Shown here: in pieces, positions 1 through 64,000 of the stretch
How the letters are laid out: each line of letters starts with the position of its first letter
How positions within the stretch are numbered: the stretch's first letter is position 1
DNA from: Axinella damicornis
Lineage: Eukaryota > Porifera > Demospongiae > Axinellida > Axinellidae
DNA: 64,000 bases
Assembly: GCA_963931865.1 (NCBI GenBank)
Contig: OZ007515.1
Span: forward strand, 9,716,685-9,780,684
Direction of reading: 5' to 3'
The notes under the pieces: generated by a model
What the model was told of the DNA's origin: nothing
Databases searched by the model: none
Seen by the model: only the letters and a program-made list of their open reading frames with translations
Made by a program: the position numbers and the translations under genes

Positions 1-463
1 GATAAAACGCAGCTGATCCGCCCAGCTGTTGAAAACCAGACAATTGATCTTCAGCCCTGTGACATCTGCACTGAATGTCCAGCCTCTGAACCTGATACCG
101 TACAGGCATGGTGGTATTACAAGTGGCCAAATGGATCACGAACAGATGACTTGAGAGCAACAGTGCAGGGCAGAGGCTACGTGATCAATGTAAGTTAATG
201 TGATGAGATGGAGTGCTATCCATTGCCATTAGGAGTTGTAAAAATTCTCACCAATACAATTCGGGTGAGCTTGAGCAAGCCCCACACTAGAGAGTGTTCA
301 ATGGATGCCGAGTGTATTTGTCGTACCATAATATTGGTAAATCCATGTAATTATCGTGGGCATGGGGACACATAAAAGCCTAGCACTTTCAGGTCATGCT
401 GAAATTCGTCCTGACGATCAATAGACAGGGGCGGAGATATAGGGGGGGTAGGGGGGGCTTGAG

Positions 464-495
<32 letters not shown>

Positions 496-1533
496 ACTTT
501 CAAAAGCAGGGGGCTGAGCCCCCCCAAAACAACAGACTGGATGCTACTATCCCACGAGATCTAGCACTAACTTACAGCTATATGTCACCTCGTTTCTTGG
601 GGGCTGGCGTCTCTAACTTGCAGTGCAAAGCACGAAGGTGCCACCGGAGCCCATTCTGATAACTGAAAAATGAAGGCGAAAAAAATTTCCACGCTTCGCG
701 CGGACTGATCGCCACTACGCACCTCTATGCACTGCCTTCGGCAGCGTACAATTGTGCTATTAGCCCCCCCACTTTTTGGTAGCTGTCTCCGCCCCTGATA
801 GATATACACGCCTTGTTATTTCTATTTACTATAATTATGCAATCATAGCAGAAAATGTCTTGGCTACTACGTTTATTGAACATTACAACTGTCTTGCCAT
901 ATACATCCGTTAGCTGTTCTCATTGGTATACAGTCATGTAGCTATAGCCTCAGTTTGATGGTAGCACTGCCATGCAATCATAGTAAATGATTAATGTTGC
1001 TGTTGCAGTGTATAAGTACGTACTGCAGGTGGGTGGAGTGAATAAATGAACCAAGACACTCCCCCACCTGGGTCCCTGTCACCACCTCTACCCATGCACT
1101 CCTGCTGACTTGCATAGTTTGTTCACTATCATGGTAGTGGAGTCTGCATCCAAACTTCTGAGTCTGAACAGTGTTTTGCACGTTCACCTGTACACTCCTC
1201 TTTGCTGTTTCTTTTATCATTCATGGTATGGTATGCTGTCCCTTTGTCTGCAGCTTCTCAGTCACCCCTCACTTGTCACTCCCGGGGAATCACACACACT
1301 CTACACAAACTATATGTACTCGTGTCATGGGATTCCTGGTGTGCTGCGGGACATTGAAATTACTCTGACACCAGTTGGTACGTAAGGAATGTTTACATTA
1401 TGCCGCTACACTAGCTATAGGTTTGCAACAATCAATGCTTCCCAACTCCTGATGATGATGAATGTACATGCACACACGCACTCATGACAAGCACATACAC
1501 ATGCACTCACTCACTCACACATACACGTGCACT

Positions 1534-1584
<51 letters not shown>

Positions 1585-4390
1585 CATTCTACTTACACAG
1601 ATGTTATAATTGAATGTCCAAATAAGATGCCAGTTTCAGAGGGTAGCTCAGTGGATATTTGGTGTGAGACAGGACTGCCAGATTCAAGAGTAGTTCGTAC
1701 TACATTCACCTTCGAGGGACGTAAGGGGACCTGTGCCTCATCGTATGTACATGACGGCCATAGTATCTGGAGGGTGAGGCGTAACGAATCCGAGCCTTAC
1801 ACGTGCGGACTTCACATAGAAAATATTCAGCCTTCAGACAGTGGAGACTACTACTGTGAGGTGAACCTACCTGGTACACTCAACACAGTGAGATCAACCA
1901 TTGTGCATGTCGAAGTCGCTTCAACAAACCCTAACCCTAACCCTAACCCTAACGTGTTAATATTGGAGACCGTCATCCCATCAGTCGGAGGATTGTTGAT
2001 GCTGGTGGTACCAGCACTGATCATCACGGTAGCATGCGTAGTCGTTCGTAGGCGCAGACAAGATAATCCTGATGACCCGCACAGACAGGCACCGCGCTGT
2101 GAAGATGATCCACACAATCAACTCTTACGTCGGCATGGTAAGATTTATTTAGCTATTCTTTTTACTTATCAAGAAGGCATGTACTCTATACATGGATTAC
2201 ACAAACAGTGTTCTTTGGCAGTAGTCAGTTTTCAGTTTTACTGTTATGGCAGCAAGGACCAGATCATATTCATGTCATATACCAATACCCAATAATGTCC
2301 ATGCATGCACTGGGATAGCTACCAATTCTCCCCTAATGTCGGTGGGCATGAGTCATGATTCACTGGGCTATACGTAACTCAGCTACAGAACGAATCATAG
2401 AATGAAGATTTCTTAATTTGTGCTGGCATATCTCTAACCTTTGTGATAAGCACCAAGGATGGAATGTGCTGAGAATGCAGTCATCGTTGACAAGGCCACA
2501 CCACCTCAACGTAAAAGTATTCAGTGTGTATCCAGACAGCAGTATTTGGAAGTGGCACCAGTACAAATGTATTCAACGAGTTGACATTCAATGGTGGGCA
2601 GGCTGATTGGTATCCGGCATACCATTCAGATATTCACCATATGACCAAAACTATTGGTCTCAGTTGCCAGTATGTAATTGTAGCACACTTTTTCATCAAC
2701 AAAGTTGATGGTCATTTTTACCCTACGCACGCATGCGCGAAGCAGGGTTAAACAATCGGTTTTGTCTATCTGTCAGTCAGTTGTCTGTCTGTCTGTCTGT
2801 CCGATCAGTGGAAAAAAATTGAAATCTTGCCACATAGACCCTCATAAACCGTCAAAAGGGAGTCAAACAATAGCAAATAGCCTCTATGTGTACCTGACTG
2901 AAGATTCCCCTCCCCACACATTCCAGCTTCATCCCAAAATTTCTGTTTAATTCAGTAACAGTAGTGTCAGGAACTGCAGCATGTACACCTGTGTGCTTTG
3001 TACCGTCTCATGTTGCACTGCATAGCATTTCCATACTATGACTTCAAAATTGTCTCAGAATGCCTCAGAACCACTCTCAGAAGGCTCAAAATTCAAAAAT
3101 TTTCTTGGGGGGCATGCCCCAGACCCCCCTGCAAATTGCGGCCTACAGCCACAGTCTGCCGCCCACCATGATTCTCAACATCTCTCCCAAACTCAAAATC
3201 CTAGATAGAACCCTGCTGATGTGCATGCTACTTGTAGCATAGAACTGCCAGTATTCTGCATGTAACAGTCATGTCATCAAAATTACGTATCAACAGTTAG
3301 CTGCATATTTCAATCGCCAATATCCTGTTAAACAGTGATGGCTCATTACAGTAGCTGAGTAGAAAAAGGTTACCTTAGCAACTGCAATTGATATATGTTG
3401 CTATGTAAACAGTAGCAGTTTCAGTATCTTCACCAGAGTAGGCTACATCATCCCATGAGCTGCGTAATTGGCCCAGTATTGGCTAAGTGGAGTCTGTGAA
3501 TATCTACGTACATAATTATTTGTATTTCCATTCCACTTCATTGCAGTAAATTTATATGTTTGCCACTATATGTGTAACGTCTCTCTGCAAAGTGGTGTAT
3601 GTGCATTCTCGCTTTCCAGTTCTTGTAAATGCATGGCGGGGTGGCTACATGTAGAAAGCCCCTGTTTTGTACGTATGGGGTGGGCCTCACATAAATGCTA
3701 ATTAGAAGTCAGCCATCTCACCTTGTAGGGCCTCCATTTCCAGAACTCAAGGCCCATTTTAAGCTAGGCCGTGTTGGTATCACCTGAGACACTTAAACTC
3801 AACTCCAGTGGGTGGGAATGGGTTATGGGTTAGCTGTTTTCATGGGAAGCAATTTCTGTTCATTGCCACTGTCTTCTAAAAGGTGGATGATTTGTAGAAT
3901 CTATGCATAAGTGATATACACTATGTTTCCAGCTCATAGCCCTAATCCCAAACCTAAATTTAACCCTTTACCTAATTCTTAACCCTAGCTAATTTCATAA
4001 AGGGCCAACTTGAATATGAGCCTAAATGAGGTACACTATATGTACAAACTAAACCTTGATAATACTCAGGCACGCCATTGGTAGAACATTGAGAGTTTAG
4101 GCATGCCATATATATGAATCTGATCTGGTAAAAATGTAGGAAATCTGGATCCACTAAATATGTTCACTTTTGGCACTCTCATGTTTGTCTCAGCTGCAGT
4201 TGATGAAGCTGCCAGGGGTTATGGCACTTCGGGATCAACAGCTGCTGCGAGTAGCCACAACGGAGGGTTGGAGGAAAGTAGACGTACAGACGAGAGCACA
4301 AGTTCTCAACCTTCAAGCAATTCCAGTTCACAACCTAATGACATGGCTGAGGACCAGCTTCCTAATGAATCGTCGGAGACTGAGATCTGA
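1..4390 (+). CDS. R1: Ig-domain single-pass membrane receptor, 5' end outside window
   Basis: Exons are 1-189 (window starts inside it), 1254-1377, 1601-2137 and 4194-4390. All junctions are GT/AG and the phases agree (0, 1, 1). Exon 1 carries a Cys-rich segment (LQPCDICTECPASEP, then WWYYKWPNGS). Exon 2 (LLSHPSLVTPGESHTLYTNY...DIEITLTPV) completes an N-terminal Ig-like module. Exon 3 encodes a V-type Ig domain (WCETGLPDSRVV, extra Cys in GTCASS, F-strand motif DSGDYYC), an NPNPNPNPN stalk, the LETVIPSVGG motif, a hydrophobic span and an RRRR stop-transfer. Exon 4 is a Ser/Thr/Asn-rich tail ending ESSETEI. The visible part is about 348 residues. A type I receptor at the plasma membrane is firm; the ligand is unknown. 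The signal peptide lies upstream of the window. Confidence 0.85.
426..797. mobile_element. Short inverted-repeat element, CAGGGGCGG ends
   Basis: Lies in intron 1 of R1. The ends are CAGGGGCGGAGA and its complement, flanked by the direct repeat ATAGA (421-425 and 798-802). The interior has a C homopolymer at about 464-495 and a block around 625-740 (AGCACGAAGGTGCC, CTGAAAAATGA, CGCTTCGCGC). That block recurs in the elements at 12836-13437 and, inverted, at 27641-28061. It has no coding capacity and is non-autonomous. Confidence 0.7.
1533..1582. repeat. (CA)n microsatellite in intron 2 of R1
   Basis: A CA/TG-rich run just upstream of the exon 3 splice acceptor. R2 (about 13500-13590), R3 (about 31360-31440) and R4 (about 40520-40555) also have CA-rich sequence at this intron position. 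The repeat was therefore probably present before the genes duplicated. Confidence 0.8.
2138..4193 (+). other. Intron 3 of R1
   Basis: No confident exon is seen here. It contains a block at about 2524-2610 that is also conserved in intron 3 of R3 (about 32276-32362), a short GTCT microsatellite near 2775-2802, a dispersed repeat (3000-3235, listed separately) and a degenerate telomere-like stretch of CCCTAA-type hexamers at about 3937-3990. Confidence 0.6.
3000..3235. repeat. Dispersed repeat shared with 48195-48635
   Basis: The segment containing GTACCGTCTCATGTT, TTCCATACTATGAC, GTCTCAGA.TGCCTCAGAACC and GGGGGGCATGCCCC recurs one and a half times at 48195-48635 in the same orientation. No reading frame is conserved between copies. 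The class of element is unknown. Confidence 0.6.
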
Positions 4391-6520
4391 CTTTTACAGT
4401 ATAGAAGTTTGTTTACTCAAAGTAAATTGCACTCTTTATGCAAGTATACATTTTCATTGATATTTACTACACCTGCAGCAAATGGTGTACTATTATTGCA
4501 TGCATTGTCATTGACTTTCAGCAATGATTATGATATCAAATGCTGAGTCTATTCATGCACAATAGAGAAACTGTTTGTGTGTAACCGTATCGAATCAGTA
4601 ACACTAAAATATGCTCACATGGAGTATAGCGATTAGCACCCCCATGTCAGCCTTGTTCACACAGCAACCACTCTATAGTAATTTAAACCCCCAATTCAAA
4701 TAGGGACACAATACAATAGACCTCACTACAAAGGACAATTTTCAAGTGCCAAACACAATAATTGGTCCCCTACCATTTTGAACCTCCGAGAAGAGGACAA
4801 CAAAGGACAAAACACATGTTATTCCTTTGAACTGAAGCTGCAAATCTGGCCGGGAGATGACCCTTCTGCACATGACAACGTATCAGTGTTTTTTTATATG
4901 AGGGGGAGTTGTTTTCAGCAGTTCCTGAAACATGCATTTTAAGAGTGCTCTGAGCTTGGCAATATTCGTGGGTAAGCCATTGCATATTTACTTTCATGCA
5001 ATTTCCAGTACTAGATTTTGGGTTAGACCACTTTAGTTCCAAAGCATTCAAATATAGTGCATCGGACATTGTTGAAGGAACTACAGTGCTAGCAATTTAT
5101 GCAGTCCTCTCATTGGTTGACTCCTTAGTAACAAACATTATCTACGTATGAACTGGAAGTGCATGAACACTAGCCTTGAAAGAAGCCCTCATGCATCCAC
5201 CAGCTGTTCAGTGTACTGAGGGGTCAGATTTTGCTAGCTAGCTAGCTACAGAAGTTTGACGAGTAGATAGCTATACTTCATGCTGCAGATTAGTGTTGTC
5301 CAACGTTGCGTGCCTGCAGAGTAACACTTTATACCTTCAACACACTCTCACTCTTGTCGCTGGTGGTTGTGGTATCAGCACGAGCAGATTCTAGGCTAAT
5401 TTTGAGAATAATAGCAAAGGTTGAGAATAATTCGAGAATAGCAAGCTTTTGCATGCGGAAGTAAGGGGTGTGGTGCAAATTGACTTCTACACAATGGTAA
5501 TAATGGCTGACATTTGCAGCACTAGCACAGATATTGTAGTTGATTGTTGACAGTGTTGTCCAAGGACTCTGATTTGCCAGTACCTCAGGTGCAATCTTTG
5601 CTCACTCAAGGTTCTAGGCTAATAGACCCGTTGCAGTTAAGTCACATTTTGAATGTTCCCTAATGTTGAAGTACAACAAGCATTGTTATTTGTTGAGAAT
5701 AATGAGAAGAATAGCAAGGGTTTTGGGAATAATAGCAACATTTGAGAGAATTAAGGAATAGCTACAAGTTGAGGCATAATTATCTCAGGCCTACGTGTTC
5801 TAGGCTAATAGACCCGTTGCAGTTACGTCACATTTTCCGTGGAATTTCCGTATACTATCCGGAAGCCGCCATCTTGGTGTACCGAAATACAGCGATCAAA
5901 ATGTGTCCTGCGTCACTGGTAAGCGTGCTTTAATAGCCTACGTAGCTATCACATTTCGACCGATTCAGCACATACTACTATCATGCACCAACAATGCTTC
6001 TAGTATCATACTAGAAGCATTGTTGGTGCATGATTGTGTTACCGACCATAGAAGCAGTGGCGGATCTAGAGGGGGTTCCATGGGTTCCATCAGGAGCTAA
6101 TGAGCGGCGAAGCCGCGAAGGAGCGTGCAACTCCGTTCCGTCCAAATCCTAATTACTTACGTATTTCCGTTTTGGAGACGAAGAGGAAGGCGTCTTCAAA
6201 CAGTGAGGGGTCCCGGGATCTTCAAATCTACCACGTTTTTGTCGCAAATCGCTTTCACTGTCACCCGTTCGCTTGGCCATTTCACTGCGGCTATGTCAAG
6301 GCGCTCCACTGAGCGAGTGTCAAACTTCTCACATCGCTACCACAGAACACGTGGGTTTTTATGTCGTCATTATGACGCTAGATTGAAGAACGGGTTTCCA
6401 TATTTGGAAGTTCGCTAGCTAATAATTTGGCGATTCGCCGCTTCCCGGCTCTGCGCTGTGTATGTACCATCCAACCTGCTGAATCCCCCTTTCAAAATTT
6501 CCACTGAAAGCTGCTATCTA
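4391..6520. other. Intergenic region with degenerate repeats
   Basis: No gene is supported. A 45-bp phrase beginning TTCTAGGCTAATAGACCCG occurs at about 5610 and again at about 5797. A short inverted repeat (AATGCTTCTAGTATCATA against its complement) lies at about 5992-6030. A GC-richer stretch at about 6055-6470 begins GTGGCGGATCTAGAGGG. These look like eroded transposon remains. The minus-strand partner gene seen beside R2, R3 and R4 is missing here. Confidence 0.5.
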
Positions 6521-6539
6521 GGAGACACACTCCCATATA

Positions 6540-7310
6540 TCCGTCCAACCAGCTGAAAATCAGCAGTGTCCCCTTGGAGCAGGTACCATCATTTAAGTAT
6601 CTGGGGGTTTGGCTTACTGAGAAGCTCAGTTGGTCTAAGCATATTGACCATATTACCAAAAAGGCTTCTAAACTGGTTGGCCTACTATATAGACGAATTC
6701 CGCTCATACCCCTCCAGAAGCTCTGCTGAAGCTTTACCTCTCATTTATTAGACCACACTTGGAATACGCTGCACCTGTCTGGGACCCTTACTGCTCTTCT
6801 CATGTTGATGCACTGGAAAGAGTCCAGAAGTTTGCACTTCGAATGTGCTTTAAGAATTGGAATTTGGAATACCAGCAATTGCTTGTGGCATCGAAGTTGC
6901 AGTCCCTTGCTGTGAGGAGAAAGTACCTTAAGTTATGGTACCTTTTTCAGGTTCTCAATGGAGCCTTCAGATTCCCACTTCAAGATCACCTATCGACAGT
7001 AGACTAAGATCTTAGGACCCGGCTCAGCTTCACTTGCAGCCTATTTTTGCCAGAACAAGAAGTTACCAACAGTCATTTTTCCCTAAAACTATTACTTTGT
7101 GGAATAGCATCCCAGCTGGTATCCAGCGAAGTACAATTTAAGCATAAAATTTCTGTCTATTTGTAGAGTTCTTGTCTGTTGTTTGTCGCTAGTTTTTTGT
7201 ATTGTATAGTAGCTATATATACTTAGGGTACAATCATGTATTAGCAGTAACTGCTACTAATGTATCCCTGCATTTAACATGCAAAATTTTCATAAATAAA
7301 AAATAAATAA
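6540..7310 (+). pseudogene. 5'-truncated non-LTR reverse transcriptase fragment
   Basis: Plus-strand frames encode VPSFKYLGVWLTEKLSWSKH, then MEYAAPVWDPYCSSHVDALE and RVQKFALRMC. This is the C-terminal part of a CR1/L2/jockey-like RT protein, and it aligns with the YLGVWLTPSLNWS and EYAVPVWDP region of the fuller copy at 22725-25100. Frameshifts separate the pieces and the catalytic domain is absent. An A-rich (AAATAAAT) tail at about 7288-7312 marks the 3' end. It is a dead copy of a related but distinct family. Confidence 0.75.
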
Positions 7311-7779
7311 AATAATCTCCAAAAACGCTAAATAGCCGCCATGTTGGTGCTCATTTCCGTATACGTATTTTCGAATTGATGACGTCAGCTCAACGATACA
7401 CACCACAATTAGGTGCAAGAAGAGATATATATGTATACAAAGGGTAGTGTTTAATAATATATAGGGTTACTATTATACACAAGTAATAAATTTCATCAAT
7501 AAGTCCTCTGTTCTCTTGTGGAAATAAAACTTGACAAAGTTTGAGCACAATTTATCCGCATCAGTGTAGGTTCTCCAGTATATATCGAATATAGTTACAT
7601 GTAGAAGCATTAAAGCCAAAGGTGGTGTGTGAGAATTGAGGTGCTTCTATAAAGATATCACGCATTAAAGGAATTCCTGTGGCTCTAGCTTTCTGACACA
7701 GCATACTTGAGCGATAAATAATGAAGACTACTAGTGCAGTGAAGGATGCTAGTAGTGTGACAATGCCGAGTTCAGTTCA

Positions 7780-8545
7780 GTTCAGTTCATTTTGATTTGA
7801 TAACCCAGGAATGCCGCATCTCCAGTACAGAAGGTTTTCATGCAGGTCCTGGGCCCCATTAACGGGGGATGATGGTGATGACATCATCACTGAACTCGCT
7901 TGAGTTACCATAAATGGCATTGCTCAAACTTGTTTTTCTGGAAGGGCAAAGGACAAATTCCTTTTTTCAAGGTGAACCACCCTTCAACAGAAAAACCAAG
8001 GGCTTTAGTGGGATTCGAACTCAGGACAGAGCCTGAGTTGCGCACTGGAGACTCTCACTCTACCAGTACACCACCGCGCACCCCTCAACCGAGGAAGCTT
8101 CCAAATTCTTCTCAACAGATTATCGAAAGTGACTTCGAGTGTACGCAGACTGGAAGATGACAATCTCCACAGTGCAGAACCATATATATAGAGAAAGACA
8201 AAAAGAACGAAATAAGAGGGTCTTGCAATTGACAGCAGGATTAGCGGCATAAAAGGTAGATGAAGACAATTGACTCTACGGCACATATCGGTTTGAACCC
8301 TCAAAATATCATCAGTATCAGATAGGTCTGAACGTAACATATGACCGAGATGACAGGCTCTATCAGCCAGCTCTATTCTCTCCCACTTTAAATTTTTACG
8401 AGCGGAATTTAATTACAAACCGCACGGGTATTCCCCTGGGGAATCCCGCATGAATTATTTACACTGTACCTCCCCATTGGGCCCGTGCTCAAAGAGTTGA
8501 AGATGGTTTCCAAATTTATACTGTAAGTTGTTCCAACGCATTGTA
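7780..8545 (-). repeat. SINE-like element with tRNA-like promoter (minus strand)
   Basis: On the minus strand, 8084-8001 looks like a tRNA. It has an A-box-like TGGTGTACTGGTAGAGTG (about 8073-8056) and a B-box-like GAGTTCGAATCCC (about 8022-8010). The spacing would suit a long-variable-arm tRNA. Flanking sequence (GCGGAATT ... TTCCCCTGG at about 8400-8440 and GAAGATGGTTTCCAAATTTA ending at about 8520) resembles the element at 25858-27040. The exact boundaries are uncertain. Confidence 0.5.
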
Positions 8546-8555
8546 CACAGCATGC

Positions 8556-8670
8556 AACCCTCGCTCCCAGGCTCCTCCCCAGCTTTTTTTGTCGCATACT
8601 GTATGAAGCTCAAAGCCTGGGGAGAACAGTGTGCGACAAAAAGCTGGAAAAGAGCCTGGGAACGAGGCTA
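8556..8670. mobile_element. TAGCCTC-family palindromic MITE, degenerate left end
   Basis: Inverted arms: CTCGCTCCCAGGCTCC... and ...GAGCCTGGGAACGAGGCTA, with inner arms CAGCTTTTTTTGTCGC and GCGACAAAAAGCTG. It belongs to the family that leaves 9-bp target duplications at 10840, 16597 and 22057. Confidence 0.7.
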
Positions 8671-8963
8671 GCCCGGATCACAGCGTATGTAGGACCTATC
8701 ACGCACGAGAAAGGACTGATAGCTAATCGAGTGAAACTTCCCGCTCAGTGGCCGTTTGAGGGAATCTCGCCGCACTTGCCAATGGAACTGGGAAGGTAGT
8801 CGTTTCATTCCGATTATGGTGATTCGTTGTCTCGCAGGCCAGCCTCTTCTTTTCAAGTAGGCGGCGCGGCCGGACAGTGGGAATGCAGGGTACCAGTTAT
8901 GTTGTTACATGAAGAAATGCAAGGTGTTAACACTGCTGTTAGTGTGAGCAAATTTTTGACTGG

Positions 8964-9439
8964 GGGCAAGTTGACTTCGCGGAAACGACGAAAACGGAGA
9001 AAGGAAACGGAAAACGGACTGGACTGGAGTGGACTGGACTGGAGTGGACTGGACTCACCCAACTCTGTAAAATGGCCTTTTTCAGTGTAGGACAGAAGCT
9101 AAGCACATGCATATTTTATGAGCTTCAGTGAAGATTTTTATTTACTGAGAAATCGAACTCCAGTCTATTGCTGAAGCATACAAACCGAATATTCCTCTAT
9201 CTGACAAGGCTGAAGCTCATTGCTGAAGCTCATTAAATATGTGCCTGACCTTTGACCTCTACCGACTCGAGGAATGAAAGTATGCTAGCTTCTGTCCTAC
9301 ACTGAAAAAGGCATTTTACAGAGTTTTGGGTGAGTCCAGTCCACTCCAGTCGGACAGTCCAGTCCGTTTTTCTATTTTCCGTTTCTGTTGTCCGTTTCCG
9401 TTTTCCGTTTCCATCGTTTCCACGAAGTCCACTTGCCCA
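8964..9439. mobile_element. Foldback MITE, GGGCAAGTKGAC ends
   Basis: Long inverted arms. The left arm reads GGGCAAGTTGACTTCGCGG and continues with GGAAACGG-type and GGACTGGAGT-type short repeats; the right arm is the complement, ending GAAGTCCACTTGCCC. An imperfect 8-bp direct repeat flanks it (TTGACTGG against ATAACTGG). A second copy is at 10946-11467. No gene inside. Confidence 0.75.
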
Positions 9440-9682
9440 ATAACTGGTGTGTTACAATCATGAAGGTTGATGCTTCGTCTAGTAATGGAATAATGACTAA
9501 TGAATGTACCTGTAAGTGAGCTGCAGCGCTGGATTCTTGCGGCATCACTGATTCACCTTCCCTTCTGATATTAAGGTGTCCATGCTGCATGCAGCCACAT
9601 GGGTTGGGTCTGGGCTTGCAGCATGTAGACTTAACTTGAGTTTGGTGTTCATTGACTTTTTTATTAACTTCTTGTACAATAG

Positions 9683-12582
9683 TTTGCTGCTCATGGCAGC
9701 TGTGCTTGCAGATGGATGCATTCAGCAAGAGTGTGATAAAACGCAGCTGATTCCAGCTGTTGAGAACCAGACAATCGATCTTCAGCCCTGTGACGTGTGC
9801 ACTGAGTGTCTATCCTCTGAACCTGATACCGTACAGGCAACGTGGTATTACAAGTTGCCAAATGGGTCACGAACAGATAACTTCAATGCAACAGTGCAGG
9901 GCAGAGGCTATGTGATCAGTGTAAGTTAACATGATGATGATGGAGTGTTATGTATAGTGCCATTAGGAGTTGTAAAAATTCCTGCCAATACAATTCGGGT
10001 GAGCTTGAGCATGCCCCACACTAGTGTGTTCCATGGATGCTATGGTCATTGGAAAACCATAATATGACATGGCAACATTCTTGAATACGTTTTGAAATTC
10101 ATGGCAACATATTCAAGGTCGAAAATGTTTCATGGGAGTTTCATGGCCTCCAGTCATACAGGTATGCCACTTTGTGGGTCACGAAATCCACCTATGAACG
10201 CAACCTTCACAGGCCTGCCAACTCTCACGGAAAATCCGTGAGTCTCACGGATTCAGTACTGATCTCACGCTCTCACGGTTAACCAGCTCAAACTCACGGA
10301 AATGCTGAGAGACTCGAGCTTGAACACATTCTAGACTACCGATCCGGCGATCGGCCGTTGGAACCAGTATTTTGGCACATGCAAGCCTTGGGATTAGACC
10401 AGGCAATAATTTCTTGCAAAGTCCATAATATTATGCGCATGCAGGCGCTATTTTGCACATGGACTGCAGCTCTGCATCAAGTCTAAAGGCACAGATGGAT
10501 GTCATATGGGTTTACCTTTCAGGCAAGGAGAATTCACAAAGGTTCGAGTCATTGTCGAAAGCCGAGTCGAGTGTTGCCAGATTGGTTTTGGTAATCCTTC
10601 ATAGCAATGAAAGGGAAGACAGGTTTCTTTTTCATTGAATGCCCTGTCGATCAAGTCTTGGAACCTTGTCATCTGAGAGACTGGCAAACACCGATTCCTG
10701 ATCATGCAAAACCTTCATTTTAATATTAAAAGCATGCAACAAAACAATATATGATGCTATGCATAAAAATGTTTATGGAAACTTGAACTTACTCAATTTT
10801 GAGTGTTTTTGTCTTAAAATACCCGCATGCTACATCTCATAGCCTCATTCCCAGGCCATCACCCAGCTTATCGTCGCCTGGGAATGATCGAGGCTGTACA
10901 TCTCAAGGTTTTTAAACTTCTGAAGTTGGCAGGCCTGCCTTCATGGGGCAAGTGGACTTCGCGGAAACGACGGAAACGGACAACGGAAACGGAAAACGGA
11001 CTGGACTGGAGTGGACAAAACTCTGTAAAATGCCTTTTTCAGTGTAGGACAGAAGCTAAGCATACTTATTCATTCACTAAGTTGCTTGCATTCTTTCCTC
11101 GAGTCGGTAGAGGTCAAAGGTCACATGCATATTTAATGAGCTTCAGCAATGAGTTTCAGCAATGAGATAGAGGAATTTTATTTCTGTTTTCTATGCTTCA
11201 GCAAAAGGCTGGAGTTTGATTTCTCAGTAAATAAGTGCTCTTCTAATCTTTCATTGAAGCTCAATATGCATGTGACCTTTGACCGCTACCGACTCAAGGA
11301 AAGACACGAAAGCAGGCTATGCAAGCAACTTAGTGAATGAATAAGTATGCTTAGCTTCTGTCCTACAATGAAAAAGGCATTTTACAGAGTTTTGGGTGAG
11401 TCCAGTCCACTCCAGTCCAGTCCGTTTTCCGTTTCTGTTTTCCGTTTCCGCGAAGTCCACTTGCCCACCTTCATGGGCTCTTTCATGGCCTATGAAAAAA
11501 TCCTGGGTTGGTTTTTCATAGAAATTTCATAGCTAACGTTCTGGTAGTGATATAGGTAGGGCTAAAAGCATCTAAAAGCATATTAAGCACTTCATGTATT
11601 CTGCGTTCGCCCTGACAAGTATTAGCATTAGCTACATGCACCTTGTTATTTCAATCACTCAGAAGAGCTGAAATGTCTTACTAGGTTTACGACGGGCAAC
11701 CGCACTTGCGCAACTCGCTGGACGCGCAACCTAGGTATTGCAGCTCATTATTAACGCGCATGTCACGTGAGGACCATGCGCTCTTGGTCGATCGATCGAA
11801 TCGAGTCAGCAATGGCGTCCAAAAGTAAGACAAGAGCTTATTACACTGCTAACAACTTCGCCAGCACGGTGAGTTTTGGCATGTAAGAGTCAGTGAACGA
11901 TAGCGACCACGGCTGTGTGGTCAGAATCTTTGTGGGGCCTTCGTATTGCTGTACTGGCAACCAACGTCAAAGAGCGATCGAGCAATGGCGGCCGATGACA
12001 CGACAAAAGCGCTTGTATCTCCACCACCAAGGTGAGTTTCAGCACAATTATTTTGTGGTTGTGTCACTGCATCATGGCGATCACGACGAAGCTGTCAGAA
12101 TCTTTGTAGGCCATTCCGAAGTAGTCAAACGTTTATTATTCATTTACGCGGCACAATTTTTCTCCTACCAGGAGTGTAACCCACATAGCACTGAGTATAC
12201 TAAACTGTCTTGCCATTCATCTTGGAACCTAGATGCTCTTGTTGATTTAGTTAGCCTCAGTTTGATGGCAGTAAGTCTATAAGTCTGTTCATTCCTGCAC
12301 GTTATCTCTTCTTGTATCCTTCATAGTATATGGTATGCTGCCCCTTTGTCCACAGCTTCTTGGTCATCCCTCACTTGTCACTCCCGGAGAATCACACACA
12401 CTCTACACAAGCTATTTGTACTCATGTGATTGGTTTCCTGGTGAACTACAAGACATTGAGATAACTCTTACACCAGTTGGTAAGAAATATTTAGAATTAT
12501 CACATACAAGAAATAATCTGTGCTTCCCGACTCCTGAACAGTTTGATGATAATGAATGCACTTAGGTGTGTGGCCTATGTGT

Positions 12583-12630
<48 letters not shown>

Positions 12631-15439
12631 CTCCCACCCCCAGTATTTGAGCTCCTCCAATTCTAGCTACTGCCAACAAAATTCAACTCTTCCTTAGACA
12701 CTTGATGGTACTGAAGCTTCTTACGTACTCACACAATCAACAACCAAGTTTGACAGCTTAGTCTGTTAAGCTACCTGTAGTTCTAAGTTCAAGGTTTGAT
12801 TACGGTCACATGCGGTATATATGTATTTATTGTTACAGGGGCGGCGGAACAGGTCCGCCAGACCCGGCAACTGCCGAACCAATGTTTTGACAAACCATGG
12901 TATACTTGCCAACATCAGGCGGCACTGAGCGTCCTCTGTGGATACATAGCTACGTACTGGGAACCAGGCTCGAGGGAAAGTCTGTTTACGAGTCCAGTTG
13001 CATTGCAGCAAAACTTGAAGTGTCTGGAGGACACATTATCCGGGCGCTTGTTGAGTACGATGGTTAACTTTGCGAAAAACAAACTGGCTATATACGTGCT
13101 AACTAATACCACGTGCAGTTTAGAAAGGGGTGGAGCCAGAAAAAGCAGCAGCGAAAAACTCGTAGCCAGTAGGCGTGGGCTACCAGGCAGCGCAGCGTAC
13201 ATTTCCTTTCCACGTCGAGAGTGAGACGGTCACGGATTGCACGGAAACCAGAGAGCAGTGGCAGTGCAGAGCAAAGCACGAAGGTGCTACGAGAGCCCAT
13301 CCAGGCAACTGAAAAATGACCCTGCAAAATTTTTCGCGCTTCGCGCAGAAGACAGATCGGCGCTACGCGCCTCTACACATTGCCTTCAACAGTGAACATT
13401 TTGCCCTACCAATCCAAAATTGCTTCCGCCGGCTCTGTGTTATAAGGTTCAAGTGGGCCAGCCAGCTCAATGTGAAATTCCTTCCTACGCCTATGATGCA
13501 CATGCATGCACATGCACCCACACACACATACGCACCCACACATGCACATGTCTCTCACACATACACACACCCACATTCTCATTCTTACTCACACAGATGC
13601 TACAATTGAATGTCCGAATAAAATGCCCGTTTCAGAGGGTAGCTCAGTGTTTATTTGGTGTGGGACAGGACTGTTAGATTCAAGAGTAGTTCAAACTACA
13701 TTCGTCTTCGGCGGTCGTAAGGGGATCTGTGCCTCATCGTACGTACATAGTGGCTGGAGGGTGAGCCGTAACGAATCCGAGCCCTACACTTGCGGACTTC
13801 ACATAGAAAATATTCAGCCTTCAGACAGTGGAGAATACTACTGTGAGGTGAACCTACCTGGTACACTCGACACAGTGAGATCAACCATTGTGCATGTCGA
13901 AGTCGCTTCAACAAACCCTAACCCTAACCCTAACCCTAACGTGTTAATATTGGAGACTGTCATCCCATCAGTCGGAGGATTGTTGATACTGGTGATACCA
14001 GCACTGATCATCACGGTAGCATGCATAGTCATTCGTAGGCACAGACAAGGACGACACCATGATGACCCTCATAGACAAGTACTGTACAACGAAGATGACC
14101 AGCACAATTTCCTCTTACCAAGAAATCCACCCGGTAAGATAATTTCTTTCAACTACATGAAATATTGTGCTTCATACTCTTGGATTAAACAAACAGTTTT
14201 CTTTGGGGGTGGTAGTTTTCAGTTATGGCAGCAAGGACCAGATCATATTCATGTCATACTCATACCAAAAATGGCCACTGGGATGGCTACCAATTCTCCC
14301 CTAATGCCTGTTGTAGCAAGATTCATGATTCACCATATATGGGCTGTAACATAAAAATCTTTGGTTGCTAGTTGCAAGCTATAACTCAGTTACAGAAACC
14401 TATACCATAGAACCAAGATTTCTTAATTTGTGCTGCACAGCACATCACCCTTGATCAACACCAAAGATGGAAGTGAATGGGTAGCTACCAGTTCATCGAA
14501 TGCACTTATTGGTGACAATGTATCTTGCACTTGCGCCATTGATTGCGAACTGTTTGACAATAATATATCACATGCAGTATGAAGTTGAAGTGCGTGTAAT
14601 GTTTACGTTTTATTGCATGTGCCAGGTTTACAGTATGGGGAGACAGATTGACATAGCTTTAGTGTGCATGGGCTTGCCACACAATTATATCCATCAGGAA
14701 AGGACAGAGAATATAATGTCTTTCCATACTCATAATTGTTGTCCATATATAGAGAAAATGCCAATCACCAGAACCAACTTCAGCTGCAGGTGGACCCATT
14801 GATGCAGCGGTGATTGGAGGAGCTGCAGCACTGCTTGCAAATAATCCAGTTGGACAAGGAGATACACGTAAGGGCATCACTATAGACAGTGAACTAAACA
14901 ATTAGATGTTATCACCTTTTATGATGCCAAATCTTAACAATAATGAGTTATTATAAACGACACTAGAAGCAAAACAAGATTGCTAATTGATTAATCCTTT
15001 CCCTGCCCAACTACTTCATGTGATGTTGTGCAGACGTATATTCAGCTTTGTGATGTCGTTTCCTACAAGGTCCTTGGGCGCATGCAAGGGTTCACCCACA
15101 CTGTCCGGCGAAGTGAAAACGCATGGCTGTGTTAGTAGAAAGCCCATGTTTAGCTCCAAGAAGGCCTTTTTGCATATTAAAATGCATAGACAATAGTTAT
15201 AGAAATCAAACTCTTGCACGCTTATGCTCATCACAGCTGCAGTTGATGAACCTTCCGGGGTTTATGGCACTTTGGGATCAACAGCTGCAGCGAGTAGCCA
15301 CAACGGAGGGTTGGAGGAAAGTAGACGTTCAGACGAGAGCACAAGTTCTCAACCTTCAAGCAATTCCAGTTCACAACCTAATGACATGGCTGAGGACCGG
15401 CGTAATGCTATGAGAAAATTGACTGAGACTGAGGTCTGA
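9683..15439 (+). CDS. R2: Ig-domain single-pass membrane receptor
   Basis: Exons are 9683-9920, 12356-12479, 13597-14133 and 15237-15439, with phases 2|0, 0|1, 1|1 and 1|stop, matching R1, R3 and R4. Exon 1 starts inside the signal peptide (LLLMAAVLADGC) and has LQPCDVCTEC and NGSRTDN. Exon 2 contains LYTSYLYSC and DIEITLTPV. Exon 3 has the V-type Ig domain (WCGTGLLDSRVVQ, DSGEYYC), an NPNPNPNPN stalk, LETVIPSVGG, a membrane span and RRHR. Exon 4 is the Ser-rich tail (SGSTAAASSHNGGLEESRRS). About 367 residues are visible. The upstream exon with the start Met was not found. A second terminal exon in the same phase lies at 14784-14905. It is convergent with Q1. Confidence 0.85.
10210..10937. 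mobile_element. TIR element, CAGGCCTGCCAACT ends, in R2 intron 1
   Basis: The left end CAGGCCTGCCAACTCTCACGG-like matches the complement of the right end AGTTGGCAGGCCTG. It is flanked by the direct repeat CCTTCA (10204-10209 and 10938-10943). The left subterminal part repeats a short CTCACGG word. It carries a nested TAGCCTC MITE (10840-10896). No coding potential. Confidence 0.65.
10840..10896. mobile_element. TAGCCTC-family MITE with exact 9-bp target duplication
   Basis: TAGCCTCATTCCCAGGC is followed by its imperfect complement GCCTGGGAATGATCGAGGCT. The 9-bp repeat TACATCTCA is exact on both sides (10831-10839 and 10897-10905). This is a very short family member. Confidence 0.8.
10946..11467. 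mobile_element. Foldback MITE, GGGCAAGTGGAC ends, exact 8-bp target duplication
   Basis: Same family as 8964-9439. The arms begin GGGCAAGTGGACTTCGCGG and end with the complement, followed inward by GGAAACGG-rich and GGACTGGAGT-type repeats and a shared AGGACAGAAGCTAAGCA block. CCTTCATG flanks both sides (10938-10945 and 11468-11475). The left copy of that site is also the right flank of the element ending at 10937. Confidence 0.8.
11810..12041 (+). other. Two short Met-initiated, splice-donor-ended frames
   Basis: Inside R2 intron 1, ATGGCGTCCAAAAG starts a frame (MASKSKTRAYYTANNFAS) that ends at a GTGAGT donor near 11870. A second, at about 11992 (MAADDTTKALVSPPP), ends at GTGAGT near 12031. 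Both lie in a locally duplicated sequence containing GTCAGAATCTTTGT. They could be first exons of an unrelated gene or transposon; no downstream exon was identified. Confidence 0.25.
12577..12630. repeat. (GT)n followed by a G homopolymer
   Basis: A GT microsatellite runs directly into more than 30 consecutive G in intron 2 of R2. The same GT-to-G arrangement occurs at about 46282-46346. Confidence 0.9.
12836..13437. mobile_element. CAGGGGCGG-family element with exact 5-bp target duplication
   Basis: The left end CAGGGGCGGCGGAACAGG pairs with the right end GCTTCCGCCGGCTCTG. The flanks are TGTTA (12831-12835) and TGTTA (13438-13442). The interior shares AGCACGAAGGTGC, CTGAAAAATGA and CGCTTCGCGC with 426-797 and 27641-28061. 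It is inserted in intron 2 of R2. Confidence 0.75.
14784..14905 (+). CDS. Candidate alternative terminal exon of R2
   Basis: This follows a CAG acceptor and enters in the phase left by R2 exon 3. It encodes about 40 residues, including AAVIGGAAALLANNPVGQGD, then a stop after SELNN. The end of the minus-strand Q2 membrane exon encodes almost the same peptide (AVIGGAAALMANNPVGQGD ... SKLNN). Use of this exon instead of 15237-15439 would give R2 a different cytoplasmic tail. It may instead be a relic from exon exchange. Confidence 0.55.
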
Positions 15440-16432
15440 TTTGTTTATTCAAAGTACATGGCACTCTTTATGCAAGTCATTGTTATTTACTATGCTTGCA
15501 GCAAATGGTGTAGTATTATTGAATGCATTGTCTTTGTGTATCTTCCAATTGCTGAGTTTATGCATGTACAATAGAGAGCGTGTTGACATTGATTTTTTTG
15601 TGAGCAGCCTTATCGAATCAGTTATGCCAAAATATGCTCACGTGGGGTATAGCGATTTAATGCCCCCATAATTAGGTATGATCAACATTCTTCACATAGC
15701 AACCACTGTACAGTAAAAACCTCTGACACAATATAATAGACTTCTTCGAAAAAGACATTTCAAGGTCACATGACAAAACAACTTTTTTTTGGGGGGGGGG
15801 GGGGGGGGGGGGGGGGGCAATAACCCACAAACATCCACACCCAAAGTGAGAATGCTCCTATAATCATGGAGCTGCTATATTTGGCCTTACGATTATATAG
15901 TATGGCGGATAACTCCAGAATTTAATTAACCCATTGCACAACATGTGACATACATGCATACAACGTACTGTGTATCAACTACTAACTGTAACAGAATATC
16001 GTGGGACGTTTCATTGAGGATAAAAAGGTCTTATGACCGTGTAATACAATGTAACAACAAACAGTACACTGTCAGTCATTTCTCCTGGCCTGGTATTGGT
16101 TTGCTGTTTGCTTTCACAGTTTGCTCTCACAACTTGCTACATACATAGAGTGGAAATTAGAGTTAGCCACATGCATCCAATTAACAAATCTATCTGGCAA
16201 CACTGTAATATATAATTATGTGCACGAGGGGGCAGGGGAAAAGGGTTTCGAGAAAGGTTAAAAGGTTCAAATGTAGAAGTAAAACATTCGGACTTAATTT
16301 GCTAATTTGAAGTTATCGTCTGGGAATGAGCAGCTAAGATATATAGTTTGAGCTCAAAATGACAGGTCTGGCCTGTGAGTACGTAATTATACTGTCTATA
16401 GAATCAAATTCAGCTGAATATACTGTGCTTAC
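15440..16432. other. Convergent gap between R2 and Q1
   Basis: Contains 3' flank sequence similar to that after R1 (GCAAATGGTGTA.TATTATT, AAAATATGCTCAC.TGG..TATAGCGATT). A homopolymer of about 30 G lies at 15789-15817. The last exon of Q1 should lie in the right part; one possibility on the minus strand begins after an ATTACAG acceptor near 16205, but it is not secure. Confidence 0.5.
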
Positions 16433-19400
16433 CTCCATAGTCACCCATCCCAGGTTTGCGGTGGGTAGAATGCGGATGCTTAGGAATCAGGGAAGTTTTC
16501 TCATCCTGTTTGATACTTCGGGATGATTCAACCGACTCATGGAGGGGTTCTGAAGATGAGATCAAGATTGTCATGTGTCTGTGTATGGTCCACATGTAGC
16601 CTCATTCCCAGGCTCCCCCCCTGTGTGTGCGGTGAAGAAAACCCCCGTATTTTTCGTCAGCCCACGCAGGGGGAGGAGCCTGGGAATGAGGCTAGTCCAC
16701 ATGCACCATGGATGAGATATAGATGCAGTACTGTATAGTCATACCAGGGTGTGGTGGATAATCGGAGTCATCTGAGGTATCAGCATGAGGAGATGGATTT
16801 GTTTCTGATTGATCTCTGTCCGGATGATCTGCATGGAAGTGTTGATATGTCTGTATGTCCATGATCTGTACGTCCATGATCAGTGTAGAAACCCACAATG
16901 TTGCATATCAAAACCAAACGGCCAGTTGGAAAATGCTCTCAGTAGCTCCACTGTTATAACTTGCCTGTTCCCTTATTGCATTGTGTAGATCCATTAATTT
17001 TGACATTTGCTGGCATTTGAATGCTGTGCGTGTAGCTACTTGTAGGAGGGACCACAAGTATGATATTATTTCACATACATTTTGGCCTCATTAATTGAGC
17101 ATGACATCAAAGCTATGGCTAGTAGTCCCGCAGCTACAGAAGCCTAGGCAGAAACAGCATGCAGGATGATACAATCTCATCACATGTTGAATGCCTGCCT
17201 GCCTGAATGTGCAGGAGGTAAATTAACAAAATTCACTTGACAATGTGCCATTGTACTCAAGAGCTAGCTAGCAAGCATCAGGTGTTGCATTCAAGGGTCA
17301 AATTGAGCATCAGTCTGTCACTCAACAGTTTAGCATCAGGTAGTTAGCTAGTAGCCTCATTCCCAGGCTCCCCCCTGTGCGCGCGCGCGGTGAAGAACCA
17401 CCATATATTTTTCGTCGGCACGCGCAGGGGGAGGAGCCTGGGAACGAGGCTAGTTAGTTAGCTACATTGCACTCAAGAGTTTAGCATCACGTATATAGCA
17501 CTCAAGAGCTAGCTAAAACATCAGTTAGCTACATGTATATATTGCTCAAGAGTTTAGCATCAGGTATTGCACTCATGATCGAAGCATCAGTTACCCGCTT
17601 TTACCAAGATTACATACAGAGTTCCAACAAGTGATACCACTGTGATATCTACAGATAGTATATAGCTATGCCTCTTGCAGTTGCAATCAAGTCAGTGGCA
17701 ATTGAGGCTGGGGACATACCGCTCACCTGGACTCGGACTCCTGCTGCTTAGGTGAAGGGAACTCTGTGTGTGCACTGTCTCATCGTCACCTGTATCTTCA
17801 TCACTGCTGGTTGGTACTGGGGAAGGGGGCTCTATATGAAGAGATAAGAATCATTCTTTTGTGGTAAGCAGTAAAGAGCTGGACTGAGGCAAACGCGACT
17901 GGGCGCATGGTCAACCGGTGGATATGCTACAGCACCATTCGAATTCCATATCACTGTTATACATGCTTGTAACCATGATCAGCATTATCGTACGTATCCA
18001 TTTTAAGGGAATGTACAAGTAAACATTTGAAAAATCTCACCATGATGCATTTCCTGACCAGGGTTTTTCCTCTTCCAATAAGGTCGCAACACAACGGACA
18101 GCAAGACAGTCAAAACAATCACAACCAATGCTGAAGGAACAAGAGTTCCTATGAGCAGCGTTACTGGTATTACGTCCACAGTGGCAGGTTTGCTTGTGAA
18201 TTCACCAGCTTTACATATGTAGTCCCCACCATCCGAACTTTGAGCCTTATGCACTGTAAGCTTACAGTGACTCGCATTTCCGTGTACCTCCCAGTAGCTG
18301 CCTCCTGATTCAGTGTCGTTAGCGGTATATGAACTATCATCACAGGCTCTTTCTCGACCTCTAAGAATGAAGATCACTCTCTCATCTGGAGGATCATTTG
18401 CTGTACACTGTATCTCAATGTTTTCACCTTCATACACCTCGTCATTCACACAAATGATTATGGGACCTGCAGAGGTATACATATACGTGCATGTATGTCA
18501 AATTGTGATTTATTCTCCCTTCTCCTATGAATACAGCAAGCTTGATAGGCTCTAACATGTTTAATTTCCCTTCTACCATGAATAGACAGCAAGTGATCTC
18601 TTGATGACGATACAATTCTTGAGGTTGCATTGTTAGTCACTGAGGAACATACCGTATAGCACTTAAATTTCACAGGTCTAAAATATTTCATCGAAGATTA
18701 ATTTTATGACCCGTGTTGTGCACCTACAGCTACGTCGACAGAATATACGCATGACGGCTAGCTAGATGGCTCTGTTTGTGTACTGTAGTCGACCGGATCT
18801 ACATGCAGAGCTCCCCCTAGTCTCGTGCCCAGACCACCCCCCCCCCCCCCCCCCCCCCCCCCGAGGGGAGAGACGGTCTGGTGAACGAAGTCGAATTTCT
18901 TGGGCTTATTACCGGAATGTGGTAAGGACCAATGAGATTGTGAGATTGTTAATAATTACGTGGTAATCGCTTTGAATACTCATAAGCTTTTTTTTTTTTT
19001 TAGCCTTTGCCAATGCCAGTTTGCCCTTAGCGCTTGACTGTGTAAGGCAACGCTACGTCGTGGCGACAACTTCTGAAGACTCGATTGTGCTGGTTGTGAG
19101 CCCTGTGACATCGCTTATGAAGGATCAAGTTGAGAGCTTTGGAAGCGAGGTCAGTAAAAGGGATCAAGTACAACGAAGGGCCCCCTCTAGGCGCAAGCTA
19201 ATGCTGGAGTCGGACCAATGTTGTTTTAGTTATCTAAAACTGAAATAGTTTAGTTTTTGGTTTTAATTAGGTAGAAGTCACATTGTTTAGTTTAGTTTTA
19301 GTTTTAATTACTAAATCTCAAAAGGGTTAGTAAAGGCTCTTTTAGTTTTAGTAACCACCATTTTGGGTGATTTTCATTGTAGTTTAGTTGTAGTTTTAAT

Positions 19401-21092
19401 TAACAGGCTGAGACAGTCCTCATTTTAGTTTTAGTTTTAATTACTAAAGTGAAATATGCCATGCTAAAATGCATTTTAGTTTTAGTTTTAGTTAACTAAA
19501 ACAACATTGTGCTGGACTAGCCCTAAGGGGCCGTTCTTCGTACCTGACCCCAGTAAAGTGCCTGAAAGGATTGCCAAACAAACGGGAAGCAGATTCCATG
19601 GGCGGCGAAGGATGCTTCAAAAACCTTCTATGGGCCATGAGTGAGCGCACATCTTCTCTCCCGATATGAGTAGCCATGATCGACACAGGAGCCTTCAGCG
19701 GACGCTTTCGCAGGCACTTAACACCACGGGATTATACAATGATTATACATTCCGTAGTATGCTTCAAGCACAAGAAATTCGACTTCGTTCACCAGACCGT
19801 CTCTCCCCTCGGGGGGTGTGGTCTGGGCACGAGACTAAGCTCCCCAAGAGATACCATTGTGTGCTGCCAATAATGGAGGGAAGGTTAGGGGAATGCCCAG
19901 TATCTGAAAACGAACGCTGAGAATGTCAAAGTGCGGAAGCGAGCAGCATGCACAGAGTACGAGGTATTAGTCACAATTCGCATTGCTGCACTACTACCGA
20001 CGAACTGGAATCTTCAAGTACAGTACACCACGCTCATTGTGTGGGTGTGGCATTTGGAGTGTGAATTGACGTTATTTCAATGACAGAGTTATTCACAAAA
20101 ATTTAGACCCGCAAAATTGAACTATACAGTATCACTACTGTGATGAAACACAAACCTGCAGCTGTAATGTCTTCTTCAGCACTAATAAACTTTCTCTGAG
20201 TACATTCCCCATCAACGCAAGGGTATGTCCAAACTGCTGTGGGTCCACAGCAAAGCAGCAGACTATAGAGTATAAGAAAGATGGAAAACAAATATGCCAT
20301 AGTCTTTTATGTGCTCCAGATGCAAGACTAGTTCTTTGTGCACCCCAAGGCTTCAATCGCTGCATTTGTCAAGGGAGTATATATGAAACCAACTGAGTCC
20401 AAGGTTTTGTCATCCCTCAAGGTTGGTTCACACGTAAATTCAACCAATTGGCTGTTATTGTACTTACAAGACCAAACCAATGTGCTCCACATGCAGGACT
20501 GCACTCAACTAGCCTTGTTCCAGGCACTTCCCACCGCCAGTTTTTGATCGCTTGCAGTATATATTGCAAGCGATAAAAAAACTGGCAGTAGCAACGGCCA
20601 GGGAATGAGTGCATCTGTGACTCTAACTAACTACAACCACTCATTAACAAGCAATAGCGCTAGCTTGATCAAGTTGATTGGGCAATGCCAACCTGTTGTA
20701 GCCGAAAAACTGAGAAACTCACCCATCTCTGACCAAGGGCTTTTTGCCACCAAGCCCATGCTGTTTCCATACCCACTTCCCTTATCACACCATGCACGCA
20801 GACCTAGCTCCGAAGGACAGTAACATCATGAAAGTCTCATGACAAATTCTGCAGCCATCGGTGGTTAAAGGTAATGTTACATGCGTAAAACAAGAGGGAA
20901 CTGCAAAGATGAAGGTGACTTTCTTGTTGATATGGATTTCTTAATGGTTATAGTTGCCATGCAATTGCATCAGGCTGAGCTTTAGATTCTCATGGTCATG
21001 TGATGTACATATATGGAAGCTGGGTGGTCATAAAATCGATGAATAGCTACTCACCTCGAACCGATCAGATATACTTGTATGAATAGACTCAT
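16433..21092 (-). CDS. Q1: Ig-domain single-pass membrane receptor with multi-exon tail
   Basis: Exons on the minus strand: 21092-21055 (Met start, MSLFIQVYLIGS), 20262-20156 (LLLCCGPTAVWTYPC, which finishes the signal peptide), 18466-18041 (Ig domain and membrane span), 17831-17727, 16828-16745 and 16549-16433. Junctions are GT/AG and phases agree (2, 1, 1, 1, 1, 1). The Ig exon has IEIQCTANDPPDERV, the F-strand motif DGGDYIC, a hydrophobic span (LLIGTLVPSALVVIVLTVLL) and a WKRK anchor. Tail cassettes include SSDEDTGDDETVHTQ, DTSDDSDYPPHPG and KTSLIPKHPHSTHRKPGMGD. It lacks the second short ectodomain exon of its relatives. The terminal exon was not resolved. Pairs tail-to-tail with R2. Confidence 0.8.
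16597..16694. mobile_element. TAGCCTC-family palindromic MITE, exact 9-bp target duplication
   Basis: TAGCCTCATTCCCAGGCTCC pairs with GGAGCCTGGGAATGAGGCTA. GTCCACATG flanks both ends (16588-16596 and 16695-16703). It sits between the last two resolved tail exons of Q1. Confidence 0.9.
17352..17452. mobile_element. TAGCCTC-family palindromic MITE
   Basis: Same arms as the 16597 copy and a closely similar core (CCCCCCTGTGCGCGCG ... CGCGCAGGGGGAGG). The flanks GTTAGCTAG and GTTAGTTAG form an imperfect 9-bp duplication. Lies in an intron of Q1. Confidence 0.85.
19015..19160 (+). pseudogene. RecQ-type helicase fragment (motif Ia region)
   Basis: A plus-strand frame reads LPLALDCVRQR, then SIVLVVSPVTSLMKDQVESF, ending at a GTCAGT donor-like site. 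RecQ-family helicases carry the same SPL.ALM.DQV block after the ATP-binding motif I. The Walker A part is not found upstream. Only an isolated exon-sized piece is present, inside the TAGTCTC element. Confidence 0.65.
19216..19507. mobile_element. AT-rich palindromic MITE (ACTAAAACT words)
   Basis: AATGTTGTTTTAGTTA at the left pairs with TAACTAAAACAACATT at the right. The interior is built from TAGTTTTAGTTTTAATTA-like words. A diverged copy in the opposite orientation lies at about 46785-47020 and shares GGACTGTCTCAGC.TGTTAA in complement. Confidence 0.7.
20505..20607. repeat. Hairpin-forming short element
   Basis: CCAGTTTTTGATCGCTTGCA is followed by TGCAAGCGATAAAAAAACTGG, giving a stem of about 20 bp between degenerate CCTTGTTCCAGGC and GGCCAGGGAATGAG ends. 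It is probably an eroded member of the TAGCCTC MITE family. It lies just upstream of Q1 exon 2, in the intron after the signal exon. Confidence 0.5.
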
Positions 21093-22056
21093 GATGACAG
21101 TGATTCCTTCCACCGTCCCTACAAACAACAGTTCTGTGTGTAAGAAAACTGGTCCTTGGTAACCATGACTGCGGTTGTCTAGGTAAATACACACCTCCTA
21201 GGAATATCTTGCTAATGTAGTCCATAGAAATTCTCGAGCTCTGGGAACTGCACAGGTATATACCTATCACGGTGGGTTAAAAGCTCTTTGATGGTATACA
21301 AATTGCTCCCATGTGGATGACAATTGATGCTTTCTAGATTGAGTGTGGTCCAGAGTAGCTATATACAAAGGTTTGTATCGTAATTCTGATGTCAGTACAC
21401 AATAGCTAGTCGGACGAAAATAAGGTTTGGAAAACTCATAATGTGAACTCTGAAGCTTAATTTTGCCTATACTGGTTAATTATAACAGTAACACTCAACT
21501 GGCTTTGTCAGCTGAACACCATGTGACTAGAACCACCCCCAACAATATACTTTTAGTTGCTGGATACATGCTCCTCCCGACCAGCATCAATTTGCTGAGA
21601 TCATCGATTATGTTTGTGCATCCACTGGCTGCTACATGTACAATCATGTAGTACTACTATAAGAAGAATGTGCCACTAGCTGCATGCATGACCATAATTG
21701 GATGCCATAGTGTAGATACTACACGTATATGGATACACAGCGCAAACCTCAATATTAATACCTCAATCCCCGCAGTATTCAAATGCAGTAAGTCGCTTAT
21801 ATACGTAGCTATTATGTTCACACACAAAGCTGGGCATGCATGTGAACCACACACTCGACCTTCAGCCCATGCACTCTCACAGCATAAACTCACAGTAACT
21901 CTGCCAAGGCAGCATGTCAACACCGCTTGTGCACCAAGTATAGCTAAATGCATTTGTATGATTCAAAATCATTGCGAAGGAGGGAAGTCCCACCATCATT
22001 TGACTCAAGTCACAGTTTGTTTTGAACTAGTTGTTGAAAACCAAACACATGTAATC
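21093..22056. other. Upstream flank of Q1
   Basis: This is the 5' flank of Q1, between its start Met and the MITE at 22057. No exon, RNA gene or clear promoter element is seen. Confidence 0.4.
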
Positions 22057-22150
22057 TAGCCTCGTTCCCAGGCCCCGCCCAGCTTTTTGTCGCTTGCAGT
22101 ACATTCTTTCGTGCAACCGAAAGCGGTGCGCGGGCCTGGGAACGAGGCTA
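22057..22150. mobile_element. TAGCCTC-family palindromic MITE, exact 9-bp target duplication
   Basis: TAGCCTCGTTCCCAGGC and GCCTGGGAACGAGGCTA form the arms. CATGTAATC flanks both ends (22048-22056 and 22151-22159). The inner CCCAGCTTTTTGTCGCTTGC is shared with the 8556 and 41113 copies. Confidence 0.9.
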
Positions 22151-22724
22151 CATGTAATCATCATGCTAGATAACACATCTTGTCCTCAAGTTCTACATTG
22201 TAGTGGAGTTCAGAATATAGCCTCGCCATGACAATCTCTAAAGTGCTGGATCTGACCGGTGTCACAAAAAAATCGGCACACCCATTTTCCGGCACCCCCA
22301 CTCCACGAATCCTAGGATATTCGGCACCCCCATTCCAATTTTCCTAGGATTACGTGAGCCCACCCTTGACCTCTCTCAGGATAATTGGAACCCCCGCGAA
22401 TACACTCCGTACGTGGAGTATTCAGCAGGAATGCTTTACCGTACCAGGAGAGTTTTCCAGGTGATATAAAACTGAGCTGTGCTATCAAGATGACTGTTTC
22501 CAGACCACTGATTACAAAGGAGGAGGATGGTGAACAAGTGGACACATACCTAGAGTGCACATTCCTCCTGTGTGCAGTAGCAGATTGGACTGGCAGATTG
22601 TGTTTTTGCAATAGCTTTTGCAGTAGCTACCAGACCTGGAGTTTGACCAATCTAATGATGTGAAGTCATGGTTTTAAATGTCTCACCAACAGACAACTTC
22701 TTCCATTTCTGACACTGGAGAATT

Positions 22725-25100
22725 GTGGTTTCAAATGATCCTTCTCATAGGTTTTATCCCTATCTTTGTGACCTCATGACCAGTTTTTCACTTTCTCAAG
22801 TTGTGGACACTCCAACTCACTTTTCACCCAATGGGCGATCCACTCTCATTGACTTGGTTTTTGTATCAAATTTGCATTCTTTTTCTAACTGTTCTGTCAT
22901 TCCAAAGTTATCCACCTCTGACCATCTCGGATTGATGGTAACTCTGAAGCATCAACATGTGGCCTCTACCTCTATACCACGTCGTAGAGTCTGGAGGTAT
23001 AAGCATGCTGACTTTGGTAGGGCTAACGAGCTGTTATGTGATATGGACCTGGATGACATCCTGAACCCTTATGACATACAGAAGAGCTGGAAGCGTTTCA
23101 AATCATCTTTTCTGGATGTGATGGAACAGTGCATACCCAGGTCTGTGCTCCCAGCAAGAAAGAACTTACCTTGGCTAACCAAAGAGATTGTACAATTGAT
23201 CAGGAAGAGAAACTATCTCTTCAGGAAAGCTCATCGCAGTGGTAACACAGAGGATCACTTGAAGTTTAGGCATGTCAGAAATAGAGTTGTGGCAGAGCTC
23301 AGGTTTGCAAAGAGGAGATTTCTCACTAATCTACACCCTCATAATCAACGGGAATTTTGGAAGGTAGTGAAATCTCTAACTCCGAAAGAGAACTCCATTC
23401 CGACTCTGTCTAGTGAAAACACCATTGCAACCACCAATCAAGAAAAGGCTTGCCTTCTGAATGTCACATTTACAAACTGCTTCAATCACTCACTTCCTGA
23501 ACTAAATGTGGCTGATCTTCCTGAAGCTGTTCCTCATGAATGTCCTGACAACCTTATGTGCACTGAAGATGAAGTCTATGAGCTCTTATGCTCCCTAGAT
23601 CCAACTAAAGCTAATGGTCATGATGACATATCCACTCGAATGCTTAAGGAGACTGCTCTGAGCATTACCCCTGCAGTGACTCAACTATTTAATATCTCCA
23701 TTCGACTTGGAGAGCTACCTGACGAGTGGAAAATCGCTCGTGTCACACCAATTCCCAAGTCACGTGACCATTCTGTTCCTGGTAACTATCGCCCAATATC
23801 ATTACTCTCAGTGCTGAGCAAACTCCTCGAAATGCACATTCGGAACCTCCTAATTGATCATCTTAAAGACCATTACCCTCTCTCTGCTCACCAGTGGGGA
23901 TTCACTCAGGGCAAGTCCACAACGGGGGCTCTGTTAGATGTGACTGATCAATGGCACAGACAACTTGACTTGGGCCTAGATATCTGCTGTGTATTCTTTG
24001 ATTACAGCAAGGCCTTTGACTCAGTTCCCCATAGACCCTTACTGCAAAAGCTGAAAAACTGCAATGTTCAACCACATATTCTCAGATGGATCACGCACTA
24101 CCTTTGTAAGAGAAGTCAGTATGTGTGTGTGAATGGTTCATCTTCAGGTGTCTTGCCTGTGACTTCTGGAGTCCCACAAGGGTCAGTCCTTGGGCCATCT
24201 CTGTTCATTTTCTACATTGACGACATTACAATGGTTCCATTGTCAGACGGTACCATGTCTATTTATGCTGATGATCTGGTGCTTTATCGCCCTATCCACT
24301 CAGCAACTGATTACCATCTGTTACAGATAGATATTGACAACATATGTGTATGGTCTGACGATAACCATCTGAAGTTTAATGGTAGAAAGTGCAAGTATAT
24401 GATCATCACCAGGAGAAAGCAGCCCTCCCTCCCTGTTACACCTCTGAAGATTAAGCAAACATGTTTGGAGAGGGTGCACTCCTACAGATACCTTGGAGTA
24501 TGGCTCACTCCGTCCTTAAACTGGTCTATGCAAGTCAGTGAAGTATGTAAAAAAGCAAGGCAACAAGTGGGTATTCTATACCGAAAATTCTATCCATCTG
24601 CAAATTCTTCATCACTCTTGCAACTGTATCTGGCCTACATCCGACCACATCTGGAATACGCTGTACCTGTATGGGACCCCCATCAACGGGGACTTATCAG
24701 CTCCCTGGAGAGAGTGCAGAAGTTTGCACTTAAGGTGTGCACTAAAAGCTGGAGTTCTGGATATGAGTCTTTGCTTCAGTCATGCAACATGCCTACTCTT
24801 GCCTGCAGAAGACGCTATCTGAAACTGTGCCTCCTTTATAAAGTTGTAAATGGACAGCTTACATTCCCGGTTGTACCTATTGTGCCGCGGAGCCAGGCCA
24901 GACTCCTCAGAAACTCCAGTACACTAGCCCTTGAAAGACCAGTAACACGCTCAAATGCCTATCAATCCTCATTTTTTCCGGATACAATTGCCCTATGGAA
25001 CAGCTTACCCTCATCTGTACAAAACTGTCAGTCATTGGATTCTTTTAAACAGACTGTATTATGTCACACATTAAATACCTCAATTATACCTATTACTTAG
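22725..25100 (+). CDS. Non-LTR retrotransposon ORF2, 5'-truncated: endonuclease C-terminus plus reverse transcriptase
   Basis: An open frame of 791 residues. Residues about 1-75 are the end of an APE-type endonuclease (STLIDLVFVS, STSDHLGLMV). Reverse transcriptase blocks follow: RVTPIPKSRDHSVPGNYRPI, GFTQGKSTTGALLDV, FFDYSKAFDSVPH, SGVPQGSVLGPSLFIFYIDD and the catalytic YADD at 24264-24275. A C-terminal domain has YLGVWLTPSLNWS and EYAVPVWDP. This order is typical of the CR1/L2/jockey group. The start codon used here is only the first Met after truncation. ORF1 and the endonuclease N-terminus are absent, so this copy cannot move by itself. The open frame suggests recent insertion. An A run ends the element at 25190-25217. 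Confidence 0.9.
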   Translation: MVSNDPSHRFYPYLCDLMTSFSLSQVVDTPTHFSPNGRSTLIDLVFVSNLHSFSNCSVIPKLSTSDHLGLMVTLKHQHVASTSIPRRRVWRYKHADFGRANELLCDMDLDDILNPYDIQKSWKRFKSSFLDVMEQCIPRSVLPARKNLPWLTKEIVQLIRKRNYLFRKAHRSGNTEDHLKFRHVRNRVVAELRFAKRRFLTNLHPHNQREFWKVVKSLTPKENSIPTLSSENTIATTNQEKACLLNVTFTNCFNHSLPELNVADLPEAVPHECPDNLMCTEDEVYELLCSLDPTKANGHDDISTRMLKETALSITPAVTQLFNISIRLGELPDEWKIARVTPIPKSRDHSVPGNYRPISLLSVLSKLLEMHIRNLLIDHLKDHYPLSAHQWGFTQGKSTTGALLDVTDQWHRQLDLGLDICCVFFDYSKAFDSVPHRPLLQKLKNCNVQPHILRWITHYLCKRSQYVCVNGSSSGVLPVTSGVPQGSVLGPSLFIFYIDDITMVPLSDGTMSIYADDLVLYRPIHSATDYHLLQIDIDNICVWSDDNHLKFNGRKCKYMIITRRKQPSLPVTPLKIKQTCLERVHSYRYLGVWLTPSLNWSMQVSEVCKKARQQVGILYRKFYPSANSSSLLQLYLAYIRPHLEYAVPVWDPHQRGLISSLERVQKFALKVCTKSWSSGYESLLQSCNMPTLACRRRYLKLCLLYKVVNGQLTFPVVPIVPRSQARLLRNSSTLALERPVTRSNAYQSSFFPDTIALWNSLPSSVQNCQSLDSFKQTVLCHTLNTSIIPIT

Positions 25101-25189
25101 ATCATAGATAATTGGACTTCTGTCTGGGTGCATTATCATGTTAGCAACTGCTATTCATGTACCCTTGCATTGTTGCAAAATTGTTATAG

Positions 25190-25217
<28 letters not shown>
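25190..25217 (+). repeat. Poly(A) tail of the retrotransposon
   Basis: About 28 consecutive A follow a short 3' UTR (TGTTATAG), consistent with target-primed reverse transcription. Confidence 0.8.
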
Positions 25218-25220
<3 letters not shown>

Positions 25221-25857
25221 ATGCAGCTACTCCCCCCATTGAGTCCCAAAATGCGAAGAATGGTTTCACTACTGTTGGACTTTCAAACACTTTCCTTACG
25301 CTTAGCTTTGTTTACTGTTACTTTTAGCAGGGGGTGCCAATTATCCTAGGATTTTTGGCCAATAGCTACATATCTGAGGAAGGGGGTATATACCAAATAT
25401 TCTAGGATTTGTGGCAGGGGGTGCCAGATATCCTACAGTCAGGTGGGGTTCCAGTTTTCCTGAAGGGGTGTCAGTTTTCCTTGCACGGGGGTGCCAGATT
25501 TCCAAGGGTGCCAAATTTCCTGTGACACCGGCTTTCTCTGTACATGTGTCCACACTTCGGGGCATTTTAAGTACAAGTTTTATCATAGCATCGCTATGCT
25601 CTGGCCCAGTCTGGGGGTTAGTTCAAATTGTCACATAATCTGCTGCTGCCTGAGTCAAAGGTATTATTAATTGAGAACCATTTCTTCCATCAATTTCTGT
25701 GTGATGTAAGAGATGGGGTACCTTCAGACTACTGTTAAGCTTAAATACCGGCGTAGTCTAACCTTGCAAGCGTATTCGAATTTCTTGCTTGCCGGCCACA
25801 CATACACCCTTGTCGCTGCTGAGCACGCGTTGAGGATACACACGACACTTTTTTTTT

Positions 25858-27040
25858 CACGGCGGAATTAGGTTATTCCCCTGGTGAAACCCCGCATGGA
25901 CGCATCGAGATCAAGATTCATCGCTGAATCCCTACATTGGGCATGGCAGGTAGGCCCACAATGCAAGACGAGAAAAACAACAGTAAAACAGATACAGACA
26001 GGCACACAAAGATACAAATCCAATCCAATCTAGCTATGGTTGACTGTATTCTGAGGCTGTCAGGTCGGGTAGGGGTACGGTGATCATAGCTCTATTATCT
26101 ATGGGTTGATCCACTGACTCAGAGTGACATAAACTGTGATAGGCCTACACCACAGACACGACAGCATCAGGTGAGCATGCACCTCGCCATCACCCTGGAA
26201 TTAGCATACAATTCCATTGACCACTCTTTAGGTCAAAGGAGTTCACAGAAGACGGCACAGATACTACAATCGTCGAAGTCGAGTAAGGACAATTTCTAAG
26301 CCCTCGCTAGTCTCTAGTATATACGCCGCGCCGCGGTACTATGCGTGTTTTCGAGGGACTTGAACCAGGTCGTCATCTGAGTTTCCTAGATACCTTAGTA
26401 CAGAGGTAAGGACCCATCGTCACCATCAACGCCGCGGGCATTTACCAGCCCCCCGCGCCAGGGCCGACTTCAGGGGAGTTCGCCAAACTCCCTTCCCCTC
26501 AGTCTAAGATACGGGCGCAGAGAGATCCCTGTTGAGTGCCCCCGTTCAAGGCTTCGCCAACTCGGAGAACTCTCAATTGAGCTCAAAAGCTCTCACCTTC
26601 CTCACTGTCAGCTTCACCGCGCACGAGCGTAACCGTACGTCCGGAGAGAACATGCGGCGCCAGAGATAAGGGTGGTATAGCTACGCCCAACATCGCTTAT
26701 CATGCATTATCGCGATGGTTAATTAAACAAACGATCATGACATGATGCTATTCATGTGCGCAGAGTATAGGGAAGGGATTTCCTGACACGTGCCCCAGCT
26801 TTCTAGGAGCAGTCAACAACTGTACAGCGTCGGAAAGTTCGAAGCGGGTAGGCCGGGGGTAATGCATGTGCAGAATTGCTAGGAGCGAATGCGAGGGCCA
26901 CGAAGTCTTCTTCTTCTTCTTTGTAGTCCCGTGTCTCCAATTTGGCCTACACTGATACCGTCCGGAAATCCCCTCCGTTACATTACAGGTGGAAAACTTT
27001 GAAGTGAATGATGAAGATGGTTTCAAAATTCACGCTGTAA
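25858..27040. repeat. Repeat sharing both ends with the SINE-like element at 8400-8520
   Basis: The left end (GCGGAATTAGGTTATTCCCCTGG.GAA.CCCGCATG) and the right end (GAAGATGGTTTCAAAATTCA, then CTGTAAGTTG) match the ends at about 8402-8452 and 8500-8530. A shorter relative may lie at about 37845-38170. A B-box-like GGTTCAAGTCCC occurs on the minus strand at 26363-26352. The interior is GC-rich without a convincing protein. The class is uncertain. Confidence 0.4.
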
Positions 27041-27640
27041 GTTGCAGTGTACAAACATATTATAACCGTACTTTAACAATCTCATTTGCATTCTCACAAT
27101 GTAGCCACCATAAATTATAATAAAGTTTGTACTCTGTTGTGTGGTCCCATAGGTCATAGTTTATGGCCTGCCGTCATGTGACGAGACCTACAAATAAATT
27201 CATTCATATAGCTACGGTACAAAGCATCCAGCATAGGTGGCGGAACCAGGGGGGCACTGGGGTCCGGTGCCCCCACAAACGCGAAATACCTTCCTGGTGC
27301 CCCCACGAAAGTTTGCGCCACGTCTCGTTCCCAGTCTGTACTCCAGTGCAGATTACTGTACATATCACACACGAGGAAGGAATCATATCGTTATGCTGGC
27401 TAGCTACATGGACACAGCACCTGAGAGATGTAGCTAGCTATGACTGTACCACTTAGTGGTATAGTCATCAGGGTTTCATACAGGATTTTTTGCTGGGGGG
27501 GGGACACATGGCAACCCATGCAAGCCCCACCCCCTCCCATTCCCTCGGCACGTCATATCATACACAGGGTTGTGACCAACTGACATGTTTTGACATGTTC
27601 AGATCTGGGTATGTATTAGACTACCTACCTCACAACTTAT

Positions 27641-28061
27641 CAGGGGCGGATACAGGATTTATGAAAGGGGGGCACCATATATTAAATGCTGCCGGAGGAA
27701 GTGCATAGAGGTGTGTAGTGCTGATCAGTCAGCGCGAAGCGCGGAAATTTTTTTTCGCCTTCATTTTTCACTTCTCAGGATGGGCTCTCGTGGCACCTTC
27801 GCGCTTTGCACTGCAAGTTCCAGATGTACGAGGATTGCAGGTCCCAGGCCTGCCAGGGCCACCATGAGCTTCTTCCTTGCTCAAATTTCGCTCACAAACG
27901 TAATACGTACGTACACAGAGGGGTATACTAGATTGTGGTCTTGTTCCCAAGCAGTTTGGTTTCAGGCAATGCACGATATTGCGAGCTGAGGAGGCCAGGC
28001 CAGGAGTTGCAACATAGCGGCAGCAAGTTAGTAAGGAGGAAAATAAAAAGATCCGCCACTG
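27641..28061. mobile_element. CAGGGGCGG-family element with 5-bp target duplication
   Basis: The left end CAGGGGCGGATACAGG pairs with the complement of GATCCGCCACTG at the right. CTTAT lies on both sides (27636-27640 and 28062-28066). The interior carries the shared CGCGAAGCGCGG / TTCATTTTTCA / GGCACCTTCGCGCTTTGCA block inverted relative to the copies at 426 and 12836. Confidence 0.7.
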
Positions 28062-29049
28062 CTTATACTGCTGCATGTCCAACCAGTTTAATATTAAATT
28101 TATAATATTATTGTCTTCTGTTTTCTGGGGGGGGGGGGGGAAACTTCACCTGGGGGGGGGGGAAATCCCAGGGCGCCCCCCCCCCCCCCTCTGTATGAAA
28201 CCCTGGTCATAGCTAGCTACATCTCTCAGGTGCTGTGTGTAGCTACAGTTACAGTGATAAACCATATCACCATGATAATACAGATAATAATTATGCTATA
28301 ATACTATACAAGTACCTTGTATAGAGTGAATTACCGAATGTCAGTCACCACTGATCACCGACTTTGACCCTGAAAAGTATGCAAGTTGAACCCACCCTAT
28401 TACGGGTTTATAGTTGCGTAAACTGAGACGGTTCGTATGCAGTAGTCGGGCATGCACGATCGCACAATTTGTCCGTTTAATGGATGTCTGAAAATGAGGG
28501 TGGTCAGCCCACGATTAAAACTTGAGAGTAGAAGACCTATATAAGCGATGTTGGATGACCCAGTTCCCCGAGCGTATAGGCTACCGGTTGTTGTGATCAT
28601 CCTGCGGTTCATGTAGTTGACGCGTAGGTGTCCGAAGTTGTAGGCCAAGTGCATGCTGACGAATGAAGTTTCGGAGCCCAACATAGCTAAGCCTTAACAC
28701 CAAAACTACGGATGGTTGTCTCAACGTGTTATTTTGGTGTACCCTGGTTGGTGAAAATCTTGAAGTAGTATTGCCTTGAAAATAAAGTGCCCAAAATTGG
28801 TTGCTTACTCTATAGTAGTCATATCATGTAATCTGTATGTAGTGATATGGTTTATGCGTACATACAGCAACGATATCAACATGCAGCCAACGGCCTGGGA
28901 ACCAAACCTTGTGAACTTGTGATCCATGCTGCATGGGTTGGGGTTCAATGGTTTGGGTTTGGGGTTACAACATGTAGACTACTGGTACAATGTGCTTAAT
29001 GGTTTAGTGATTATAAGTTAATTCAGTGAATTTTTCATATCTATCATAG
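28062..29049. other. Upstream region of R3
   Basis: Poly-G and poly-C tracts occur at 28129-28198. The segment at about 28735-28815 (ACCCTGGTTGGTGAAAATCT ... GGTTGCTTACTCTA) recurs in complement at about 47035-47125. The R3 start exon should lie here or further upstream but was not identified. Shared intron sequence (CATGCTGCATG.GGTTGGG) precedes exon 1 in both R2 and R3. Confidence 0.4.
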
Positions 29050-32000
29050 TTTGCTACTCATGACAGCTGTGCTTGCAGATCAATGCACTGAGCAAGAGTG
29101 TGATAAAACAGAGGTGATTCCAGCTGTTGGAAACCAGATCAATCTTCAGCCCTGTGACGTGTGCACTGAATGCCCAGCCTCCGAACCTGAAACCGTACAG
29201 GCATGGTGGTATTACGAATGGCCTAATGGATCACAAACGCATGACATCAGTGCAACAGTGCAGGGCAGAGGCTACGTGATCAATGTAAGTTATGTGATGA
29301 GATGGAGTGCTATCCAGTGCCATTAGAAGTTGCAAAAATAGCTCACATCATATAATAATTATCACATTTGCATGTGGGCATGTGAAAGCCTAGCACTCCG
29401 TGTGCATATCCATGGAAACAGCTGAGCTGACAGCTGACCATATTAGGCTTCAGTGATGAAGGGAGCGGAGGTGAGATGCTGAGATGGAGTATGTCTTCAT
29501 GCATGCACTTTGTGTGTTGTGATCATGTGGAGACCATACTTTGCCGAGTTTGCCCACTGGTTTCCTTGTCCCAGTACCAGAACAGATCTTGCTCAAGTTC
29601 GCCCTAACAATTCTTATTAGCTATAATATAGCACACTATGCTCAACTTCACCGATCACAAGAGCTGAAAAAATATCTTACTGCTGTGTAGTCTCGGTCCC
29701 AGACCCAAACCCACCTCAGCACGGATTGCATCTAGTATCACGTGGGGGGAGGGAGGGTCTGGCCAAGTTACGGCATAAGAATTAGTCGTCCGCGGAATTT
29801 CAGAGGGCTGAATCTGATTGGTTGATTGGCTAGTAATTACATTTGGAATGTTCACGCCACGTGCGCAGTGTGCTAATTATTCATTCTAGCTAGCTACTGT
29901 ACATGTACGAGTCAACAAAGTGGTCGAGATCGCGATTACAGCTGTATTTAGCCAACTGGGGTCGACAGTCACTAGCTAGGATCAGTTGGAATATACGGCA
30001 CCGGAAGTAAGTTCAATACTTAGGGTATATTAGGGTCAGGGCAGGTACTAGCTGACTTCCGGTGCCATATATTCCAACTGATCCAAACTCTGTATCGATT
30101 CCGACAGGCAGAATTGGAATGTCGCTCCACTATAGTGGATGCCTGCCTCCTGCAGTGTCAGTGGGAGCTGATTGTCGTTGTAATGAACCCTCTGAAGGTG
30201 TTCATGTTGCCAGGAGCGGTGCTCATGGCCTCCTGACATGATGTAAACCGTGGACTCTGTGCTACCTGGAGTTGGCGTTAGTGCCAAAAATCGGGGCGGA
30301 GTCATCGGCAGAAGGGTAGAGAACGGAAGCATTCTTAGCCCGGAAGCAGTAGCAAGTGGAGAGAGAGAGATCTCAACACCAGGAATGCCTGTCTTTGTAG
30401 ATGAGGCACACTGCATTGAGAAATGGCGAGTTCTCCACCCTTGTACCTAAGCTTCCACCCTCATCTTTAACACTAGCGGAGATGGTATCTTGCTGCAACA
30501 GACTTGTAAAGCCCTAGCTTAGAAGCTGTAGCTATACTCCAGTAAGACAGCTAACTGTTCAATACACGTAGCTCCACTGTGCACTTTTGAGTTTTCTCGC
30601 ACCTACTTGAGTTGTAATCTTGCACGGGTCAATTACTATTCAGAATGACTGCGGCATGCTGCATCCCATAATGTTCTTATGTAGCAACTTGGCCAGACCC
30701 TCCCTCCCCGTGCGTGATATTGGAAGCGATCTGCGCTGGGGTTGGTTTGGGTCTGGGGGAGACTAACTGCTGTACTATGTAGCACAGGACATTATAACTG
30801 TGTTGCCATGGATAATTTATTGGTTTAGCTCAGTTTGATAGCATAGCAAGGCTAGGTTCACCATGTACCCCGGTACATGTATATGAGTAATTGTGTGAAT
30901 TGAACGTAGGAGGGTAGAGTGAATAAATGAACCACCCACCTCCATGGGGGTATTCTAACTCCATTACCATGCACACCCCCCTCTATATACTGGCTTGTAC
31001 AGTGGAGTCTGCATGGAGTTAAAAACTTATTTCTGAGCCTGAACAGTGTTACGGTACACTCCTGTTTGCTGCTTCGTGCATGTATCCATGTATCCTTCAT
31101 AGTACGGTGTCCTGTCCCTTTGTCCACAGCTTCTCGGTCACCCCTCACTCGTCACTCCCATGGGATCACACACACTCTATGTGAACTATATGTACTTGTG
31201 TGATGGGATTCCTGGTGTACTCTACGACATTGAGATTACTCTGACACCAGTTGGTAAGCAATATTTACATTATGGCGCTTCACTAGCTATAGGTTTACAA
31301 CAATCAGTATTTCCCTACTCCTGAGCAATTTTGATAATGATGAACGCACATGCATACTGTTATACACACACACACTCATGACATGCATGCATTCACTCAC
31401 TCACTCATAGTATCACTCACACACACCTCTCATTACTCACACAGATGCTATAATTGAATGTCCGAATGAAATGCCAGTTTCAGAGGGTAGCTCAGTGGAT
31501 ATTTGGTGTGAGACAGGACTGCCAGATTCAAGAGTAGTTCATACTACATTCACCTTCGAGGGACGTCAGGGGATCTGTGGCTCATCGTACGTACAGGTTG
31601 ACCACAGTAGCTGGAGGGTGATCCATAACGAATCCGAGCCTTACACGTGCGGACTTCACATAGACGATATTCAGCCTTCAGACAGTGGAGAATACTACTG
31701 TGAGGTGAACCTACCTGGTACACTCGACACAGTGAGATCAAGCATTTGCATCGTGCAAGTCGAAGGTGCTTCAAATCCTGACGTGATATTGGAGACCGTC
31801 ATCCCATCAGTCGGAGGATTGTTGATACTGGTGGTACCAGCACTGCTCATCACGGTAGCATGCGTAGTCATTCGTAGGCACAGACATCCTGATGACCCAG
31901 TACTGCGCTGGGAAGATGATCATCTCATATCTCAGAATCCACTTGGTAAGTTGTCCATTTTTCAACACTATGAAATATTGTGTTTTGCCACGAACTGTAT

Positions 32001-33023
32001 ACTTGGAAGTTTTCTTTGGCAGTGGTCAGTTTTGCGTTTGAGCTGCAAAGACCAGATCATATTCAAGCCTTATCAACGATAGCTACTGATAGCCCTAGCA
32101 TTCCATCCTTGTTGCTTATCAGCGACGTGCCAGCACAAATGAAGAAATCTCCATTCCAGTATGCATGGTTCGTTCTGTAGCTGAATCATCAGAATCTTTC
32201 CACAATGTCACACAGACATTAGGGGAGAATTATTAGTCGCCACTCCACCCTCAAAATAGAAGTATTCAGTGTGTATCCAGACTGTAGTATTTGGAGGTGG
32301 TACCAGCACAAATGTATTCAATGAGTTGTCATTCGATGATGGTGGGCACGCTGATTGGTATCAGGTGCATGCATGAGAACAGCACCTCATTCAGATATTC
32401 ACCAGCCTAACTAACCAGTAGTGCATGCAGTTTCCACTCTAACAACATAATAGAATATCCCATATCAGTTTTAGTTTCAATTTCCATTTTCCATGTGGAT
32501 ATAATTATAATATACTCAAATGATAGCTGATTATGGTTTACCATAGCAACTGTACGCTGTGTTGCTATGTAAACAGTAGTGCATTCAATATATCTTCACT
32601 AGAGTAGGTTACATCATCTTCATAATTGCCATGGCTGATTATGATATATCTGCGAAATGTGCTATACTGGACTTTATCCGTATCTACTAGGGACGCAAAC
32701 TGGAACTTAGGCTTAGGATATAGCTCCCTCTCTCTGATGGTACTAGGAAATCTGGATCCACTTTATTACATGCTTACACTTGCACTCTTACTTTAATCTC
32801 AGCTGGAGTTGATGAGGCTGAAGTTGATGAGGCTGAAGTTGGTGAGGCAGCAGCTGAGGCTGCCGGTGTTTATTACACTTCGGGATCAACAGCTGCAGTG
32901 AATATCCACAATGGAAGGTTGGAGGAAAGTAGACATACAAACTTAACAAGTTCTCAACCAAATGACTTGGCTGATGTCCTGGATCCTAATGCTGATATAG
33001 AATCGTCGGTGGCTGTGGTCTGA
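29050..33023 (+). CDS. R3: Ig-domain single-pass membrane receptor
   Basis: Exons are 29050-29284, 31130-31253, 31445-31945 and 32803-33023, with the same phases as R1, R2 and R4. Exon 1 has LQPCDVCTECPASEPE and WWYYEWPNGSQ. Exon 2 has LYVNYMYLC and DIEITLTPV. Exon 3 has the V-type Ig (WCETGLPDSRVV, DSGEYYC), a short GASNPDV stalk without the NPN repeat, LETVIPSVGG, a membrane span and RRHRH. Exon 4 has no Met and is easily missed: VDEAEVDEAEVGEAAAEAAG, VYYTSGSTAAVNIHN, ending SSVAVV. About 359 residues are visible. It is convergent with Q2. The start exon was not found. Confidence 0.85.
29688..30765. mobile_element. TAGTCTC-ended element carrying a second RecQ-like fragment
   Basis: The left end TAGTCTCGGTCCCAGACC and the right end GGGTCTGGGGGAGACTA are inverted, with inner arms GGGAGGGTCTGGCCAAG and CTTGGCCAGACCCTCCC. 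The flanks ACTGCTGTG (29679-29687) and ACTGCTGTA (30766-30774) match at 8 of 9 bases. A palindrome lies inside at about 29977-30085 (GATCAGTTGGAATATA / TATATTCCAACTGATC). The plus strand at 30388-30426 encodes VFVDEAHCIEKW, a RecQ-type motif II. It sits in intron 1 of R3. Confidence 0.75.
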
Positions 33024-33357
33024 TTTCTATAGTAGAACTATTGCTTATTCTTCAGGCTGGGGGCCAGGGTTGGGGGTAGCCTTTTGCTATTCAATTGTAC
33101 AATGCAATCGTTTGCTATGTAAAGAATGTTGATCATGTACAAAATCACTAACCCACGTGATTAGATAATGTTACTAACCCACGTGAGAATAGTTTGATTA
33201 GATAATGTTACTCACAAAAGGTGACATGCTCTCTGTTGTGGATGCATAGCCTTACCTGGGTTTCAGTGCGGAATATTGAGGGCTCCCCAATGGCCCCACT
33301 GTGCAGGGCATTTAAAGATACTGTATATATATACATTCAATATGGCTATCCTCTTTG

Positions 33358-33444
33358 CAGTCTAGCCATTAGCCTTAGCTCTCTGCCAGGCCGCGGTTAC
33401 TCATGCTTGACCGGCCTGGCGGAGAGGGGCTAGCAGCTAGACTG
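33358..33444. mobile_element. Small palindromic MITE with exact 9-bp target duplication
   Basis: CAGTCTAGC at the left pairs with GCTAGACTG at the right, with inner arms CTCTCTGCCAGGCCG and CGGCCTGGCGGAGAG. TCCTCTTTG flanks both sides (33349-33357 and 33445-33453). It lies in the 0.85-kb gap between the convergent ends of R3 and Q2; apart from it, that gap shows only a lower-complexity 3' flank. Confidence 0.85.
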
Positions 33445-33874
33445 TCCTCTTTGTTGTTTCTGTTGCTTGCTTGTTTGTTCATTTGTTGGTTCGTGTGCAC
33501 TATGTAGCATTCTCGTATTAGGAATATGAACTGTGTATGAAGTGGTTATTGGTCAGGCAGGAAGTGAGGCGATTGGTAAGTAGGTCAGTGCTGAATGGGC
33601 TGACATGTCTGTTACTTTAAGTATGATTGTATGTCCTGCCAGACCATATCCACGTTGATAAACGTATTCTTGATTGTAAACGTACAGTTTCATAAACGAG
33701 TTCATACGCTGATACTTTGGTGAGTACAAATAGTCAAAATGCTTACCACGAGTGAGTTTTACCACGAGTGATAGCAACTTCATGAATAAATATATGTATA
33801 TACTGTTACACAGTCATACAGACAGTAGTGATTGATGCCGTACAAAAACACATAATAGCAACATGGTTAACCTC

Positions 33875-34196
33875 TCAATTTCCACTTGGTTCTCCTGAAA
33901 CTTGATCTTGTTCTCTAGAGCTGTCTAAATCCTCATAGGATCCTGAGCTAGATCCAGAGGCACCCCGAGTGACTCCTAAGTCAGTACAGGGAGAAATCTC
34001 ATCACATTCACAGTGGTTATGGGTACAGATGGACATCATAGCTAGTAATATGTATTCAGCAGGACATAGCTATAGTGATTGGCTGATTGCAACCAAGTTG
34101 GAAACAACAGTTTAACTATGAGTTCACCTTCTTCCTGGTTAGACCTGGGTTTATAATCATGCTGCATTCGTGGTCCATCCAGTCTCTCATAGGTTC
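33875..34196 (-). CDS. Q2 cytoplasmic tail exons with two YxxL motifs
   Basis: Exon 34196-34128 encodes TYERLDGPRMQHDYKPRSNQ. It is a symmetric phase 1-1 exon with good splice sites. Exon 33975-33875 encodes GSYEDLDSSREQDQ and ends in a stop after EPSGN. YERL and YEDL are tyrosine motifs of the YxxL type, which can bind SH2 domains in immune receptors. The spacing of about 30 residues is too long for a classical ITAM, and the -2 residue (Gly) does not fit a strict ITIM. Confidence 0.65.
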
Positions 34197-37174
34197 CTGA
34201 ATGTACTGGAGGTACGGTTCAGAGTGAGTGACATCTCTAACATGTATCTAATTTAAAAGAGCACAGATCTGACATTTTAAATCCATATTATGTTGCCATA
34301 CATTGTAAGGTAATCACCGTACGCCAACTTGGTTGTATATACATGTGATGATTATCTCTAGAGCTGTATATATCGTGAATTCCATACAAAACTGATGGAC
34401 TGTAAACAAAAACATTCTGAACAGGTGAACATAGAACATCAAGCACTCGTTTATGTGCAGAGCACCATTGTGTACCAGGTCCAGATCTATATGATGTTGC
34501 TGAGATAAATGAAACATTAACCATGCCTTTGTCATATGAGTTGTAAACTGCTGATATGAGTACTATTGTACGTATAGTCCTTGAGGCTGGAGTACTGCAA
34601 CAAATGAAGGTGCTACAATTATATGGGCTGAGAGCTTTGTATATAATTATTTACCCGGAGAAGAATTTGTGCCACAAAGGGTGTACGTAATAGCAATGCT
34701 AATTGTTTAGTTTGCTGTCTATAGCCTTACGTGCATCTCCTTGTCCAACTGGATTATTTGCCATCAGTGCTGCAGCTCCTCCAATCACCGCTGTTCTTTG
34801 CCCACTTGCAAACTGTGGTGCAAGTCCAATGATCCTAGTATCTGTGGATCTGTATACAGCTGGAGTTGGTTGTGTACGTGGGTTGTCAGTACGACAAAGC
34901 TTACGATTGCGGTTTCTCCATATACAGGTTACAACAAAAAGCAACAACACCACAGTGACTACTATGGATATGGAAAGACAGATTTCTATGTCCTTTCCTG
35001 ATGGCTTAAAACTAGGTGGTACCACATTATCTTCTTCAGTCAAGCCGACATGGTTTGATGAAACTTTTTCAATCTTCCCATCTACCATGAAGAAGCCAAA
35101 GCATTCATAAGCACCACTGTAGTCATAACTGATGTTCTGGATTGCCAATATGCAATCGTAAGGTGATTTCTGCATCCTTTTTCCAACCAATGACCATGAT
35201 TGTGATGGATGGGCCTAGATTGGTTTGCAAGGCATGCTGCTGTGAAATTTTTGCCAGTACGAGATGTGTACTTGAATCTAAATTCCACATTGTGTAAATT
35301 GTTTGAGTGAGATGAGCAGCGGAGTCCAATGTGATTTGCCAGGACAATCCTTGCCTTTATGTTCAAGTTCAACTTCAACCCTATATGTAAGCAATAATAT
35401 TATGGTTAAATTTAATGGAGTGACAGTTATTAACTTGTGAGTTTGACATAGCTAACTATAATATTATTGCTGATGCTGTTTTCTGCAAGAGAGATGGAAG
35501 AAGATTCATTCAGCTACAGAGATGACTGCAACTTCTAATTCCCAGACGTCCAACGGGTGGGGGTGGGGGGGGGGGGGGGTTGTGGTTCAGAAAATGATGC
35601 AGTGGATTCCTGAGTGAGCACTACAGCAAGCATGCATACAGCTGTTTCAACCTATAATTGAGTCTCATTATAATATTATTATATTTAGTGTAGTGTAGCA
35701 CCCCGAGCTGACCAATATTCTGGTCCTCTGCCAACAGATATACAGAGTTACACAGACCGGCAGACTGGCATTCAAGCTTCATCGATCAATTGTATACAGG
35801 TTGCTCATTATTATGGTTATGAATGTCTTGATTAGGTATGCTAATGTGAAGCTTTGAATTTCCATAGCTGATACTCTAGAACTAAAAAGTGACAACTAAA
35901 GGGAAGTGAGTATCCCCTAACGCCTACCAGTGAAGGTATGATGATATTCTTCAAGGACTTAGTAAATAGATTTATTGAACACTCCATATTGATAACTGAC
36001 CTGCCACTTTCAGTTCCAACGTAATGTTACGCTGTGGGTTTACACAAAGTTTGGTGTAGCAGTTGTAGAAGTACATCAAGTGGAACAAGTATACTTCTCC
36101 AGGATGAATATTTAACTGTGATGTGTTGATCTGCAAAAAGCGACAATGAAACCATCTTGCTGAAAAGTGCACCCAAAGTGGGATGATTGCGAGTAGCCAC
36201 ATTCCCAGGCACCCACCCAGCTTTGTTTCACTTGCTGTCTCCCTCCCAGCTTTGCGTTCCTGGCTCTCACCCGGCCCAGCTTTGCGTCACTAGTTGCTGG
36301 CTCCCACCCAGCTTTGTGTCACTTGCTGCCCCCCACCCAGCTTTGTGATGCCTGCTGTCACATGCCCCCAGCATTGCAATGCTTGCTGCACTATGCCCAG
36401 CTTTGCATCGCTTACAGACCAAGTGTTAAAAAGCTGGAATGGATATTAGCTACCTTGGTAGAAATGGGTGTGTTTTGAGTTCAATAGCTAGCTTGTCGGG
36501 TGATAAGTTTAGGCACCTCATTGAAAACTGTGCACCGGAACAGGGAAATCAACTGGAAAATAGTATGAATTCTCTTACCTTCTTCCTCCTCATGCACAAA
36601 AGATAGCACCAGGACCCAAGGCTTTAATACTTGCAAAGGTCTGCACATAATGTATTGATAATTACATGCAATTCTGCATACCCAAAAATGGGATCCGTTG
36701 TTTTGCAGATTTAGTCCATGTGGATGGTAGGTATCATTCTCCAGCCAAGCACCACTGATGGTTTGAGTACCTGGATAGCAACACACTTTTGTAGGGTCGG
36801 GATTAGGAGAATAACAAGTTTGGAAGTAGATTATGCAGGTGCGAGTGACCCCCACTGATCTGGTTGTAGTGCCACACACGGGGTAGTCAGCAACAGCTCC
36901 GTAGGTCAATATCAGCAGACTGATCGTGAATGGGTATAAATCAGAACCATCAATTCATAGCAACAAGAGTGTATAATAATTTATTATTATACACTCTTGA
37001 TAGCAATTATTCATAGCACTAAACTATGTCCATTTACTATCACATGACCGCTTGTACACACAAAGCTCCACATGCATATTAATGTGCACAACATGCAGAG
37101 ACATGCAGGTATTACACGGTTTCCCACATGCACGCATGCAAGTCTGACCTTATAATGATGAGGAGGATGGCCAT
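33875..37174 (-). CDS. Q2: Ig-type membrane receptor with YxxL tail, one frameshift
   Basis: Minus-strand exons: 37174-37149 (MAILLIII, start), 36919-36682 (LLILTYGAVADYPVCG, Cys-rich), 36130-36001 (HPGEVYLFHLMYFYNC ... ITLELKVAG), 35380-34905 (Ig domain and membrane span), 34196-34128 and 33975-33875. Phases match Q3 and R1-R4 (2, 0, 1, 1, 1). The Ig exon has LRCSSHSN, SPYDCILAIQNISYDYSGAY and then ECFG; the span is LSISIVVTVVLLLFVVTCIW. In this exon the frame shifts by one base near 35180, in a run of A: the upstream half ends HNHGHWLEK and the downstream half starts RMQKSPYDC. This is either an assembly or sequencing error or a real lesion. Convergent with R3. Confidence 0.75.
34699..34904 (-). 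other. Alternative read-through tail of Q2
   Basis: If the GTAAGC donor after 34905 is not used, the membrane exon reads on for about 68 residues: AVIGGAAALMANNPVGQGD, then a stop after SKLNN at 34701-34699. The near-identical peptide at 14784-14905 supports this as real or once-real coding sequence. Confidence 0.5.
36195..36425. repeat. Degenerate tandem repeat, CCCACCCAGCTTTG units
   Basis: About six irregular units of roughly 40-45 bp, each with a CCCAGCTTTG core followed by a TC.CTTGCTG-like phrase, in intron 1 of Q2. The core resembles the inner part of the TAGCCTC MITEs (CCCAGCTTTTTGTCGCTTGC), so the array may have grown from one such element. Confidence 0.65.
36964..36999. repeat. Perfect palindrome, CAAGAG ends
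   Basis: CAAGAGTGTATAATAA and its exact complement flank a 4-base loop. It sits between Q2's signal exon and exon 1. Similar CAAGAG...CTCTTG palindromes lie at 42891-42946 and 56924-56986. Confidence 0.85.
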
Positions 37175-38353
37175 ATTGAGTTAGTGCATGCACACATGCA
37201 CACAGCTAGTTACCCATCAGATGTTGGTGTGCTTAGACCTGTAGAGTGCACATACACAACACATTCATCGCTGATTATGTGGCCAGGCTACATAGTAAAA
37301 TTGCTGTTCTCAATAACCGAGCTAGGAATGTAGTTTTGCTCCAATCAAGATTGAACACACACAGCTATTATGATGTACTGACATCTGAATGGGCTGCCAT
37401 CTATTAGCTACGTCTCTGCAAAATGTACTGGGGGTATTAGCCCAGGTTTGGGAATGAATTTGTATTTCTGACTCTCTCAGAAGCAATCCCTGTGACAGGG
37501 TTTCCTGCATCTTCAGCAAAAATAGCCTGAGGTGATTATCATGCATCCGCTATAATGACAGTGGATGCCAAAAGGCCCATTAACCACAGAAACTATAAGT
37601 ATATATGAACACATTGTGATAAGTTTGGCAAGGATTATTAGTCTCTTGAAACCCACTAGAAAAGAACCTGCATTGCAACTAATCCCGTTATGTAGCAGGC
37701 TATTTATACTAACATGACGTCCTGGCCTGCATTGCAACTAATACGTACCGTGCTTACCTTGAACCAATCAAGCATATAGATCGTCAGTTCACTGTTCCAA
37801 GCCATGCAGCCCTTCCCCCTTATACATAATTTACTCATCTCAAGGAAGTCCCCGGGAATTACCCCGCTTCGACTATAGGCATTACATACGTTGCGTAACC
37901 GTGTCCAAATGGCGCTATGGGTCGAGCTCCTGCTACATCAGAAATACGCGGATGAAGTCGGACACATGCACTGAACCCCACTCACTGTCTCAGACAGTAT
38001 ATAGTGCGAGACAGAGCCTGAATATAAATCCTCAACTAGGGGTGGTATGAAAACTTGACTTGTCCGCAGTCTCGTCAAGCTACCGCCGCCTATGAAGCGA
38101 AAACCGGACAACCGATGATGATTTCCAGAGTTGTCAATTTGTCGTACTGCACACTGTAAGTTATCCCTACTTGCTGCTCTGTGCATAACTTGTGCCTTCT
38201 TCTTTTTGGCACACGTCATGATTAGTGAAGGTGGATCTAGCTAGAAACTCGGGGGGTTCTAATTGGGTCAGCCACACCCATTTTATATCCTGCAGGACTG
38301 ACTTTGCTCATTTGTGCATGTCTGACAGACATACAGATAGATAGATAGATAGG

Positions 38354-38401
<48 letters not shown>

Positions 38402-38867
38402 CAAACAGACAGACAATCGACAGGTGGTTCCATCAGCAAGATTATACTGGCAGGTCTACCGGGAGCCTTGCATGTTCCCAGGCCATTCTCAGGTCCAGTA
38501 ATACGTATGCCATATGAAGGGGGAAGGCCTGGGGGGGTTGGTCACGTATATGTATAGGAGGAATGTCAACCCAGCCAAAGGGCTGGAGGCCAGAGTGTTC
38601 ACAAGGCAGCATCAACACCATTCGTGGTTCATGAGATTCTTTGTCGGGCACCATGCAGTGTCTGCAATCTGTCTTCCTGACATTACTGCTCGTGACCAGA
38701 TCTCCCAGGCCTTCCCCTCCATATATGATTATTTGAATGCTGCATCAATAGCTGGAGGTGGGAATAGCCTAGGAATGAAACTAGTAGTGTTAGCTATAGG
38801 TTTTGCTATGCTTGGAATTCCACTAGTTGGTTGTAGTAATCAACTGCGTGTCTAATTTCTTGTGCAG
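37175..38867. other. Divergent region between Q2 and R4
   Basis: Q2 (minus) starts at 37174 and R4 exon 1 (plus) begins at 38868, so the 1.7 kb between may hold both promoters. It includes a possible repeat at about 37845-38170 and a TAGA microsatellite at 38334-38401. A short hydrophobic frame at 38775 (MKLVVLAIGFAMLGIPLVG) looks like a signal peptide, but no donor in the needed phase 2 joins it to R4 exon 1. Confidence 0.4.
38334..38401. repeat. (TAGA)n microsatellite
   Basis: About 16 GATA units with one GGTA variant, upstream of R4. Confidence 0.95.
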
Positions 38868-41731
38868 TTTACTACTCCTGTCGACAGTTACACCCACAGA
38901 TGAATGCATAAAGGAGATGTGTGATAAAACACTGCTAATTCCAGCTGTTGAAGACTGGAGCATTGAGCTTCCACCGTGCGATGTGTGCACCGATTGTCCC
39001 ACTTTGCCTCAAACAAAGCATGCGTGGTGGTATTACAGGTGGCCAAATGGATCTCAGACAGCTGGCTTCACAGCAGAAGTTATGGATAACAGAAATTATG
39101 TAGTCAATGTAAGTTTGCTGCAATATAGAGCTATGGTTCTATATTACTGCCATCTCTGCAATAGGAATATGTGTACTGTACCTACACGGCTTCATGTTGA
39201 GCATATTCACTGCAAGTCATACTGCTGATTGCTCAAGTCATACTGCCTGAATGGTAGCTATATATAGTGACACAACCTTGGAAATCTCAGGTGCATGTGA
39301 GGATGTTGATGGTAACACGGTGGAACAGCTGCAGTGCATGGTCTGCATGCATTGCATTGTTATATCTGGCAATAGTGAAAGAGCTACTGTTTGCTGCGGT
39401 TGAATATAGTCATCCTTTATTTGTCATCACAATACAACCAATGAAGCTATGTGTGGTGTATTTCAGGAGTGGTGAGGTTGGCGAGGATGGGGACGACCTC
39501 TGCCTCCCTGCCTCTAACATTACATCTAGACTGCAATTGCCTGGTACAATATCAGTTCAGAGATTTGTATAGTTATACCCCGGTAGTTATTTTCACTTAG
39601 CCCTGTACCTTCTGTGGTAGCTGCATGTGTGTTATATTACCTTGTAATTTGTGTATAGCTATAGCTGTGTTTGTCTTTGTTGTCCACAGCTTCTCGGTCA
39701 TCCCTCACTTGTCACTCCCAGAGGATCACACACAATCTACACAAACTATTTTTACCTGTGTGATGGGATTCCTGGTGTGCTATACGACATTGAGATTACT
39801 CTGACACCAGTTGGTAAGACATTGTTGTTCACTTGCATGAGGCCAGAGCTAGCTATATGTTTTAGTATGAGTCACCCGCCCAATAATAACATATGACAGC
39901 CACTGGGTTATTTAGCCAGTGCAAAGCACAAAATGTTGTAAGTCATCCAGTCTACCCTGCCTTGCAGCAGCAACTAATCTATTTTCTTGACCATGCAGTG
40001 TTTATTCATTGCTTATGCGCGTCATGCAAGCACTAAGCAATTTCCCATCTCTTTTGCCACACACATGAAAGTTCATGCTGGTGCTGGCAATCAACCAGCC
40101 AGACCAGTTTGGCGAGAGATTGGTACTAGTACAATTTCCCACGGGTGTAGCTGTAGCATTCAGAACATTAATATGAAGCCATTAAGGTAGGAAGCTCGAC
40201 ATCGGTGAAATCGCGCATCTTTGCTCATAAATGAGATGACATCACTCACATAGAGTTATTGATCTGTTTAAATTTCCCATGGCGGCAACCGGAATCAGGT
40301 ATGTCATTTTGCTGTGGCTATAGTGGCCCGGGCCTTTCAAGTGCCAAATTGGCACTCTGATATGGCCGCATGGTACTTTGAAGAAATCTTAAAAGATATG
40401 AAAAAGCAAAACAGCTCATCTAACTTTATTGAATGTGGTGATGGCAGCCTATCCGGCCTATCAATATCGATGTTGTGTTATTTTCATGGGGTGTTTGTGT
40501 CATGCATGCAAGTCCAGTGCGCGTACAAACACACACATTGTGTGTACACACTCAACATACAGGTGCTACTCTTGAATGTCGAAATGAAATGCCAGTTTCA
40601 GAGGGCAGCTCTGTGGTCATTTGGTGTGAGACAGGACTACCAGATTCACGGAATACAGAAATTGCATTCCACTTTTATGGCCGTAGAGGGGAGTGTCCAC
40701 CTGCTGTACTGCAGGCCTCTGGTGGTCATAGCAACTGGATGGCAAATCGCAATGAAAGTGAACCGTACACATGTGGACTTTACATACAGAATATGCAACC
40801 CTCAGACAGCGGAGACTACTACTGTGAAGTTAGTGTACCAAGTACGAACATCACAGTGAAGTCAAGCTCTCTCTATATTGAAGTTGCTTCACCAAACCCC
40901 GTGGAAGTACCTTTAGAGATTTCCATCCCTGTTGCAGCTGGAGGTGGTCTGTTGATCCTAGTACTGTCTGTTATGCTTGTGGCATGCTTTGTAGTTCGAC
41001 GTTGTTGGATTAGACCAGTTGATGGAGATCAGATTCCTCTTATACAAGGCCAAGGTCAACATGGTAGGCCGGAGCTATACAGTACAACTAAACATTAGCT
41101 ACCTTAGTTTAATAGCCTCGTTCCAAGGCCATTGCCCAGCTTTTCGTCACTTACAATTTTTGTTCGCGCATGGGAGAGCCTGGGAACGAGGCTAAGTTTT
41201 ATATGAACACATTGTAATGTGGCCAAAAAGCATTACATGTACATGTACATGAGGTGGAGTTACTTTGCTGTACTGTTGTCTAGTGGCTCACGCAAATCTT
41301 CACCCAAGCCTGAGTATATTTATTGCTACCGTGTGTGTCCACTGCCAAGGTAACCAATTTCCCCCTAAAGTGAGATGAATACGTTTCAACCTCAGTAATA
41401 ACCAAAATGAATGTGTTTCTGTGCCTTGATAAGAATACATGACCTACCACAGAGTCTGATGAAACTATGTGCCAAGTTTTGCATAATAGTCTAGAAAATG
41501 TCTTAGCTTGGCTGAATTCGTTATACAATGTTCTCTGAAACTATAATGAGCTACACTATATTATACCTAGGGCCTGGGGCTGAAAACCACCAACAGGGTT
41601 ATGGCGCCTCAGGGTCCACGGTTGCAGCTGCTGGAGTAATAGGACCAACAGATAGTGTGATTTCAAGACCTGATGAAATGAGTGAAAGCTTTACTGATGA
41701 AGGGAAGCAATCAGAGACGACCAACGTCTGA
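38868..41731 (+). CDS. R4: Ig-domain single-pass membrane receptor
   Basis: Exons are 38868-39108, 39690-39813, 40563-41063 and 41571-41731, with the family phases. Exon 1 has LLLLSTVTPTDEC, LPPCDVCTDC and WWYYRWPNGSQ. Exon 2 has IYTNYFYLC and DIEITLTPV. Exon 3 has WCETGLPDSRNTEIAF, an extra Cys (GECPPAV), DSGDYYC, a PNPVEV stalk, LEISIPVAAGG, a membrane span and RRCW. Exon 4 has GYGASGSTVAAAGVIG and ends SETTNV. About 341 residues are visible. It is the most diverged plus-strand member. The start exon was not identified. Convergent with Q3. Confidence 0.85.
41113..41194. mobile_element. TAGCCTC-family palindromic MITE
   Basis: TAGCCTCGTTCCAAGGCC and GAGCCTGGGAACGAGGCTA form the arms, with an inner CCCAGCTTTTCGTCACTTAC like the other copies. 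The flanking duplication is not clear. It lies in intron 3 of R4. Confidence 0.8.
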
Positions 41732-43215
41732 TTTACTATTCTGCAAGTTCGTTTTTGTAAGTCTATGATTCAACCAAATCCTCTCTTGTATGTCTGTAAT
41801 CCTACTTTGGACTGTTTTACTTAGATTGTATTGCTCATGTTGCCTCAATGTACTTTTCTTTTTATTGTGCTCCTATAGCTTAGTAACCTGTATGCCACGA
41901 CTATTTTGATTGATCTTTGGTGACTATAAAGCAAACACACTGTACATGCCAACCTTATACGCCGTGTGTGTATCACCCAAACAATACAATGTCATCTATT
42001 TATCGTACATGTAGTGTGCGCAACAGTTATGTTGAGAACCTGACACCTGTGCAATATACATATAGCACAGTTGCAATATACATATTATAGCACAGTTGTA
42101 ATTGGAATGTTACCATGCACTGCCACACCATGAGTTCACTCGGAGACAGCTACCCTATACTAACTGAACATTGCTGTGTACCGTAATCTATCTATACTCA
42201 TATCTGAAAGGTCGATTTGAATTGTCTATCTTTCAAGTTCGGGTCTGAGACTTCTCTGATATCGAGCTATGGCTCAAAGATACAAAACATGGAACTTATC
42301 TCTTGTTACCCAGCCTTTGGAGGGAAATGGTAAGATCTATAGTGTAGAGCATGCTTTCAGCACCAAAATTCCACACAACTTATTATGCTCTCAAGTGTAC
42401 TGATATCTGGATACTGATGCCAACGTCCTTTTGAAACACACAGTGTGTATGAAATAAGCAAGAATTTTGTGTAACTTGAGAGCTCATCAAGACGCTGCCA
42501 TAGCAACTGGTTCTCTCCAATTGTCATGTTGCTATATAAACAGTACCAGTTTCAGTATTATCACTAGCTGCGTAATTAATTGGTTGGGTCAATTGGCTCT
42601 GACACCTGTCGTCAATTGGCTCTGACACCTGTCTTGCTCTAGCACTAAATGTCACTGAACTACCAAGTACTTGTTTGTGGTTTGTGCAGTTCCCCTGTTC
42701 ATCCATTTTGCCTGCTTGTAAGTATGTGTATGTCCAAGACTCAGTCAGGTTGCTCGTCCACTTGTAACATTACTCGCTCTCTCTCTCTCACTCACTGACC
42801 AATGGGAGGACAGCAATATATTATATATCCCTGTTTTGGCAGCAGCATGGTGTAAGAGTCAGGCAGCTGTATTCTCTCATTGATTGATTCCAAGAGCGCA
42901 TAAGTAGATCGTCCGCCCGGGCGGGCGATCTACTTATGCGCTCTTGTTGATTCTGAACATTGAATAGTGGACAAGCAACCGGAAATGAAAGTTCGCCTCT
43001 TGACTGATCACTATCAAGTTACTGATGTGGGCAATAGAGTAACTATATACGATCAAGTGATATATAAATACTGAACAGCTTACAAGTTGGATATAAATAA
43101 TACAAACCTGTGATATCAAGTCATTCATAAATTTGTACTTTGACACATTTAGTAGCTAACTGCATGATACTTCATAAAACAATGGAGATTGACAACACAC
43201 TGTACTTTATCAGTG
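41732..43215. other. Convergent gap between R4 and Q3
   Basis: No secure gene. A short frame at 42269-42329 (MAQRYKTWNLSLVTQPLEGN) ends in phase 1 at a GTAAGA donor and could be an orphan exon. A CAAGAG palindrome lies at 42891-42946. Confidence 0.4.
42891..42946. repeat. 56-bp palindrome, CAAGAG ends
   Basis: Two 28-base arms (CAAGAGCGCATAAGTAGATC and complement) meet at CCCGGG without a loop, with one mismatch. Such a structure could extrude as a cruciform. Confidence 0.9.
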
Positions 43216-46144
43216 TCAGTTGGTAACATTGGTAGCTCCGTATGTCACTGGCTGTTCATTCTCTCTGCGTGCTGTGCGCAAGAAGACAGATAGATAGACC
43301 ATGCCTGTTTCTCAATGTTCGTCAAACACACTCAGCTAGTGACTCAATGATATTCAATAATCCCACAGGTTTCACCCCCAGGATTATACCCTGATAAACT
43401 CCCCACAGGCATAGTCTAACAAGCATGTGGCTGATCTAAAGTCTCACCTCCACCCGTCCACCGTTTGGGGCGAGGAGAAGAAACCAGGTGAGTTTTCTCC
43501 CCATCTCCCACTTCTGCAGCCTCTAAACTATGACTGCTACCAGATCCTTGGGAACTGGGCACGGGGGAATGCTGGAGTGCTGAAAAAGATAATCACCCGT
43601 TTATTAACTCCAGCGTAAATACTTGAGTGTACCCCACTAGTGCGATATGAGTACAGGTTCTAGTGGAACATTGCATGTGTTCTGATAATTAAAAGGCTCA
43701 TGGGAAAACCTACCAAATAGATGATAAATTTGCAAACCCAAATGAAAATAATCTATACCTAATGCTCTAAATAAACACATTTATGGAAGTTCAGATCTAT
43801 TATCTGAATCATTGCATACCAGGGTGCAGGCTCAGCTGGTCATTCAGAGCAGGCCCTGCGTGTCTGGGAGGGTTAGTGTTTACTGATTCCCTGGACCCTT
43901 CAATGTCTCCATTGTCTTGTGGTACAACTAGTTGATCTGCAAGTGGAATAATGTGTGTCTATACAGAAGCATACTAATGGCTGTGTGTAGTTATAAAGCA
44001 TTTACAGCACAATACAAAAACTAACACTACAGTTATACTGAAAGAGCATGAGTTAGCTAATCTACAAATTCCTTGTATCAATGAATATTGAAACGGTGTT
44101 CTTCATCGATGCATACTCCATTGAGGCTAAAATGCTGACCCTCACCTTTCCCTTACTGTGCCGTTGCCTCTGGAAATGCAATGGGTATTGTATGTGCAGA
44201 TAATTCCAGTTAGGGGCTGGCATGGGAATGAGTTTATGCTAAGGTGGCACAGTAACGTTTCCTTGTTTAATATGGGGTGCACCGTTTTCTCTTGATGCTG
44301 GAACGAGACAAACGAGGACAATAATACCGGTGTACCTTACCTGGTAGAGGATGTGCCAGTCTGTCAATACGCTGGCGTAGATCGTTCAGACGGTTTCCTT
44401 GCTTGCGATTTTGTACTACCAGCCAAACCAAGGTGGACACGAGGATGAAGACGATGGCCAGTATCAGAACCCCTCCAGGAATAGCTGTCTCTAAGATTAA
44501 TGTTAACGGATTTGAACTTTCTGGAGTTGGAGATGGAGACACTGTAATTCTTAGTTTGTTCGACTTCAGTTCCTCATCTGGTATATCTACTCCACAAGTG
44601 TATATCCCAGCATCTGATAGTTGGACACTCGTTACTTCAAGCTGACAGTCATACGGATTCTCTTTAGTTCGACTCACCACCCACCTGCTGTCTTCACCAT
44701 ATGCATCTGATTCACAGTGTTTGCGACGACCTCCAAAATGGAAGACCGTATTCACCACTCGGGAATCCGACAGATGAGTTTTACATCGCAATAGTATATG
44801 ACTGCCTTTAGACACCGTGTTGTTGCTTTGGCGCAATAGTTCTGGAGCTGCAGTGATGTGTAGATAGCATTAAGGACTGGTAAGAAGTGATTGATAACAG
44901 CTAGGTAGGAGGGGAAGGGAGGGAGGGAGGGGGAGGGAGGTAGGGGAGGGAGGAAGGGGAGGGAGGGAGGGAGGGAGGGAGGGAGGGAGGGAGAGAGGGA
45001 GGGAGGGAGGGAGGGAGGGAGGGAGGGAGGGAGGGAGGGAGGGAGGGAGGGAGGGAGGGAGGGAGGGAGGGAGGGAGGGAGGGAGGGAGAGAGGGAGGGA
45101 GGGAGGGAGGGAGGGGAAGGAGGGAGGGAGGTAGGGGAGGGAGGAGAGGAGGGAGGAGAGGAGGGAAGTGGAGGGAGAGGAGTACACAACTGAAATTAAG
45201 TGCATGTTCAACTATACCTGCTAGCTACATGAGTTCCATAAACTGCAGTTGTATACTAGCAACACGCCTTGGTGCACCACTCTTGGTGGTGCACCAAGAG
45301 TGCATGAATTAGGCCTTACCACTGACTGGGATCACACTGACTTGAATGTCACGCATTTCATGATATTTAGCACTTTCCGAACAACTGTATGTATAAGTTG
45401 TGAAAACTGGGAGCTGATCTTCCTGAGAGAGTAGATGAGCAGGCAGCTGGAGAAAGGGTAAGCAGAGGTCATTAAGAATTGGTATAATTATGCAGCTAAC
45501 CGATTAGCTAATTTTCATGATATTATTGTGATGATGGCTAGTTGTCAGACATGAGAGCACTCCACAACTCTTGAGGTCATCATTATGTTGCCTCTACAAG
45601 CCTCTCGTTATAGTTAGCTAATATGCGTATGAATCATATTGCATGCATGACTATAGTATAATGTGTTGATGATTATTACTCTTACATCAATTGAATAACT
45701 TGTTTCAGTAATGTGGGCCGGATTGCTGTATATTTGCGATCTGTTTAGTGACCACCATGCTTCATGTATGATTTGCCTGCCAAGGCATCCTTGTGCTTTG
45801 CAATCATCACATGGGGGAAGTGTTATCCATTGTGTTTCGTTGGCTTTAACCGGCCTTGTCTGGGTACAGTTTTGATCAACACAAGTGTCCACATCTGCCA
45901 GCGTACCCGTGAAATAACTGTGCATGCGTGTGTACGATCGAGAGAGTGAGAGAGAGAGAGCAATTAGTGCATGCTTGACACCAATAATTATCATACGTAT
46001 TGTATCATGTGTGGCATATATTCATGACTTGACTGACTATATATGGTAGGGATAGTCACATGGTTTTGACAAACTGCTCTATAAAGAAAGATGTAAACAT
46101 TAATCTCACCCCATAATGAGAAACATTCGCATGAACGCACTCAT
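43216..46144 (-). CDS. Q3: Ig-domain single-pass membrane receptor, complete gene model
   Basis: Seven minus-strand exons: 46144-46110 (MSAFMRMFLIM, start), 45917-45686 (YFTGTLADVDTC, TLPPCDDCKAQGC, EAWWSLNRS), 45446-45320 (LPVFTTYTYSCSESAKYHEM ... IPVS), 44847-44341 (Ig domain and membrane span), 43936-43820, 43579-43448 and 43271-43216 (ARRENEQPVTYGATNVTN, stop). All junctions are GT/AG and phases agree (2, 0, 1, 1, 1, 1). The Ig exon shows LRCKTHLSDSRVVNTVFHFG, DAGIYTCG, LILETAIPGG and a long hydrophobic span. About 400 residues. LILETAIP and SDSRVV tie it closely to R1-R4, and its tail cassettes (EKTHLVSSPRPKRWTGGG, LHPG) resemble those of Q1. Convergent with R4. Confidence 0.88.
44908..45176. 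repeat. (GGGA)n microsatellite
   Basis: About 270 bp of GGGA units with a few GGGGA, GAGA and GGTA variants, in the intron between Q3 exons 2 and 3. Read on the coding strand it is an extended polypyrimidine run; translated frames here (SLPPSLPP) are spurious. Confidence 0.95.
45268..45298. repeat. Short palindrome
   Basis: CTTGGTGCACCAC and its complement with a 5-base loop, followed by CAAGAGTGCAT, the end motif of the other palindromes. Lies in an intron of Q3. Confidence 0.7.
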
Positions 46145-46315
46145 GATAGCTCAAGTTTCATCAATCCTGTAGACATCAAAGTATGTGAGCTACACATTTA
46201 GCAAAACATTTAGCAACACATCATTAATAGCTATGTCTGCGTATTGTAGGCAATACTGCATGTAGCTTAGTCTTGCAGAGGTGTGTGCGTGTGTGTGTGT
46301 GTGTGTGTGGGGGGG

Positions 46316-46346
<31 letters not shown>

Positions 46347-48194
46347 TACTTTGCTGCTTTTTACAATGCTTTTCACTTGCCAAAAAACATCAGCCAGTGG
46401 AACCTGTCTCTATTGGTCACCCATGCATGGGGTCTGTCCAGTATATTTTGGCCACTATAGAGCCGCATAGACATGCAGGTGGCAGGTCATTTTGTGCAGG
46501 ATTAGTGAAACTGGTGAGTCTATTTAGGCGTCCATTGACAGCTATGTATGTTCTCTTTCGTCTGGGTAGCTGTGAGTTCCATAGGCACTTGCTATTCTTT
46601 GATGACTTCCACCATTTGGTAGATGTTGGGATGTGGTCGACTGATAATTGATGCTGTGCCATCCCTCCAAGTGATTGTTGAATCTATAATTACGGTCGTG
46701 GTACGCTGACTCCACCATGGACAGTCAATGTTTGCGGATCAGTCTTGCACTACTTTGCGTCAGTAACTGGGAGTCATTCACACGTTGTTTTAGTTAACTA
46801 AAACTAAAACTATAATGCATTTTAGTATGGCATATTTCACTTTAGCTAAAATGAGGACTGTCTCAGCGTGTTAATTAAAACTACAACTAAAAACTAATAT
46901 TTAAATCATCCCAAAAAGGTGGTTACTAAAACTAAAGAGCCTTTACAGGCTAACCCTTTTGTGATTTAAACCAAAAACTAAACTAAACAATGAGACTTCT
47001 ATCCAAAAACTAAAAGATAATCAGACTCACGCACGACGTAGAGTAAGCAACCGTTACTTATCGGACACTTTATATTCAGGGCAAACACTACATCAAGATT
47101 TTCACCAACCAGGGTACACCAACACAACGCTTCCTTGGAAGTGGGTCCTCCAACGTAGGGCATAGGTGCTCTTAAATTTGATCGCGGACTGAACGAATAA
47201 ACGGACAACTCGGGCGCGATCGCGCCAGACTACTGCGTACGAGCGCTGCCAAACTACGGTCGTTTAGCTGACTTTTCAGGTCGAAGCAAGCACCGTTTGG
47301 TCGAAGTCCAGTAATCAGTGGTCTCTAACAATCGGTTGCTTACTCTAGTCTCGCGTGGCCAAACCTACCTGGAGGGTGGGTCTGGCCACGCGTCCGACTA
47401 CAGTTTGTGATGACCGAGCTACATATTAAATAGCTTATTTACTTGACTAACCCAAATGGACGCTGCGGTTGTGCTCACTGCATATGCTCCCTGTTGGCTC
47501 GCTATTCCAATTGCTGTAGTGCAGCCTAGCCAGACAATCAGCCTTGCTCCTCCCGGATACTATAATATATGCAAATTTGCCGCCTCCCTATTCGTATTCG
47601 TCCATAGTTTACACCACTACATTTCTTCGCCCACCCTTATATAAATTATACGTTCTTAGTATTGTACTAGCCGCTCGGACGTGTAGCTACCGTGAATTCC
47701 TGTGCGCCGAGTCGCTGACAGACATGCATTTGTCACATGCACAGCTACGCAACACTCACACCTATCCTTCACAGCTAGCTACCTTCTGCAGAAGGTAACT
47801 TGGACGGACGCTCACTGCTTCAGAAGAACTGGTAACCATACTTCGAAGTATATTATCTGTGTGGTTACCTAGCTACAGTAGCTACTAGCATAGATAACTA
47901 TGCTACTAGGCTGCTAAAGATGTTCACCAAGAAATATACCATGGATTCTCTACACTGACGGTACTCATTATGAGGCGTCCCCATGACACCTGTCGTCACA
48001 TGCAAAATTGAATTAGTAAGCTGCATGATTGGCAAGCTTGGACAGTCAGTAACCTACCTTGTTTTGTGCTCATGTTTTATGCACATGCGTGCGTTTGACA
48101 ACACAATGGCATACCTGCTATAGATATTAATCGGGGGGGGAGATTCTCCCCAAACACTCCAGCTTCCCCCCCAACTTGAATTTCTGACAATTAA

Positions 48195-48635
48195 TTCAGT
48201 AAAAGTAGTGTCAGGAACTGCAGCATGTAGCTATACCTGTGTTCTTTGTACCGTCTCATGTTACACTGCATAGCATTTCCATACTATGACCTCAAATTGT
48301 CTCAGAGTGCCTCAGAACCACTCTCAGAAGGCTAAATTTTCTGGGGGGCATGCCCCCAGACCCCCCTACAAATTGCGTCTTTGTAAGTTGCTGAAGGTCT
48401 GCCAGGAGGAAGTCTAGCATGACTGTCACATGCATACACACTGGACATTTCCATACTATGACCTCAATTTTGTCTCAGAGTGCCTCAGAACCACTCTGAG
48501 AAGGCTCAAAATTCCAAAATTTTCTGGGGGGCATGCCCCCAGACCCCCTACAAATTGCGGCCTATGGCCGCAGTCCCCCGTCCAACATCATTCTCAAGAT
48601 CTTCTCCCCCAAACTCAAAATCCTAGATAGAACCC
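48195..48635. repeat. Dispersed repeat, one full and one partial copy in tandem
   Basis: Same family as 3000-3235. The phrase with CATACTATGACCTCAA, TGCCTCAGAACC and GGGGGGCATGCCCCCAGAC appears twice (about 48270-48378 and about 48448-48635). Confidence 0.6.
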
Positions 48636-49159
48636 TGGTTGGTAGTATCTAGCAAAACTCTATTCTGCTCAAGACTCTGGCATTCCCATATAGCTCGGCC
48701 AGAGTCCAATGGAGATCCTAGTTTCAAAGATGTAGCTAGATGATCTGCCAGATTTTGGATTTGATTTCAAAGGATGAAGCTATGGTCAACAATGTCATTG
48801 AGCCACAGCTACTAGCTAGCTCAGGGGCATGCACAAATTATAGCTACATCTATATGTACCAAAAACACTCATCTTAGATTCTATAATATTATCTTTATAG
48901 CTATACAATGGACATGCTATATGGTTGTTACTGTGGGTTTTAAACACCCTATAGCCAAGTATCCAGTCTAGTTACACCCACTATTGACTGCATGTCACAT
49001 TTTTGGGAGGTAGCTAGCTACAATAGGATTCATATCAGGTACGTAGCTATATTGGTATGTAGCTACTGAGACCACATGCAGGCAAGCTAAGGACCTGAAG
49101 GCACGGAGCACTGTGAAACCTGCCAGTGAAGAAGAATGGTATAGTTGCAGTATTGTACT

Positions 49160-49262
49160 TCACTTGTATAACCCTGTATAACCCTCTATAACCATGTATA
49201 ACCCTCTACAACCACGTATAACCATGTATAACCCTTTATAACCCTCTATAACTATGTAACCT
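49160..49262. repeat. 11-bp minisatellite, TATAACCCTCT-like
   Basis: About nine imperfect copies of a unit such as TATAACCCTCT or TATAACCATG. Confidence 0.8.
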
Positions 49263-49812
49263 AATACAGCAATGTACACAACAGGCTGATATGGACATAA
49301 GTTACGTATGTGGAGCAATCCACGCCATAATAACCATCTTTACTTAAATAACCGGTTATAGCCTTTTCTTACAGTTTCTGTTCCCCCTATATTGAGCCAG
49401 GTCTATTGTACTTGTATATATAAAGATACTGAAAACTGCTATTGTTTATGTAGCAACACAACAAAGGGAGAGAAGCAGTTGCTATGGCAGCTGTATACTG
49501 TGACCCTTTATGAGTTCCTTAGTAAGCAAAGCGATAACTTAACATAATCAGTGTAGCTAGTTATGCTACTATTGAAATTATAATTAACAGACATGTCATT
49601 TTGCGCTATAGACTAGCTATATTGATACCAAGAAGTACATATTTCGACTACCACTAGATTATCAACAGGATTGAAAAATAAACGTGATGGTTGTTATCAT
49701 GATTTTAGTCACGCAGATGTGGATGATTTCGGTTAGTCCTTCATTTAAGAGTCACGAAATATGCTGAGTAAGCACTATGCACTATGTAGAAACGAGATGT
49801 AGTAATGTAGTA

Positions 49813-51131
49813 CTCGTAATGTAGGTAATACTGGTAATGTAGGTAATGCTGGTAATGTAGGTAATGTATATAGGTAATGTAGGTAATACTGGTAATGTAG
49901 GTAATGCTGGTAATGTAGGTAATGCTGGTAATGTAGGTAATACTGGTAATGTAGGTAATGCTGGTAATGTAGGTAATGCTGGTAATGTAGGTAATACTGG
50001 TAATGTAGGTAATACTGGTAATGTAGGTAATACTGGTAATGTAGGTAATGTAGGTAATACTGGTAATGTAGGTAATGCTGGTAATGTAGGTAATGCTGGT
50101 AATGTAGGTAATGCTGGTAATGTAGGTAATGTAGGTAATACTGGTAATGTAGGTAATACTGGTAATGTAGGTAATGCTGGTAATGTAGGTAATGCTGGTA
50201 ATGTAGGTAATGCTGGTAATGTAGGTAATACTGGTAATGTAGGTAATACTGGTAATGTAGGTAATACTGGTAATGTAGGTAATGTAGGTAATACTGGTAA
50301 TGTAGGTAATGCTGGTAATGTAGGTAATGCTGGTAATGTAGGTAATACTGGTAATGTAGGTAATGTAGGTAATGTAGGTAATACTGGTAATACTGGTAAT
50401 GTAGGTAATGCTGGCAATGTAGGTAATACTGGTAATGTAGGTAATGTAGGTAATGCTGGTAATGTAGGTAATGTAGGTAATGCTGGTAATGTAGGTAATG
50501 CTGGTAATGTAGGTAATACTGGTAATACTGGTAATGTAGGTAATGCTGGCAATGTAGGTAATACTGGTAATGTAGGTAATACTGGTAATGTAGGTAATGC
50601 TGGTAATGTAGGTAATGTAGGTAATGCTGGTAATGTAGGTAATGCTGGTAATGTAGGTAATGTAGGTAATGTTGGTAATATAGGTAATGCTGGTAATGTA
50701 GGTAATGCTGGTAATGTAGGTAATGCTGGTAATGTAGGTAATGTTGGTAATATAGGTAATGCTGGTAATGCTGGTAATGCTGGTAATGTTGGTAATGTTG
50801 GTAATGTAGGTAATGCTGGTAATGTAGGTAATACTGGTAATGTAGGTAATGCTGGTAATGTAGGTAATGTAGGTAATGCTGGTAATGTAGGTAATGCTGG
50901 TAATGTAGGTAATGCTGGTAATGTAGGTAATGTAGGTAATACTGGTAATGTAGGTAATACTGGTAATGTAGGTAATGTTGGTAATATAGGTAATGTTGGT
51001 AATGTAGGTAATGCTGGTAATGTAGGTAATACTGGTAATGTAGGTAATACTGGTAATGTAGGTAATGCTGGTAATGTAGGTAATGCTGGTAATGTAGGTA
51101 ATACAGGTAATGTTGGTAATGCTGGTAATGT
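49813..51131. repeat. Left minisatellite arm, GGTAATGTA / GGTAATRCT
   Basis: About 146 units of 9 bp, mostly alternating GGTAATGTA with GGTAATACT or GGTAATGCT. Long open frames on both strands ([12 protein letters not shown] and [12 protein letters not shown] types) are a by-product of the 9-bp period. Confidence 0.95.
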
Positions 51132-51290
51132 AATGGCTCCCTTGGTTCCTGTAGTTCCCGTGGTTCCGTTTTTTCCTGTGGTTCTCTGTGCTCCCTAGAT
51201 TCCCATGGTCCCTGTGGTTCCCTTGGTTCGTGTGGTTTCTGTGGTTTCATAGGCTCCTGTTGTTACCTAGGATCCTGTGGTTCCCATGGT
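51132..51290. repeat. Degenerate 9-bp repeat, GGTTCCYGT type
   Basis: Directly abuts the left arm and keeps a 9-bp period with a different word (GGTTCCTGT, GGTTCCCGT, GGTTTCTGT). It may be an older, decayed array or the place where the current array began. Confidence 0.6.
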
Positions 51291-51624
51291 TTACTTACAT
51301 GGTTCCAGTGCTACGCCGCATGTGCTTCTGGCATCTGCATTGCATGCTTATGATTCCTCTGGCTACCTGTTGTTATTGCTGTGTTGTCTGATTATTGTCA
51401 CTCTCAAATGTATTATTATTATTTTCACTCTCTGCAATAAGGAATATTAGTATACAGGATGTTTAATAAGATATTGTGTGATACTGAATGAAATCGAATG
51501 AATACTGCTATGACGTATGAGTAAAGACTAAATGTAGTTTCAAACACGCATCAAGGCATACTGTTACAGAGTGGAAATCAAAGCAAGTTGTATGATGTGG
51601 AGGTGCAGTAACAAAGTCATCAAT

Positions 51625-52635
51625 CTATGAAGTCAAACTGTCAAAGTGCAACGTTACGAACTGCAGTGTAGTTGATCTTACTAGAGATTTCACCTTGGCT
51701 TTTTTTCGGAACACGATGTCTTGTGGTAAAGTGAAAAGACAAATTGAAGTAGTGGAGTAATAAACAACATCGTTATACAATTTAGCAATCATGCTGTTGT
51801 CGCTTTCTTGCCGAAGTGAAGTGCATATCTCGTGGAGAACAATCGATTCAAAATTTGACCAAATGGCTTGTGACATACACTCACCTCGTTCTTGTGCAAA
51901 TTTCTTGCTACTAGGTATATCGATTTGTAGGGGATGTTTTCTTCTACTTCTCTGGTCACCTTGCAAAGGTGGTGGTCTAGGTCCATATGGATTATCACAG
52001 TTTGTGCATTTGCAAAGTGCTGTACAAGGCTGAGAGGCCTTAAAACATTTACACCTTGTAGTATAAATGGCAGATGGCATACAAGATTTAGCACTTGCAT
52101 TTGTCTTGTTAGCACCACACCTACAGCTGTTGTATTTGGAGTTTGAAGTTGGTGCACCCATCTTGTGGCAGGGAACAGCAGCATCATAGTGTCCTACTTC
52201 AGAGCGTGTATAAACAAGAAAAGCACTAGCCTCTGTGGTCACTATCTCAGGGGTTACATACATGATGGGGGTGTTAGGGTCCTTGTGGAAAATAACGATA
52301 GAGATCTGAAGAGCTGTTGCCAGTGCTAGTGGCATGGTGTTTCCAAGTTCACTGTCGAAGTAATGGTTGTTTGCAAATCTGTTGGCTTCTTTATCGTAAT
52401 TGAGATCAGTGTGTTGTATATACGGGCTGTAATTCACACGATGCTCCCCTAGCAGCTCTTTGACATACACTTGTCGCAGGGTTGCTGACAGTGTCTCCAC
52501 AGTTAATCCATCAGTACTGGTGACACCCGCCAGTGTTAGGCAGTGACCCCATGTTTGCAAGTCTGCTAAAATGTTAATGTTTACCGCAACAGCAGTGAAG
52601 AAGCAGTTTCCATCACCATGCCCCCCACCCCCACC
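51625..52635 (-). CDS. OTU-like cysteine protease with CXC-type zinc cluster (transposon-borne, 5' end unresolved)
   Basis: The minus-strand frame is open from 52635 to the stop at 51625. It begins with the OTU catalytic block GDGNCFFTAVA (Asp and nucleophile Cys, codons 52617-52588). It has FANNHYFDSELGNTMPLALA and ends the fold with VGHYDAA (catalytic His). Then follows a Cys cluster: CRCGANKTNASAKSCM, TRCKCFKASQPCTALCKCTN, like CXC/tesmin zinc domains. OTU enzymes cleave ubiquitin-type linkages. There is no ATG before the catalytic motif and an in-frame stop lies at 52638-52636 inside the 30-bp minisatellite, so the N-terminus is lost, displaced or spliced on. The region before the stop is hydrophilic and unrecognised. 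Confidence 0.7.
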   Translation of the reverse strand, partial: GGGGGHGDGNCFFTAVAVNINILADLQTWGHCLTLAGVTSTDGLTVETLSATLRQVYVKELLGEHRVNYSPYIQHTDLNYDKEANRFANNHYFDSELGNTMPLALATALQISIVIFHKDPNTPIMYVTPEIVTTEASAFLVYTRSEVGHYDAAVPCHKMGAPTSNSKYNSCRCGANKTNASAKSCMPSAIYTTRCKCFKASQPCTALCKCTNCDNPYGPRPPPLQGDQRSRRKHPLQIDIPSSKKFAQERGECMSQAIWSNFESIVLHEICTSLRQESDNSMIAKLYNDVVYYSTTSICLFTLPQDIVFRKKAKVKSLVRSTTLQFVTLHFDSLTS

Positions 52636-53330
52636 TCACCACTACTGACCACCGTGCCCCCTGCCTCACCACCAGTGACCACCGTGCCCCCCGCCTCACC
52701 ACAAGTGACCACCGTGCCCCCCGCCTCACCACCAGTGACGACCTTGCCTCCTGCCTCACCACAAGTGACCACCGTGCCCCCCGCCTCACCACCAGTGACG
52801 ACCTTGCCTCCTGCCTCACCACCAGCGACCACCATCCCCCCCACCTCACCACCAGTGACCACCATCCCCCCCGCCTCACCACCAGTGACCACCATCCCCC
52901 CCGCCTCACCACCAGTGACCACCATCCCCCCCGCCTCACCACCAGCGACCACCATCCCCCCCGCCTCACCACCAGCGACCACCATCCCCCCCGCCTCACC
53001 ACCAGTGACCACCATCCCCCCCACCTCACCACCAGTGACCACCATCCCCCCCGCCTCACCACCAGTGACCACCATCCCCCCCGCCTCACCACCAGTGACC
53101 ACCATCCCCCCCGCCTCACCACCAGCGACCACCATCCCCCCTGCCTCACCTGAGGCGTTGGCAAACACTCCCAAAACTAACAAGAGGAAGAGGAAATGTA
53201 AGCCACCAATTGCCAGCAGCACCATCAGCAAGAGGACCAGGCAAGCCACTGGTCGCCTGCCTGAGTGGTCGAAAGATCTCTTTTCTAAAACTATATATTG
53301 CGACAGGATTAACTGCTCAGCCGGGACTTA
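52618..53330 (+). CDS. Pro/Thr-rich repeat protein frame with basic C-terminal part (uncertain)
   Basis: From ATG at 52618 the plus strand encodes about 17 copies of a decapeptide (PPASPPVTTI) from a 30-bp minisatellite (about 52640-53150). A non-repetitive segment follows: NTPKTNKRKRKCKPP, SKRTRQATGRLPEWSKDLF. The latter is charged, with a likely nuclear-localisation KRKRK, while its antisense frame is an implausible hydrophobic run. The frame stays open into the right minisatellite arm, so its true end is unknown. It lies divergent to the OTU frame. Confidence 0.4.
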
Positions 53331-53496
53331 TTGTGTTACACTTATATTGCCAACTATTTACTGCAGCACCATTCCATCATATAATTATTTAGTGCATATA
53401 TTTAGTGCAGCACCATTCCATTATTTCTTAATGTACATGAGATTTCTTAACTACATTGGACCCCAGACAGCCTGCAGACACCAAAGGCACCTGCAT

Positions 53497-54655
53497 TACC
53501 AACATTACCAGTATTACCTACATTACCAGTATTACCTACATTACCTACATTACCTACATTACCAGCATTACCTACATTACCAGCATTACCTGCATTACCA
53601 GCATTACCTACATTACCAGTATTACCTACATTACCAGCATTACCTACATTACCAGCATTACCTACATTACCAGCATTACCTACATTACCAGCATTACCTA
53701 CATTACCGACATTACCTACATTACCGACATTACCAGCATTACCTACATTACCAGTATTACCTACATTACCAGCATTACCTACATTACCAGTATTACCTAC
53801 ATTACCAGTATTACCTGCATTACCTACATTACCAGTATTACCTACATTACCAGCATTACCTACATTACCAGCATTACCTACATTACCAGCATTACCTACA
53901 TTACCAGCATTACCTACATTACCAGTATTACCTACATTACCTACATTACCAGTATTACCTACATTACCAGTATTACCTACATTACCAGTATTACCTACAT
54001 TACCAGCATTACCTACATTACCAGCATTACCTACATTACCAGTATTACCTACATTACCTACATTACCAGTATTACCTACATTACCAGTATTACCTACATT
54101 ACCAGCATTACCTACATTACCAGCATTACCTACATTACCAGCATTACCTACATTACCAGTATTACCTACATTACCAGTATTACCTACATTACCTACATTA
54201 CCAGCATTACCTACATTACCAGCATTACCTACATTACCAGCATTACCTACATTACCAGTATTACCTACATTACCTACATTACCAGTATTACCTACATTAC
54301 CAGTATTACCTACATTACCAGCATTACCTACATTACCAGCATTACCTACATTACCAGTATTACCTACATTACCAGTATTACCTACATTACCAGTATTACC
54401 TACATTACCAGTATTACCTACATTACCAGCATTACCTACATTACCAGCATTACCTACATTACCAGCATTACCTACATTACCAGCATTACCTACATTACCA
54501 GCATTACCTACATTACCAGCATTACCTACATTACCAGCATTACCTACATTACCAGCATTACCTATATTACCAGCATTACCTACATTACCAGTATTACCTA
54601 TATTACCAGTATTACCTACATTACCAGTATAACCTACATTACCAGTACTACATTA
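53497..54655. repeat. Right minisatellite arm, inverted copy
   Basis: About 128 units of TACATTACC / AGTATTACC / AGCATTACC, the reverse complement of the left arm. The order of unit variants matches the left arm over a long stretch when read inward from each end. Confidence 0.95.
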
Positions 54656-54735
54656 CTACATCTGGTTTCTACATAGTGCATAGTGCTTACTCAGCATATT
54701 TCGTGACTCTTAAATGAAGGACTAACCATGATTTC

Positions 54736-55328
54736 ACAGCCTCAAGTTTTCCTGTAGCTAAAACATGTAGCTAGCTAGCTAGCTAGCATACTCTATGTAG
54801 CTATACGGCTACACATGTCATGACTGCATACACAGATAATAGACCGTTCTATTATCTATGCTGTATACGATACGACAATAACTTGTAATTAAGCCTTTAT
54901 GGAAACTTACCATTCTTCAAGTGTAGGCCTACGTTTTCACAACCAACAAGACTATTGCATACTAAAGAACACACTCTATCTCTCAATCTCAATGCATGCC
55001 GCGACTCTTACGACACTAGCTAGCTCATGCATCTCCATTCATCTATATACCCCTAATACAGTGGTGAGCTGGTGCTTGTGAGCCCCGCCCACTCATTTGT
55101 AGCAGGGGGTGGGTCTAGTTTCCAAGTCAACCTTGCATGACCGTCAACAAATTAAACAATCGATCAAGTTGGTCGAGGGAGCGTTGTGAAATAGAGGAAT
55201 GGAGAGAAGGGACGAGAGGTGAGGCGGTATATGGCGTCAAGCAGGTCCTTGCTTACTGGCTTACGGCTAAGACTTGGTTGAGCACTGCTTGTCACTGGTG
55301 TGCATTAATCGGAATTATTCCTCTGCAG
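54736..55328. other. Flank between foldback element and next gene
   Basis: Mostly AT-rich with GCTAGCTAGCTA runs. A frame at 55137 (MTVNKLNNRSSWSRERCEIE) ends at a GTGAGG donor in phase 1. That does not fit the phase 2 entry of the next exon, so it was not joined. Confidence 0.4.
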
Positions 55329-57827
55329 GGAGCTGCGTGACACCCTCGAAAGGCGGAGGACTGTGCTGAGAGAGTCCTTGAAGGTATAGACAGGCATTTA
55401 TCTATCTGCCCTTCACCTAGTCTTGCAAGCTAGACCCAATGAGGTATCATACATGAGGAGCGATCCATGCTGTGACTGGTTCGGTGGTCTGGACTACCGT
55501 TCACCCGTGCACCCTCCACCTAGTTGCTTCGTGAAAAACTTATCACTTGCTGGTAGATGAAATGTCTGGAAACCTTAATCATTCACCCATTGCAAGGGGT
55601 GGTCACTTTGTCAAATATTGTACTGATGACTGTGAGAGTGGATCACAGCTGTGACCCTCCAAACAACTGCCTGTGACCACACTAGACTGACTGCCTGTTA
55701 CTTATTGATGTGGTAAAGCCGTACCAATTTCCAGTATACCGGGTCACTGTGCTATACACAGCCATGAGTACCCCTCATGTTTGGCATCTAGCTATCCGTT
55801 CTGGTCCCTTCAACCAACTATCCATGCGCCACGCAACTTGCATTCCTACATTACTCTGTCGGGGTGACTTCATTTATATTCCAGCGCCAAACGTCCCAGC
55901 AGTCCGGAGTTGGGGAGGCTACAGATGCTGGAGGAGAGGCCACCACAAGCTTTGTGAGTGGAATTCTGCAGCTGTATTCTTCAGAATAGCATCAGTTCAT
56001 TCTTCTCTCCCTCCCTCCCTCCCTCCCTCCCTCCCTCCCTCCCTCCCTCCCTCCCTCCCTCCCTTCCTTCCTCTTTCCAGACCACCTCAAACGCTGAGAC
56101 TCTGTTTGCAAGCATGAAGGAACGAAGGATGAAGAGAAAGGGGAAGGTGACTTGTTAATTCAATATCAGTAGCCAATCTTTTGTGTATTGTCAGGGCAGT
56201 TTGCAAGGTTGGATTAAGTTGGAGTGTTTGAACAGTTAGATACAGCTGTACATCAACATAGAGCAAATTGCTTGATCAGGTAAAGATGGGCAGGGGTGTG
56301 TTTTAAAGTGTGTCCGGTTGTCTTTTCCCCTCCCAGCTCCCTCCTTTAGAAAGTAGGGATTCAGAGACCCTCAGACCAACACTGGACCCCATTGAGCCGT
56401 TGGGTTCTTCTCTCCTTCCCTCCTCCACCCATGCTCCCCCCACCACCACCTCTCAAGGGGGCCTTGGGTCAATGGGTCTGAGTGACACTGTGAGGGAACG
56501 ACTCAGAAGCAAACTCCAAAAGGCACAAGTGAGCTCACAGTTTCTCCCGACTCAACATGGACAGAGGACAAAAGCCCTGGGCAATCACCTCTGCTGTTTC
56601 TGAGAGCTAGGCTTCTACCACATGACATGGAGCTCACTTTTTCTCTCTTCTCATTCCACAGAGTGAGCGAGGCCTGCCCCCATCTCCAGAGGTGAGCAGC
56701 TACAATGTACTACTCCTCTGATTTCTGTTTCTATGATGTCAAACACTGTGGCCTCTGTTCCAAAGTCTTGGCAATGTTGTATACAGCAGTTTGCAAATGA
56801 TTTAAGCATTAGAGAACAGACCAATCTGTAGTGTCCAGCTCGATCCTGGCGGGAATTAGAATACGTATGTTAATGTCATAACTTATAACGCTAACTTGGC
56901 TATATCACGTATGTGTATCCCGGCAAGAGCGCATGATGACATCATCGTTATTGCCGCAATAACAATTATGTCATCATGCACTCTTGTGTATATCTTGCTG
57001 CTTGTAAGAGGTAGCGTATTCCCACCACCCCTCCCTTCATGATTCCCTTCCTCCCCCACCTTCCCCCCCTCCTCACTCACCTTCCCTCCTCTCCTCAGCC
57101 TCCTCCCCCTGAACACAGGCTACGAAGTCTGAGGGAGCAACCTCGTGTGACCAGATTTGATGAGCCACCACTGGAGGGAAGGGAAAGAGGGGAGGGAGAG
57201 ATGTCCCCCCCCTCCTCCCCTCTCCCTCTTGCATGGCACTTCCTCACGGTGGAGGATGCTGGCAGCAAGGAGGAGTGAGGCGGTGCTGAAGGTTAGAGTA
57301 TGATGGTGTGAGGGTGGAGGAGTTCCATGTGGGATCACACCCTTATTTCTCTTCCACACAAACACTCACCCTCCCCTTCCCAAATTCACCCTCACTCTCT
57401 CCACACATCTCCACTCTTCTCCCCTCCACCTTCCCTCCCCTGCACCCACCCACCTCCTTCCCTCCCCCTCCACCCCTCCACCCCTCCACCTCCTTCCCTC
57501 CCCTTCCCTCCCCTTCCCTCCCCTCCTTCCCTCCCCCTCCACCTCCTTCCCCCCTCCTTCCCTCCCCTCCTTCCCTCCCCATCCTTCCCTCCCCCTCCTT
57601 CCCTCCCCTCCTTCCCTCCCCCTCCTTCCCTCCCCCTCCTTCCCTCCCCCTCCTTCCCTCCCCCGCCTTCCCTCCCCCTCCTTCCCCTCCCCCTCCTTCC
57701 CTCCCCCCGCCTTCCCTCCCCCTCCTTCCGTCTCCCCCCTCTGCATACACAGACTGCCGATCAAGAAGCATACGATTTTTTCACTGCTGCTGTAGAAGAC
57801 CAGACATGGGCCAATGGGGAAGACACC
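55329..57827 (+). CDS. Unrecognised multi-exon gene, both ends incomplete
   Basis: Exons with good splice sites: 55329-55383 (ELRDTLERRRTVLRESLK), 55885-55953 (RQTSQQSGVGEATDAGGEAT), 56081-56146 (NAETLFASMKERRMKRKGK), 56337-56528 (LPPLESRDSETLRPTLDPIE ... LSDTVRERLRSKLQKAQ), 56662-56691 (SERGLPPSPE), 57099 to about 57248 or 57275 (HRLRSLREQPRVTRFDEPPL) and 57753-57827, running into the gap (TADQEAYDFFTAAVEDQTWA). Internal exons are all phase 0. The protein is charged, low-complexity and partly helical, with no signal peptide or membrane span, so it is probably intracellular. The family was not recognised. The donor of the sixth exon is uncertain: the natural frame stops at 57276. Confidence 0.6.
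56009..56064. repeat. (CCCT)n microsatellite in an intron
   Basis: About 14 CTCC units before the acceptor at 56080, where they double as an extended polypyrimidine tract. Confidence 0.9.
56924..56986. repeat. 63-bp palindrome, CAAGAG ends
   Basis: CAAGAGCGCATGATGACA pairs with TGTCATCATGCACTCTTG (one mismatch) around a short centre. Member of the CAAGAG family; located in an intron. Confidence 0.85.
57380..57740. repeat. C/T-rich tract, CTTCCCTCCCC units
   Basis: About 360 bp of almost pure pyrimidine on the plus strand with an irregular 10-13 bp unit, in the intron before the 57753 exon. Long open frames here (SLPLLPSPSFPP and the antisense GGGKEGEGRR) are spurious. Confidence 0.9.
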
Positions 57828-58027
57828 NNNNNNNNNNNNNNNNNNNNNNNNNNNNNNNNNNNNNNNNNNNNNNNNNNNNNNNNNNNNNNNNNNNNNNNNN
57901 NNNNNNNNNNNNNNNNNNNNNNNNNNNNNNNNNNNNNNNNNNNNNNNNNNNNNNNNNNNNNNNNNNNNNNNNNNNNNNNNNNNNNNNNNNNNNNNNNNNN
58001 NNNNNNNNNNNNNNNNNNNNNNNNNNN
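57828..58027. other. Assembly gap (200 N)
   Basis: 200 undetermined bases. The right side starts inside an identical tandem duplication of the ankyrin gene, which probably caused the break. The true length is unknown. Confidence 1.
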
Positions 58028-58705
58028 CATCTCCTCTCAAGGAGGAGTCTAATAACCTCAGAGAAATTGTTATGGCAGGCAATATGCAGTGGTGTATCAC
58101 CTTCCTTGTTCGGAGTATTTGGGTCACACTGTTCATGAGCTAGCAGTTGGGAAAGTGCAGCTGTGTTGTTCCCTCTGACTGCAGTGTGTAGTGGAGTGTT
58201 GTGCCAGGAATTTCCAATGTTGGGGTTGCATCCCTGATCAGTGATGAGGTACCTAATGATACCTACATCACCTGACTGGCAGGCAAGGTGAAGTAAACAG
58301 TCTCCATCCTCATTGAGAGGGATCTCCTGAGCAGTCTTACCTTTCTTGTTGGGAATGTTGGTACTACATCTCCTCTCAAGGAGGAGTCTAATAACCTCAG
58401 AGAAATTGTTATGGCAGGCAATATGCAGTGGTGTATCACCTTCCTTGTTCGGAGTATTTGGGTCACACTGTTCATGAGCTAGCAGTTGGGAAAGTGCAGC
58501 TGTGTTGTTCCCTCTGACTGCAGTGTGTAGTGGAGTGTTGTGCCAGGAATTTCCAATGTTGGGGTTGCATCCCTGATCAGTGATGAGGTACCTAATGATA
58601 CCTACATCACCTGACTGGCAGGCAAGGTGAAGTAAACAGTCTCCATCCTCATTGAGAGGGATCTCCTGAGCAGTCTTACCTTTCTTGTTGGGAATGTTGG
58701 TACTA
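58028..58705 (-). repeat. Two identical 339-bp tandem units in the ankyrin gene
   Basis: Units 58028-58366 and 58367-58705 read the same by eye; the next copy from 58706 and copies further right differ at scattered sites. 339 bp is 113 codons, so each duplication adds three ankyrin-type repeats and a spacer in frame. Confidence 0.85.
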
Positions 58706-61404
58706 CATCTCCTCTCAAGGAGGAGTCTAATAACCTCAGAGAAATTGTTATGGCAGGCAATATGCAGTGGTGTATCACCTTCCTTGTTCTGAGCATTTGG
58801 GTCACACTGTTCATGGGCTAGCAGTTGGGAAAGTGCAGCTGTGTTGTTCCCTCTGACTGCAATGTGTAGTGGAACGTTGTGCCAGGAATTTCCAATGTTT
58901 GGGTTGCATCTCTGATTAGTGACGAGGTACTTAATAATACCCACACCACCCCACTGGCAGGCAAGGTGAAGTAAACAGTCTCCATCCTCATTGAGACGGA
59001 TCTCCTGAGCAGTCTCACCTTTCTTGTTGGGAATATTGGTGCTACATCTCCTCTCAAGGAGGAGTCTAATAAACTTAGAGAAAAAGCTACTGCAGGCAAT
59101 ATGTAGTGGTGTGTCACCTTCCTTGTTCTGAGCATTTGGGTTACAATGTTTGTTTGCTAACAGTTGGGAAAGTACGGATATGTTGTTTGTTCCAGCAGCA
59201 ATGTGTAGAGGTGTGCAACCCTCTCTGTTTTGAGCATTAACAGAACATTTCTTGCTAGATAATAGCTGCGTAACTGCTTCATTGAGTTCATACTTAACTG
59301 CAATATGCAGTGGTGCATCACCATCCTTGTTCTGAGTATTTGGGTTACACTGTTCATTACGTAACAATTCGGATATTGCATCTGGTTTTTTCTGGGAAAG
59401 TGCAGCTGTCTTGTATTCTTTAACAGCAACGTGTAATGGTGTGTCACCTTCATTGTTGCATACATTAGGATTACATTCCTCACAAGACAGTAGCTGAACA
59501 ATGATTTCACCAGTCTGGTAATACTTAACTGCAATGTGTAGTGGAGTGTTCATACAGGAATTTCTGATGTTGGGGTTGCAGCTCTGATCAGTCATGAGGT
59601 ACTTGATTATACCCACATCACCCCACTGGCATGCAATGTGCAGTAAACAGTCTCCATCCTCATTGAGAGGGACCTCCTGAGCAGTCTCACCTTTCTTGTT
59701 GGGAATATTGGTGCTGCATTTCCTCTCAAGGAGTAGTCTAATAGCCACAGAGAAATTGTTATAGCAGACGATGTGCAGTGGTGTATTGCCTTCCTTGTTC
59801 TGAGTGTTAGGATCACACGGTTCATGGGATAGCAGTTGGGAAAGTGCAACTGTCTTGTTTTCTCTAACAGCAACGTGTAATGGTGTGTCACCTTCATTGT
59901 TGCATACATTAGGATTACATTTCTCACAAGACAATAGCTGGACAATGATTTCACCAGTCTGGTAATACTTAACTGCAATGTGTAGTGGAGTGTTCGTACA
60001 GGAATTTCTGATGTTGGGGTTGCATCCCTGATCAGTGATGAGGTACTTAATGATATCTACATCGCCCCACTGGCAGGCAAGGTGAAGTAAACAGTCTCCA
60101 TCCTCATTGAGAGGGATCTCCTGAGCAGTCTTACCTTTCTTGTTGGGAATGTTAGTGCTACATCTCCTTTCAAGGAAGAGTCTAATAGCATCAGAGAAAT
60201 TGTTATGGCAGGCAATGTGAAGTGGTGTATCACCTTCCTTGTTCTGAGCATTTGGGTTACAAAGCTTATGACGTAACAATTCGGAAAGTGCAGCTGTGTT
60301 GTTCCTTCTGACTGCAATGTGTACTGGAGTGTTGTGCCAGGAATTTCCAACGTTAGGGTTGCATCTCTGGTTAACGATGAGGTACTTAATAATACCCACA
60401 TCACCCCACTGGCAGGCAAGGTGAAGTAAACAGTCTCCATTCTCATTGAGAGGGAACTCTTGAGCAATCTTTCTTTTCCCGTTTGGAACGTTGGTGCTAC
60501 ATCTCCTTTCAAGGAGAAGTCTAATAGCCTCAGAGAAATTGTTGTGGCAGGCAATGTGAAGTGGTGTATCACCTTCCTTGTTCTGAGCCTTTGGGTTACA
60601 AAGCTTATGACGTAACAGTTCAGAAAGTGCAGCTGTGTTGTTAGTTTCAGCAGCAATATGTAGAGGTGTGCAATGCTCTCTGTTTTGAGTATTAACATAA
60701 CATTTCTTACTAGATAATAGCCGCACAACTGCTTCATTGAGTTCATCCTTAACTGCAATGTGCAGTGGTGCATTGCCATCCTTGTTCTGAGTATTTGGGT
60801 CACACCGTTCATTATGTAACAATTCGGATATTGCATCTGGTTTTTTCTCTCTGATAGCAATGTGTAATGGTGTATCACGTTCCTTGTGCTGAGGATTTGG
60901 GTGCCATAAATGCTTTAGAAAATGATGTTCCCTGCTCTGAATATTTGGGTCGCAATCTTTATGAGCTAACAGTTGGGAAAGTGCAGCTATTTTGTTTTGC
61001 TTGACAGCAATGTGTAATGGTGTGTCACCCTCTTTGTTGTAAAGATTGGGATTACATTCATCACAAGATAATAGTTGAACAATTGCTTCATTCAGCTCAT
61101 GCTTAACTGCAATGTGCAGTGGAGTATCACCTTCCTTGTTCTGAGTGTTTGGATCACAATGTTCATGATCTAACAGTTGGGAAAGCGCAGCTGTTTTGTT
61201 CTCTCTAACAGCACTGTGCAAGGGTGTATCACCCTTTTTGTTTTGAATATAAGTGTTCTTAACAGCAATGTGCAGTGGTGTATCACCTTCCGCATTCTGA
61301 GCATCTGGGTCACAATATTCATGAACTAACAACTGGGATAGTTTAGTTGTGTTGTTCTCTCCAGCGGCAATGTGTAATGGTGTGTTACCTCCTCTAGTCG
61401 CCAT
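58028..61404 (-). CDS. Ankyrin-repeat protein, 3' end in assembly gap
   Basis: From a strong start context (ACCATGG at 61404) the minus strand is open for more than 1,100 residues without an intron until the gap. It starts MATRGGNTPLHIAAGENN and consists of ankyrin repeats with the usual GDTPLHIA...LL consensus, about 33 residues each. Many units have a Cys near the end (LLSCDECNPN, LLAHEQCDPN). A longer spacer (NKKGKTAQEIPLNEDGDCLL) links repeats in the C-terminal half. No signal peptide, membrane span or other domain is seen. Ankyrin arrays bind proteins; the partner is unknown. It runs towards the plus-strand gene at 55329. Confidence 0.85.
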
Positions 61405-64000
61405 GGTGACAAGCCTTGTGTAGTCGAGTCACATTTCAACTTTATCCATAGGCCTACAGCAGGAATGCACAGCGGAATTCATTTAAATCTACATTGCCAC
61501 CTTGATTTGAAGCTCTGAAGATACTCTTCTAACAATAAGTTACACCTGTTTATGGATGTACCATACACTCTCAAAAGAGTGCCCACACCCCACTTTTGGC
61601 TCAATTTCCTGTTTAGGGTCAAAATTTACTCGAATGAGGCCCACCTTTGTGCTAGCCTCGTGCCTCATGTGACAGACAATGGATCGCATTCGTGAGATGT
61701 TCTACGCGTATCTAAGGTAAGAAACCTTGCTTGCAGAAAGTCTCTATGAGTCTGCGTATCCGTATCTATAGTGTTTATGTGTGTTGGCTTGCCCGTGTAG
61801 ACGGCCCTGGGACTCTAGCAAGTGCTTGATGACGGCAGTGGAGACAATAAACTGTGCTTGTAGAAGTTGTAGTCATGCACTCTTAAACATAAACTTAAAC
61901 TCTTAAATCTATGTAGCTATTAATTTTTCTCTGTCATCACTTGGACAGTATCCTAGCATTAGCACTTGTGCTATTTGACAAATTTCAGAAAAGGTGTACG
62001 TTCAGAGAAGGGCATGGTTCTGGCATTGATCAAATAGCGTTGATTGTGATCAGACTTTCACCAGTGAGAATCGTACAAACACAACTTTTCGACTACTCTT
62101 TGGCAGTCTTCATTAGGCAATTATTACACAGACACACAGTGAGCTAGTATGTACACTACTTAGCTAAATGAACACATTGAAGTACTAATGACGGAGGATA
62201 GATTCTGGTCCAGAAGATTAAAGAAGCTTTGCATATTACACTGCATCCCAATTTCAACCAAGATGCAGGACTTGCTCACATATTTGATGGCCTACCATTT
62301 CTCCAGTTGCTGTCTCAGAGTCTCGGCCCCAGTTCACCTCCCTGCACATCCACGCCCAGACTCTTTTCCAAATTTTAATTTCCTGTTTCACGATATTAGA
62401 TTGATAGATAATGATGTATGTACGTACTAGCTCACTTTGTGTCTGTATATTGCCTGATGAAGACTGCCCAAAGAGTAGGCAAAAGGTTGTGTTTTTACAA
62501 TTCTTACTGGTGAAAATCTGATATACAATCAACACTATTCATGAAGAAAATGCTGCCTACAAAACAATAGCCTCAATCACCTCACCCTCACCACCTTCAC
62601 AGTGATTTATTGTACCAACTCTATAGCAGCTGGAGCAATGTCTAAATATGGTCACATGCAGCTATCACAGTGATTTCTTAACAAAGTTTCTACTGTTATA
62701 ACGTAACCAGTGCAAAGTTGTTAGCAATGTGCAGTGGTGTAAGTCAGGTAAACCACCCCTAGTATCCCCAGCTGCACATCAGGATACCCTTCAGCGATAG
62801 GTTAGGTGCATCACTTTATCTGTCCCTGGTCGATTCTATAATATGATCATGTCTTGAGTGCACCTGCTTACACCTGCTTACCATTCTTCCAATCCTGGAT
62901 GATTTGTTATAGACTACTTCTCTTTATAGAGCAGGAATAGCTACAAAGGAACCAAACTAGGATGTTTTGTATCATCCAAAAATGGATCCTATTGCATTAG
63001 TTGTCTTCCAAAAACTGGATATTTTGTTCAATTATGGTAGTCTTCCAAATTTTGCTGTTTTGTGCCATCCAAAAATGAAAGATACTGCATTGCATCACTT
63101 GTCCTCCAAGATGTTTTGTGTCATGTTACTATAACTACCGAGTTCTTCCCCCCAAGATCTGGGCAAGAATCTGGCTGATATCCATCTTTGACCTCCGATT
63201 GCTAGGCTTGTGGGGGTCATGAATATCATTAACGGTATTGCAAAGGGGGCTCTCCGTGTGTGCGAGCCCCACCAAGTCTGGCCGCTGAGGAGTGAATGCT
63301 GTGGGAGAGGAGCACCTACGAAGGTGGTGTGTACTGAATGCATGAAAATGTGCTGTCTCCCTAAACTTGGGTCAGATCTCACTGCTGGCACATCATACAC
63401 CATCATTTCTTGAAGACCCGTCTGTGGCTATAGCTACTTCCCAAGATAAACTAACAATAGGTACTGTACCTGTGTTTGATGATGTATAATTACAGGTTGT
63501 GATGTAGCTTGGTAGTGTTTGGGAGGGTCTAGCTGGTATAAACATGACAATGTACAATACATAGTCGTACAGAATCAACGTTGCGGATGCAATTTAATTA
63601 TGAGTCCAATCTGGCTTTAGAACCATAATCCTGAAACCACTAACTTGTCCTTTGTAATCCGAAAATACTAATAGATGTATAGTTGGCATGTTGTGATATC
63701 ATATTTAACTTCTACAACATGTTGACTCAGCAGCACTGAGAATTTACTTCACTGCCATATCATTCCAAGGCACAAGACAGAGACACAGTCTTGCTTCCAT
63801 GGTTTGAACAGGTGTTCGATTGTTAGACTACTGATTCATGTCCAGATAATATGTTAATCGGGTAAAGTTGCCAATGACTGGTCCAGTCCTTTTGAATGAG
63901 TTCTGTCCACAAGCAAATTAAACTGCAAAATTAATGTTGTAATATCTACGGTCAGTTTTGCCCAGATCAGGAAAGTATAGACTTCCACAAGCACTCTCGG
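61405..64000. other. Region right of the ankyrin gene, no supported gene
   Basis: 61405-61700 is the upstream flank of the ankyrin gene. A degenerate tandem phrase (ATCCAAAAATGGAT, TCTTCCAAA) lies at about 62960-63110. A frame at 63210-63413 has a loose CxxC-like pattern (ECCGRGAPTKVVCTECMKMC) and could be a decayed transposase zinc finger, but support is weak. No RNA gene is seen. Confidence 0.4.

Follow-up and report, generated by a model that had tools for sequence, protein, structure and literature searches.

A ten-gene tandem array of immunoglobulin-type surface receptors in the sponge Axinella damicornis

Sponges can tell self from nonself; which genes decide this is, to our knowledge, not settled, most candidates being aggregation factors. 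A row of receptor genes on contig OZ007515.1 of Axinella damicornis (assembly GCA_963931865.1) raises the question of whether such an array could serve in cell recognition, and if so of what kind. The window, a stretch of 64,000 nucleotides (positions 9,716,685 to 9,780,684), was described in an initial annotation as holding three convergent pairs of related Ig receptors, a candidate recognition gene complex. Ten receptors packed into one chromosome-placed array, with their exon boundaries defined, would make the self/nonself question directly testable in a sponge, and the short shared intergenic regions of three pairs and the clear split between ectodomain and tail add to this.

Ten related receptor genes, five R and five Q, stand in one row of about 70 kb (contig positions 9,693,000-9,763,000), with all five R genes on the plus strand and all five Q genes on the minus strand (p = 1/512 if orientations were independent, which those of tandem copies are not). 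The tail-to-tail arrangement of R2(+)/Q1(-), R3(+)/Q2(-) and R4(+)/Q3(-) is confirmed, with conserved exon plans, as is R1 as a fourth plus-strand gene, its exon 1 cut by the window edge. The span first singled out begins and ends on real features, since R2 exon 1 opens at 9683 and 46144 belongs to the candidate Q3 start codon. The array is longer than the three pairs first described. The rest of the assembly had been named as the place to look for more members, and a search of its 226 Mb found Qa(-), Ra(+) and Qb(-) upstream of the window, extending the array by about 24 kb and adding a fourth convergent pair, Ra/Qb; it also found two relatives outside the array, plus some weak matches. The distances of 0.9-1.5 kb given for the convergent pairs did not stand. 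Because R1-R4 have an extra tail exon (exon 4), the end-to-end gaps are about 1.3 kb for R2/Q1 (measured to the last readable Q1 exon), 1.7 kb for R3/Q2 and 1.7 kb for R4/Q3.

Divergent neighbours occur as well (Qa/Ra, Qb/R1, Q1/R3 and Q2/R4), so that "convergent" names only half of the pattern. Three of them (Qa/Ra, Qb/R1, Q2/R4) have 0.8-0.94 kb between start codons. Between the start codons of Q1/R3 lie 6.7 kb, and neither R2 nor Q3 stands in a divergent pair; divergent and convergent neighbours therefore tie, four against four.

The genes share one plan, in which an extracellular domain D1 is spread over two exons (9 of 10 genes) and is followed by an Ig-type D2 and a transmembrane segment (10 of 10). 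Splice sites were picked by eye and the lengths then checked by script. GT/AG sites have the same phases in every case read, 2-0 for exon 1 and 0-1 for exon 2 in all nine cluster genes having them, and 1-1 for exon 3 in nine of nine by script, the frame-broken exon 3 of Q2 being read by eye only. On the plus strand, R1 has exon 1 (first half of D1; 1..189, with 48 further bases lying ahead of the window), exon 2 (1254..1377; D1 second half, phase 0-1), exon 3 (1601..2137; Ig D2, stalk and transmembrane segment, phase 1-1) and exon 4 (4200..4390; a Ser-rich tail with the PDZ-ligand-like end ETEI). R2 has exon 0 (8503..8522; start codon and signal-peptide start, MVSKFIL), exon 1 (9683..9920; D1 first half), exon 2 (12356..12479), exon 3 (13597..14133) and tail exon 4 (15243..15439; end ETEV). 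Exons 0 to 4 of R3 lie at 27008..27036, 29050..29284, 31130..31253, 31445..31945 and 32803..33023, the tail ending VAVV, and those of R4 at 38115..38155, 38868..39108, 39690..39813, 40563..41063 and 41571..41731, the last a putative tail ending TTNV.

On the minus strand, Q3 has exon 0 (46110..46144; candidate start, MSAFMRMFLIMG), exon 1 (45686..45917), exon 2 (45320..45446), exon 3 (44341..44847; V-type Ig D2, transmembrane segment) and tail exons 4 (43820..43936, phase 1-1) and 5 (43416..43579). Q2 has exon 0 (37149..37174; candidate start MAILLIIIS, weak donor), exon 1 (36682..36919), exon 2 (36001..36130) and a single exon 3 for Ig D2, transmembrane segment and whole tail (34699..35380), its frame broken near 35180 in this assembly; P0027 is an intact counterpart of this exon elsewhere. 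Q1 has exon 3 (18041..18466; Ig D2, transmembrane segment) and tail exons 4 (17725..17831) and 5 (16743..16828), the latter like Q3 exon 4 by eye (in both the end reads HPG followed by GTATG). For Q1 no full exon 1, no exon 2 and no complete D1 was found; its signal peptide and truncated D1 (20156..20300) end in a donor of phase 1, which directly fits exon 3, and Q1 may therefore be a one-Ig receptor.

The two extracellular domains differ in how well they can be named. D2 is V-type wherever tested (Pfam V-set, or a V fold whose B and F strands carry the cysteines), and the structure prediction suggested for exon 3 gives a V fold for R4 D2. D1 is an orphan cysteine-rich domain made of two half-exons. 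All six spliced D1 sequences fall below every Pfam cut-off, the sole Ig-named match, sub-threshold at E 0.038, being that of C12 to an Ig-like domain of glycosyl hydrolase 49; PDB yields no convincing chain for D1 (best E 0.26), and comparison of D1 and D2 profiles gives a probability of 0.7%. The C, W and YxYxC pattern in D1 is no more than suggestive of Ig, and for lack of a Pfam, PDB or D2-profile match "two Ig domains" is not established. For an early animal lineage, D1 is an added, unrecognised extracellular domain beside the V-type D2.

Tails set R and Q apart, and the array has at least four kinds. A YxxxGST motif is common to the tails of R1-R4, and three of the four (R1 TEI, R2 TEV, R4 TNV) end in a class I PDZ-ligand pattern, which makes them putative PDZ ligands by pattern; the R3 end, AVV, is not class I. 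Of the Q tails, those of Q2 and Q3 could be followed to a stop, and neither has the pattern. The R4 exon 4 tail may be unused, as P0002, a spliced R4 relative, continues beyond the position of the R4 exon 3 donor. Exon 4 of Ra is treated as not found, because downstream matches are weak (E 0.014 for the best, on the other strand; E 0.13 over 14 residues for the next). Eight tails, those of Q1 and Qa perhaps incomplete and those of Ra and Qb outside the scan, contain no ITIM ([SIVLT]xYxx[ILV]) and a single YxxPhi, R2 YGTL, and therefore no ITAM pair. The last intron of R2 carries, on the R2 strand, a copy of the Q2-type transmembrane/tail exon (14690..14905; 101 bp at 89%). Its last 32 residues form an open frame that matches the Q2 tail at 81% identity; its transmembrane part is decayed, by eye.

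Exon 2 of R4 was exchanged with another R gene. Nucleotide constraint, considered as a cause of its low divergence, was rejected through synonymous-site controls because five pairs among Ra, R1, R2 and R3 diverge in exon 2 at least as much as in other exons. Ra-R1, the remaining pair, did not enter the controls; its synonymous differences (0 in exon 2, 4.5 in exon 1, 5.0 in the exon 3 Ig part) are too few to tell.

We read the locus as a tandem array of an animal type I surface receptor family, in which PDZ-anchored R genes stand beside related, other-tailed Q genes and diversity arose by duplication and exon exchange, and give this a probability of roughly 0.6. The predicted receptor runs from signal peptide through D1, membrane-proximal Ig D2 and one transmembrane segment to a variable tail. 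R would bind a partner surface through D1/D2, probably in an adhesion-like manner, and most R proteins would, like JAM and CAR, be clustered by PDZ scaffolds that hold the C-terminal ligand. Q would recognise related ligands and, with polyproline or other tails, signal differently, perhaps with expression from the intergenic region that also serves R and a promoter that a head-to-head Q-R pair may have in common. Variety would come from duplication, exon exchange and tail swapping, not from one fast partner. The claim of clustered, diversified Ig receptors is supported, and the array is a reasonable but unproven cell recognition candidate, because related receptor genes stand in a row that grew partly by copying a back-to-back pair.

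The nearest alternative, doubtful but possible, is an ordinary JAM/CAR-like adhesion family spread by neutral tandem duplication, with no special recognition role. JAM/CAR/CTX proteins share with the array a small type I ectodomain, a V-type Ig domain, a single transmembrane segment and, for R, the C-terminal PDZ ligand; the R ends resemble JAM4 -NTTVV or CAR -DGSIV as quoted in an excerpt of PMC10706136. At least 12 members genome-wide, besides weak matches, also suit an adhesion family. The distal domain of CTX is split in two exons, as is that of the array. However, JAM/CAR/CTX place a membrane-distal V before a C2 domain, an order not found here, where the V-type domain is membrane-proximal and no Ig character can be recognised in the distal one. 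Ectodomain constraint among Ra, R1, R2 and R3 is low, with omega 0.41-0.81 in exon 1, 0.25-0.61 in exon 2 (one pair undefined) and 0.54-1.18 in the exon 3 Ig part; this, and the number of tail kinds, would be unusual for housekeeping adhesion.

Those omega ranges, the V-type D2 with varied tails, and the counterparts that separate types have in other sources would also suit germline-diversified pattern receptors that sense microbes or symbionts without a self-recognition role. We consider this rather unlikely; PDZ-ligand-like C-termini are commoner among adhesion molecules. Vertebrate paired receptors (Siglec-11/16, PIR, KIR) resemble the array in adjoining related receptors with different tails and exchange between members, the last described for Siglec-11/16 in part of PMC5701461. 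The ectodomains of R and Q, however, are not near-identical, reaching 22-39% likeness in the pairs compared, and the eight tails scanned have neither ITIM nor ITAM.

An allorecognition complex like Hydractinia Alr1/Alr2, in which homophilic receptors of high polymorphism decide whether grafts fuse or are rejected, is unlikely. Loci like Alr would be expected to show far greater binding-domain differences than the allele-like copies here. R2, R3, Q2, Q3 and an R1/Ra-like gene recur outside this assembly as proteins at 89-98% identity, and the five share a longest contig of 236,229 bp, evidently one contig of another assembly; the order of the array is therefore not an assembly artefact. With gaps left out, exon 3 is identical at 135/138 positions for Q3, 166/173 for R2, 152/158 for R3, 149/161 for the R1/Ra-like copy (against Ra) and 191/215 for Q2, a difference of 2-11% plus some indels in copies that may come from a different individual or from a closely related species. 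Differences this modest leave allorecognition open. Exon exchange among clustered, diversified Ig receptors speaks for it, and sponge grafting implies a polymorphic genetic system, according to a passage of PMC5450542. The Alr family, given as 40 genes in an extract of PMC11876637 and 41 in one of PMC11999971, likewise consists of clustered, tandem-duplicated type I Ig receptors with unusual Ig domains. The array differs from it in its ten alternating-strand genes of two kinds, its orphan D1 split over two exons, the modest differences between allele-like copies, and tails that are PDZ-ligand-like in R and lack ITIM among the eight scanned. A fuller version, which we think improbable, would be a sponge recognition complex behind graft rejection, with PDZ-anchored R and differently signalling Q co-expressed from shared head-to-head promoters, D1 as a new recognition fold, and variety by exon 2 exchange and tail swapping, including the Q2-type tail exon that R2 took up in its last intron.

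The history of the array bears on the proposal that a two-gene unit was duplicated repeatedly while one partner changed faster. Duplication of a two-gene unit happened at least once, Qa+Ra giving Qb+R1, and this is the one datable event; the block holds a head-to-head pair, with its breakpoint inside R between exons 3 and 4, so that the unit was not the convergent pair, which at this copy would be the join between duplicated units. At least one step of array growth copied a head-to-head Q-R pair. Three homology searches gave 39 proteins, five of them the window's own (P0001, P0011, P0012, P0015, P0029); the D2 tree took 20 and the D1 tree 5 others, the rest being dropped as partial or near-duplicates. 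In these trees Q2 groups with Qa/Qb, Q3 falls in another clade and Q1 is unplaced; the Q types fall into distinct clades that predate the R1-R3 splits. Since the same duplication, dN is 0.024 (exon 1) and 0.047 (exon 3 Ig part) for Qa-Qb against 0.055 and 0.052 for Ra-R1; in this copy Q changed no faster than R, and the Q genes are not one fast-changing lineage. Counterparts from other sources show 52-66% identity for Q types against 68-76% for R4; if those counterparts come from one species, Q types would be changing faster than R4. A model in which a convergent R/Q unit was duplicated again and again and Q evolved fast, which the three convergent pairs in the window, the fourth outside it and these lower Q identities would fit, is very improbable given the head-to-head datable unit, the older Q clades and the same-age dN values.

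Wider searches add little to the family. Scanning the window for Rfam families and tRNAs gave nothing, and one R1 exon 3 query against each of the prokaryote and viral collections gave pattern matches, none confirmed by tblastn, and no relatives. A literature search of open-licence papers found no published sponge Ig-receptor cluster. Geodia cydonium has a receptor tyrosine kinase with Ig-like domains (part of PMC12018476), like the array a sponge Ig-like receptor; we set it apart by the clustered pairs of the array and the absence of a kinase domain from the exons read. Alr and JAM structures are absent among the 50 structure matches listed, which excludes nothing. Exon 3 of Q1 has weak matches on contigs C5 and C13 (E 2e-4 to 0.07). 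The mitochondrial cox1 of the assembly, which may be demosponge-like, was matched in three pieces with intron-like frames between them, TGA being read as Trp.

Self-comparison of the window (C11:9716685-9780684, in an animal assembly of 226.5 Mb and 120 contigs) shows families of repeated exons on both strands, at positions fitting the plus-strand receptors R1-R4 and the minus-strand receptors Q1-Q3. Splice sites were picked by eye and afterwards fixed by script. Exon phases are kept wherever they were read: 2 to 0 for exon 1 and 0 to 1 for exon 2 (nine cluster genes, Ra, R1-R4, Qa, Qb, Q2 and Q3, with a relative on contig C12 in agreement), and 1 to 1 for exon 3 (nine cluster genes, Ra, R1-R4, Qa, Qb, Q1 and Q3). 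All five R genes have a short start exon upstream with the donor CT|GTAAGT, chosen among several candidates per gene on DNA conservation. A candidate start for Q3 lies at window position 46144, where the span given in the initial annotation ends, and R1-R4 have a further tail exon, exon 4. By this anatomy of exon families, kept splice phases, and start and tail exons, the three convergent R/Q pairs of that annotation are real genes.

The array extends upstream of the window. Protein searches of the whole assembly, whose counts are lower bounds, and a reading of 80 kb of flank give ten genes over about 70 kb, in the order Qa< Ra> Qb< R1> R2> Q1< R3> Q2< R4> Q3<. The initial annotation had suggested seeking members elsewhere in the assembly; there, C12 holds a single relative, which shares the plan of exons 1, 2 and 3, and C2 another, in which exon 3 was seen. 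A second assembly yields proteins for R2, R3, an R1/Ra-like gene, Q2 and Q3, with a longest contig of 236,229 bp for each. The linkage is therefore no artefact of the C11 assembly, which answers the objection that the gene order might be one. Many proteins from other sources are counterparts of the C2 relative (L018): P0021, P0023, P0028, P0030-P0032 and P0034-P0037; by eye, the Ig ectodomains are closely alike while transmembrane segments and tails differ, a pattern that may reflect an independent expansion in which tails diversified. With Q1 exon 3 as query, further exons match weakly (E 2e-4 to 0.07; L020-L023, L027 and L028) in two local groups, C5:13548427-13653794 and C13:1325021-1377532, perhaps other receptor arrays.

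Duplication of a two-gene unit, as first proposed, did happen at least once, but the unit in that copy is not the convergent pair. In extended coordinates, which take in the flank, the block 31333-47645 (Qa and Ra) matches 47683-63642 (Qb and R1) with order and orientation kept, in 13 pieces of 69-95% identity, eight of them at least 575 bp long at 83-95%; the two copies are 38 bp apart. What was copied is therefore a Q gene and an R gene lying head to head, with convergent Ra/Qb as the join between units. Within R, the block boundary lies after exon 3 and before exon 4; this last exon is present in R1, and a search for it in Ra found none. The distance between start codons is 821 bp for Qa/Ra, 850 bp for Qb/R1 and, by subtraction from a candidate Q2 start, about 940 bp for Q2/R4, short divergent spacings that would suit a shared promoter. 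Q1 and R3 are separated by 6.7 kb that include a LINE-type retrotransposon, whose long open frame (window 22713-25100, plus strand) matches reverse transcriptase PF00078 at E 5e-34; its insertion may account for the wide spacing of these two divergent genes. Since R2 and Q3 each lack a divergent partner, neighbor counts alone do not decide the unit.

Nor does a faster-changing Q partner emerge. In the one same-age comparison, dN for Qa-Qb is 0.024 in exon 1 and 0.047 in the Ig part of exon 3, against 0.055 and 0.052 for Ra-R1, and the Q genes do not form one lineage: Q2/Qa/Qb and Q3 are separate clades. A tree of D2, the membrane-proximal Ig domain (12 rows of our own and 20 of 39 proteins returned by homology searches), groups Qa, Qb and Q2 with P0033 and P0027; Q3 with P0022 and P0024-P0026; R4 with P0002-P0005; and Ra, R1, R2 and R3 with P0006-P0009. 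Q1, the C12 relative and P0010 have long branches and no clear placement; the deep forks of the tree are weak. In a tree of the cysteine-rich domain D1, encoded by exons 1 and 2 (10 rows of our own plus 5 others), Q2/Qa/Qb again stand apart from both Q3 and R. Because counterparts from other sources sit inside the type clades, the receptor types predate the Ra-R1-R2-R3 duplications (dS 0.07-0.39 among these genes, and 0 for exon 2 of Ra-R1). Identity to those counterparts is 68-76% for the R4 type, 59-66% for the Q3 type and 52-54% for the Q2 type; if all came from one species, the Q types would be faster than R4.

Exon 2 of R4 has a history of its own. Synonymous-site difference between R4 and each other R gene falls from 50-59% in exon 1 and the exon 3 Ig region to 14-21% for exon 2 (Fisher p between 3.6e-5 and 1.8e-4, in four non-independent comparisons that share R4). 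Five R pairs that exclude R4 show no such drop in exon 2, and R1-R2 and R2-R3 show a rise there (p 0.034 and 0.037); the sixth, Ra-R1, left out of this test, has 0 synonymous differences in exon 2, 4.5 in exon 1 and 5.0 in the exon 3 Ig region. Purifying selection was rejected as the cause, since omega in exon 2 of the R4 pairs is 0.32-0.85. P0002 is of R4's own type, and R4 exon 3 is closer to it than to R3; over the 21 exon 2 residues shared with P0002, R4 matches R3 by eye at 20 and P0002 at 17. The similarity stops near the exon ends, and the exchange with another R gene may have run by gene conversion or by replacement of the exon. For Ra, R1, R2 and R3 compared with one another, omega is 0.41-0.81 in exon 1, 0.25-0.61 in exon 2 and 0.54-1.18 in the exon 3 Ig region, values that suggest weak constraint and do not prove positive selection.

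The D2 domain is of Ig type. In R2, R4 and Q3 it passes the Pfam V-set cut-off, and in R1, R3 and Q1 that of other Ig models; Qa falls below cut-off, and Q2, searched in pieces, has no Pfam match. Fold prediction for exon 3 had been proposed, and a structure model of R4 from a 22-row alignment (pLDDT 89.6, pTM 0.81) has antibody and T-cell receptor V domains as its best matches. Two extra cysteines are invariant in that alignment, one of them absent from the wider set A1. In D1, cysteines, Trp, Asn and a YxYxC motif are invariant, but the domain was over the Pfam cut-off in none of six tries and gave no match to a PDB chain (E 0.26 at best) or to D2; D1 of the C12 relative has a sub-threshold match (E 0.038) to a glycosyl hydrolase 49 Ig-like domain.

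A YxxxGST motif is common to the four R tails (YGTSGST, YGTLGST, YYTSGST, YGASGST). Their ends are ETEI, ETEV, VAVV and TTNV, three of which match the pattern of class I PDZ ligands, a designation that draws in part on a junction-protein table in PMC10706136. Qa and Qb carry polyproline, Q1 and Q3 by eye have a tail exon in common, and the Q2 tail lies within exon 3; no ITIM was found in the eight tails scanned. In P0002, exon 2 is spliced to exon 3 where the gene model predicts, so this protein derives from RNA or a processed copy. It runs on past the position of the R4 exon 3 donor, in sequence also open in P0003 and P0004, which weighs against use of R4 exon 4.

Some pieces are broken or hybrid. 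Q2 exon 3 is frame-broken in this assembly, with an intact counterpart, P0027, in the other. Q1 still encodes a signal peptide and some 22 D1 residues, with a donor whose phase would allow splicing straight to exon 3, for a one-Ig receptor. The last intron of R2 holds, on the R2 strand (window 14690-14905, plus), a copy of the Q2 tail exon, its transmembrane part decayed and its end open and in phase, possibly a relic or an alternative R2 tail. Allele-like copies in the second assembly, compared over exon 3 only, differ modestly in absolute terms: identical residues without gaps are 135/138 for Q3, 166/173 for R2, 152/158 for R3, 149/161 against Ra and 146/158 against R1 for the R1/Ra-like copy, and 191/215 for Q2, with 0, 3, 8, 3 and 12 gap columns, respectively. 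They may come from a different individual or a closely related species.

Sponge grafting points to a polymorphic recognition system, in a study whose main text lacks the word "immunoglobulin" (PMC5450542), and a 2025 review ties sponge IgSF proteins mainly to cell adhesion and intercellular recognition (PMC11999971). The Hydractinia complex has 40-41 Alr genes (PMC11876637, PMC11999971). Our literature search, mostly of papers outside subscription, found no published sponge Ig-receptor cluster. The array of paired receptors is real and, as far as searched, previously undescribed; clustered Ig receptors as a general kind are already known. The proposal of a recognition complex remains reasonable, and is now open to direct test; its convergent unit and fast partner are not borne out by the sequence.

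Two large arrays of an 18-base repeat (window 49816-51132 and 53489-54645) lie in inverted orientation, with arms over 1.1 kb and identity up to 89%. They flank an OTU-like protease frame, named by eye (window 51625-52635, minus strand), and between them is a 30-base repeat array (52628-53150). An ankyrin-type repeat frame of 1215 aa, also named by eye (window 57781-61428, minus strand), has internal repeats of 339 and 444 bases, with a stretch of N close to the 3' end of the frame; N totals 200 in the window. Elsewhere in the assembly, contig C120 carries mitochondrial cox1 in three matched pieces (L067, L069; about 24.9-30.3 kb), of a kind resembling demosponge cox1; these mitochondrial features, taken with the genome size, would point to a demosponge. 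Between the pieces are intron-like frames, named by eye as LAGLIDADG-like and reverse-transcriptase-like; TGA is read as Trp in this region, which also has GC-rich repeats.
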